The translations under genes and the position numbers were made by a program. Under the pieces are notes generated by a model. It was not told the DNA's origin, searched no databases, and saw only the letters and a list, made by a program, of their open reading frames with translations. 37,811 nt of DNA from Candidatus Gastranaerophilales bacterium (GTDB lineage: Bacteria > Cyanobacteriota > Vampirovibrionia > Gastranaerophilales > Gastranaerophilaceae). Shown one piece after another: positions 1 through 37,811 of this stretch (position 1 is its first letter; each line of letters starts with the position of its first letter). The DNA is taken from the NCBI GenBank assembly GCA_944326015.1, contig CALVCJ010000012.1, forward strand, positions 1 to 37,811. The letters run 5' to 3'.

Positions 1-63
1 CAGGAAAAACGTATCAATGAATTAGAAAAACGTATTCAAAAACTTGAGGCTAAAATAAAATAA
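1..63 (+). CDS. 3' end of a coiled-coil protein (partial)
   Basis: The window opens inside a plus-strand reading frame that reads QEKRINELEKRIQKLEAKIK and stops at TAA (61-63). The charged heptad pattern with Leu/Ile at a and d positions indicates a C-terminal coiled coil. A strong terminator follows 41 bp later, which supports a real gene end. The rest of the gene lies outside the window, so no function can be given. Confidence 0.6.
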   Translation, partial: QEKRINELEKRIQKLEAKIK

Positions 64-104
64 TCTTTTGATCTTATAATACAAAATAAGTTTTTTCATT
101 CCTT

Positions 105-137
105 CTCCCGCAAATTTCTTTGAGCGGGAGTTTTTTT
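105..137 (+). terminator. Rho-independent terminator of the partial gene
   Basis: A perfect 7-bp stem, CTCCCGC (105-111) with GCGGGAG (124-130), is followed directly by seven T (131-137). It lies just after the stop codon of the partial gene. Confidence 0.9.
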
Positions 138-141
138 GAAC

Positions 142-174
142 AAAAAGCCGGTATTTTTATTTTTTACCGGCTTT
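142..174 (-). terminator. Rho-independent terminator of the 44-aa gene
   Basis: The 10-bp stem AAAGCCGGTA (144-153) / TACCGGCTTT (165-174) has its T tract on the minus strand. It lies 40 bp past the stop of the small minus-strand gene, and so faces the plus-strand terminator at 105-137. Confidence 0.8.
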
Positions 175-213
175 ACATATCCTTATCAACTTCTATGCTT
201 GTAAAAAGTCTGT

Positions 214-348
214 CTATTTTGCTACCAAGTCTTCAGTTTCTTCTATCTTTTTCATAACTTCATCAATCTGCTCCCGTAAATACTCAAGTAACAGACCGAT
301 TTCTTCTTTAAAACTGTAAACACCCGGCCAGCTTATGTATCCGTACAT
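214..348 (-). CDS. small protein, 44 aa, unknown
   Basis: I do not recognise this short gene. It has every mark of a real one: an ATG at 348 with GGAG placed 7 nt upstream, 44 sense codons, a TAG stop, and a dedicated terminator downstream (142-174). The protein starts MYGYISWPGV and continues into an acidic amphipathic helix (roughly residues 14-40, rich in Glu, Leu and Ile), without a signal peptide or membrane segment. A small regulatory or adaptor protein is possible, but nothing in the sequence proves a role. Confidence 0.6.
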   Translation of the reverse strand: MYGYISWPGVYSFKEEIGLLLEYLREQIDEVMKKIEETEDLVAK

Positions 349-421
349 AATAATCTCCTTTTTGTCTAACCTTAACATATTTTTTATCGGTTATTTGGAG
401 GAAATACTTTAAACATAACAG

Positions 422-805
422 CTATTTTTTTAATAATTCGTTACAATATTCATTAATATTATTACATTTATATTTTGGTATATATTGAACTCCGTATTTA
501 TTAGCAATTTGTTTAATATTACCGGAAGCGGAAATTATTATTATTTTTGTATTAGTGTATTCTTTATAAAATTTTATCTGCTTAATAAACCATTCACCAG
601 CATATAGCGGAAGATAATCTGACTCCATTTGCAAATCAGTAAGAATAATATCGTATGGTGTATCTATTGATATAGTTAATTTTTCAAAACCTTCACGTGC
701 TGAAAATGCTGTATCAATCTCAACTTTATTGTTAAAAATTTCTCTTACTGCATCTTTGTGATACAGAACCCATTTTTGTGAATCATCAACTATTAATATT
801 TTCAT
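422..805 (-). CDS. stand-alone response regulator receiver (CheY-like)
   Basis: This is a single receiver domain of 127 aa with no output domain. The acidic pair is D7-D8, the phospho-acceptor D57 (in ILTDLQM), the switch Ser S92 (IIIISAS), and the conserved Lys K111 (IPK), so all phosphotransfer residues are present. Such proteins pass a phosphoryl signal on by protein contact. The insert between D57 and the next strand (residues 60-75) is somewhat longer than in CheY. No kinase is adjacent; a histidine kinase lies at 4439-6139. The gene follows the terminator at 823-848 and appears to have its own promoter, whose -10 ends 6 nt before the ATG, with no Shine-Dalgarno. Confidence 0.85.
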   Translation of the reverse strand: MKILIVDDSQKWVLYHKDAVREIFNNKVEIDTAFSAREGFEKLTISIDTPYDIILTDLQMESDYLPLYAGEWFIKQIKFYKEYTNTKIIIISASGNIKQIANKYGVQYIPKYKCNNINEYCNELLKK

Positions 806-811
806 AGTTTT

Positions 812-840
812 ATTTTAACATAAAAGCCGCTTAATAATAA
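812..840 (-). promoter_or_regulatory. leaderless-type promoter of the receiver gene
   Basis: On the minus strand TAAAAT (817-812) is followed by 6 nt and then the ATG at 805. A weak -35 (TTATTA, 840-835) sits 17 nt upstream, inside the hairpin of the preceding terminator. No Shine-Dalgarno is present. The predicted transcript starts at or within a base of the ATG. Confidence 0.4.
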
Positions 841-848
841 GCGGCTTT
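820..848 (-). terminator. terminator of the Hsp20-like gene
   Basis: The perfect 10-bp stem AAAGCCGCTT (823-832) / AAGCGGCTTT (839-848) has a 6-nt loop and a short T run on the minus strand. It lies 28 bp past the stop of the Hsp20-like gene. Confidence 0.75.
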
Positions 849-875
849 ACAAAATTCATATTTATTTGAAAAGAA

Positions 876-1445
876 TTATTTGTCATAAGGAATTGTAATT
901 ATGTAATTATTTCCTTCTCGAATTTTCATAATATCATCCAGATCAACGTCATCTCCGAAGGCAAATGTCTGGCTGTATTTAATGATTTCGTGTTTATTAT
1001 GTCTGTTTCTTTCGCCTGCGGCATTGATTGTGAGCATATTGCCGTTAGTTTTTACTTCAACATTTTTTTCGTCATTGTCAAACGGTTTTAAATCAATAAT
1101 GATTTTGAATGTCTCAGGAGTTTGTTCAACGTGAATGTATTGTGCAGCATTACGGTCAATTCTTTGCTGCTGTTCAAACATTTTTTTCTCCATTCTTTCC
1201 TGCTGTTTGCGGGCATACCTTTCCATTTTGTTGAAGTTTTTTTCTCTTTGCATAACTGCTCTGTCTATTCTTCGCATTTGTGCTGCAGGATCAAACATTC
1301 TTTTGAAATGCCAGTCGGCAACTACATAAAATGCTGCAAATGCTCCAAGAAACACAAGTAAACCGGTCAAAAAATGTCTTAATGCAGGATGTTTGCATAA
1401 AAAGCAATCGTCAAAATCTTCGTGTCTATAATTGTTGTCTTCCAT
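876..1445 (-). CDS. membrane-anchored small heat-shock (Hsp20/alpha-crystallin) protein
   Basis: The 189-aa protein starts at ATG 1445, chosen because AAGGAGA lies 5 nt upstream; a longer frame reaches 1505 but has no ribosome binding site. A single membrane segment (about residues 25-42, LTGLLVFLGAFAAFYVVA) follows a cytosolic N-terminus containing C14 and C17. A charged Arg/Gln/Glu helix, probably coiled coil, spans about 58-100. The C-terminus (103-188) reads as an alpha-crystallin domain: the family pattern of FKIIIDLKPFD, then MLTINAAGER, then a closing YIITIP strand. Soluble Hsp20 chaperones hold unfolding proteins; this one would act at the membrane. A CS-like fold of other function is the alternative. 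Confidence 0.7.
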   Translation of the reverse strand: MEDNNYRHEDFDDCFLCKHPALRHFLTGLLVFLGAFAAFYVVADWHFKRMFDPAAQMRRIDRAVMQREKNFNKMERYARKQQERMEKKMFEQQQRIDRNAAQYIHVEQTPETFKIIIDLKPFDNDEKNVEVKTNGNMLTINAAGERNRHNKHEIIKYSQTFAFGDDVDLDDIMKIREGNNYIITIPYDK

Positions 1446-1590
1446 ATAAGTCTCCTTTCCTTTTACATTAATTATCAGTATAAAAAATTTTCTGTAAATG
1501 TCCATTACTCTATAGAGCTATTATTTTGTTATATGAACTTATTATAAAAGAAACTATTAATAAATAATATGGTATCAACGCTTTGCTTAT

Positions 1591-1680
1591 CCCACACTAT
1601 AGACAAAGTTCGCTTTCGCTGTGAGGGGGTGTGGGTTATTTTTCGTTATTGCAAGCGAATACGAGGCAATTCAGCTTATT
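1591..1680. repeat. decayed interspersed repeat with hairpin
   Basis: The gap between 1506 and 1750 has no gene. It holds a 7-bp inverted repeat, CCCACAC (1591-1597) / GTGTGGG (1629-1635), followed by ATTGCAAGCGAATACGAGGC (about 1650). The latter resembles the ATTGCGAGCGAAG-type sequences scattered through many bacterial genomes. There is no T tract in the right place for a terminator. The assignment is by resemblance only. Confidence 0.35.
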
Positions 1681-1750
1681 ATTTGAAGAAGAGAAGTTAA
1701 GACAGTAGGCAGGCTAATTTCATTTAAGGCTGTGTTGGCATGATTATTCG

Positions 1751-3133
1751 TTATGCTAAATATTTTTGTGCTGACTCTTTTGTGAATACTTCTATGCTGT
1801 CATGAGAATGTATAAAAATCATACAGTTTATAAGCGATTTCAATGTTTCAAAATCAGAAAATGAAAGTTTATACCGCAAATCTTCCATATTATTTGCAAG
1901 AAACTCCATTATGATAGTTTTGTTATCAAACACAAGATTGGCAAAGTAATCAAATGTTTCTTTTGATTTTACGCCTTCAAGATATATGATATCAGGGGAT
2001 TGGAATTCTATAAATCGAGAAGCTTTATCCATATTAAAGCCCACATTTTCATTTAACTCGCACTGATGAATATTTTTAAGATTGTATTTTGCAATACTTT
2101 CCAGTGTCATAATATTTTTGTTTTTATCTGCTGCTTCTATCAGCAATGAATATATAATATGCGTTTTCCCGCTCAGAGGAGAACCGCATACTATTATAAT
2201 CCCAGGATGATCAAGCGCTGATTTTATAACTTTTAAATTATTTGCAGATTTTATAATCTTATTTAATTGTTCAGGCGGTTTATAAATTTTAAGAAAAATT
2301 CTTTCTCCCATAATTGTTGGAAATGTTGAAATACTTGCAGTTATATTCATATTGTCAACTTTGAAATTTAATTTGCCAAGCTGTGGAACTTCGGAAACAG
2401 ATGCATCAAGCTCAGCAAGAGTTTTTAACTTCCCAGTAAATGAGGCTGAAAGAACATTTGGAATATTTCCTTTATTCTGAATTTCACTGTTTTTTTTGAA
2501 ATTTACAACAAGTCCATTGTCTTCGTGTTGAAACGCAACTTCATGTATGTTTTCAAGTATTGCCTGTTTGAGGATTGCTCTTATTATTTTTTGAATGTGT
2601 TTATCAGACAGATCTTCACTGTGAAGTTCATCACGCCAGTCAAAATCAGTATTTTCTTCAGTTGTTATTTCTTCGACATCTGCATCTTTTTTGTAATATT
2701 CGTCAATTTTTTTTCTGATGCTTGATTCAGAAGATATTACCGGCTCTATAGAGCATTCGGCTGTTTCGATTATTTTGTCAATTGCAAACAAATCTAAAGG
2801 GTCTGCCATAGCTACAGTCAACGTATCCTCAATTTTAAAAAGCGGGATAATTTTATATTTTTTTGCATCTGAAAAGTTAATATATTTAAGGCATTTTTCG
2901 TCAAGAGAGTAATCATCAAGGTTTACATAGGGAATGTGTAATTTTGCCTCGAGAAATTGGAGGATTGCATCTTCAGTTATAGCTCCGGAATTTATTAGTG
3001 CCTGACCTATATTAATATTTTGTGCAGCTGCAATTTCTTCTGCCTGTTCAATAGTTTCATAGGGCACAAGTCCAGCTCTTACCATATCATATTTTAATTT
3101 TTCCAGAGTTTTGTTTGTAACAGATGTTTCCAT
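1751..3133 (-). CDS. degenerate GspE/PilB-type ATPase with MshEN-like N-terminus
   Basis: The 460-aa protein has an MshEN-like N-terminal domain (about 10-75, second motif NIGQALINSGAITEDAILQF), a linker, and a type II secretion/type IV pilus ATPase domain (about 175-450). Walker A is intact (GSPLSGKT, 317-324). Other hallmarks are altered: the Asp box reads TLESIAK where the family has IEDPVE; the Walker B region reads PDIIYLEGVKSKET where PDIIMVGEIRDLET is usual; the His box histidine is absent; and the C-terminal tetra-Cys zinc site is missing. Some MshEN domains bind c-di-GMP. The gene starts 2 bp after the stop of the CheY-like gene, so the two are probably coupled. A regulatory, weakly active or inactive ATPase is more likely than a working pilus motor. 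Confidence 0.75.
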   Translation of the reverse strand: METSVTNKTLEKLKYDMVRAGLVPYETIEQAEEIAAAQNINIGQALINSGAITEDAILQFLEAKLHIPYVNLDDYSLDEKCLKYINFSDAKKYKIIPLFKIEDTLTVAMADPLDLFAIDKIIETAECSIEPVISSESSIRKKIDEYYKKDADVEEITTEENTDFDWRDELHSEDLSDKHIQKIIRAILKQAILENIHEVAFQHEDNGLVVNFKKNSEIQNKGNIPNVLSASFTGKLKTLAELDASVSEVPQLGKLNFKVDNMNITASISTFPTIMGERIFLKIYKPPEQLNKIIKSANNLKVIKSALDHPGIIIVCGSPLSGKTHIIYSLLIEAADKNKNIMTLESIAKYNLKNIHQCELNENVGFNMDKASRFIEFQSPDIIYLEGVKSKETFDYFANLVFDNKTIIMEFLANNMEDLRYKLSFSDFETLKSLINCMIFIHSHDSIEVFTKESAQKYLA

Positions 3134-3135
3134 AA

Positions 3136-3498
3136 TTATTTCAGATATTTTTCAACTTTTTTCACTACTTCATTCAAATCAAAGGGTTTTGTAATATATT
3201 CATCCGCACCTGTTTCTTCGCCGATAAGTTTATCTTCTTCCTGTGTGCGTGCTGTTACCATTAATATTGGAATATTTTTATATTTGCTGTCATATTTTAG
3301 TAAACGGCTGATTTTGTAGCCGTTAATTTTTGGCATCATGACGTCAAGAATAATTAAATCGGGTATAATATTTTTTGCAAGTCTAAGTCCGTCTTCCCCA
3401 TTATATGCACAATAGCAGGTAAAATCCGCGGCTTCAAGAACAAATTTTAAGCTTTCTACAATATCCTGTTCGTCGTCAACAATCAGAATTTTTTTCAT
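3136..3498 (-). CDS. CheY/PilH-like response regulator
   Basis: The 120-aa stand-alone receiver carries acidic residues D8 and D9, phospho-acceptor D52 (LIILDVMMP), T82 (VTAR) and K104 (ITKPF), a complete set. It starts at ATG 3498 behind a strong GGAGGAA site, with a TATAAT upstream. It ends 2 bp before the degenerate GspE/PilB-type ATPase, so the pair probably forms a transcription unit in which the receiver signals to that protein, as CheY-like proteins do in pilus and chemosensory systems. No kinase is encoded in the pair. Confidence 0.9.
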   Translation of the reverse strand: MKKILIVDDEQDIVESLKFVLEAADFTCYCAYNGEDGLRLAKNIIPDLIILDVMMPKINGYKISRLLKYDSKYKNIPILMVTARTQEEDKLIGEETGADEYITKPFDLNEVVKKVEKYLK

Positions 3499-3655
3499 AA
3501 TTCCTCCATAGTCTGCTGTAATTTAATTATAGCATATTAAAAATCTTCTTCTATATTGTTAAAATTTGTAATATATTCGTCATATATCAGCAATTTTTTG
3601 TATTTATTGTTTTTAAATATTTCAGTGTAGTAAGAATGAAAGGTGTTATTTTATC

Positions 3656-4465
3656 ATGGGATTATTAAATAAAGCAGTATCAGAAGTTAAAGAATGTTGT
3701 TTTAGATTTGGAGGTGTTCAGCGTATGGGGGCGCATACAAGGCCGACTGATACTAGAACTACAGAACAATTGCTGGCTAATATAGATTATTTTGCACAGC
3801 GTAACCCTGAGGTTGCCCAATTTAAACATGAATTGATGCAGATGAACCCTAAACATTTAGGGCTTGTATCTGATATCTGCGAATTGGCAAATAGAAGGGA
3901 AATGCTTCCTACAAATATTGATATCAAAGATGCAAGACAAGTTGGAAAAAATATTTTTGCAAAGTGGATTGAAAAACTCCCGAAAGCATCAAAGGAAAAT
4001 CCAGAAGCTTTGAATTTTACTCAGGAAGTTATAAATCAGACTGATAGCACTACATCAAAATTTTTTCTTATTTCAGCTGTAGATCTGCTTGAACATCCAG
4101 AAGTGTCAAGTCATTTGAGGGCAACAAAACCTTTTGTAAAAGATATTGCTGAAGCTGCGTTGGATGGTGGTTATACAATGGATTATTCCAAAGAAAGGGA
4201 CTTTGTGAATACTGTTGATGCTTTTATAAATCCTGCCTCTGATACAAGAAAAATAGAAATGCTTCCTGAAGTTATAAAGACAGCAGATGAAGCTTCAATA
4301 GATAAGGTCTACATTGACGCAATCCCCTTTATTCAAAGCAGAACTCCGATTGAACAAATTAGAGAAAATTTAAAAGTATTCTCTGAAGTGGCAAAAGGTT
4401 TATCAAAACAAACGGATGAGGTTAATATAACAGACTTTCTAACCCGCAACGTTAATCTGGACTAA
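3656..4465 (+). CDS. unknown helical protein, 269 aa
   Basis: I do not recognise a family. The protein is soluble-looking and mostly helical, with no signal peptide or membrane segment. Residues 35-110 (LLANIDYFAQRNPEVAQFKH and after) look like a helical-repeat region, and the short N-terminal stretch contains FGGVQRMG. The start at 3656 is supported by AAAGGTG about 10 nt upstream. The last 27 bp (4439-4465) overlap, tail to tail, the end of the histidine kinase gene on the other strand. It stands alone between two minus-strand units and is probably lineage-specific. Confidence 0.8.
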   Translation: MGLLNKAVSEVKECCFRFGGVQRMGAHTRPTDTRTTEQLLANIDYFAQRNPEVAQFKHELMQMNPKHLGLVSDICELANRREMLPTNIDIKDARQVGKNIFAKWIEKLPKASKENPEALNFTQEVINQTDSTTSKFFLISAVDLLEHPEVSSHLRATKPFVKDIAEAALDGGYTMDYSKERDFVNTVDAFINPASDTRKIEMLPEVIKTADEASIDKVYIDAIPFIQSRTPIEQIRENLKVFSEVAKGLSKQTDEVNITDFLTRNVNLD

Positions 4466-6139
4466 TTTTTTGACAACAGGAATTACAAAATAGAATTTAG
4501 AGCCTTTATTGAGTTCGCTGTCGCACCATATGGCGCCATAATGAGCTTCTAATAATTGTTTAGCAATCGGAAGCCCTAAACCAGTTCCGCCTGCTTTTCT
4601 GGATAGTGAATTTTCAATCTGCGCAAATTTGTCAAAAGCGTGAAGCAGGTCTTTTTCTGCAATCCCTATTCCTTCATCTTCTACGCAAACCTCTACATAA
4701 TCCCCATCAGCCAATTTTATTGAATCTTTAAAATACTCGTTAATTTTTATATCTTTTGAGCTAATCATACGCGAAGATATTTTTATTGTTTTGTTCTCAG
4801 GTGTAAACTTGATTGCATTAGAAACAAGATTTGTAAGAACCTGTTCAAGTCTTTGCGCATCTGCAGTAATATCGGGCAGGTTTTCAGATGCTTCTGTTCT
4901 TATGTTTAATCCTTTTGACTTTGCAACTTCTGACAGAGCTGATTTTACATAATCTATAACGGTATTTATATTTGTTGGTGCAAAATTAAAGTCCATTTTG
5001 CCGGCTTCAATTTTGGATAAATCCAGCAAATCATTAATTATACCGGAAAGTCTCTGCACATTTCTCATTGCCATAGAAAGAAATTTCTCGGATGATTCTG
5101 TTATTTTTCCGCAACGTCCGCTCATGAGAATATCAAGCGAGTTTTTTATAGAAGTCAGAGGAGTTCTTAGTTCATGTGAGACTATTGAAATAAACTCGGA
5201 TTTTAATCTTTCAAGTTTTTCAAGTTTTATATTTGCCTCAATAATTTCTTGATATAAAGTTGCGCTTTTTAAAGGTAAAGAAACTTGCTGCGCAATTGTC
5301 TGAAAGCAGGTTGCATCTTCGTGAGTAAAAGATGTTTCTTTAAAGATTTCAATACAACCAAAAATGTTATTTCCCAGGCTTATACGAGCAAGCATATTAT
5401 CGTATTGAAAAAGTGTGAATGTAAACCTGCTTGCAGGATACTTAATATGTTTTACTACTTTAAGTTTTTTTTCATCAATTTTTAAAGGTATATTTTCCTG
5501 TTCAAACAGGGAATTGTAATTTAAGACAGTGCGTAATTTGAGTGCGGTAATAAGTTCATCCGACAATTCATACAATGAATTTAGGATTAAAACGGGTTCA
5601 TCATCAGTGCATAAAGATAATGTACATGTTAGAGAAAAGCTTAGCGCTTTATCCATTCCCTCAATCATATATTGAATAAGTTTTGATTTATCCAGCGTTC
5701 CTGCAAATTGTGAGCTCGTAGAATATAGTGCATTTAACCTGTACAGACTCTCAGCAAGATCTTTGTTTGAATTTGATAGCATATCCAGAGAATTTTTCAT
5801 TCTGATATTAACATTGATTGTTGACATGATTACATCTTCACTCATATCAGAGGTAATGAAAGCATTTGCATATTTTATTACTTCTTTATTTACCTTATTC
5901 CCTGATATAAGGAATATTATGATAGTGTTTTCGCATTTTTCTTTAACTTTTCTAATTAAATTTTTACTACCTGAACTATTTTCATCTATGATAATTATAT
6001 CCGGAATTTCAATATTTATTGCATCAGATATAAATTTTTCATTTACGATTACAGAAAGCTCATATATATTTTTATCAAAAATATTAAGGAATCTATCGGT
6101 TGTCTGTTTATTACATGTTACCAACAAAATATTAATCAT
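4439..6139 (-). CDS. sensor histidine kinase with degenerate N-terminal receiver and GAF-like domain
   Basis: The 566-aa cytoplasmic kinase has no membrane segments. Residues 1-115 resemble a receiver: D52 is present, but the acidic pair is replaced (LLVTCNK) and the conserved Lys is not seen, so it is probably a pseudo-receiver. A GAF-like sensor region follows (about 145-295). HisKA carries the phospho-accepting H322 (SHELRTPLTS). The HATPase_c domain has an N box (NLVSNAIKF, 437-445), G1 box (DEGIGIAEKD, 488-497) and G2 box (GGTGLGL, 517-523), so the catalytic core looks intact. The partner regulator is not adjacent; the stand-alone receivers at 422 and 3136 are candidates. The ATG has no Shine-Dalgarno; a -10 ends 7 nt upstream. 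Confidence 0.9.
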   Translation of the reverse strand: MINILLVTCNKQTTDRFLNIFDKNIYELSVIVNEKFISDAINIEIPDIIIIDENSSGSKNLIRKVKEKCENTIIIFLISGNKVNKEVIKYANAFITSDMSEDVIMSTINVNIRMKNSLDMLSNSNKDLAESLYRLNALYSTSSQFAGTLDKSKLIQYMIEGMDKALSFSLTCTLSLCTDDEPVLILNSLYELSDELITALKLRTVLNYNSLFEQENIPLKIDEKKLKVVKHIKYPASRFTFTLFQYDNMLARISLGNNIFGCIEIFKETSFTHEDATCFQTIAQQVSLPLKSATLYQEIIEANIKLEKLERLKSEFISIVSHELRTPLTSIKNSLDILMSGRCGKITESSEKFLSMAMRNVQRLSGIINDLLDLSKIEAGKMDFNFAPTNINTVIDYVKSALSEVAKSKGLNIRTEASENLPDITADAQRLEQVLTNLVSNAIKFTPENKTIKISSRMISSKDIKINEYFKDSIKLADGDYVEVCVEDEGIGIAEKDLLHAFDKFAQIENSLSRKAGGTGLGLPIAKQLLEAHYGAIWCDSELNKGSKFYFVIPVVKKLVQINVAG

Positions 6140-6146
6140 AATAATT

Positions 6147-6174
6147 ATTTTAGCAGGATTAGTGTTTATCGCAA
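6147..6174 (-). promoter_or_regulatory. leaderless-type promoter of the histidine kinase
   Basis: On the minus strand TTGCGA (6174-6169), a 16-nt spacer and TAAAAT (6152-6147) lie 7 nt before the ATG at 6139. The promoter sits in the 40-bp gap after the rel stop codon, so the kinase can be transcribed without read-through from rel. Confidence 0.5.
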
Positions 6175-6179
6175 ATTAA

Positions 6180-8411
6180 TTAAATTTTCTTTACTTTATG
6201 TTCCTTTTTTTTATGATTTTGATTGTGTCTTGGTTTACCGTTGTTTCGTTTGGGCATATTAGGTGTAGAATAAGATGTTTGTATACGTTTTACACTATAT
6301 ACATCTGGAATTGCCTGAATGCTTAAAATAACCTTTTTTAATGTTTCAATATTATCAAGTTCAATCCCAAGTTCAATAATTCCAATTTTTCCGCTTTTTG
6401 ATTTTACATTTGCGTAATTTATGTTGGTTCCGTTATCGGAAACAGCAGCTATAATATCTTTTAGAAGCCCCTGTTTTTCAGCTGTTTCAACTCTTATTGT
6501 TGTGTTGTAGGTCTTATTTGCATTATCTGCAGACCACTTTATGCTCATTAGTCTTTCCGGTTCAATATGTTCAAGCATCTGGCAGTCCATTCTGTGAACG
6601 GTAACGCCTTTTGCCCTTGTAACAACTCCGACAATAGGCTCTCCAGGTATCGGAGAACAGCATCTTGCAATAGAGTACATTAATCCTTCAAGACCAATTA
6701 TATCTTTTTCTGATTTTTTTCTGGAAGTCCCATGGAAAGATGTTTCATGTGTTTTAACAGGTTCCGGTTTTTTGAGTTTATTTATTATTTTATTAAGAGT
6801 TGTTTCGCCATACCCGAGAGCAGCAAACAAATCTTCCGCGGACAGGTAATTCATTTGTTTTGCAACTTTGGCAAACTCTCCGGATTTCATATAATCATCA
6901 AAGACCGATTTTGTTAATTCATGTTCAAGGTTAGATTTACCGACGTCAATATGCTCTTCACGATTATTTTTTTTGAACCACTGTTTAATTTTTGATGCTG
7001 CCTGTTTTGTAACAACAAAGTTTAGCCAGTCAAGCCGTGGGGCAGGAGTTTTAGATGTTAAAATCTCGACAATATCACCGTTATGAAGTTTTGTGTCAAG
7101 CTGGGCTATTCTGCCATTTATCAAAGCTCCGACAGTTTTGTTGCCAACTTCAGAGTGAATTCTGTATGCAAAATCAACCGGTGTTGCATTTACAGGCAGG
7201 TCAAATACATCCCCGTTTGGTGTAAATGCAAATACCTGATCTGAAAAAAGATCAAGTTTTACAGAATTTACGTAATCTTCAGCGGATGTCATATCTTTGT
7301 CATATTCAACAAGTTTTCTCATCCATGAAAATTGCATATCTGTCGGTGTATTAGCTTTTTGCGATCCTTTTTCTTTGTATCGCCAGTGGGCTGCAATACC
7401 ATATTCCGCAACTTCATGCATTTCCCATGTTCTGATTTGAACCTCTAGAGGTTTTGAGCGTGGACCGATTACAGATGTATGAAGCGACTGATACATGTTG
7501 CCTTTCGGCATTGCGATATAGTCTTTAAATCTGCCCGGTATCGGCTTAAACTGGGAATGTATAAGCCCTAAAACTTCGTAGCACTCTTTTTCTGTATCAA
7601 CAATTACGCGTACAGCTGTTATGTCGTAAAGATCATGAAAAGCAATATTTAGGCGTTTCATTTTGCTGTAAATACTGTAATAATGCTTTGCTCTTCCTGT
7701 AATTTGCGCATTAATCCCTGCTTTTTTTACATCTGCCGTAATTTTATCAATAAGAATTTTTACGGTTTCTTCCCTGCTGGCTTTTGTTTGGGATACAAGT
7801 CTTGCTATTTCAAAATATTTATCAGGTTCAAGGTATCTCAAAGATAAATCTTCAAGTTCGGCTTTAATTTTGTAGATACCTAAACGGTTGGCAAGTGGAG
7901 CAAAAATATCAAGAGTTTCTCTTGCAATTTTCTGCTGTTTGCTTGTTGTCATAAAGTTCAGTGTACGCATATTATGCAGTCTGTCTGCAAGTTTTAGAAA
8001 TACTATTCTAATATCGCTAGCCATAGCAATAAAAAGTCTGCGGAAATTTTCAGCCTGACGTTCCTCATTTGATTTAAACTGTAATTTTCCGAGCTTTGTT
8101 ACCCCTTGAACAAGCGTTAGAACATCTTTCCCGAACAGCTTTTCAATTTCTTCTGGTTTGGTGTCTGTATCTTCAAGAATATCATGCAGAAATGCTGCCT
8201 GAAGAGTATGGGAGTCAACTTTTAATCCTAAAAGTATTTTTGCAACTTCTACAGGATGTATAATATAAGGCTCTTCTGATATTCGATATTGGCCTTCATG
8301 CAGTCGTTTTGCGAAAAGATATGCTTTTTCTATCTGTTCAATTTCTTCTGTCTCTCGATTTTGTGCAATCAGCTCTTTTTTTATATCGTCAAAAAGTGGT
8401 TTTTCCGTCAT
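6180..8411 (-). CDS. rel: bifunctional (p)ppGpp synthetase/hydrolase (Rel/SpoT family)
   Basis: The 743-aa protein has the full long RSH layout. The HD hydrolase domain shows H52, the H76-D77 pair (FLHDILEDTD) and N147 (LADRLHNMRT). The synthetase domain (about 230-350) has the RFKD motif (294-297) followed by YIAMPKGNMYQSLH; the RxKD form is typical of bifunctional enzymes rather than of synthetase-only RelA. TGS covers about 395-455, and an ACT domain about 646-718, followed by a very basic tail (720-743, many Lys/Arg/His). The enzyme makes and degrades the stringent-response alarmone in response to starvation. It has its own promoter with no Shine-Dalgarno before the ATG. Confidence 0.95.
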   Translation of the reverse strand: MTEKPLFDDIKKELIAQNRETEEIEQIEKAYLFAKRLHEGQYRISEEPYIIHPVEVAKILLGLKVDSHTLQAAFLHDILEDTDTKPEEIEKLFGKDVLTLVQGVTKLGKLQFKSNEERQAENFRRLFIAMASDIRIVFLKLADRLHNMRTLNFMTTSKQQKIARETLDIFAPLANRLGIYKIKAELEDLSLRYLEPDKYFEIARLVSQTKASREETVKILIDKITADVKKAGINAQITGRAKHYYSIYSKMKRLNIAFHDLYDITAVRVIVDTEKECYEVLGLIHSQFKPIPGRFKDYIAMPKGNMYQSLHTSVIGPRSKPLEVQIRTWEMHEVAEYGIAAHWRYKEKGSQKANTPTDMQFSWMRKLVEYDKDMTSAEDYVNSVKLDLFSDQVFAFTPNGDVFDLPVNATPVDFAYRIHSEVGNKTVGALINGRIAQLDTKLHNGDIVEILTSKTPAPRLDWLNFVVTKQAASKIKQWFKKNNREEHIDVGKSNLEHELTKSVFDDYMKSGEFAKVAKQMNYLSAEDLFAALGYGETTLNKIINKLKKPEPVKTHETSFHGTSRKKSEKDIIGLEGLMYSIARCCSPIPGEPIVGVVTRAKGVTVHRMDCQMLEHIEPERLMSIKWSADNANKTYNTTIRVETAEKQGLLKDIIAAVSDNGTNINYANVKSKSGKIGIIELGIELDNIETLKKVILSIQAIPDVYSVKRIQTSYSTPNMPKRNNGKPRHNQNHKKKEHKVKKI

Positions 8412-8420
8412 GATATAATA

Positions 8421-8449
8421 ATCATACAGATTTTATTTTATTTTTTCAA
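8421..8449 (-). promoter_or_regulatory. promoter of rel, very short leader
   Basis: On the minus strand TTGAAA (8449-8444), a 17-nt spacer and TATGAT (8426-8421) lie 9 nt before the ATG at 8411. The predicted 5' leader is about 0-3 nt and there is no Shine-Dalgarno. Confidence 0.55.
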
Positions 8450-8486
8450 GTAAAATAGAAAATTTCATTCATAAGGATTATAAAAT

Positions 8487-8771
8487 ATGTTCAAAGAAAC
8501 CAGAGATGGATTCATAATAAAATTAAGAATTTCTCCGAATGCTTCAAAAAATGAAATAATAAAAGCTGATGACGGAACCCTTAAAATAAAAATTACTGCT
8601 CAACCCGTTGAAGGGAAAGCAAATAAGGCTTTAATTGAATATTTATCGAAAATTTTGAAAATGCCAAAATCTTCTTTTGAGATAATTAAAGGTAGTGCTT
8701 CTAAAGATAAAACTATTCTTGTTAAGACCCATGATGCCGATGATATTAAAATTTTTCAAGAATTTGTGTAG
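8487..8771 (+). CDS. YggU/DUF167 family protein
   Basis: The 94-aa protein matches the small YggU (DUF167) family along its length: LRISPNASKNEI near the N-terminus, then ITAQPVEGKANKALIEYLS, and a late GSASKDKTI segment, all typical of the family. Its biochemical function is unsettled. The start is supported by AAGGAT 9 nt upstream. It diverges from rel, with 75 bp between the starts, and is followed 47 bp later by the S-F-G-A-G protein on the same strand. Confidence 0.85.
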   Translation: MFKETRDGFIIKLRISPNASKNEIIKADDGTLKIKITAQPVEGKANKALIEYLSKILKMPKSSFEIIKGSASKDKTILVKTHDADDIKIFQEFV

Positions 8772-8818
8772 CAAAAAATAATATTTACAGGTTTTCGAGT
8801 TTACAAAGGAGTTATTAA

Positions 8819-9352
8819 ATGGAAATAAATAAAATTAATTCAAATGTTAGTTCAAATAATAGAAAATCCAATTCACAGTCTTTCGGAGCCGGAATAAACA
8901 ATCTGTTGTTTACGAAACTTGAAAATAACGGTGGTGATTTTGTTGATATTATGAAAAAAATTGATGAGATTAATAGTATTAATAATAAACATTTCACTAT
9001 TGCGGATGCTGTTTTTAATATTAAAGAGAAAACCGCAGAGTTTTTCCTGACAGCTGTTGATAAAATTAAATTTATTCCTGGGTTGGAGGATGTAAAGCCG
9101 CAAGTTGTTAAAGCTTACGGTGACAATCTTGCAGAAGCCTTTAAAAATATAAACCCTCTTGAGCTCAAGCAGGCAAATAACAAACTTGCTGTTGATTATA
9201 ATAATCGTTATGAAGAAACAAAATCTGTGCGTGAAAAATTAAAAGCCGCTCGTGAGTCATATGCTGCTGAATTAAAGTATAAATTTGATCATGCTGAAGG
9301 TTTTTGGAATAATTTTTATAGACAAGTTGCATCTAGAACGAAGCAAGACTAA
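8819..9352 (+). CDS. lineage-type protein with N-terminal S-F-G-A-G motif, 177 aa
   Basis: I do not recognise a function. The protein begins with a Ser/Asn-rich, probably disordered stretch (residues 1-20) ending in SFGAGI (21-26), then turns into a long helical region (about 35-170) with charged, coiled-coil-like segments. It has no signal peptide or membrane segment. The start follows a good AAAGGAG site 8 nt upstream. The short F-x-G motif recurs in the 445-aa protein at 35134-36471 (TTFTG) and, from memory, in many proteins of this lineage. A terminator follows the stop. Confidence 0.75.
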   Translation: MEINKINSNVSSNNRKSNSQSFGAGINNLLFTKLENNGGDFVDIMKKIDEINSINNKHFTIADAVFNIKEKTAEFFLTAVDKIKFIPGLEDVKPQVVKAYGDNLAEAFKNINPLELKQANNKLAVDYNNRYEETKSVREKLKAARESYAAELKYKFDHAEGFWNNFYRQVASRTKQD

Positions 9353-9372
9353 TGTCACATCTTTTTAACTAC

Positions 9373-9410
9373 AATAAAAAAGATACAAATTTTGCATCTT
9401 TTTTTATTGT
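9373..9410. terminator. bidirectional terminator
   Basis: An AT-rich hairpin pairs CAATAAAAAAGAT (from about 9372) with ATCTTTTTTTATTG (to 9409) around a loop containing ACAAATTTTGC, giving T runs on both strands. It lies between the convergent S-F-G-A-G gene and the uracil-DNA glycosylase gene. Confidence 0.75.
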
Positions 9411-9433
9411 GATAGGTTTATAAAATATATTAA

Positions 9434-10093
9434 TTATACCATAGCAATTTCTTTTGCTTCCATAAAAACAACATCGTTGCTGTCCATAGAATGATCTATG
9501 TCAGGTAAAATTTCATTTTTGATATTGGTTAAATCTTCCTGCATCAATCGTCTCGGCGAACCGTCAGCCATAGAGTTGTTTCTTAAAAGGTATGACGGAT
9601 GGAAGATTGTTATTGCTCTGTAATCTTTGCCATCAACATTAATTGTCATCCATTGACCTCTGACTTTAGAGATTGTTTGTTTTTTATCAAGCTGTACAAA
9701 AGTTTTCAAAGCTGTTGCACCGCAAAGAACAATGGCTCTCGGATTAATTATATCAATTTGTGCATTCAAAAATTTTCTGCAAGCAGTTTGTTCTTCTTCT
9801 GTCGGAACTCTGTTTTCTGGAGGTCTGCATTTTACAGTATTAATGAGATAAACATCTTCGTCTCTGGATATTCCCGCATCAGAAAGAAATTTGTCTAAAA
9901 GTTGTCCTGCGCGGCCAACAAACGGTCTGCCTGTTTCATCTTCCATCTCGCCGGGAGCTTCGCCGATAAGAACTATTTTTGCAGTTGACGGGTTGCCGTC
10001 AGAAAAAACAACATTTTTTCTTGTTTTTGCAAGTGTGCATCCTGTGCAGCTTTCACACTTTGATCTTACTATTTCCAGACAATCTTTCTTCAT
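9434..10093 (-). CDS. family 4 uracil-DNA glycosylase
   Basis: The 219-aa enzyme removes uracil from DNA in base-excision repair. Four Cys suited to a [4Fe-4S] cluster are visible (from C13, C16, C19, with C89 and C105), a mark of family 4. Motif GEAPGEMEDETGRPFVGRAG (44-63) matches the active-site region, INTVKCRPPENR (84-95) the cluster region, and HPSYLLR the leucine-loop/His motif. The ATG at 10093 has GAGAGA about 7 nt upstream and lies 41 bp inside the end of the symporter gene, so the two genes overlap and are probably co-translated. The C-terminal about 25 residues are not part of the usual core. Confidence 0.93.
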   Translation of the reverse strand: MKKDCLEIVRSKCESCTGCTLAKTRKNVVFSDGNPSTAKIVLIGEAPGEMEDETGRPFVGRAGQLLDKFLSDAGISRDEDVYLINTVKCRPPENRVPTEEEQTACRKFLNAQIDIINPRAIVLCGATALKTFVQLDKKQTISKVRGQWMTINVDGKDYRAITIFHPSYLLRNNSMADGSPRRLMQEDLTNIKNEILPDIDHSMDSNDVVFMEAKEIAMV

Positions 10094-11561
10094 TTTCGTC
10101 TCTCTCCTCTTTAAATATTCCTACATTATATTTTTTGCAATATCTTTTTAATTCTTTCATGATTACATCTGATAACATGAATACTGCTATTAAGTTTGGC
10201 ACAGCCAAAAATAAAGTAAATGCATCAGATAGATTAATTATACTTTTAAAATTCATGGCAGAGCCGATTATTATGAATATACAATATATAACCTGAAAAG
10301 TGCGTGTTGTCAATTTTGTATCGCCAAATAAATAATTCCACGCCTTAATTCCGTAATATGAGCCGCAAAGCATTGTAGATAGTACAAAACAGCTTGCCAT
10401 AAATGTTAACAAAATCGGGAAAAAGGGGCAGACTGTTCCAAATGCTTTTGAAGTTAGTTCTATACCTGCGATTCCTGATGTATGCAGGTATTCACCTGAA
10501 ACTACTATAACAAAAGCCGTTGCAGATCCGACTATTACAGTATCAACAAATGGCTGAAGCATGGCAATAAATGCCTGTGCAACAGGGTTATTAGTTTTAA
10601 CGGCAGAAAACGCAATCGGTGCAGTGCCAAGCCCTGCTTCGTTTGCAAACATTGCACGGCGAAATCCCCAAAGCATACACATCATCCATCCGCCTGCTAA
10701 TGCTTTTGGTTGAAATGCTTCTTTTAAAATTACACTGAATGTATGAGGGACATGCCCGATGTTATAAATACACACCGCAAAAGCTGTTAAAACATATAAT
10801 GTGCACATGACAGGCGTAACTTTGGATGTAAATTTTCCTATTGCCTTAATACCGCCGATAATTGTAAAGTAAGTTATAACAGCAACAATTAAACCTAAAA
10901 GCCAGCCTTGATTGACAAAAAAGCTGTCTCTTCCGCCTGTAACTTCAGTAATTTGTGTTGCCATAGCATTTATCTGGAATAAATTCCAGCCCCCGATCAT
11001 CGCAAAAATACAGCATACTGCATAAATTTTGGAAAGATGAGGTGCGAATTTACCGATATATTTGTTATTTTTAAGGGCGCCTTCAATATAATACATAGGT
11101 CCGCCTGCGATTGTTCCGTCTTTATTGACTTTTCTGAATTTTAAACCTAAAAGAACTTCTGCAAACTTTAATGCCATTGATAAAAATCCTGCCAGTATCA
11201 TCCAGAAAATTACTCCTGGACCGCCTATAGATACAGCGGCAGCAGAGCCTGCTACGTTTCCGATGCCTGCTGATGCTGAAATTGTTGCAGTCAGTGCCTG
11301 AAAAGAAGATACTTCACCTTTTTTCTTTTTAACACGAATTTCTTTATGCTCATAATTTTTTGTAATGAGCTGTAAAGCGTGCTTAAATCCCCAGATTCCG
11401 ATAAATCTTGTTCTTATTGTAAAATAAAAAGCCGCAATCATTAAAAGTGCAACAAGAAATTCAATTTTCACCCCATGAATTGTGACAGAACTGAAAATTA
11501 TCCCTGAAATTTTATCAGCTATGGGTGATAAAAAGGTGTCTATGGCTGTGTCTAAATTCAT
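10053..11561 (-). CDS. Na+/alanine symporter (AGCS family)
   Basis: The 502-aa inner-membrane protein has about ten hydrophobic segments and AGCS signatures: SASAGIGNVAGSAAAVSIGG in the first third and NEAGLGTAPIAFSAVK in the middle, close to the family GxGSAPIAHAA motif. The family imports small neutral amino acids (alanine, glycine) with sodium. The start at 11561 lacks a clear Shine-Dalgarno. The gene lies 68 bp after proS and overlaps the glycosylase by 41 bp, so it is probably part of a proS-symporter-glycosylase unit. Substrate within the family cannot be read from sequence alone. Confidence 0.92.
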   Translation of the reverse strand: MNLDTAIDTFLSPIADKISGIIFSSVTIHGVKIEFLVALLMIAAFYFTIRTRFIGIWGFKHALQLITKNYEHKEIRVKKKKGEVSSFQALTATISASAGIGNVAGSAAAVSIGGPGVIFWMILAGFLSMALKFAEVLLGLKFRKVNKDGTIAGGPMYYIEGALKNNKYIGKFAPHLSKIYAVCCIFAMIGGWNLFQINAMATQITEVTGGRDSFFVNQGWLLGLIVAVITYFTIIGGIKAIGKFTSKVTPVMCTLYVLTAFAVCIYNIGHVPHTFSVILKEAFQPKALAGGWMMCMLWGFRRAMFANEAGLGTAPIAFSAVKTNNPVAQAFIAMLQPFVDTVIVGSATAFVIVVSGEYLHTSGIAGIELTSKAFGTVCPFFPILLTFMASCFVLSTMLCGSYYGIKAWNYLFGDTKLTTRTFQVIYCIFIIIGSAMNFKSIINLSDAFTLFLAVPNLIAVFMLSDVIMKELKRYCKKYNVGIFKEERDENEERLSGNSKIKV

Positions 11562-11629
11562 CTTATTTCTATTGTATCATAAACAAAAAATTCAAATTAT
11601 GATAATTTTGTATACACTGAGTGGTTAAT

Positions 11630-13366
11630 TTATTTAACCGCATTTATGATATCAATAAGTTTTTTTACAGCTTGATCAGGTGTATATTGTTTTTGAATGC
11701 CCGTTTCTCTAATTTTATATTCTACAAATCCGTCAGAAATTGTTTTTCCGACAGTAACCCGGAAGGGGAAGCCTATGAGGTCTGCGTCTTTGAATTTTAC
11801 ACCTGCCCTTTCGTCTCTGTCGTCAAGCACAACCTCAATTCCTGCTGATTGCAAATCCTGATACATTTTTTCAGCTGTTTTCATTTGAAGTTCGTCGTTG
11901 ATATTGACGGGCACTATAACCACATGGTAAGGAGCAATTGTAATCGGCCATTTTATACCGTGTTCGTCATAGTGAGCTTCAACGGCAGCAGCAGCTGTTC
12001 TTGAGATTCCTATTCCGTAGCATCCCATAACATAAGGATGTGTTTTGCCGTTAACGTCAGTATAGACTGCATTCATTGGTTTAGAATATTTTGTTCCGAG
12101 TTTAAAAATATTTCCGACTTCAATCCCTTTTGTTACATGCAATGGTTCGCCGCATTGCGGGCAGAGTTCACCTTGCTGGACAAGCCGAATATCTGCATAA
12201 TCTATATTATCAATCCCTAAATCTGTAAGGTTTGCACCAGCCATGTGCTTATCTGTTTGATTTATCCCTACAACAAAGTTTTTCATATCGCGCACTGTTT
12301 CATCTGCAATAATTTTAATGTCTTTCATCCCCTTGGGACCGATAAATCCCGGTATGGCATCAAATCCTTTTTCTGCCATAAGTTCTGCAATTTCTGCTGA
12401 GGATGCAATTCGAATATCGATTCCTCCGGCTGCATTCATTAATTTTGTTTCTTCAACAGCTTTATCAGCTCTGATAAGTGCAAGAACTGGCTTTTTATCA
12501 ATAATGTAAACCAGGGTTTTCAAAATCAGCGTGTCAGGTATATTCAAAAATCTGCTTAACTCTTCAATTGAGTGAGTACTTGGCGTATCAATAATCTTTG
12601 TTTCTTTAAAGTAATCTTTACCGTCAATCACTGTATCCACAAGATTTGATACTGCGTGATTAGAGTTTGCAGAGTAGTCGCAATTATTACAGTAGAATAC
12701 ATCATTTTCTCCGGCATCTGTATCTGTAATTACCATAAATTCGTGTGAAACGCTTCCACCGATTGCACCGGAATCCGATTGAACCATTTTGGTTTTCAGT
12801 CCGCATCTGTCAAAAATCTTTTTGTAAGCACATGCCATATTTTGGTATTCCCTGTCAAGTCCTGTTTCATCAAGATCAAAGCTATAAGCGTCTTTCATTA
12901 TGAATTCGCGCCCTCTCAAAAGACCATATCTCGGTCTTATTTCATCGCGGAATTTAGACTGTATCTGATATAAATTAACTGGTAGTTGTTTGTAAGACTT
13001 CAATACATCTCTTGCAACAGATGTTATAATTTCTTCATGCGTAGGTCCGAGACACATATCTCTGTCATGCCGATCTTTAAGACGCATTAATTCACGTCCG
13101 TATACTTCCCATCTGCCTGATTCTTCCCAGAGTTCTTTTGGCTGAACAAACGGCATTAAAAGTTCCTGCGCTCCTGCATTATCCATTTCTTCTCTTACAA
13201 TATTTTCAATTTTTTTAAGAACTCTCCACATCAAAGGCATAAATGTATATATTCCTGGTGCAAGTTTTTTTATATATCCTGCTCTGCCAAGCATTTTATG
13301 AGAGATAACCTCTGCATCGGAGGGGTATTCTCTAAGGGTTTGAACAAACATTTTTGACATTTTCAT
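11630..13366 (-). CDS. proS: prolyl-tRNA synthetase (bacterial type, with editing insert)
   Basis: The 578-aa class II synthetase charges tRNA-Pro. Class II motifs are seen: LGPTHEEIITSVARD near residues 110-125, FRDEIRPRYGLLRGREFIMKD (motif 2), and MGCYGIGISRTAAAAVE (motif 3). The insert between motifs 2 and 3 (about 230-400, SHSIEELSRFLNIPDTLILK and after) is the INS/YbaK-like editing domain that removes misacylated alanine. A CNNCDY and CPQCGEP pair flanks the insert and could bind zinc. Length is as expected for the bacterial form. GAGGAA 9 nt upstream of ATG 13366 supports the start. Confidence 0.96.
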   Translation of the reverse strand: MKMSKMFVQTLREYPSDAEVISHKMLGRAGYIKKLAPGIYTFMPLMWRVLKKIENIVREEMDNAGAQELLMPFVQPKELWEESGRWEVYGRELMRLKDRHDRDMCLGPTHEEIITSVARDVLKSYKQLPVNLYQIQSKFRDEIRPRYGLLRGREFIMKDAYSFDLDETGLDREYQNMACAYKKIFDRCGLKTKMVQSDSGAIGGSVSHEFMVITDTDAGENDVFYCNNCDYSANSNHAVSNLVDTVIDGKDYFKETKIIDTPSTHSIEELSRFLNIPDTLILKTLVYIIDKKPVLALIRADKAVEETKLMNAAGGIDIRIASSAEIAELMAEKGFDAIPGFIGPKGMKDIKIIADETVRDMKNFVVGINQTDKHMAGANLTDLGIDNIDYADIRLVQQGELCPQCGEPLHVTKGIEVGNIFKLGTKYSKPMNAVYTDVNGKTHPYVMGCYGIGISRTAAAAVEAHYDEHGIKWPITIAPYHVVIVPVNINDELQMKTAEKMYQDLQSAGIEVVLDDRDERAGVKFKDADLIGFPFRVTVGKTISDGFVEYKIRETGIQKQYTPDQAVKKLIDIINAVK

Positions 13367-13493
13367 AAAAATAATTCCTCACATATATTTCAATATAGTT
13401 CTTATATTAACATAAAAATATAATCCTTATTCTTAACATTTATTAACATTTTCTAAACTTTATTAAAGTTTTTATAAACATATGACGTAAGTA

Positions 13494-13620
13494 GTATAGT
13501 AGTGTAGAAAATTTTTACAAACGAATGAACCTGAACACTCCCGTAGTCCCGGGGGGGAGCATTTTTCAGGTATTGTGATAGTCTCTCCGGGAAAAAGAAA
13601 ATGAAAGAAAGGTTAAAAAG
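13494..13620 (+). promoter_or_regulatory. structured GC-rich leader of the EF-hand protein gene
   Basis: After TATAGT (13495-13500) comes a leader with an unusual GC-rich hairpin. CCTGAA (13530-13535) pairs with TTCAGG (13565-13570), and CTCCC (13538-13542) with GGGAG (13555-13559), including a run of seven G (13551-13557). The loop sequence TCCCGG (13547-13552) can pair with CCGGGA (13587-13592), which would make a pseudoknot ending about 20 nt before the AAAGG ribosome site. It contains a possible 17-codon ORF (13525-13578, MNLNTPVVPGG and on). It matches no riboswitch class I know. Confidence 0.45.
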
Positions 13621-15684
13621 ATGACAGAGATTAATCCAACCAACGGAGTTACAGGGCAAGGTCAGACTTTTAGCACTAAAGGGGTTAAAATGTCAGATCT
13701 TGAAAAGACCAATAAGGCACTGTTCGACTATTTCAAAGGAAAAGGTTTATCAGAATCTTCTTATGTTTATTCTTCTGATATAGAAAAATTAATAGAGGAA
13801 TTTGATAAGAATGACAACGGCGAATTGTCTAAAAAAGAATTGAAAAGTATGGGGCTTGATTTGAGCCGTTCAGAAAGAAAGTCAGTGAATAAGGCTTTAC
13901 AAAAAATTATGGAAACAGAGCTTTCTAGTGAAGGTTCTTATCCGGTACAAGTCGATGAAAATACAACAGATTTTTATAATAAAGATAATGTAAAAACTAA
14001 GTCTGTAGTTGTAAGAGGCAATAATACTTATACAACTGAACTGGCTTCGGACGGTCAAACTGTTATAAAGACAATTAATGATGAGCCTGGATTTGGCAGA
14101 ATTACCAAGGATTATAGCGAGCCCGGAGCTGTAACAGTAACTTATGAAGGTGATAAGTTAATTGCCAAAAATGAAGGAATTGTTAAAGAAGAAATGTTTA
14201 GTCAAAATGGAAAAACAATCCTGCAGTGTACTTATTTAGACGGAAAAACGATATTATTGGAAAAAGATGAGAATGATAACTGGATAGAGGTTACGAATAA
14301 TAAGACGCAGTCAGATGAGGCGGTTGACCAGCAATTAACGGACGTTACTGAAGAACCTGAAGTACAAGATAAACCTCAATTTAAAGAAGTATTTGAAAAG
14401 GCCGGTAAGAAAGTTACAATTGATGAAACAGGTTCAACTCAGAGACTCACAAAAGATAATACCTGGAATACAGATGTTGTTATTCCAAAACGTGCAGCCT
14501 ATGACGGAAATGGCGTGCCTAAAGAAATTGCAATAGCCCTTCCTGATGCATATGGTACAAAAGGTCCTGATGGTGTTGCACAAAGAAGATATCAGAATTT
14601 GAAACTTGTTGATCCAGAAAATAATATTTACTCTGACCGTTCAGGAGTAAGACATTTCCAGATGAATATTACAGATGACGGAATTACATTAAAACAGGTA
14701 AATTACGAAAATGGAAAAGTAGCTGATTTAACATCTAAAGACAGCGAAAAAATAAAAACTTTTCTGGATCAAAATGTAAAAACTATTGAAGAAGAAGTTG
14801 ATAAAAATTATCACAAAGAGCATAAAAGTCCATTTGTTCGAAGTGATATGAACAGAGATGCAACACAGCTTATAGCGGATCTTAGTGACCCTGCAGCAGC
14901 TAAAGCTGTAGTAGGCAGATTGTCAGATAGAAATTCCGCATGGCAGACTTATCTGCAAATTGGTACTGAAAACGGAAGTCTAACCGGTGATAACGGATTA
15001 CTTGAAGTTCTATATTCCGAAGGCGGTTATAAAACTTATGATTCAATAAAACCGGCACTTGACGGTTTGATGAGTGCTATTCCTGATACTACTCAGATAA
15101 AAAATTCTCAGGATTATAAAAATATTACAAATCTCATAAATGCTCTTGAAAATTCAAATGGTAATATGTCTGCAAAGACGGTTAGACGCTTGGATGAAGC
15201 ATTAATACGTCTTGCTAAAAATAATATGGTCAACCCGCAAGGAACAAACTATGCTAATAATTCATTCCTGAGAAGTGCTAATAATAATGTTCTTATTGAA
15301 CCTGATTATGAAAACAGTATGTGGAGGAGTGATGCGAAGTTTACAATTGGTGGTGAAAATTACTACTTCTATCGAAATGATTTGCTCTATGATAAGTGCT
15401 ATGATTTTCAGGATATTGTTGGAAATAATAAACTTATCACAAATGATTCCACAGCTAATAACAGAAAAGGTGAAATAAGTTTTAATGCCGGAATGTTAGA
15501 TCCTCAAGAAGAATACTACTTCCAGAGAAAAGGCGGAGATAGGATTCTAGTCAAAGTCGATAGTAATGGAGTCGGCTATGTTGAAGATCCAAACAATATG
15601 GTTCCGGATAAAGACGGTAATATGGTTCCAAAACGAATACCAATTAACGATATTCTTAATGGACGCGTCCCAATGCCTGACTAA
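13621..15684 (+). CDS. large protein with one EF-hand-like motif, 687 aa
   Basis: I do not recognise a family. Near the N-terminus is a canonical EF-hand-like loop (residues 62-73, DKNDNGELSKKE) flanked by helices, which predicts calcium binding. Residues 105-240 are rich in beta-type repeats of short polar strands (NTYTTELASDGQTVIKT and similar), followed by an acidic linker (225-250), a mixed domain (260-400) and a mostly helical region (400-560). There is no obvious signal peptide or membrane anchor, although the protein looks suited to the cell surface. The start follows AAAGAAAGG (ending 8 nt upstream) and a structured leader. A terminator follows directly. Confidence 0.8.
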   Translation: MTEINPTNGVTGQGQTFSTKGVKMSDLEKTNKALFDYFKGKGLSESSYVYSSDIEKLIEEFDKNDNGELSKKELKSMGLDLSRSERKSVNKALQKIMETELSSEGSYPVQVDENTTDFYNKDNVKTKSVVVRGNNTYTTELASDGQTVIKTINDEPGFGRITKDYSEPGAVTVTYEGDKLIAKNEGIVKEEMFSQNGKTILQCTYLDGKTILLEKDENDNWIEVTNNKTQSDEAVDQQLTDVTEEPEVQDKPQFKEVFEKAGKKVTIDETGSTQRLTKDNTWNTDVVIPKRAAYDGNGVPKEIAIALPDAYGTKGPDGVAQRRYQNLKLVDPENNIYSDRSGVRHFQMNITDDGITLKQVNYENGKVADLTSKDSEKIKTFLDQNVKTIEEEVDKNYHKEHKSPFVRSDMNRDATQLIADLSDPAAAKAVVGRLSDRNSAWQTYLQIGTENGSLTGDNGLLEVLYSEGGYKTYDSIKPALDGLMSAIPDTTQIKNSQDYKNITNLINALENSNGNMSAKTVRRLDEALIRLAKNNMVNPQGTNYANNSFLRSANNNVLIEPDYENSMWRSDAKFTIGGENYYFYRNDLLYDKCYDFQDIVGNNKLITNDSTANNRKGEISFNAGMLDPQEEYYFQRKGGDRILVKVDSNGVGYVEDPNNMVPDKDGNMVPKRIPINDILNGRVPMPD

Positions 15685-15690
15685 TAATTT

Positions 15691-15718
15691 AAAAGACCGC
15701 CTTTTAGGCGGTCTTTTA
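15691..15718. terminator. bidirectional terminator
   Basis: A perfect 11-bp stem, AAAAGACCGCC (15691-15701) / GGCGGTCTTTT (15707-15717), with loop TTTTA, serves the EF-hand gene and the convergent TPR gene. The TPR stop codon (15716-15718) lies in its arm. Confidence 0.92.
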
Positions 15719-16642
15719 TTTAAGGAAATTATCCAGTTCCTTTTTTACAAGCTTTGGTGCAACAGAAAGGCTTGTATTGAATTTTAAAGCATTGTTAAGT
15801 GATTTTACATATTTTCCTTTGTCTTTTTTTAGTTTTTGAATTTGTGCAAGAATGTAGTATAAATCACCGTTTGAACCACAGTTTTCTATTGCATTTTCCA
15901 TAACTTCGACAGCCTTATCAAGTTCATTTTCTTTTGTCAAAATTTTTGCATAAATTTTATAGGCGTCAATATCTTTAGGATTTAATTCAATTGTTTTTTC
16001 AAGATTTTGTGCGGCACCACCCAAGTTACCTTCGTCATAATCAATTGAGGCAAGATTAAAATATGCCCAGCTGTAATCAGGAGATAGTTCCAACACCTTT
16101 TCAAATTTTTTTCTTGCACCATCATTATCCCCCTCATCTTTCAGAATATTTCCGATATAAAAGTGTGCGTAAATATCTTCATCATTTATATCAATTGTCC
16201 TTTGAAAATAATATTTTGCCCCGTCAATTTTCCCTTCTTTAAAGTAGCATAAACCTATTGAAAAGTATGAATTTGAATCTTGATTATCCTTTTCTAATAC
16301 TTTTTCAAAGCAGTCAACAGCTTTTTCATACATTTTTTTATCAATATATACGAGTCCAAGGTTGTAATATGCATCAATTTCATCAGGTGCAAGCTCTATT
16401 GATTTTTTATAAGCTTCTTCAGCTTTATTTAGATCTTTTAACTTTTCGTATGTAATACCTAGGTTGTAAAAAATTCTGCTGTCTTCTTCAAAAATTTTTG
16501 ATAAGTACAGAAAATGCTGTCTTGCTTCTTCCGGATATCCTGTATCAAGAAGAAGTACAGCAAGTTCTCGTCGTGCCTGAAAATTAGTTTTATCATCTTT
16601 TAAGATTTGTTGTAATTCTTCTATTTTTTCAATTTTGGACAT
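15716..16642 (-). CDS. tetratricopeptide repeat protein, 308 aa
   Basis: Almost the whole protein is made of about eight 34-residue TPR units with the standard pattern (for example YNLGLVYIDKKMYEKAVDCF and YFNLASIDYDEGNLGGAAQN). TPR solenoids bind other proteins; the partner is unknown. There is no signal peptide, so it is cytosolic. It diverges from the exported-protein gene at 16724. There is no Shine-Dalgarno; a TATAAT ends 6 nt before the ATG, so the mRNA is predicted to be leaderless. Confidence 0.92.
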   Translation of the reverse strand: MSKIEKIEELQQILKDDKTNFQARRELAVLLLDTGYPEEARQHFLYLSKIFEEDSRIFYNLGITYEKLKDLNKAEEAYKKSIELAPDEIDAYYNLGLVYIDKKMYEKAVDCFEKVLEKDNQDSNSYFSIGLCYFKEGKIDGAKYYFQRTIDINDEDIYAHFYIGNILKDEGDNDGARKKFEKVLELSPDYSWAYFNLASIDYDEGNLGGAAQNLEKTIELNPKDIDAYKIYAKILTKENELDKAVEVMENAIENCGSNGDLYYILAQIQKLKKDKGKYVKSLNNALKFNTSLSVAPKLVKKELDNFLK

Positions 16643-16648
16643 AACTGT

Positions 16649-16676
16649 ATTATAAAACTTTTCTGAGATATTGCAA
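16649..16676 (-). promoter_or_regulatory. leaderless-type promoter of the TPR gene
   Basis: On the minus strand TTGCAA (16676-16671), 16 nt, and TATAAT (16654-16649) lie 6 nt before ATG 16642. No Shine-Dalgarno is present. Confidence 0.6.
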
Positions 16677-16723
16677 AATTGTTAAAACTTTTATAAAATA
16701 TAGAAAACAAGGGAGAGGATACC

Positions 16724-17398
16724 ATGAAATTTTTTACTATAATTTTATCACTTTTTTTATTTGCACAAACTGTTTCTGCAGCACCTTTCAGTGCCAATGC
16801 AAAGACAAAAAGAATTCCAGCTGGAACAAAATTTTCACTTCAGCTTATGAATCCTTTGTCTACAATAACAGATAGTCAAGGAAATGAATTTACTGCAATA
16901 ATGATGACAGATCAGACAGCAGATTCGGATGTTATTTTACCGATGGGGTCGCTTGTCAGAGGAACTGTAAAGCGTATTGAACCAGCAAAACGTATGTCTA
17001 AAGGCTCAATTCTATATCTGGATTTTGATCATGTTGTAACACCTAACGGCAGACAGCTTCCGTTGACATTTTCAATTGTCGGAAGATCTGATTTGACTTA
17101 TGATGGTGGCATTACAACTTCCCGCGGGTATTCTGATGCCTTGAAAGAAAACTGGAAAAGGACAAAAGAAATGACTGTAAATGCAACAGAATGGGGTGGA
17201 GATGTTTTTGATGATGTAATTATTGCTGATCAATTAATGACAGGTATAGCTGCAATAGGCGGTGCTATTGGCGGAGGTGCTTATTATGTTTACGACTTTT
17301 TTGCTGATATGATAAGAAAAGGAAAAGACGTTAATCTCAATAAAGGCGAGGTTTTAAATGTCATACTTGTTGATCCTGTTGATGTGCCAGTAATTTAA
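16724..17398 (+). CDS. exported protein of unknown function, 224 aa
   Basis: A Sec signal peptide is clear (residues 1-19, hydrophobic core TIILSLFLFAQTV, likely cleavage after VSA). The mature part begins with a compact beta-rich domain: IPAGTKFSLQLMNPLSTITD, then ILPMGSLVRGTVKRIEPAKR, then LYLDFDHVVTPNGRQLPL. This resembles periplasmic domains found in several envelope and conjugation proteins, but I cannot name a family. Near the end a glycine-rich hydrophobic stretch (GIAAIGGAIGGGAYYVY) may insert in a membrane. GGGAGAGG upstream of the ATG supports the start. The glycosyltransferase-like gene follows 19 bp later, probably in one operon. Confidence 0.8.
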   Translation: MKFFTIILSLFLFAQTVSAAPFSANAKTKRIPAGTKFSLQLMNPLSTITDSQGNEFTAIMMTDQTADSDVILPMGSLVRGTVKRIEPAKRMSKGSILYLDFDHVVTPNGRQLPLTFSIVGRSDLTYDGGITTSRGYSDALKENWKRTKEMTVNATEWGGDVFDDVIIADQLMTGIAAIGGAIGGGAYYVYDFFADMIRKGKDVNLNKGEVLNVILVDPVDVPVI

Positions 17399-17417
17399 TT
17401 TTTAAGGATATACGTTT

Positions 17418-18320
17418 ATGGCTAAAACTCTAGTTTTTATGAGAACACATATTATAAGCCAAGGTGTTATTTCTGAATTTTTAAAATTGAAAAATTCTGT
17501 TGATTTTGATTGTATTCTTTTTGTTGATAATAATAAAAATATTTTAACAGGAAATTTTGATAATCCGATTCAGTGTTTAGATTTTTTCGGCGGACATGTC
17601 AAAAATATTAAGTGCTTTCTGTTTAATGAAAAAATTTTTAATTCTTTAGGGCTTCCTTATTATGCTAAAAGGAATAAAAATAAATCTTTTGCAGAGATAA
17701 TGTGGTATTGTGCAGACTATATGTTTTTTGCTGTGAAAAAATATTTCCCTGAGTACGATTATTACTGGCAATTAGAATATGATGTTTTTTGTAACGGAAA
17801 TTCCTATCAACCTTTTTTCAACAGATACAACGGTTTAAATTCCGACTTGATTATAACAGGAACTGATAAAGTTAATGCTAATTCGCAGTGGTACTGGGTT
17901 AAGAAAACTGATTGGATTTATAAAAAAGTTCAACTCTATGGATCTTTTTTCCCAATTGTGCGTCTTAGTTCTACGGCAATTGATTTTCTCTTTAAAAGGA
18001 GACTTGAGATAGCGGAAGTATTTTCGCAAGTTTCTGCTAACAAGAAAAACAGATGGATTCATTGTGAACTTTTTGTTCCTACAGAGTTGTTGAATAACGG
18101 ATTTTCCGCTGCAAAGTTAAATGAACCGTTAAGATTTCTTCCTAATTATGATTTAAATGAAGATCGTATTTTTGAAAATCCTGACAATAAAATTTATCAT
18201 CCTGTAAAGGGAAATTATGAAGCTTCATTAGATGCCATGAGGAATAAAATTAAAAAATTGGAAAAATTCAGGGTATCAATTTGGGGTTATAGACTCGGAA
18301 TATTTTTGTATAAGAAATAA
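17418..18320 (+). CDS. glycosyltransferase-like protein, 300 aa
   Basis: The 300-aa protein starts behind AAGGAT. It has an alternating strand/helix N-terminus and a central segment, YDYYWQLEYDVFCNG (about 113-127), in which EYDV sits where GT-A glycosyltransferases carry their metal-binding DxD-type motif. Later come PNYDLNEDRIFENPDNKIYHPVKG, a typical acceptor-side region with a His near the end. The resemblance is to poorly described bacterial glycosyltransferase-like domains; donor and acceptor cannot be read off. It follows the exported protein by 19 bp. A cell-surface polysaccharide role is plausible, and no other polysaccharide genes are beside it. Confidence 0.5.
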   Translation: MAKTLVFMRTHIISQGVISEFLKLKNSVDFDCILFVDNNKNILTGNFDNPIQCLDFFGGHVKNIKCFLFNEKIFNSLGLPYYAKRNKNKSFAEIMWYCADYMFFAVKKYFPEYDYYWQLEYDVFCNGNSYQPFFNRYNGLNSDLIITGTDKVNANSQWYWVKKTDWIYKKVQLYGSFFPIVRLSSTAIDFLFKRRLEIAEVFSQVSANKKNRWIHCELFVPTELLNNGFSAAKLNEPLRFLPNYDLNEDRIFENPDNKIYHPVKGNYEASLDAMRNKIKKLEKFRVSIWGYRLGIFLYKK

Positions 18321-18346
18321 AAAAGACGGATTTGTTTTAGTCACGA

Positions 18347-20119
18347 CTAAATATCACCGACTTGATTTCTTCCGTTATTTTTTGCGTTATACAGCCGTTT
18401 ATCGGCAGCTTCAATTATTGATGCTGCAGTTTCACCGTCGAGGGGGAATGTTGCAACTCCGAGGCTTATTGTAACGTGGGTTTCTTTGTCACCTGAAAGC
18501 CTGAATTTTTTACTGGCAACTCTTTCACAGATTTTGCGTGCAGTGGATAATGCCTCTTCTTTGTCGGTATTCGGCAGCAGAATACTCATTTCTTCGCCAC
18601 CGTATCTGCAGACAATATCTGTTGCTCTTACGTTTTTTTTCAGAGTCTGTGCTACCTGTCTTAAAACCGTATCTCCGGATTGGTGTCCGAATGTGTCATT
18701 AAACTTCTTAAAGAAGTCAATATCAATAATTATCAGCGAAAATCTGCTGCTGTATCGTTTGGATTGTGCAATCTGCATTCTGATTTGTTCCTGAAAATAT
18801 CTGTGATTGTATAAATCCGTCAGACCATCAGTTGTTGCAAGTATATATTGCTGCTCAAAATCACGCGATTTAATAAGATATTTGATGATATATGCGCAGG
18901 TAAACGCAACAATTGAAAATATTAAAGGATATACAACTTCAAGCCATAAGTTTTCATATTTCATTGCATAATATGATACCAGAAGATAAATTAAGTAAAT
19001 TGAAACTGACATAAGTGAAGCGTTAAATGCTGAATTCACTCTTGTAACGACTGAAGCTATTAAAAGTGCAAGAAGAATGCTTAAAACAATTGTGTATCCG
19101 CGGTTAACTTTTTTTATAAAATTGTTATCTATTATATTATTAACAAATGTTGCCTGAACTTCTACTCCAGGATAAATTTTTCCGGCAGGAACTGTTTTTA
19201 TGTCATACAGACTTGCTGCTGTTGTCCCGAAATAAACTATTTTATCCGAAAAATTAAAATTAAGTTCCGTTGGTTCGCCGTTTACTGCTTTAATAAGTCT
19301 GTATAACGGGATATAAGTGTATGTTCCTGCCGGTCCGTACCAGTTCAGTATAACACTGCCGTCATCGTCCAGATAAATTTTGCGGTGTCCTATTTTAAAC
19401 TCCGAGTCTTTTGTAATTTCATATGTATCTTGCTTTTCTCCCAAAAAATACAAACCAGCTTTCAATGCAAGCTGCGGATAGAATTCGCCGTTATATTTTA
19501 CAACCAGCGGCATTTTTCTTAATATACCGTCATCAGAGCGTGAGACATTAATTATTCCTACATTTGATGTTGAATTTAGTATTCCTTCAAGAATTGTTCG
19601 ACAATTTGTAAAGGATAGTTTGCTAAAGTCATTGTTTGAATTATTTATAATATTAAGAGTAAGTTTTTCCGGTAAATCAGGAGGTGTGCGCAGGTCTTTT
19701 GACTGGTTATCAAAATTCATTGATGTGAACACGTTATTATATTTTTTAAAAATATTGATAAGTGCTTCATCTGCTTTATTTTGGCTTTTCAATGACTTGA
19801 CAAACATAAGATCAAAGACAATTGCCTTTGGATTTTGTTTTTCAAGATAATTTACGATTTTCGCGTAAATATCGCGTGATAGCGGCCATTCTCCGTAGTT
19901 GTCGAGAATATACTCGTAAGTTGCATCGTCAATTGCGGCAATTACAATATCGTTGCTGGCTTTTTTGGCTCCTTGATTAATAAGAATGCTCTGTCGTAAA
20001 TCGAAAGTTCTGTTTTCAATTGAGTCCACAAATGTACTCAAATTTGCGTTTTTTAATATTAAAAATGCAAATACTGCAAAAAAAGCTATTCCTAATGCAT
20101 ATGATATTTTTTTAAACAT
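18347..20119 (-). CDS. CHASE2-GGDEF diguanylate cyclase
   Basis: The 590-aa membrane enzyme makes c-di-GMP. A membrane segment at 7-22 leads into an extracytoplasmic CHASE2 sensor (about 35-335; VIAAIDDATY and KAIVFDLMFV are typical). Three membrane segments follow (341-358, 366-386, 391-415), then the GGDEF domain (about 425-588). The catalytic motif is GGEEM (507-511), an active variant, with metal-binding D466 (IIIDIDFF). The product-inhibition I-site RATD (498-501) lies exactly five residues upstream, so feedback inhibition is expected. The signal sensed is unknown. The -10 element is covered by an inverted repeat, which suggests repression. Confidence 0.93.
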   Translation of the reverse strand: MFKKISYALGIAFFAVFAFLILKNANLSTFVDSIENRTFDLRQSILINQGAKKASNDIVIAAIDDATYEYILDNYGEWPLSRDIYAKIVNYLEKQNPKAIVFDLMFVKSLKSQNKADEALINIFKKYNNVFTSMNFDNQSKDLRTPPDLPEKLTLNIINNSNNDFSKLSFTNCRTILEGILNSTSNVGIINVSRSDDGILRKMPLVVKYNGEFYPQLALKAGLYFLGEKQDTYEITKDSEFKIGHRKIYLDDDGSVILNWYGPAGTYTYIPLYRLIKAVNGEPTELNFNFSDKIVYFGTTAASLYDIKTVPAGKIYPGVEVQATFVNNIIDNNFIKKVNRGYTIVLSILLALLIASVVTRVNSAFNASLMSVSIYLIYLLVSYYAMKYENLWLEVVYPLIFSIVAFTCAYIIKYLIKSRDFEQQYILATTDGLTDLYNHRYFQEQIRMQIAQSKRYSSRFSLIIIDIDFFKKFNDTFGHQSGDTVLRQVAQTLKKNVRATDIVCRYGGEEMSILLPNTDKEEALSTARKICERVASKKFRLSGDKETHVTISLGVATFPLDGETAASIIEAADKRLYNAKNNGRNQVGDI

Positions 20120-20144
20120 AACCTTATGTCTTATTCTTTATCTG

Positions 20145-20179
20145 TTATTCAGTATAGCTGAATAAAGAATATTTGGCAA
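20145..20179 (-). promoter_or_regulatory. promoter and candidate operator of the diguanylate cyclase gene
   Basis: On the minus strand TTGCCA (20179-20174), a 17-nt spacer and TATACT (20156-20151) form a good promoter. A perfect 8-bp inverted repeat, TTATTCAG (20145-20152) / CTGAATAA (20158-20165), with a 5-nt spacer, lies across the -10, the usual place for a repressor site. The predicted leader is about 25 nt. Confidence 0.5.
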
Positions 20180-20229
20180 ATGAAAAATTTTTATACTTAT
20201 TATCTTTATTTCTTCAGCTTTTCAACAAT

Positions 20230-20397
20230 TCAGCGTCCGATATTATGCATAGAGCCAGAAAATTCATTATTGTGTATATTTTTAAGAATAAATTGCTTCT
20301 CAAGTATAAAATTATTTAGTTTTAGTATTTCTGTTGAATAGCTTAATTCATCGGGGTTTTGCAGATATCTCAATAGACATTGTTCGTGCAGATTCAT
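20230..20397 (-). CDS. small ORF, 55 aa, unknown
   Basis: This minus-strand frame begins at ATG 20397 with AGGTGA 9 nt upstream and runs 55 codons to TGA. The product (MNLHEQCLLRYLQNPDELSY at the start) is a polar, probably helical peptide without signal or membrane segment. The surrounding 470-bp gap between the diguanylate cyclase and rpmE would otherwise be empty. It lies upstream of, and in the same orientation as, the cyclase gene, which has its own promoter. The frame is convincing by start context and residue make-up, but conservation is untested. Confidence 0.45.
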   Translation of the reverse strand: MNLHEQCLLRYLQNPDELSYSTEILKLNNFILEKQFILKNIHNNEFSGSMHNIGR

Positions 20398-20430
20398 TAC
20401 TTACTTTCACCTATAAAATTTCAATAACAT

Positions 20431-20457
20431 TTAACTTTGTAATTATGGCAAAGTTAA
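20431..20457. promoter_or_regulatory. candidate operator dyad
   Basis: A perfect 9-bp inverted repeat, TTAACTTTG (20431-20439) / CAAAGTTAA (20449-20457), has a 9-nt spacer. It lies between the divergently oriented small ORF and rpmE. No T tract follows, so a protein-binding site is more likely than a terminator. Confidence 0.4.
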
Positions 20458-20587
20458 GAAATTTTAACATCAGGCAAATGCATGAGATTTTATATTGTTG
20501 CACTTTTTTATTTCTGTTGTATTATATAATTAGTCGAAATAATAATTAAATCAAGTTTGGAATCTTGAGAAAAGAAAGAGGTAAAAA

Positions 20588-20791
20588 ATGAAACAGGGAA
20601 TCCATCCAGATTATAAGAAAACAGTAATTAAGTGTGTTTGCGGTAACGAGATTGAAACAGGTTCTATAAACGATAATATTACGGTTGAAATCTGCAATAA
20701 CTGTCATCCGTTCTATACAGGCCAGCAGAAAATACTTGACTCTGAAGGACGTGTTGAAAGATTTAATAAACGTTATGGCAATAAAAAATAA
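20588..20791 (+). CDS. rpmE: 50S ribosomal protein L31 (zinc-binding type)
   Basis: The 67-aa protein matches L31 throughout: [10 protein letters not shown] at the N-terminus and [12 protein letters not shown]...[11 protein letters not shown] at the end. C16 and C18 (CVC) with C36 and C39 (CNNC) form the zinc site of the C+ type, so a zinc-free paralogue may exist elsewhere. GAAAGAGG lies 6 nt before the ATG; TATAAT (20525-20530) is the likely -10. A terminator follows, so the gene is monocistronic. Confidence 0.97.
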
Positions 20792-20812
20792 TAATTATTT
20801 GTTAGAATTTGT

Positions 20813-20841
20813 AAAAAACTCCGGTATAACCGGAGTTTTTT
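20813..20841. terminator. bidirectional terminator of rpmE and ruvB
   Basis: The perfect 13-bp stem AAAAAACTCCGGT (20813-20825) / ACCGGAGTTTTTT (20829-20841) has a 3-nt loop and T/A tracts on both sides. It lies between the convergent rpmE and ruvB genes. Confidence 0.93.
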
Positions 20842-20844
20842 ATT

Positions 20845-21921
20845 TTAAAACAGGCATTGCTGCTCATTTATTTCGCCATTTTTGTATCCCAGATGTCTGT
20901 AGGCTGCAGGTGAAATTTTACGTCCTCGTGGTGTTCTTTGCAATAATCCGGATTGAAGCAAAAATGGTTCACATACATCTTCAATTGTTCTGACGTCTTC
21001 GCCTATAGCAGCTGCAATTGTTTCAATTCCTACCGGTCCTCCGTCATATTTTTCAATAATTAACTTTAAAAGACTTCTATCAGTGTTGTCAAGTCCAAAG
21101 TTATCTATTTTTAAAATATCCAGTGACTTATTTGCAATATCTTTAGTTATTTTCCCGTCATGTTTTACAAGTGCATAATCAGATACACGCTTTACAAGTC
21201 TGTTTGCAATTCTCGGAGTGCCTCTTGAACGTTTTGCAATTGCTTTTGCGCCTTCTTCAGTTATTTCTATATTTAAAATTCCGGCTGTTCTTGTAATAAC
21301 TCTGGCGAGTTCTTCTTCTGTATAGAATTCCAACCTGTGTATAATGCCAAAGCGATCTCTTAAAGGGCCAGAAAGTTCTCCTGCTTTTGTTGTTGCACCA
21401 ATCAGTGTAAATTTTGGAAGCGGAATCCTTAGTGTTTTTACAGTTTGGCTTTTTCCTGTTGTCATGTCAAGGAAAAAATCTTCCATAGCTGGATAGAGAA
21501 TTTCCTCCGCAACTTTATTCAGTCTATGGATTTCATCTATAAATAATATTTCTCCGCCCTTTAAAGACATTAAAATTCCGATAATATCTCTTGGCCGTTC
21601 AAGAGCAGGAGCTGATGTAATTTTTATATCAACTCCCATCTGTTCCGCAATAACTCCGGCAAGTGTGGTTTTTCCAAGCCCGGGCGGTCCGTAGAAAAGC
21701 AGGTGATCAAGCGGCAGTCCGCGTTTTTTAGCTGCTGCAATTGATATTTTTAAGGTTTCTTTAAGTGCTGTCTGACCTATGTAACTCTCAAAAGATTTTG
21801 GACGAATTGAGTTTTCGAAATTTCTGTCATTATCAGAACATTCAGGTTTTATTACTGAGTGTTTTTTCTTTTCCATTATTGTGTTATTTTGAAATTCATT
21901 ATTGTCAGCTATAATACTCAT
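20845..21921 (-). CDS. ruvB: Holliday junction branch migration ATPase RuvB
   Basis: The 358-aa AAA+ motor works with RuvA and RuvC on Holliday junctions. It has Walker [10 protein letters not shown] (78-86), Walker B ILFIDE (125-130), the sensor region [18 protein letters not shown], and the arginine-finger/lid area [13 protein letters not shown]. The C-terminal winged helix ends with [20 protein letters not shown], as in the family. The N-terminus is about 25-30 residues longer than in E. coli; the start at 21921 is kept because AAAGGGAAA precedes it. ruvA and ruvC are not in the window. Confidence 0.97.
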
Positions 21922-21990
21922 TGTTTTCCCTTTATATTTATGATACCATGAAATTAAAGGTTAGCAAAGTATTTAAGTTAAGGAGAAGTT

Positions 21991-23160
21991 ATGAAAATTT
22001 CTGAACGTTTAGAGCAAATCCCGCCGTATCTCTTCGCGGAAATTGATAGGAAAATTGCACAGGCAAAAGCAAAGGGATTTGATGTTATAAGTTTGGGCAT
22101 AGGTGACCCTGATACTCCAACACTTCCGCCAATTGTTGAGGAAATGCACAGAGCAATTGATAATCCGAAAAATCATGATTATCCACCTTATAATGGTACT
22201 GAAAAGTTCAGAAAAGCTGCCTGCGAGTGGATGAAACAACGTTTTGGCGTTGAGCTCAATCCTGATAAGGAAATACTTGCTAATATAGGTTCCAAAGAAG
22301 CTATAGCTCATGTATTCTTTGCGTTTGTGGATAAAGGAGACTATACGCTTGTGCCGGATCCTGGTTATCCTGTTTATCATAACGCAACAATATTCGCCGG
22401 TGGCACACCGTATCATATGCCGATTTTGGAAGAAAATGATTATCTGCCCGATTTTGACAAAATCCCCGAAGATATTGCTAAAAAATCGAAAATTATGTTT
22501 TTGAATTATCCCAATAACCCCACAGGTGCTGTTGTTGATTTAGAATTTTATAAAAAGGCAGTTGAGTATTGTAAAAAATATGATATTTTGCTTTGCTCTG
22601 ACATGGCATATTCAGAGATGACTTATGACGGTTACAAAGCGCCGTCTGTTCTTCAGATCGATGGGGCAAGAGATATAGCGTTGGAATTCTACTCTCATTC
22701 AAAATCTTATAATATGACCGGCTGGAGGGTTGGTTTTGTCTGTGGAAATGCTGATGCTGTCAAGGCATTGGGAACAATTAAGAACAATATTGATTCCGGC
22801 ACTTTTAAGGCTATACAGGATGCGGCGGCAGCAGCTTTCAGTGTGGATTCGAAATATATTGAAAATTTGAACAAAATGTATCAAGAACGCAGAGATACTG
22901 CCGAAGAAGGTTTTAGAGAACTGGGGTGGGATGTTAGACCTTCAAAGGCAACTTTTTATCTATGGCTTCCGGTGCCAAAAGGGATGACATCAGAAGAATT
23001 TGTTACTATTATGCTTGAGAAAGCTCATGTTGTTGTTCCACCTGGCAACGGTTATGGAAAATATGGCGAAGGTTATTTCCGTGTTGCTTTGACGAAAGAT
23101 GCTGATACCATAAGAGAATGTATCAAAAGAATGAAGGAAGCTGGAATAAAATATAGCTAA
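21991..23160 (+). CDS. dapL: LL-diaminopimelate aminotransferase
   Basis: The 389-aa fold-type I PLP enzyme converts tetrahydrodipicolinate directly to LL-diaminopimelate for lysine and peptidoglycan synthesis, a route shared with Cyanobacteria and plants. The N-terminal SLGIGDPDTPT, NYPNNPTGA (172-180), and SHSKSYNMTGWRVGF with PLP-binding K238 are diagnostic of the aminotransferase. The overall similarity is to DapL rather than aspartate aminotransferase, though related class I/II enzymes are an alternative. The start follows AAGGAG. It diverges from ruvB with 69 bp between. Confidence 0.88.
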   Translation: MKISERLEQIPPYLFAEIDRKIAQAKAKGFDVISLGIGDPDTPTLPPIVEEMHRAIDNPKNHDYPPYNGTEKFRKAACEWMKQRFGVELNPDKEILANIGSKEAIAHVFFAFVDKGDYTLVPDPGYPVYHNATIFAGGTPYHMPILEENDYLPDFDKIPEDIAKKSKIMFLNYPNNPTGAVVDLEFYKKAVEYCKKYDILLCSDMAYSEMTYDGYKAPSVLQIDGARDIALEFYSHSKSYNMTGWRVGFVCGNADAVKALGTIKNNIDSGTFKAIQDAAAAAFSVDSKYIENLNKMYQERRDTAEEGFRELGWDVRPSKATFYLWLPVPKGMTSEEFVTIMLEKAHVVVPPGNGYGKYGEGYFRVALTKDADTIRECIKRMKEAGIKYS

Positions 23161-23190
23161 ATAATACTCTTTTTATATGAGACAGCTCCC

Positions 23191-23219
23191 TTGTATACGA
23201 TACTTATGCGTGATATAAT
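23191..23219 (+). promoter_or_regulatory. leaderless-type promoter of the zinc-ribbon/TPR gene
   Basis: TTGTAT (23191-23196), 17 nt, and a perfect TATAAT (23214-23219) lie 6 nt before ATG 23226. No Shine-Dalgarno is present. This promoter would drive the large gene and glgA. Confidence 0.7.
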
Positions 23220-23225
23220 ACAACT

Positions 23226-26200
23226 ATGGAATGTCCGAAATGTGGTTTAGAGATTGACGATAAAGCATTGGTTTGCCCTAATTGCAAAAAGGTGCTCAAG
23301 TTGACCTGTCCTATTTGTAAAACTATTAATGCAACTAATGCCTGCAAAAAATGCGGATATGTTATTATTACAAAATGTCATAACTGCGGAAAGATAAATC
23401 AAACAATTACTAAGAAATGTAGAAAATGCGGGTTTGATACAGAAAAAAGCGTTATAATGAATGAATCCAATACGGATGATTTTGTGTTGCTTACAATTGA
23501 TTTCCCGAATATGAACGATATGAAAGATTATCTAGGTTCGGCTAAACTTCTTAATAAATTTAAAATTAATATTGATAAAGTTATTAATGATTATGCAAAA
23601 TCAATAGGTCTCAGAAGGCAGTTAATAGGCAAAACTTATGTAATAAGATGTGATAAGGATTATACATTCAACAGTTCTGCTTCAACAGCTGTTAAAGCTG
23701 CAATTGATCTTTTAAACCTTATTACTGCAATGAATTGTAAACTTACCCGTAAAAAAAATGCTACTGTCCGCTGCAATATGTTTTTGCTTAAAAGAAATAT
23801 TGAAGATGACCCGAATAATATTGATTCCGGCTATAACATAAACCTTTTAAATCAAAACGCAAAGAATAAAGAGGACAAAATTCTAAATACTTTTCAGGTT
23901 TTAACTGATGATCATGTTTGTGATTCAATTAGTGGTGATTATAAAGTATCTCCGTTAAATTCAGTTATGGTTAATGATGAAATGGTTATGTTTTACGAGG
24001 TTGATTTGAGGGAATTCGTAACTGTTGAGTATCCGCAGGATGATGAAGAACAGGAAATTGAAATACCTAACTTCGTGCAGAATATGCTTATAGAACAGGA
24101 TAAACTTGACGGTGATGCTTTAAATAATCTTCAATCTCCTACTGATTCGGATGCAATTTATGATATTGAAACAATAAATTTTGATGAAATTAACTGTGAA
24201 TTTATACGTACAGAAAATATTGATGTTTTGTATCATATAATTAATAAATTTCAGGCCATTCCAAAAGGCATTATGGCTATTAGGACTGCTGAAATGTACA
24301 AGCCTTATACGCTTAAAGTTTTGAATGCGGCAGCAGAAACAGGACAATTTAATAATATTATAACAGTAACATGTTATGATGAAATGAAATATTCTCCATA
24401 TTCTTTTTTCAGAGATCTTGTTTCTGCAATTTTTGAATATACTGTTTCACAAAAATTATTTTCACAGAATGATTTTACAATGTTTGCTTCTGTTGATCCT
24501 GATGGTTTGATAAGGGATTTGATTACACTTCATAAACGGAATGATGAAAATACTGAAGATACAAGATATATTTATTTTGATATTTTTCTGACGTTGCTGC
24601 AGATAATACCCAAAACACTTATATTTATAGAGGACTTTGATAGGATTGACTCAAGTTCTTACGATGTTTTGAAATATTTGTTTGAAGCTTTTGAACAGCT
24701 TGATATCAGTTTTTTAATTTCTTATGATAAATCTTTCTCACTTCACAGAGATTGTCATTTTCTGTTAAGCAAGCCTTATTATACTGAAATTACGCTTAAA
24801 CCTACATCATTTGAGAAACTTATTGAAGAAAATAAAATATACTATAGAAATATTCTTAACAATTTTTATTTTCAAAGAGTTGCTAAATATGCTTGCGGCA
24901 GCAGTTTGTTTATTGATATTGCAATTCAATATTTGATTGAATCCGGTGTATACGCAGCTGATGATGACAGTATTGAAATGATTGATCCAAAAACTATTAT
25001 TATTCCGTCAAGTTTGGATAAGCTTGTTGCTCGAAGATTGAATCTTTTGCAGGATGATGAGGCTTCAATGAAGTTTTTAACATCAGTGGTGCTTCTTGGC
25101 ACAAGAATTGATATGGAAACAGTTAAAAGTCTTGAATTTGAAAATTATACAGATTTAATTGAAAAACTTTCAAATATGGGATTTTTGTATGAATATAATA
25201 ACTGTATCTATTTTCCGAATTACAACCTATTAAGAGATAATTTGCTTACTACAATTAGTAAGATTTATTTGAAAGATGTTGCAGAAGAACTATTTTCCAA
25301 GGTCTTTATAGATAATATGCCAAGTCCTGTAAAGGCCTATTTGTATGGTTTGCTGGATGATAGAGAAAATGAACGTTTGCAATGGGAGCAACTTGCTGAT
25401 ATAAATTTATCACTTGGTGATTTCAGTTCATATCTGAACTGTGCAGATAAAATTTTACAAATTCTTGATATGAATGATGATCCAGAACAGGTTGAAAATA
25501 TCGAAAATTATAAGATAAATTTGTATGAAAGTATTTCAAATAACCTGTATGATTATGTTCCAGAAAAGACTTCGGAAATAGCGGCAGCAACACTAATAAA
25601 TCTTGAAAAAAATGCTGACACCGATAAAATAATTCTTTTATGTAATAAAATGATTAATGGTTCACTGATAAGCGGAAACTATAATCATGCACTGGAGCTG
25701 ACTCACAAAGTTTTATCTCTTCTTCCGCCAGCTTCTCTTTCGCCGAGTGACCCGAATTTTAATAATTATTTCTTTTTGATGTCAGTAATTCATATTCAGA
25801 TTTTATTTAATATAGGAGCTCTTGCTGACTGTCTTGATATCGGCTATAAGGTTTTCAATATTTTAAATAACACTACTATCTTGTCATTGAAACCTGATTA
25901 TATGTCAGAAGATGATTTTAATTCATTAATCACTGACTCTGCTGGGTATATTGCGCTCGCTAATGTTCTTTTGCTTGTTGGAAATGTTGATGAGTTTTTG
26001 CGAATACTAAGAGGAGATTTGAATTTTATACCAAAGTCTTATGATTTGTTTATTGTATTGCAGGAACTTATACATGGAAGAAAACTTCCTGATATGAATT
26101 TCCAAATTTCAGATAATGACCGTTTCGGACCTGTTATCTTTAATATTATAAACGCATTTGTTTCGTTTAACGGTGACTATAAATTATTTGCAGAAAATAT

Positions 26201-26720
26201 TTATAAAGCTAAAATTGCTGCAAAAGAGTTAAAGCTCCATCAGCTTGAATTATTCTCGGATTTGATGATCGGCTATGCTTATATGGAGCTTGGTTCTTAT
26301 AAAAAAGCAGAAGCAATAATTTATACTATAATAAAAACAACAAACCAAAATGGTATGACGACACTTTTGTATATTGCTTGGTATGCTATGAGTGAACTTC
26401 ACTTAAAACAAAATAAGTATGAAGTTGCTTATGGTATAACAAATAACTCTTTAATTCAACTTGAAAAGAATAATATTACGAGTGAATATTTATTGATGCT
26501 GTTCAAATATAATATGTATAAGGTAATGATGTTTAAAAAGCAATATGAAAAAGCAGATATTTGTATAAGTCATGCCGCATATATCGCAAAAAAATATGGA
26601 GTAAACTTTAACTTTGATACTGATCCAAATCATTACATACCTGTAGAAGATGATGAGATTACGTTAGAGCAAGCAGGTATTTTGCTTGATGGATATACTT
26701 ATGAAGGAGGCGTAGGATAA
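23226..26720 (+). CDS. zinc-ribbon / pseudo-cyclase / pseudo-ATPase / TPR protein, 1164 aa
   Basis: Six CxxC pairs (C3/C6, C17/C20, C28/C31, C40/C43, C51/C54, C65/C68) make three N-terminal zinc ribbons. Residues 80-265 have the outline of a class III nucleotidyl cyclase but lack its metal and substrate residues. Residues 320-560 resemble the AAA-type ATPase of large STAND regulators: the Walker B strand is present (TLIFIEDFDRID, 464-475), but Walker A is absent (MAIRTAEMYKPYT, 350-362, has no GKT). The rest (about 700-1150) is a TPR-like helical solenoid. The stop codon shares its last base with the glgA ATG, so translation is coupled. A scaffold or sensor controlling glycogen synthesis is an inference. 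No symbol is known to me. Confidence 0.75.
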   Translation: MECPKCGLEIDDKALVCPNCKKVLKLTCPICKTINATNACKKCGYVIITKCHNCGKINQTITKKCRKCGFDTEKSVIMNESNTDDFVLLTIDFPNMNDMKDYLGSAKLLNKFKINIDKVINDYAKSIGLRRQLIGKTYVIRCDKDYTFNSSASTAVKAAIDLLNLITAMNCKLTRKKNATVRCNMFLLKRNIEDDPNNIDSGYNINLLNQNAKNKEDKILNTFQVLTDDHVCDSISGDYKVSPLNSVMVNDEMVMFYEVDLREFVTVEYPQDDEEQEIEIPNFVQNMLIEQDKLDGDALNNLQSPTDSDAIYDIETINFDEINCEFIRTENIDVLYHIINKFQAIPKGIMAIRTAEMYKPYTLKVLNAAAETGQFNNIITVTCYDEMKYSPYSFFRDLVSAIFEYTVSQKLFSQNDFTMFASVDPDGLIRDLITLHKRNDENTEDTRYIYFDIFLTLLQIIPKTLIFIEDFDRIDSSSYDVLKYLFEAFEQLDISFLISYDKSFSLHRDCHFLLSKPYYTEITLKPTSFEKLIEENKIYYRNILNNFYFQRVAKYACGSSLFIDIAIQYLIESGVYAADDDSIEMIDPKTIIIPSSLDKLVARRLNLLQDDEASMKFLTSVVLLGTRIDMETVKSLEFENYTDLIEKLSNMGFLYEYNNCIYFPNYNLLRDNLLTTISKIYLKDVAEELFSKVFIDNMPSPVKAYLYGLLDDRENERLQWEQLADINLSLGDFSSYLNCADKILQILDMNDDPEQVENIENYKINLYESISNNLYDYVPEKTSEIAAATLINLEKNADTDKIILLCNKMINGSLISGNYNHALELTHKVLSLLPPASLSPSDPNFNNYFFLMSVIHIQILFNIGALADCLDIGYKVFNILNNTTILSLKPDYMSEDDFNSLITDSAGYIALANVLLLVGNVDEFLRILRGDLNFIPKSYDLFIVLQELIHGRKLPDMNFQISDNDRFGPVIFNIINAFVSFNGDYKLFAENIYKAKIAAKELKLHQLELFSDLMIGYAYMELGSYKKAEAIIYTIIKTTNQNGMTTLLYIAWYAMSELHLKQNKYEVAYGITNNSLIQLEKNNITSEYLLMLFKYNMYKVMMFKKQYEKADICISHAAYIAKKYGVNFNFDTDPNHYIPVEDDEITLEQAGILLDGYTYEGGVG

Positions 26721-28165
26721 TGAAAATTTTATTTGTATCAGCAGAGGTTGCACCTTTTTCTAAGGCAGGTGGATTGGCTGACGTTGTCGGGAGTCTGCCG
26801 AAATATATAGAAAAAGACGCTCAAATAGCTATTTTTACTCCTATGCATGGTTGTATTGATGTTGATAAGTGGAAAATAAAAGAGCTTGAAAATTCTGCTC
26901 TCTGGTTAACTTTTAACGGTACGGGACATAAATTCCGTCTTTTTATGTGTAAGCAGCCTGGAACTAATATTAATGTGTTTTTTATTCATAATGATTGGTA
27001 TTTTACATTCTTTAAAGAAGTGTACCCAAAATGGCTTGATCCTAAGTACGAACATGAAAGATATATTGCATTTTCGTTAGCCGTTTTAGAGTATGCTAAA
27101 TTGTTGAATTTTCGTGCTGATATAATTCATGCAAATGACTGGCATACTGCTATGATACCTGTATATCTACATAGCAATTACAGATTTGATGAATTCTGGA
27201 AACATACAAAATGTGTATTTCAAATTCATAATTTGGCCTACCAGGGAGTTTGGTTTGATGATGTGCTTGATTTTGCAAATATGAGAAAAGACATAGTATA
27301 TAACGAGTGGGGTGTTGAACATTACGGCAAAGTCAACTGGATGAAGGGTGCAATAAATTATTCTGATAAAATTATAGCAGTTTCCCCGACTTATGCAAAA
27401 GAAATTCTCACTGGTGAATACGGCGAAGGGATGGATTATACGCTGCGTATGAATCAGGGAAAACTTAAAGGAATTTTGAATGGAATCGACTATGATGTGT
27501 TCAATCCAAAAACTGATAAAATAATTGCAAAAAGATATGATATAAACTCATTACAGAATAAAGAGGAAAACAAGAAAAAAGTCTATAAAGAATTTGGGCT
27601 TAAATATAATCCAGAAAGACCATTATATGCTATGGTGTCACGTCTTGTAGGACAGAAAGGAATTGATTTAATACGACAGAGTGAAAATGAATTAAAAAGT
27701 TTAAATGCTGACTTTATATTTTTGGGCAGCGGGGAAAAGGATTATGAAAATCTTTTGATATGGCTTTCAAACAATTCATCTAACATTCGCGCATACATTG
27801 GTTACTGTACAGACCTTGCAAATCTTATTTATGCGGGAAGTGATTTTTATATTATGCCTTCAAAGTTTGAACCTTGTGGATTGAGTCAGTTAATTGCAAT
27901 GCGTTACGGATCTTTACCTGTTGTGAGAGCTACAGGCGGTCTTGAGGATACTGTAACCGGTTATCCACTGAATGATTCTACCGGCTTCAAATTCTGGGGA
28001 TATTCTGGATGGGATATGATGCAAGCTGTTTATTGCTCTTTAGGTGTTTATCAGGATAAGTATACATTTAATGCAATGCGAAAATCCGCCATGGAAGCAG
28101 ATTTTTCCTGGAAACGCAGTTCTGCTGTTTATCTCAATTTGTATAATGAATTAGTGCAGAAGTAA
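26720..28165 (+). CDS. glgA: glycogen synthase (ADP-glucose, GT5)
   Basis: The 481-aa enzyme extends alpha-1,4-glucan from ADP-glucose. The N-terminal MKILFVSAEVAPFSKAGGLA holds the KxGG substrate loop (K15), followed by DVVGSLPKY. HANDWHTA and FQIHNLAYQG match the family, as does the C-terminal PSKFEPCGLSQLIAMRYG with the catalytic Glu/donor region and ATGGLEDTV. Length is normal. The ATG overlaps the preceding stop codon by one base (TAATG), with GGAGG upstream, so it is co-translated with the zinc-ribbon/TPR protein. No other glycogen gene lies in the window. Confidence 0.96.
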   Translation: MKILFVSAEVAPFSKAGGLADVVGSLPKYIEKDAQIAIFTPMHGCIDVDKWKIKELENSALWLTFNGTGHKFRLFMCKQPGTNINVFFIHNDWYFTFFKEVYPKWLDPKYEHERYIAFSLAVLEYAKLLNFRADIIHANDWHTAMIPVYLHSNYRFDEFWKHTKCVFQIHNLAYQGVWFDDVLDFANMRKDIVYNEWGVEHYGKVNWMKGAINYSDKIIAVSPTYAKEILTGEYGEGMDYTLRMNQGKLKGILNGIDYDVFNPKTDKIIAKRYDINSLQNKEENKKKVYKEFGLKYNPERPLYAMVSRLVGQKGIDLIRQSENELKSLNADFIFLGSGEKDYENLLIWLSNNSSNIRAYIGYCTDLANLIYAGSDFYIMPSKFEPCGLSQLIAMRYGSLPVVRATGGLEDTVTGYPLNDSTGFKFWGYSGWDMMQAVYCSLGVYQDKYTFNAMRKSAMEADFSWKRSSAVYLNLYNELVQK

Positions 28166-28166
28166 T

Positions 28167-28195
28167 TTGTTATTTTTGTTGATAAAATGCATAAT
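28167..28195 (+). promoter_or_regulatory. leaderless-type promoter of the EamA transporter
   Basis: TTGTTA (28167-28172), 17 nt, and CATAAT (28190-28195) lie 6 nt before ATG 28202. This favours the second ATG over the one at 28187, which lies inside the spacer. Confidence 0.6.
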
Positions 28196-28201
28196 GTTAC
28201 T

Positions 28202-29104
28202 ATGAAAAACAAAGAGTATTTAAAACTTCATGTTTCAGTTGTCCTTGCCGGATTGACTGGAATACTTGGAAAGTTAATATCTTTAAATGCAATTTTTCTG
28301 GTATGGTATCGATTTGTGTTTGCAATTATCATTTTTTATATTATTTTGTTTTTTACGAATAAATTTCCGCGTGAAAATATAAAAGATATTTTTAAAATAG
28401 CTGTTTTAGGTATGCTTCTTGGTTTGCATTTTTTATTTTTCTTTGCGAGTATCAAGTATTCAAATGTTGCAGTAGGTGTTGTTTGTTATTCTCTTGAAGG
28501 ATTTTTTACAGCAATACTTGAGCCTGTATTGATGAAAAAATCTTTTTCTACTGGTAACATAATGTGTAGCCTAATTGCAGTTGCAGGTATAAGTTTAATT
28601 TTTCATATAGATACTCATTTTCGTGCAGGAATCGTTCTTGGGATAATTTCTGCTTTGTTGATTGCTATTTACACAATATATAATAAGGTTATGGTTATGA
28701 GCGAACAAAAAACTTCCAAAAGTATGCTGTTTTATGAGCTTTTAGGGGGCAGTATTTTTGTTTCAATTATTTTGATTGTTTATATGATTATTTCACGTGC
28801 AGGATTTATTCTACCTTCATTAATGAATTTTACTTATATTTTTATACTTTCTTTCTTCTGTACGATAGGGCTTTATATTTTACAGCTTCAGGTTTTGCGT
28901 ACTCTTTCTGCTTTTACTGTAAGTTTGTACGGAAATTTTGAACCACTATACGGAATTTTACTTGCTATTTTGTTTCTTGGTGAAGGTAAGGAATTAGGTA
29001 TCTCTTTTTATTTGGGAATGTGTTTGATATTTATATCTGTTTTTCTTCAGTCATTTATAAAATCAAACTTATCAAAAAAAAGAGCAAGAACTGCGCAAAT
29101 TTAG
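28202..29104 (+). CDS. EamA/DMT-superfamily transporter
   Basis: The 300-aa protein has ten hydrophobic helices in two five-helix halves, the EamA (drug/metabolite transporter) layout. Features are AIFLVWYRFVFAIIIFYI in helix 2, a conserved SLEGFFTAILEPV segment in the first half, and FEPLYGILLAILFLGE in the second; both are typical of EamA repeats. It is an inner-membrane exporter or importer of small metabolites, substrate unknown. Start 28202 is chosen from promoter spacing; 28187 would add five residues. No Shine-Dalgarno is present. It follows glgA by 36 bp. Confidence 0.88.
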   Translation: MKNKEYLKLHVSVVLAGLTGILGKLISLNAIFLVWYRFVFAIIIFYIILFFTNKFPRENIKDIFKIAVLGMLLGLHFLFFFASIKYSNVAVGVVCYSLEGFFTAILEPVLMKKSFSTGNIMCSLIAVAGISLIFHIDTHFRAGIVLGIISALLIAIYTIYNKVMVMSEQKTSKSMLFYELLGGSIFVSIILIVYMIISRAGFILPSLMNFTYIFILSFFCTIGLYILQLQVLRTLSAFTVSLYGNFEPLYGILLAILFLGEGKELGISFYLGMCLIFISVFLQSFIKSNLSKKRARTAQI

Positions 29105-29159
29105 AGTGGAATATAACAAATAGTCATATAAACTTATTTAGATTATTGCAGCTAGATGC

Positions 29160-29812
29160 TGAAACAAATTTAGCTTGACTTTTTTACTAACAATTGGCAG
29201 CAATGACACTGCCTTCTTTAATATCGTATAACAGAATGATAGAATCAGTAAATCGTTTTAAAAAAGCTTATTCTGTATTAAGTCAAGCATATAAGATGTC
29301 TGAGCTTGAATATGGCGACATTGAAAATTGGGATTGGGATTTGAATACCAATTTATTTTTTGCCTTATTTAAATATAACAGAGAATTGTGGAGATACAGC
29401 GTCAAGAGAATGTTGGAATGATGATAGTATAATTTACTACCTTAATGGTGATATTCATCTGCGAATTGAAGAATCTGAATATTATAAACTGAAGTTATCC
29501 GATGGTGTATTACTTGCATTCCAGAGGCAGCCAGGTCATGCGCATTTTTATATAGATACTAATGGCAAAGGCAGATCAAATGCGTATGGAAAAGATATTT
29601 TTCTTCTAACTTTGATAAAAGGTTCTTTTATAGAAAAGAATATACATGATATTTCTCATCCTGGCTTGTGGGTTTACGGAACCAGCCTTAGTGACGAACT
29701 TTACAAGAGTGATTGCAAGGTTTCATGCAGAGGGATGTTTTGTGGAGTTATTTGTCTTCAAATAACTGGCAAATATCAAAGAATTATCCCAGATATTAAT
29801 AGAGTTTTTTGA
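29160..29812 (+). pseudogene. decayed type IV prepilin-like protein
   Basis: Two overlapping frames together read as one prepilin-like protein. The first (from about 29194) keeps AAMTLPSLI, the end of the N-terminal prepilin helix, but the FTLAEVL methylation motif is lost; only broken traces (F-S-L, LTIG) remain in the preceding 30 bp. Around 29380-29395 the frame shifts by one base: KYNRELW in one frame is continued by ENCGDTASRECWN in another. The second frame then holds the C-terminal features of these pseudopilins, LKLSDGVLLAF, FYIDTNGKGRSNAYGKDIF, and a closing Cys pair. With both a broken start and a frameshift it is almost certainly not functional. Confidence 0.75.
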
Positions 29813-29834
29813 TTGTACAATATAATTGATATTT

Positions 29835-29872
29835 AAATAAAAGAGATATCCCTATGAATATCTCTTTTATTT
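29835..29872. terminator. bidirectional terminator
   Basis: A perfect 15-bp stem, AAATAAAAGAGATAT (29835-29849) / ATATCTCTTTTATTT (29858-29872), terminates the tRNA-Leu transcript on the minus strand and the pseudogene region on the plus strand. Confidence 0.88.
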
Positions 29873-29955
29873 GCCGAAGGCCGGACTCGAACCGGCACGT
29901 GGTTGCCCACACAAGATTTTGAGTCTAGCACGTCTACCAATTTCATCACTTCGGC
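29872..29955 (-). tRNA. tRNA-Leu (CAA)
   Basis: The 84-nt gene folds as a class II tRNA. Its acceptor is GCCGAAG / CTTCGGC with discriminator A; the D loop contains TTGGTAGAC; the anticodon loop is CTCAAAA (anticodon CAA). A long variable arm (TGTGGGCAACCACG region) and T arm CCGG-TTCGAGT-CCGG follow. It closely resembles E. coli tRNA-Leu(CAA). The 3' CCA is not encoded. One U-U mismatch is seen in the anticodon stem. Confidence 0.95.
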
Positions 29956-30113
29956 GTATTATAAATTAGTTACAATTTTATTTTAGCAAAAAAATTTCAA
30001 ATATCAAATAAATTTTAAAAATTTTTTTTAATAGCTAATTTATTTATTTTTTGACTGATTAAATTTTTCTTTTAAAAATTTAAAATATGCCTGTAAAACG
30101 TTAAAGAGGGTTT

Positions 30114-30896
30114 ATGAAGCAAATAATTATTTGTATTTTAATATTTTTATTTTCGACTGTGCATGTTTATTCAGCAGTAATGGAAGGTGGTGTTTCTAAA
30201 ACAGGTGCTGGAAATTTTAGTAGAGTAGTGGATAATGCTACGAATTTGCCGGTATCTGGTGCAAAAGTTAGTTTACCAAAAGAAAATTATACAACTTTTT
30301 CGGATAGTGCAGGGGCTTTCAGTCTTGATGCAAATATAAAAAATCCGACTATTATGTCTGTAGAAAAAGAAGGGTATAGACCATTTTCACTGACTATAGA
30401 TGCGAAAACAGCTGCAAAACCAATTGTTGTAGGAATTGAAAAGAGCAACATTCAAGATGTTATAATTTCATCTGAAATGTTTCATTTAGGCGATGACAAC
30501 TATTCGGAAACTTCAGCAAATTCAAGTGAATTTAAAGGAAAATCAATCGGTCCGTTTTACTCGAAAACATTTAGGATTGCAGCAAGCGCACTTTCAAAAA
30601 AGAATTATCTTGTAATTGGTTCAATAATAGGAATTGATACTTTACTTGCGCGTAAAATGAAACAAAATTCAATCGTAAATTCTTTTTCTAGTGCGCCAGA
30701 AGTGTATTTTAACGGTTCTAAAATTGCGGAAATTCAACTTAACGGTGACGGACAGAGAATTAAAATCCCTAATCATTTGCTACGTCCGGGACAGTTGAAC
30801 GAAATTACAATTAAAACAGGACACAATTTAAAACAGACTGCTTATATTGACTATGATGATATTGAATTTATGAATTTAACAATTCAATCAGAATAA
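30114..30896 (+). CDS. exported protein with carboxypeptidase-regulatory-like domain, 260 aa
   Basis: A signal peptide (1-20, IIICILIFLFSTVHVYS) is followed by a beta-sandwich of the carboxypeptidase-regulatory/CarboxypepD_reg type (about 33-110): VVDNATNLPVSGAKVSLP, SDSAGAFSLDA, VEKEGYRPF. The rest (130-260) is probably a second beta domain (PEVYFNGSKIAEIQLNGDG). Proteins with this fold usually sit in the periplasm or on the surface; ligand and role are unknown. AGAGGG 5 nt before the ATG supports the start. The preceding 158 bp hold only AT-rich sequence and the tRNA-Leu promoter area. Confidence 0.75.
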   Translation: MKQIIICILIFLFSTVHVYSAVMEGGVSKTGAGNFSRVVDNATNLPVSGAKVSLPKENYTTFSDSAGAFSLDANIKNPTIMSVEKEGYRPFSLTIDAKTAAKPIVVGIEKSNIQDVIISSEMFHLGDDNYSETSANSSEFKGKSIGPFYSKTFRIAASALSKKNYLVIGSIIGIDTLLARKMKQNSIVNSFSSAPEVYFNGSKIAEIQLNGDGQRIKIPNHLLRPGQLNEITIKTGHNLKQTAYIDYDDIEFMNLTIQSE

Positions 30897-30925
30897 TAAA
30901 AAACGACTTTCGGGTTAAAAGTCGT
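30896..30925 (-). terminator. terminator of the 343-aa gene
   Basis: The stem ACGACTTT (30903-30910) / AAAGTCGT (30918-30925) has a T tract (TTTTTTATT) only on the minus strand. It lies about 120 bp past the stop of the minus-strand gene at 31048 and just after the plus-strand stop at 30896. Confidence 0.6.
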
Positions 30926-31047
30926 AAGATTAAGGAAACAAAATTTTTATCTGAGAGGAAAGTAAATTAATATCTAAATAAGTCAGCAAAGTCATATATA
31001 TTGAAATTTTCGACTTATTAACTTACTCTCATATGCGCTAATATTAA

Positions 31048-32079
31048 TTAACCGAATGTTTTGAATGTAGATTCAGTATTCTTTTCTATAACTTTTTGTA
31101 CTGCATCCATTTCTGTCTGAATAGCATCCTGTTCTGTATCTAATTGTTTAAGTCGTAATTCAAGATTTTTATCTTCAGCCTGTATTATTTCAATCTTAGC
31201 GTTAATATTTTGAATAGCTTGATCATATTCGTATTTATCGTATTCATATTGATTTGAAGCATCTTCGTAAGCAGCCTGATCAGTGACAGTATTTGTTGTA
31301 ACTGCATAAGTTACCTCATCAGCTTCACCTGGCTTAAGTGTAATATTAATAATACGTCCGGTGCTGTCTTGTTCAAGTCTTGCTGTTACGCCTTTAATTT
31401 CTTCAGTTTCAACAGCTGAACCTACTGTATAAGTTGGAATATTACTTTGAGATGTTCCATTTTCATTATATATAGCACTATCAAGAACTTCCTGTTTTAC
31501 AAAGTATGGTGACCACGTATTTGTGGAAGTATTTTTAACATACCTTACCTGCCAGTTCGCATTACCGTATTTTTCATTAAGTTCAGATAAGTACTGTTGC
31601 TCTTCCTGCTCTAATTGAGCAATTTGTTCATCAGATAAAGTACTTAAATATTCGTCTTTTTGTCTGTCTTCTGCTGTTATAGTTGAACCGAGCTGTCTTA
31701 ATTCTTTGGCTCCGACAAAGTAAGAAAAAGTGCCGTCTCCGTTGTCTACTTGTGTATAAATTGATGGTGAAGAGGAAATAACAGCGAAATTGTTTGTCCA
31801 AGTTGTGGTATAACTTATCAAATAGTTTCCATCCTGCTGAGCAATCATTGAAGAAATCGAATTACTCAATGAGCCATCCTGGAATGTGTAAACTGTTTTT
31901 GTGTAATCCGCAACTGACGGCGGTACAGGAACAGTCATGCCAAGAAGTTGATTGTAGTAATTTGCAGACTGGTTACCCAAAGTTGTTCTTTGCTGGTTAA
32001 TCTGCTGTCCTTCATATTCAGTGTTTGTTTTCCTTGCAGTAAGACCTAAAAATCTTGCCTGCGATGCTGCCATACCCAT
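31048..32079 (-). CDS. lineage-type protein with MAASQARFLGLTARK N-terminus, 343 aa
   Basis: I recall proteins with the opening MGMAASQARFLGLTARK, then EGQQINQQRTTLGNQSANYY, from Gastranaerophilales, but I know no assigned function. The N-terminus (1-50) is a polar helix rich in Gln and Asn, the middle (60-255) is mixed with beta elements, and the C-terminus (about 265-340) is a long coiled coil with many Glu, Gln and Lys. No Sec signal is seen. Helical N- and C-termini around a beta middle recall axial proteins of flagella and type III systems, but no such genes are nearby. The start follows AAAGGGAA. TATAAT (32153-32148) gives a leader of about 62 nt. Confidence 0.8.
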   Translation of the reverse strand: MGMAASQARFLGLTARKTNTEYEGQQINQQRTTLGNQSANYYNQLLGMTVPVPPSVADYTKTVYTFQDGSLSNSISSMIAQQDGNYLISYTTTWTNNFAVISSSPSIYTQVDNGDGTFSYFVGAKELRQLGSTITAEDRQKDEYLSTLSDEQIAQLEQEEQQYLSELNEKYGNANWQVRYVKNTSTNTWSPYFVKQEVLDSAIYNENGTSQSNIPTYTVGSAVETEEIKGVTARLEQDSTGRIINITLKPGEADEVTYAVTTNTVTDQAAYEDASNQYEYDKYEYDQAIQNINAKIEIIQAEDKNLELRLKQLDTEQDAIQTEMDAVQKVIEKNTESTFKTFG

Positions 32080-32226
32080 GACGTTTTCCCTTTCGCTTTG
32101 TTTCCTTATGTTTTCTTGTACGGCACAACAAAAAGAAATCTTTAATTATTATAACAAAAAAGTTAACAATTCTTAATAAAAATCCACCAAATATAGTAAT
32201 ATTGTACAAAAAATCATTTAATTATA

Positions 32227-33465
32227 TTAGACAACTTTTTTTAATTCTTTAATTACATATTCCATTGCGCCTTGTTGAGAATCAAAAACAGTTTTACAGT
32301 CATTGCAGCTCTGGATATAAAACTCTTTATCAGATAGGAGTTTGTGCATGTAATCCGTTAATTCCTGCGGTGTTTTTACAACTTTACCAGCCTTAGTGCG
32401 TGATAAAATCCAGTAAATATCCCTGAAGTTATGAATTGAAGGCCCTGAAATGGCAGGCTTATTATAAACAATTGCTTCGAGAGGGTTATGACCTCCGGTT
32501 TTGTTAAAGCTTCCGCCGATAAAAGCAAAATCGCATATCTGATACATTTTGCTTAATTCTCCGAGTGTATCAAGTATAATTATATCATTATCGGCAAATG
32601 TATTGTTTTTTGACCTCAAACCATAAGGCAGAGAAGTTTTTTCAACTAATTCTATAATGTTATTTACTCTTGTCAGGTGTCGTGGTGCCAGGAGTAATTT
32701 GATATCAGCAAATTCTAGCTTTAATTTTTTGAAAGCTGATAATATTATTTCATCTTCACCTTTATGAGTACTTCCGGCGATTATTATTCTGTTTTCGCCT
32801 TGTCCGATTTTAATATCCGCATCAATTCTTTTTATATCAAATTTAAGGTTTTTCATAACATGCGTTTTTTCTGCAGGTGACCCTATTTTAATGAATTTCA
32901 CTTTATCTTCTTCGCTCTGGGTCAAAACTTCTGTATAATTTTTGAAAAGTTCTTTGAAAAATCCTTTTAATAAACTGTAGCTTTTGAAGGTTGAATCTGA
33001 TATCCTTCCGTTTATAACAAAGAGCGGTATGTTTCTTTTTTTACAATAAGCCGAAAAAGTGGGCCATAATTCCGTTTCAGCAATTAAAACCACACTTGGT
33101 TTAATTTTTTTTAGGAAAACTTCTACACAAATAGTTATATCAAACGGAAAATATGTAATAAAGTCAGCAATATTATCATATTTTTTGTGTGCAATTTCCT
33201 GTCCGGTTTTTGTACCTGTTGTTACTACTATTTTGTAGGCCGGAAAAGTTTCTTTGGTCTTTCTTATAAGATTTTCCAGTGCAATTACTTCTCCGACAGA
33301 AACACCATGAAACATAATTACTTTATCGCCTAACTCAGGAGCATGAAAATTCCCGAGTTTTTCTTTCCAACCCGGTAAAAATTTCCCCCTGCCGGCTCTT
33401 ACTAGTGCATAAAACGGCAGTGAAATTAAAAATAAAATTGTTGATAATATTCGATAAATAAACAT
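32227..33465 (-). CDS. waaA: 3-deoxy-D-manno-octulosonic acid (Kdo) transferase
   Basis: The 412-aa GT30 enzyme adds Kdo from CMP-Kdo to lipid A precursor at the inner membrane, which implies a lipopolysaccharide outer membrane. It has an N-terminal membrane anchor (5-22), HGVSVGE (53-59) containing the expected catalytic Glu E59, ETELWP, a GSTHKGEDE donor-side motif, and GGSFNKTGGHNPLEA near the C-terminus, all typical of WaaA/KdtA. No other lipid A gene is adjacent. The start lacks a Shine-Dalgarno; a perfect TATAAT lies 11 nt upstream. It diverges from folK. Confidence 0.95.
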   Translation of the reverse strand: MFIYRILSTILFLISLPFYALVRAGRGKFLPGWKEKLGNFHAPELGDKVIMFHGVSVGEVIALENLIRKTKETFPAYKIVVTTGTKTGQEIAHKKYDNIADFITYFPFDITICVEVFLKKIKPSVVLIAETELWPTFSAYCKKRNIPLFVINGRISDSTFKSYSLLKGFFKELFKNYTEVLTQSEEDKVKFIKIGSPAEKTHVMKNLKFDIKRIDADIKIGQGENRIIIAGSTHKGEDEIILSAFKKLKLEFADIKLLLAPRHLTRVNNIIELVEKTSLPYGLRSKNNTFADNDIIILDTLGELSKMYQICDFAFIGGSFNKTGGHNPLEAIVYNKPAISGPSIHNFRDIYWILSRTKAGKVVKTPQELTDYMHKLLSDKEFYIQSCNDCKTVFDSQQGAMEYVIKELKKVV

Positions 33466-33476
33466 ACTTTAGCTTG

Positions 33477-33505
33477 ATTATATAATAAAAAAATATGCTA
33501 TACAA
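33477..33505 (-). promoter_or_regulatory. promoter of waaA, very short leader
   Basis: On the minus strand TTGTAT (33505-33500), 17 nt, and TATAAT (33482-33477) lie 11 nt before ATG 33465, predicting a leader of about 4 nt. Confidence 0.6.
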
Positions 33506-33518
33506 TTAAACTTTTATA

Positions 33519-33547
33519 TTGACAATGCATGGCAAAAAATCTAAAAT
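33519..33547 (+). promoter_or_regulatory. leaderless-type promoter of folK
   Basis: A consensus TTGACA (33519-33524), 17 nt, and TAAAAT (33542-33547) lie 7 nt before ATG 33555. It shows that the upstream TTG and ATG codons in this frame are promoter sequence and not starts. Confidence 0.75.
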
Positions 33548-33554
33548 GCTGTAT

Positions 33555-34061
33555 ATGGCAATAGTATATTTAAGTTTAGGTTCAAATTACGGTGACCGTA
33601 TTGGCTATGTTCAGCAGGCAACAAGTTTGTTAAACGCTGCTGAAAACATTAACCTGATCAGAACGTCTGCTTTTTATGAAACAGAACCGTGGGGTATGGA
33701 TTCTGAAAACTGGTTTGTAAATGCTGTAGTTGAAATTAAAACTAGTCTGCCGCCTCAAAAACTGTTAGAAGAATGTCAGAGAATAGAAAATCAGCTGGGG
33801 CGCAAGAGAACTAATGAAACTGCTTACTCAGACAGAACAATTGATATTGATATTCTGTTTTATAACAAAGATATTATTAATGATGAAAATCTTGTAATCC
33901 CCCATAAGTTTTTACATTTGAGAGCGTTTACCCTTGTTCCGCTTCTTGAGTTAATCCCGAATTTTGAACACCCTGTTTTTCACAAAACAATCTCAGAATT
34001 GCACAGTGATTTGGAAAATCCGGAAATGGTATTTTTGTATGGCACAAGAGTCGAAATCTAA
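33555..34061 (+). CDS. folK: 2-amino-4-hydroxy-6-hydroxymethyldihydropteridine pyrophosphokinase
   Basis: The 168-aa enzyme transfers pyrophosphate from ATP to the pterin in folate synthesis. It opens AIVYLSLGSNYGDR, as in the family, and carries YETEPWG (41-47) and RTIDIDILFY (94-103) with magnesium-binding D97 and D99. The start 33555 is chosen from promoter spacing and from the family N-terminus; the frame stays open to 33519, but that codon is the -35 box. Its last 23 bp overlap the flavoprotein gene. No other folate gene is in the window. Confidence 0.94.
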   Translation: MAIVYLSLGSNYGDRIGYVQQATSLLNAAENINLIRTSAFYETEPWGMDSENWFVNAVVEIKTSLPPQKLLEECQRIENQLGRKRTNETAYSDRTIDIDILFYNKDIINDENLVIPHKFLHLRAFTLVPLLELIPNFEHPVFHKTISELHSDLENPEMVFLYGTRVEI

Positions 34062-35157
34062 AATCGCTGTTATAGGCGGAGGACCTGCCGGTTGTATTTG
34101 TGCATATTTTCTGCAGAATAATTTTGATGTAACCATTTTTGATAAAAATGAGCTTTTAAAGACTTTATTGCCCACCGGCGGCGGGAGATGTAATATTTGC
34201 TATGCAGAATTTGATTTTAAAGAACTTGCTTCAAATTATCCACGCGGTGAAAAATTCCTATATTCTGTATTTTTAAAATTCGGGACTGCTGAAACTCTTG
34301 AATTTTTTGAGAATATAGGTATAAAAACATATGTTCAGGATGATATGAGAGTTTTCCCTGTTTCAAACAGTTCTGCAAAGGTAAGAGAGAAATTTTTTAA
34401 AGCTTTGAATAATGTTAAATTTATCAGGGAAGAGGTGTTACGTATCAATGATGGTTTCAGCGTTGTAACGAATATGGGAGCTTATAAAGCAGATTATATT
34501 GTAATATCAACAGGTGGTCATTCTTCGTATGATTTTATAAAAAAGCTCGGTCATACTATTATTGAGCCCAGACCTGCACTTACCGGTTTAAAGACGCTTG
34601 AGGACTTTTCTGCATTAAGCGGAGTTTCTCTCAACGGTATTTTATTTACGCATAAAGGTATTTCCGGACCTGAAATTTATAGAATATCGTCGTTGAAAGC
34701 AAGGGATAAATTCCCGTATAAGTTAACTTTTGATTTTATTGGTAGTATTGATTTGCAGTCGGAATTGAATGCAAATCCCCATAAAAGTATCCGTAATCTT
34801 CTTGGAAATCATGTGCCGAAATCTTTAGCCGACTTTAGCCTTAATTTTCTGAATATTAATCCGGATAAACAATGTCATTTAATTGATGGCAAAACTCGTG
34901 ACAGAATTCTATATAAACTCCAAAAATTTGAGGTTACTGTTACCGGTACAGTGCCTGATGGGGAAGTTGTTACAGCTGGCGGTGTTGATTTAAAAGAGAT
35001 TAATCCTAAAACTATGGAATCAAAACTTGTTCCGAATATATATTTTTGTGGTGAAGTTATGGATATTGACGGCTTTTGCGGAGGATTTAATCTGCAAAAT
35101 TGCTGGTCAACGGGTTTTGTGGCGTCTCAAGGCTTAAATCTTACCCTTGGCAGCTAA
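34039..35157 (+). CDS. BaiN/YhiN (HI0933)-family FAD-dependent oxidoreductase
   Basis: The 372-aa flavoprotein has an N-terminal FAD-binding Rossmann motif (IAVIGGGPAGC, 9-19), the family motif TGGGRCN (46-52), and the C-terminal block MESKLVPNIYFCGEVMDIDG then GGFNLQNCWSTG, all diagnostic of HI0933-like proteins. The substrate is unknown; named relatives reduce bile-acid intermediates, but that cannot be assumed here. It is slightly shorter than usual (about 400). The start at 34039 lies inside folK (23-bp overlap), so translation is probably coupled. Its last 24 bp overlap the convergent gene on the minus strand. Confidence 0.88.
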   Translation: MAQESKSKIAVIGGGPAGCICAYFLQNNFDVTIFDKNELLKTLLPTGGGRCNICYAEFDFKELASNYPRGEKFLYSVFLKFGTAETLEFFENIGIKTYVQDDMRVFPVSNSSAKVREKFFKALNNVKFIREEVLRINDGFSVVTNMGAYKADYIVISTGGHSSYDFIKKLGHTIIEPRPALTGLKTLEDFSALSGVSLNGILFTHKGISGPEIYRISSLKARDKFPYKLTFDFIGSIDLQSELNANPHKSIRNLLGNHVPKSLADFSLNFLNINPDKQCHLIDGKTRDRILYKLQKFEVTVTGTVPDGEVVTAGGVDLKEINPKTMESKLVPNIYFCGEVMDIDGFCGGFNLQNCWSTGFVASQGLNLTLGS

Positions 35158-36471
35158 TTCTTTTTTTAAATCTTCTTTAACCTGAAAAGCGTTGTTGTCT
35201 TTATTAAGTTTTCTGAACGCAATCATAATCGCAGGTGCAAGTATTCCCAGAGCTCCGATACATGCGCCCATGTTTTTCAGGATTGATCTTCTTTTTAATT
35301 TTTTGACATTATCTAAGAACGCTTCAAGCGTCTTTTCTTTTACATTTGCTTGTTTGAACTGTTCAAATTTATTTTGTAGTTTATTCAGTTTTTCTGCAAC
35401 TCCTCTAACTTCATCAAAGTCTATGAATCTTCTGTAATCAACATTATCTGCCTGTGTTGCCTTTTTCAAAATTGGCAGTACATCTGATTTTTTAGCCATT
35501 TTTACAACAAAATCATCCGGGTTGTTATGAATGAAATCAAGTAATTCTTCATGAGAGTTGAGTGCTAGAACTTTTCCGGTACTTTCTTTAAGTCTGCCGT
35601 TTTTGAAAGCTTCTTTAAGTTCTTCGCTTTCTATAACTCTTGCATCCAGATCAATTGATGCCGGTTTCTTTTTGTTTTTTTCTGCTGCGTTTTCAAGGAA
35701 TTTCTGGATAGGCTTGCTTGCAAAATACATAAATAACCATACTGAGCCTTCTTTAATGGTATATCCAAGTAATTCCTGTTTGTTTCTGGACTCTGCAAGT
35801 CTTTCAGCAGTAATAGCTCCGTCAAGTATCATAAGGTTTTTGACCGGGTTATACATAAAATCCTGTATGCTTCCTGTAAATGTCGTTTGTTTTTTCTGTA
35901 ATTTAAAATTATTAAATGCAGAGGATGTCGGAGCGGTATAAGCAAATGTGTCTTTCTTTTGATGTTCTTTTGCCATTTCTGCAAGAATTTCTTTTTCAGC
36001 ATCCTTTCTTGTCTTATAATGTCTGTATTTTGTTAATCCGGCGTAAGACACAATTGTAAGAGCTGTAGAAATAACAAATTTTGTCATGGCAAGATGTTTT
36101 GTATATTTAGGATTTTTGCTTGCGGTTTTTATGCTCTCTTTAATTGATGCATCGGCATATTCAATAGTTTTTTCTAAAATTTTGCTTCTCTTGTTTGAAA
36201 GGTTTCTGACATCGAATTTCGGGTCTATTTTTAAAGCTTTGTACATTGTGTAATCCATAAGCTTTTTATAAATTGGGATTCCGAAAAGCCAGATGGCTTG
36301 AGTTCCAAACTCATCTAAAAATCTGTCTTTTCCCTCTAACTTATCCCCTGTAATATATGAACCTGCAGTTAATCCTAGGCTATTTGCAACATCTTTAATG
36401 GCCATGGGTACAAGCGAATTATTATTTCCCAATATTGAATATATACTGCTAGCGCTAATTGCGGGTATCAT
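35134..36471 (-). CDS. unknown membrane-associated protein, 445 aa
   Basis: No family is recognised. The start at 36471 is preferred over 36489, because AAAGGAAA lies just before it and covers the codons after the earlier ATG. The protein opens MIPAISASSIYSILGNN. It has hydrophobic stretches near 140-155 (FVISTALTIVSYAGL), about 235-250 (SVWLFMYFAS) and near 415-430 (GACIGALGILAPAIMIAF), joined by long Lys/Glu-rich helices. The segment TTFTGSIQDF carries the F-x-G motif also seen at 8819-9352. It is convergent with the flavoprotein gene, with 24 bp overlap. A short ORF and a hairpin lie in its leader. Confidence 0.75.
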   Translation of the reverse strand: MIPAISASSIYSILGNNNSLVPMAIKDVANSLGLTAGSYITGDKLEGKDRFLDEFGTQAIWLFGIPIYKKLMDYTMYKALKIDPKFDVRNLSNKRSKILEKTIEYADASIKESIKTASKNPKYTKHLAMTKFVISTALTIVSYAGLTKYRHYKTRKDAEKEILAEMAKEHQKKDTFAYTAPTSSAFNNFKLQKKQTTFTGSIQDFMYNPVKNLMILDGAITAERLAESRNKQELLGYTIKEGSVWLFMYFASKPIQKFLENAAEKNKKKPASIDLDARVIESEELKEAFKNGRLKESTGKVLALNSHEELLDFIHNNPDDFVVKMAKKSDVLPILKKATQADNVDYRRFIDFDEVRGVAEKLNKLQNKFEQFKQANVKEKTLEAFLDNVKKLKRRSILKNMGACIGALGILAPAIMIAFRKLNKDNNAFQVKEDLKKELAAKGKI

Positions 36472-36483
36472 TTTTTCCTTTCC

Positions 36484-36501
36484 TGACACTCTTTGGTGTC
36501 A
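36484..36501. promoter_or_regulatory. hairpin next to the ribosome site of the 445-aa gene
   Basis: A perfect 6-bp inverted repeat, TGACAC (36484-36489) / GTGTCA (36496-36501), lies immediately upstream of the AGGAAAGGA ribosome site on the minus strand and could affect its access. Confidence 0.35.
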
Positions 36502-36516
36502 CTCAAAATCTAAAAA

Positions 36517-36600
36517 CTACAAACCCCAAATTAAGTTCATTAATTTGACGATAGGGGCATTCGCCTTGATTGTTGAGTTTCGTCGGATATTATTTTTCAT
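36517..36600 (-). CDS. short leader ORF, 27 aa
   Basis: This minus-strand ORF starts at ATG 36600 with GGAAGG 7 nt upstream and ends at TAG 36517. It encodes a basic then hydrophobic peptide (MKNNIRRNSTIKANAPIVKL at the start). It ends 45 bp before the 445-aa gene, ahead of a small hairpin. It could be a leader peptide or a small protein; there is no proof it is translated. Confidence 0.35.
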   Translation of the reverse strand: MKNNIRRNSTIKANAPIVKLMNLIWGL

Positions 36601-36681
36601 AATTTAACCTTCCACTTTTTTGATAAATACACTGAATATTTTTTCTTGCCTTATATTGGCATAATTTTAACGATTATTAAC

Positions 36682-36710
36682 AAAAAAAAGACCTTTCGGG
36701 GGGAAAGGTC
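36682..36710 (-). terminator. terminator of the candidate small RNA
   Basis: The stem GACCTTTC (36690-36697) / GAAAGGTC (36703-36710) has a five-base C loop on the minus strand, followed by eight T (36689-36682). Confidence 0.9.
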
Positions 36711-36808
36711 AAGTAATAAAAAAATTATTTTATCGACAAACAGTAAGCGTCTTATTTTTATAACAAGCCTTTCATAAGTCTTACAATTCGTCGTAATTGA
36801 TTGTTCAT
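36682..36808 (-). ncRNA. candidate small RNA or tiny leaderless mRNA, about 127 nt
   Basis: A strong minus-strand promoter predicts a start at about 36808, and an intrinsic terminator ends at 36682, leaving a transcript of about 127 nt. Its first 51 nt form a 16-codon ORF (36758-36808, MNNQLRRIVRLMKGLL, basic and amphipathic). The remaining 70 nt are non-coding and end in a hairpin with a C-rich loop (CCCCC). It could be a regulatory RNA, a small-peptide mRNA, or both. It belongs to no class I recognise. Confidence 0.5.
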
Positions 36809-36814
36809 AACTAT

Positions 36815-36843
36815 ATTATAATCTGCTGAAAAATATTTGTAAA
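36815..36843 (-). promoter_or_regulatory. promoter of the candidate small RNA
   Basis: On the minus strand TTTACA (36843-36838), 17 nt, and a perfect TATAAT (36820-36815) lie 6 nt before the ATG at 36808. Confidence 0.7.
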
Positions 36844-36903
36844 GTATGATTTATTTGGAGTTATATATAAATTTCTACCAAATATTATTAAGATATAAAG
36901 ATA

Positions 36904-37050
36904 CTGTCACCCTGAACTTGTTTCAGGATCTAATTGCTATGTGATGCTACACTTCGTAAAGACAGGCTCACTCAAAATTTTTAAGATCCTGAAATAAATT
37001 CAGGATGACAGAAATTTAGGTTCGCTTTGTCAAACAAGTTCAGCATGACG
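36904..37050. repeat. interspersed inverted-repeat element
   Basis: Two 28-bp arms (36904-36931 and 36984-37011) are inverted copies matching at 25 of 28 positions, with the core CCTGAACTTGTTTCAGGATC and its variant. A third, partial, copy lies in inverted orientation at about 37028-37050. Between the arms are 52 bp without a gene. Sequences of the TCATCCTGAACTTGTTTCAGG type are scattered in many unrelated bacterial genomes. No transposase is present. Confidence 0.75.
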
Positions 37051-37097
37051 TTTTTACCCATAATTGGTGTAATCTGCAATATAAATCTCTTTTTTCA

Positions 37098-37126
37098 TTT
37101 ACTTTTTCCCTGAAATCTTATATAAT
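37098..37126 (+). promoter_or_regulatory. leaderless-type promoter of the TonB-type gene
   Basis: TTTACT (37098-37103), 17 nt, and a perfect TATAAT (37121-37126) lie 6 nt before ATG 37133. No Shine-Dalgarno is present. Confidence 0.6.
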
Positions 37127-37132
37127 TGATTT

Positions 37133-37591
37133 ATGAAAAAGATTATTTTATTAATTTTGTTTTTGTTTTTCTGTCAGGAATTGGCTTTTGCCGTAAAATC
37201 TGCTGATAAAAATTCTTTAATATATGACGGCGTGAATTTTAAATCTTATATGAAAAACTTGAAAAAAGAGATATATTCAAATTGGCAGCCGTATAAGTCA
37301 GGTGAGAGTAATCATGTGATTGTATTTTTTTAAGTTGGAAAAGACGGAAACTTGATAACTCTCTCTATACGAAAATCTTCTGGTGTGAAAAAAGTAGATG
37401 ACGCTGCACTAAAGGCTGTGGAAGCTGCTGCGCCTTTTAAATCTTTGCCAGAAGGCTTTAAAGGTAAAAGTATAGATGTTGAGTTTACTTTTGATTATAA
37501 AGTATTAGGCAAATCCAATAAGACTCTTAATAACGATAAGAAAAATATTTTTAAATCAAATTCTTATGATGATAAACTTTATTATAAGTAA
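37133..37591 (+). pseudogene. TonB C-terminal-like exported protein interrupted by an in-frame TAA
   Basis: One frame of 152 sense codons plus stops is cut by TAA at 37331-37333. The first part has a signal peptide (1-20, IILLILFLFFCQELAFA), then YMKNLKKEIYSNWQPYK and HVIVFF. After the stop the same frame continues VGKDGNLITLSIRKSSGVKK, DDAALKAVEAAAPF and VEFTFDY. This is the order of a TonB/TolA C-terminal domain, and an intact relative would have Lys at the stop (FF-K-VGKDG), so a single A-to-T change explains it. The promoter looks intact. It is a recent pseudogene, a sequencing error, or (less likely) read-through. Confidence 0.75.
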
Positions 37592-37639
37592 AATCCAGTG
37601 CGTATGATTTTTAGGTAAAATTTTGTTTCTCTGTCGCAG

Positions 37640-37668
37640 TATATTTCCCCCAACAGGCGAAATATATC
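37640..37668. other. hairpin of unknown role
   Basis: TATATTTC and GAAATATA (within about 37640-37668) form an 8-bp inverted repeat around CCCCAACAGGC, in the gap between the TonB-type gene and tRNA-Glu. No T tract follows, so a terminator is unlikely. Confidence 0.3.
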
Positions 37669-37699
37669 CGATTCGAATTTAAGATACTGGAGCAAGCGC

Positions 37700-37725
37700 A
37701 AAAAAAATGACCTCAACAGGTCATT
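37700..37725 (-). terminator. terminator of tRNA-Glu
   Basis: The stem AATGACCT (37706-37713) / AGGTCATT (37718-37725) with a 4-nt loop is followed on the minus strand by eight T (37707-37700), 11 bp beyond the tRNA CCA end. Confidence 0.9.
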
Positions 37726-37735
37726 ACTTTTTAAA

Positions 37736-37811
37736 TGGTACCCCCAAGCGAATTCGAATCGCTGTCTACACCGTGAAAGGGTGTTGTCCTAGGCCTCTAG
37801 ACGATGGGGGC
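37736..37811 (-). tRNA. tRNA-Glu (TTC), CCA encoded
   Basis: The gene ends flush with the window edge (5' G at 37811). The acceptor is GCCCCCA with TGGGGGT, the D arm contains GTCTAGAGGCCTAGGAC, the anticodon loop is CTTTCAC (anticodon TTC), and the T arm is AGCGA-TTCGAAT-TCGCT. Discriminator A (37739) is followed by an encoded CCA (37738-37736). The first pair is G1-U72, where tRNA-Glu normally has G-C. Further upstream genes may lie outside the window. Confidence 0.93.

Follow-up and report, generated by a model that had tools for sequence, protein, structure and literature searches.

The stretch of DNA analysed here (the window; 37,811 nt, GC content 33%) is contig C12 of assembly G000, of 1.99 Mb. 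It comes from Candidatus Gastranaerophilales, an order of Candidatus Melainabacteria beside Cyanobacteriota. The proS protein encoded in the window has an 82% match to assemblies of this order (L003). An earlier note on its sequence had listed eight starts at which a candidate -10 box ends 6 or 7 nt before the ATG. This raises the question of whether the mRNAs of these genes begin at the start codon, and how widespread such an arrangement is. A box 6 nt before the start, together with the lack of a ribosome-binding motif, means that the mRNA likely begins at the start codon itself. On the sequence evidence given below, it is very probable that roughly a tenth of the genes in the sampled genome carry a TATAAT-like box 6 nt before the ATG, have no Shine-Dalgarno (SD) motif and give rise to predicted leaderless mRNAs.

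Candidate promoters at start codons of the window

Boxes were accepted if they read TA...T and departed from TATAAT at no more than one position. They were confirmed at six protein starts, 805, 6139, 16642, 23226, 33555 and 37133. The two other starts of the earlier list did not hold in the same form, as 28202 is preceded by CATAAT only, and there is no ATG at 36808. The -35 elements that had been described at 16-17 nt from the box are present at 6139, 16642, 23226, 28202, 33555 and 37133.

On the reverse strand, the receiver-domain gene (CDS 422-805) has the box TAAAAT at 812..817, 6 nt from the ATG at 805 (motif-model score 10.9). The histidine kinase gene has TAAAAT at 6147..6152, 7 nt from the ATG at 6139, and the -35 box TTGCGA at 6169-6174 with a 16-nt spacer; the evidence for this box is weaker, because the genome sample has no excess at the 7-nt spacing. 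Upstream of the TPR protein gene, TATAAT at 16649..16654 lies 6 nt from the ATG at 16642 (motif-model score 10.8), with TTGCAA at 16671-16676 and a spacer of 16 nt. The latter site shows turnover: TAAAAT is found at 6 nt in relative L020, and the box is absent in L003, L008 and L009.

On the forward strand, the zinc-ribbon/TPR protein gene is preceded by TATAAT at 23214..23219, 6 nt from the ATG at 23226, with TG at 23211-23212 and the -35 box TTGTAT at 23191-23196 (17-nt spacer). The double zinc-ribbon domain of this protein starts from residue 3. The EamA transporter gene has the weaker box CATAAT at 28190..28195, whose first base is off consensus, 6 nt from the ATG at 28202, and TTGTTA at 28167-28172 (17-nt spacer); a second possible in-frame ATG is at 28187. 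In folK, TAAAAT at 33542..33547 lies 7 nt from the ATG at 33555, and TTGACA at 33519-33524 is separated from it by 17 nt. Finally, TATAAT at 37121..37126 and TTTACT at 37098-37103 (17-nt spacer) precede a short or interrupted ORF of a TonB-type gene, with the ATG at 37133 again 6 nt from the box.

Among 30 starts of the window, listed by hand with the protein starts of the earlier note included, the box is at 6 nt in 4 cases against 0.57 expected (P = 2.4e-3), and at 6 or 7 nt in 6 cases against 1.14 expected (P = 8.0e-4).

Several other features of the window were observed. Within 37133-37591, the ORF of the TonB-type gene ends after 66 aa next to a T run and is followed by an ORF in another frame, 37352-37591; the former may be interrupted, or there may be an assembly error. 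In the region 36900-37050, pieces similar to CCCTGAACTTGTTTCAGGATC recur in both orientations and give the impression of a small, palindromic intergenic repeat element. Position 36808 was rejected as a leaderless start, since the site has no ATG; the next one is at 36846, and 23 nt separate it from the closest TATAAT (36817-36822). A scan of the window with Rfam at gathering thresholds produced two tRNAs only and no small-RNA match at 36808. Hairpins resembling terminators, with a T-run that passes directly into the promoter box of the following gene, occur at 818-850 of the window and at L094:5247, L096:684 and L100:3923.

A spacing peak and its promoter letters

The genome sample consisted of the window and 20 stretches of 20 kb, 437,811 of 1,987,102 bases (22%). 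Simple ORF calls with the first ATG used yielded 356 genes of at least 110 aa. The box is at exactly 6 nt in 34 of them, the mean being 6.7 per other position (P = 7e-14). No clear excess was seen at other spacings in this sample (5 genes at 7 nt, 3 at 8 nt, 4 at 9 nt and 10 at 11 nt). Thus the genome-wide excess of -10 boxes that the earlier note had proposed to look for at 6-7 nt is strong at 6 nt and missing at 7 nt, and the 7-nt cases of the window rest on orthologues. The note had also named rel (9 nt) and waaA (11 nt) as near cases; as neither spacing is clearly above the mean, these genes are better left out.

The peak is also present in other genomes of the family (23/412 genes at 6 nt, mean 5.5, P = 2e-8). 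It is weak among 96 further genes, a small set taken from around the folK and zinc-ribbon orthologue loci, with 3 genes at 6 nt and 5 at 7 nt. Genes from other phyla show no peak (3/830 at 6 nt, mean 4.6). When codons in frame are counted, 36 of 640 ATGs have the box at 6 nt, compared to 4-11 at other spacings from 3 to 11 nt. In-frame non-ATG codons have no 6-nt peak (GTG 1, TTG 4, CTG 1, ATT 8, ATA 11, ATC 2), and leaderless GTG or TTG starts were therefore rejected. A motif model gives scores of at least 6 to 37/356 genes and to 0.6% of shifted positions, a count that is partly circular, since the 34 box-at-6 genes themselves served to build the model.

One could suspect that, in an AT-rich genome, many TATAAT-like words lie near ATGs and the fitting ones were picked by chance. 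The GC content of 33% favours this, and such words indeed occur at every distance. However, the excess is confined to a single position, no such excess is seen in the AT-rich photosynthetic relative G160 (GC 0.37; 4/276 genes, mean 2.6, not significant), and the box is conserved at orthologues. We therefore regard chance as scarcely conceivable.

The SD motif (AGGA, GGAG or GAGG near the start) was found in none of the 34 box-at-6 genes and in 45% of all 356 genes, so the two start modes of the earlier note do coexist. In the family sample of 768 genes, it occurs in 1 of the 57 box-at-6 genes and in 356 of the 711 others. With the A of ATG taken as +1, the box occupies positions -12 to -7, which is where sigma-70 promoters normally have it when transcription starts at that A. 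Position -1 is T in 33 of the 34 genes and C in the remaining one; in the family sample the numbers are 53/57 and 341/711. From the 6-nt spacing and T at -1 together, transcription is predicted to start on the A of ATG.

Further upstream, TG at -15/-14 (19/57 vs 46/711) and TTG at the 17-nt spacing (10/57 vs 22/711) are enriched, but these extended -10 and -35 features are partial, as both TG and TTG at 16-18 nt are lacking in 25/57 genes. A T-tract at -21..-17 is present in 31/57 box-at-6 genes, 44/711 others and 73/437 cases before -10-like words located further upstream. A T-tract before the extended -10 may be a lineage-specific promoter element replacing the -35 box. At the upstream -10-like hexamers, the transcription start signature amounts to no more than a weak preference for a purine 7 nt downstream of the box.

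These letters suggest the following mechanism. The main sigma-70 polymerase likely binds the T-tract, TG and the -10 box and opens the DNA. Transcription would start on the A of ATG, after the T at -1, and the mRNA would have no leader, or one of at most 1-2 nt. The ribosome would then directly engage the 5'-terminal AUG and start translation there.

Another possibility is that the genes are expressed mainly from leadered mRNAs, due to upstream promoters or readthrough, and the promoter adjacent to the start is a minor, second one. Seven of the 43 genes with the box at 5-8 nt do lie at most 40 nt downstream of a gene on the same strand. However, first genes account for 28 of the 43, and an SD motif on which a leadered mRNA could rely is absent from all 43. 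Moreover, a terminator-like hairpin is situated just before the box in 4/57 box-at-6 genes and in 3/711 others. Predominantly leadered expression is thus distinctly improbable, and leaderless mRNAs are the preferred reading, although the same genes may also have other, more distant promoters.

It could also be that these genes have short leaders, the real start being a downstream ATG led by an SD motif and the ATG at 6 nt a spurious 5' extension. The gene calls took the first ATG of each ORF and could have introduced such extensions. However, an SD-led in-frame ATG within 25 codons exists in only 2 of the 34 box-at-6 genes. Among the 38 genes with motif-model scores of at least 4, 24 match NCBIfam families, 17 of them with a model that starts within residues 1-7; in the zinc-ribbon orthologues, the cysteines directly follow the ATG. 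Nor would a spurious ATG account for the T at -1 or for a spacing fixed at 6 nt. The coding score of the first 20 codons is 0.24 in the 34 genes, 0.29 in SD genes and -0.92 off frame, and in 20 of the 34 an in-frame stop codon is at most 12 nt upstream. Wrongly extended starts are thus very unlikely to account for the peak, and the ATGs at 6 nt are best treated as the predicted starts of leaderless mRNAs. Named members of this class include dnaA, recF, hisS, gmk, mfd, ispG, rsmH, folE2, nadD, rarA and dtd. The purD and prephenate dehydrogenase genes are also among them, with matches below the curated cut-off.

Conservation at orthologues and distribution in the phylum

Orthologues of the folK and zinc-ribbon/TPR genes were searched in 45 genomes of the family. 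Each gene had matches in 44 genomes, and 30 loci were cut for each. The box is 6 or 7 nt before the ATG in 24/30 folK orthologues (3/30 at 7 nt) and in 26/30 zinc-ribbon/TPR orthologues (5/30 at 7 nt), with protein identities down to 57% and 27%, respectively. It is missing at these spacings in 6/30 and 4/30 orthologues. In the folK and zinc-ribbon loci with the 6-nt spacing, the box has 1.4-1.5 bits per position and the next 5 nt have 0.19-0.27. The observation of the earlier note is partly confirmed. With the 6-nt excess and the spacing kept at orthologues, its leaderless interpretation, with 5' ends that we infer, is supported.

For dnaA, 30 chosen genomes were searched, 27 matched and 26 loci were read. 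The box is 6 or 7 nt before a candidate ATG in 14/14 loci of the family and in 0/12 loci outside it. The starts of L298 and L301 are ambiguous, and with automatic choice of the ATG the family count becomes 13/14. The information content is 1.5 bits per position in the box and 0.56 in the 5 nt behind it. The predicted trait is family-wide and includes dnaA.

The distribution across the phylum was assessed by whole-genome counts of the exact patterns TATAATN6ATG and TATAATN5ATG. In Gastranaerophilaceae the counts are 9895 vs 5013, with the 6-nt pattern ahead in 85 of 85 genomes; the excess is near zero in some genera (60 vs 59 in G231, 92 vs 90 in G255). The other 94 genomes of the class have 2574 vs 1664. 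Here the excess is seen in families f4 (ratio 2.5), f3 (2.0), f6 (1.6), f8 (1.5) and f2 (1.5), and no significant excess in f5 (1.10), f7 (1.06) and f9 (1.27).

The class is not known to have photosynthetic members; the PsaA search inside it covered families f1 and f6. Among families outside the class, those that lack a PsaA/PsaB match (18 genomes) have 556 vs 416, with an excess in f10, f12, f16, f19 and f20 and none in f23 (251 vs 297) and f26 (0 vs 2). No excess was observed in families with PsaA/PsaB, where 88 genomes, 87 of them matching themselves, have 2620 vs 2890.

At the gene level, the peak was reproduced in f4 and f6 (10/122 at 6 nt, mean 1.2) and in f12 (7/334, mean 1.3), where C is at -1 in 5/7 genes. 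Counts are not significant in photosynthetic G160 (see above) and in G278, G182 and G207 (4/139, mean 1.5, P = 0.06). The gene samples of f2, f3 and f8 (0/159 at 6 nt) and of f10, f16 and f20 (0/124 at 6 nt, 3 at 7 nt) are too small or too GC-rich.

Some genomes stand apart. In the photosynthetic family f17, PsaA/PsaB are unmatched in G238 and at best weakly matched in G274 (E = 5.8e-26); these two are perhaps reduced endosymbionts. In f23, the TATAAT-rich genomes G168 and G176 lack both a PsaA/PsaB match and a 6-nt excess. The rpsA model matches 193 of 194 genomes of the phylum, Gastranaerophilaceae included, with no match over the cut-off; G168 is the sole genome without one. Loss of ribosomal protein S1 was considered as a cause and rejected, since Gastranaerophilaceae also have rpsA model matches.

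As a tentative scenario, possible rather than probable, leaderless expression would be the older state of the cyanobacterial phylum. It would have been kept in non-photosynthetic lineages, namely Gastranaerophilaceae, several other families of the class and families outside it that have no PsaA, and lost in oxygenic Cyanobacteria. In Gastranaerophilaceae it would have been extended to the replication initiator dnaA, so that one promoter-start unit sets both its transcription and its translation. As photosynthetic and several non-photosynthetic families differ in this mode, its gain and loss can be tested on one tree.

Implications and comparison with known systems

The rule TATAAT, 5 nt, T, ATG would correct start-codon calls and promoter maps in a lineage of common, little-cultured gut bacteria. 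AUG-first mRNAs are predicted for genes of replication (dnaA, recF, mfd), translation (hisS, rsmH), and nucleotide and folate metabolism (gmk, purD, folE2, folK). In E. coli, leaderless mRNAs are described as translated at low efficiency (PMC3898074), which makes the lineage a test case for running core genes on such mRNAs.

Leaderless genes are known in other phyla. No report of them in Melainabacteria, Vampirovibrio or Sericytochromatia was found in the open-licence literature searched. Thus the kind is known, and within this literature it appears to be new for this lineage. StartLink (PMC9581028), in the part used here, cites leaderless transcription as predicted for 21.6% of bacterial species, and a weak unknown signal in Cyanobacteria.

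In the survey of Zheng et al. 2011 (PMC3160421), TANNNT about 12 nt before starts is the mark of leaderless genes, described for 207 of the 953 bacterial genomes. Among the groups named in the part cited here there are no Cyanobacteria, which are mentioned there for atypical signals. As that survey describes them, the TA-led genes of Actinobacteria and Deinococcus-Thermus likewise have a TATAAT-like box whose first T precedes the start codon by about 12 nt. They have no SD motif and exist alongside SD-led genes, and both properties were tested and found here. The TG before the box is also shared, as it occurs in low-GC genomes such as Lactococcus. By the same description, the TA-led genes differ from ours in belonging to other phyla.

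Mycobacterium tuberculosis, according to the sections of Cortes et al. 2013 (PMC3898074) used here, has similar TANNNT promoters, and among its genes that have a primary transcription start, this start overlaps the start codon in 26%. Its leaderless set, like ours, often includes aminoacyl-tRNA synthetases. However, C is the commonest letter at -1 in M. tuberculosis, whereas here T is nearly fixed. TGN precedes 7% of its boxes and no -35 motif is reported, whereas here TG and the T-tract are frequent. Genes of active growth are depleted in its leaderless set, whereas here dnaA, gmk and purD belong to the class.

Deinococcus-Thermus, as presented in the portions cited here of a 2025 study (PMC12340547), also has the -10 motif a few base pairs before the ORF. 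Reporters demonstrate leaderless expression there, and a -35 box raises transcription. In that phylum, about 30% of ORFs have an adjacent -10 box, compared to about 10% here, as estimated from sequence.
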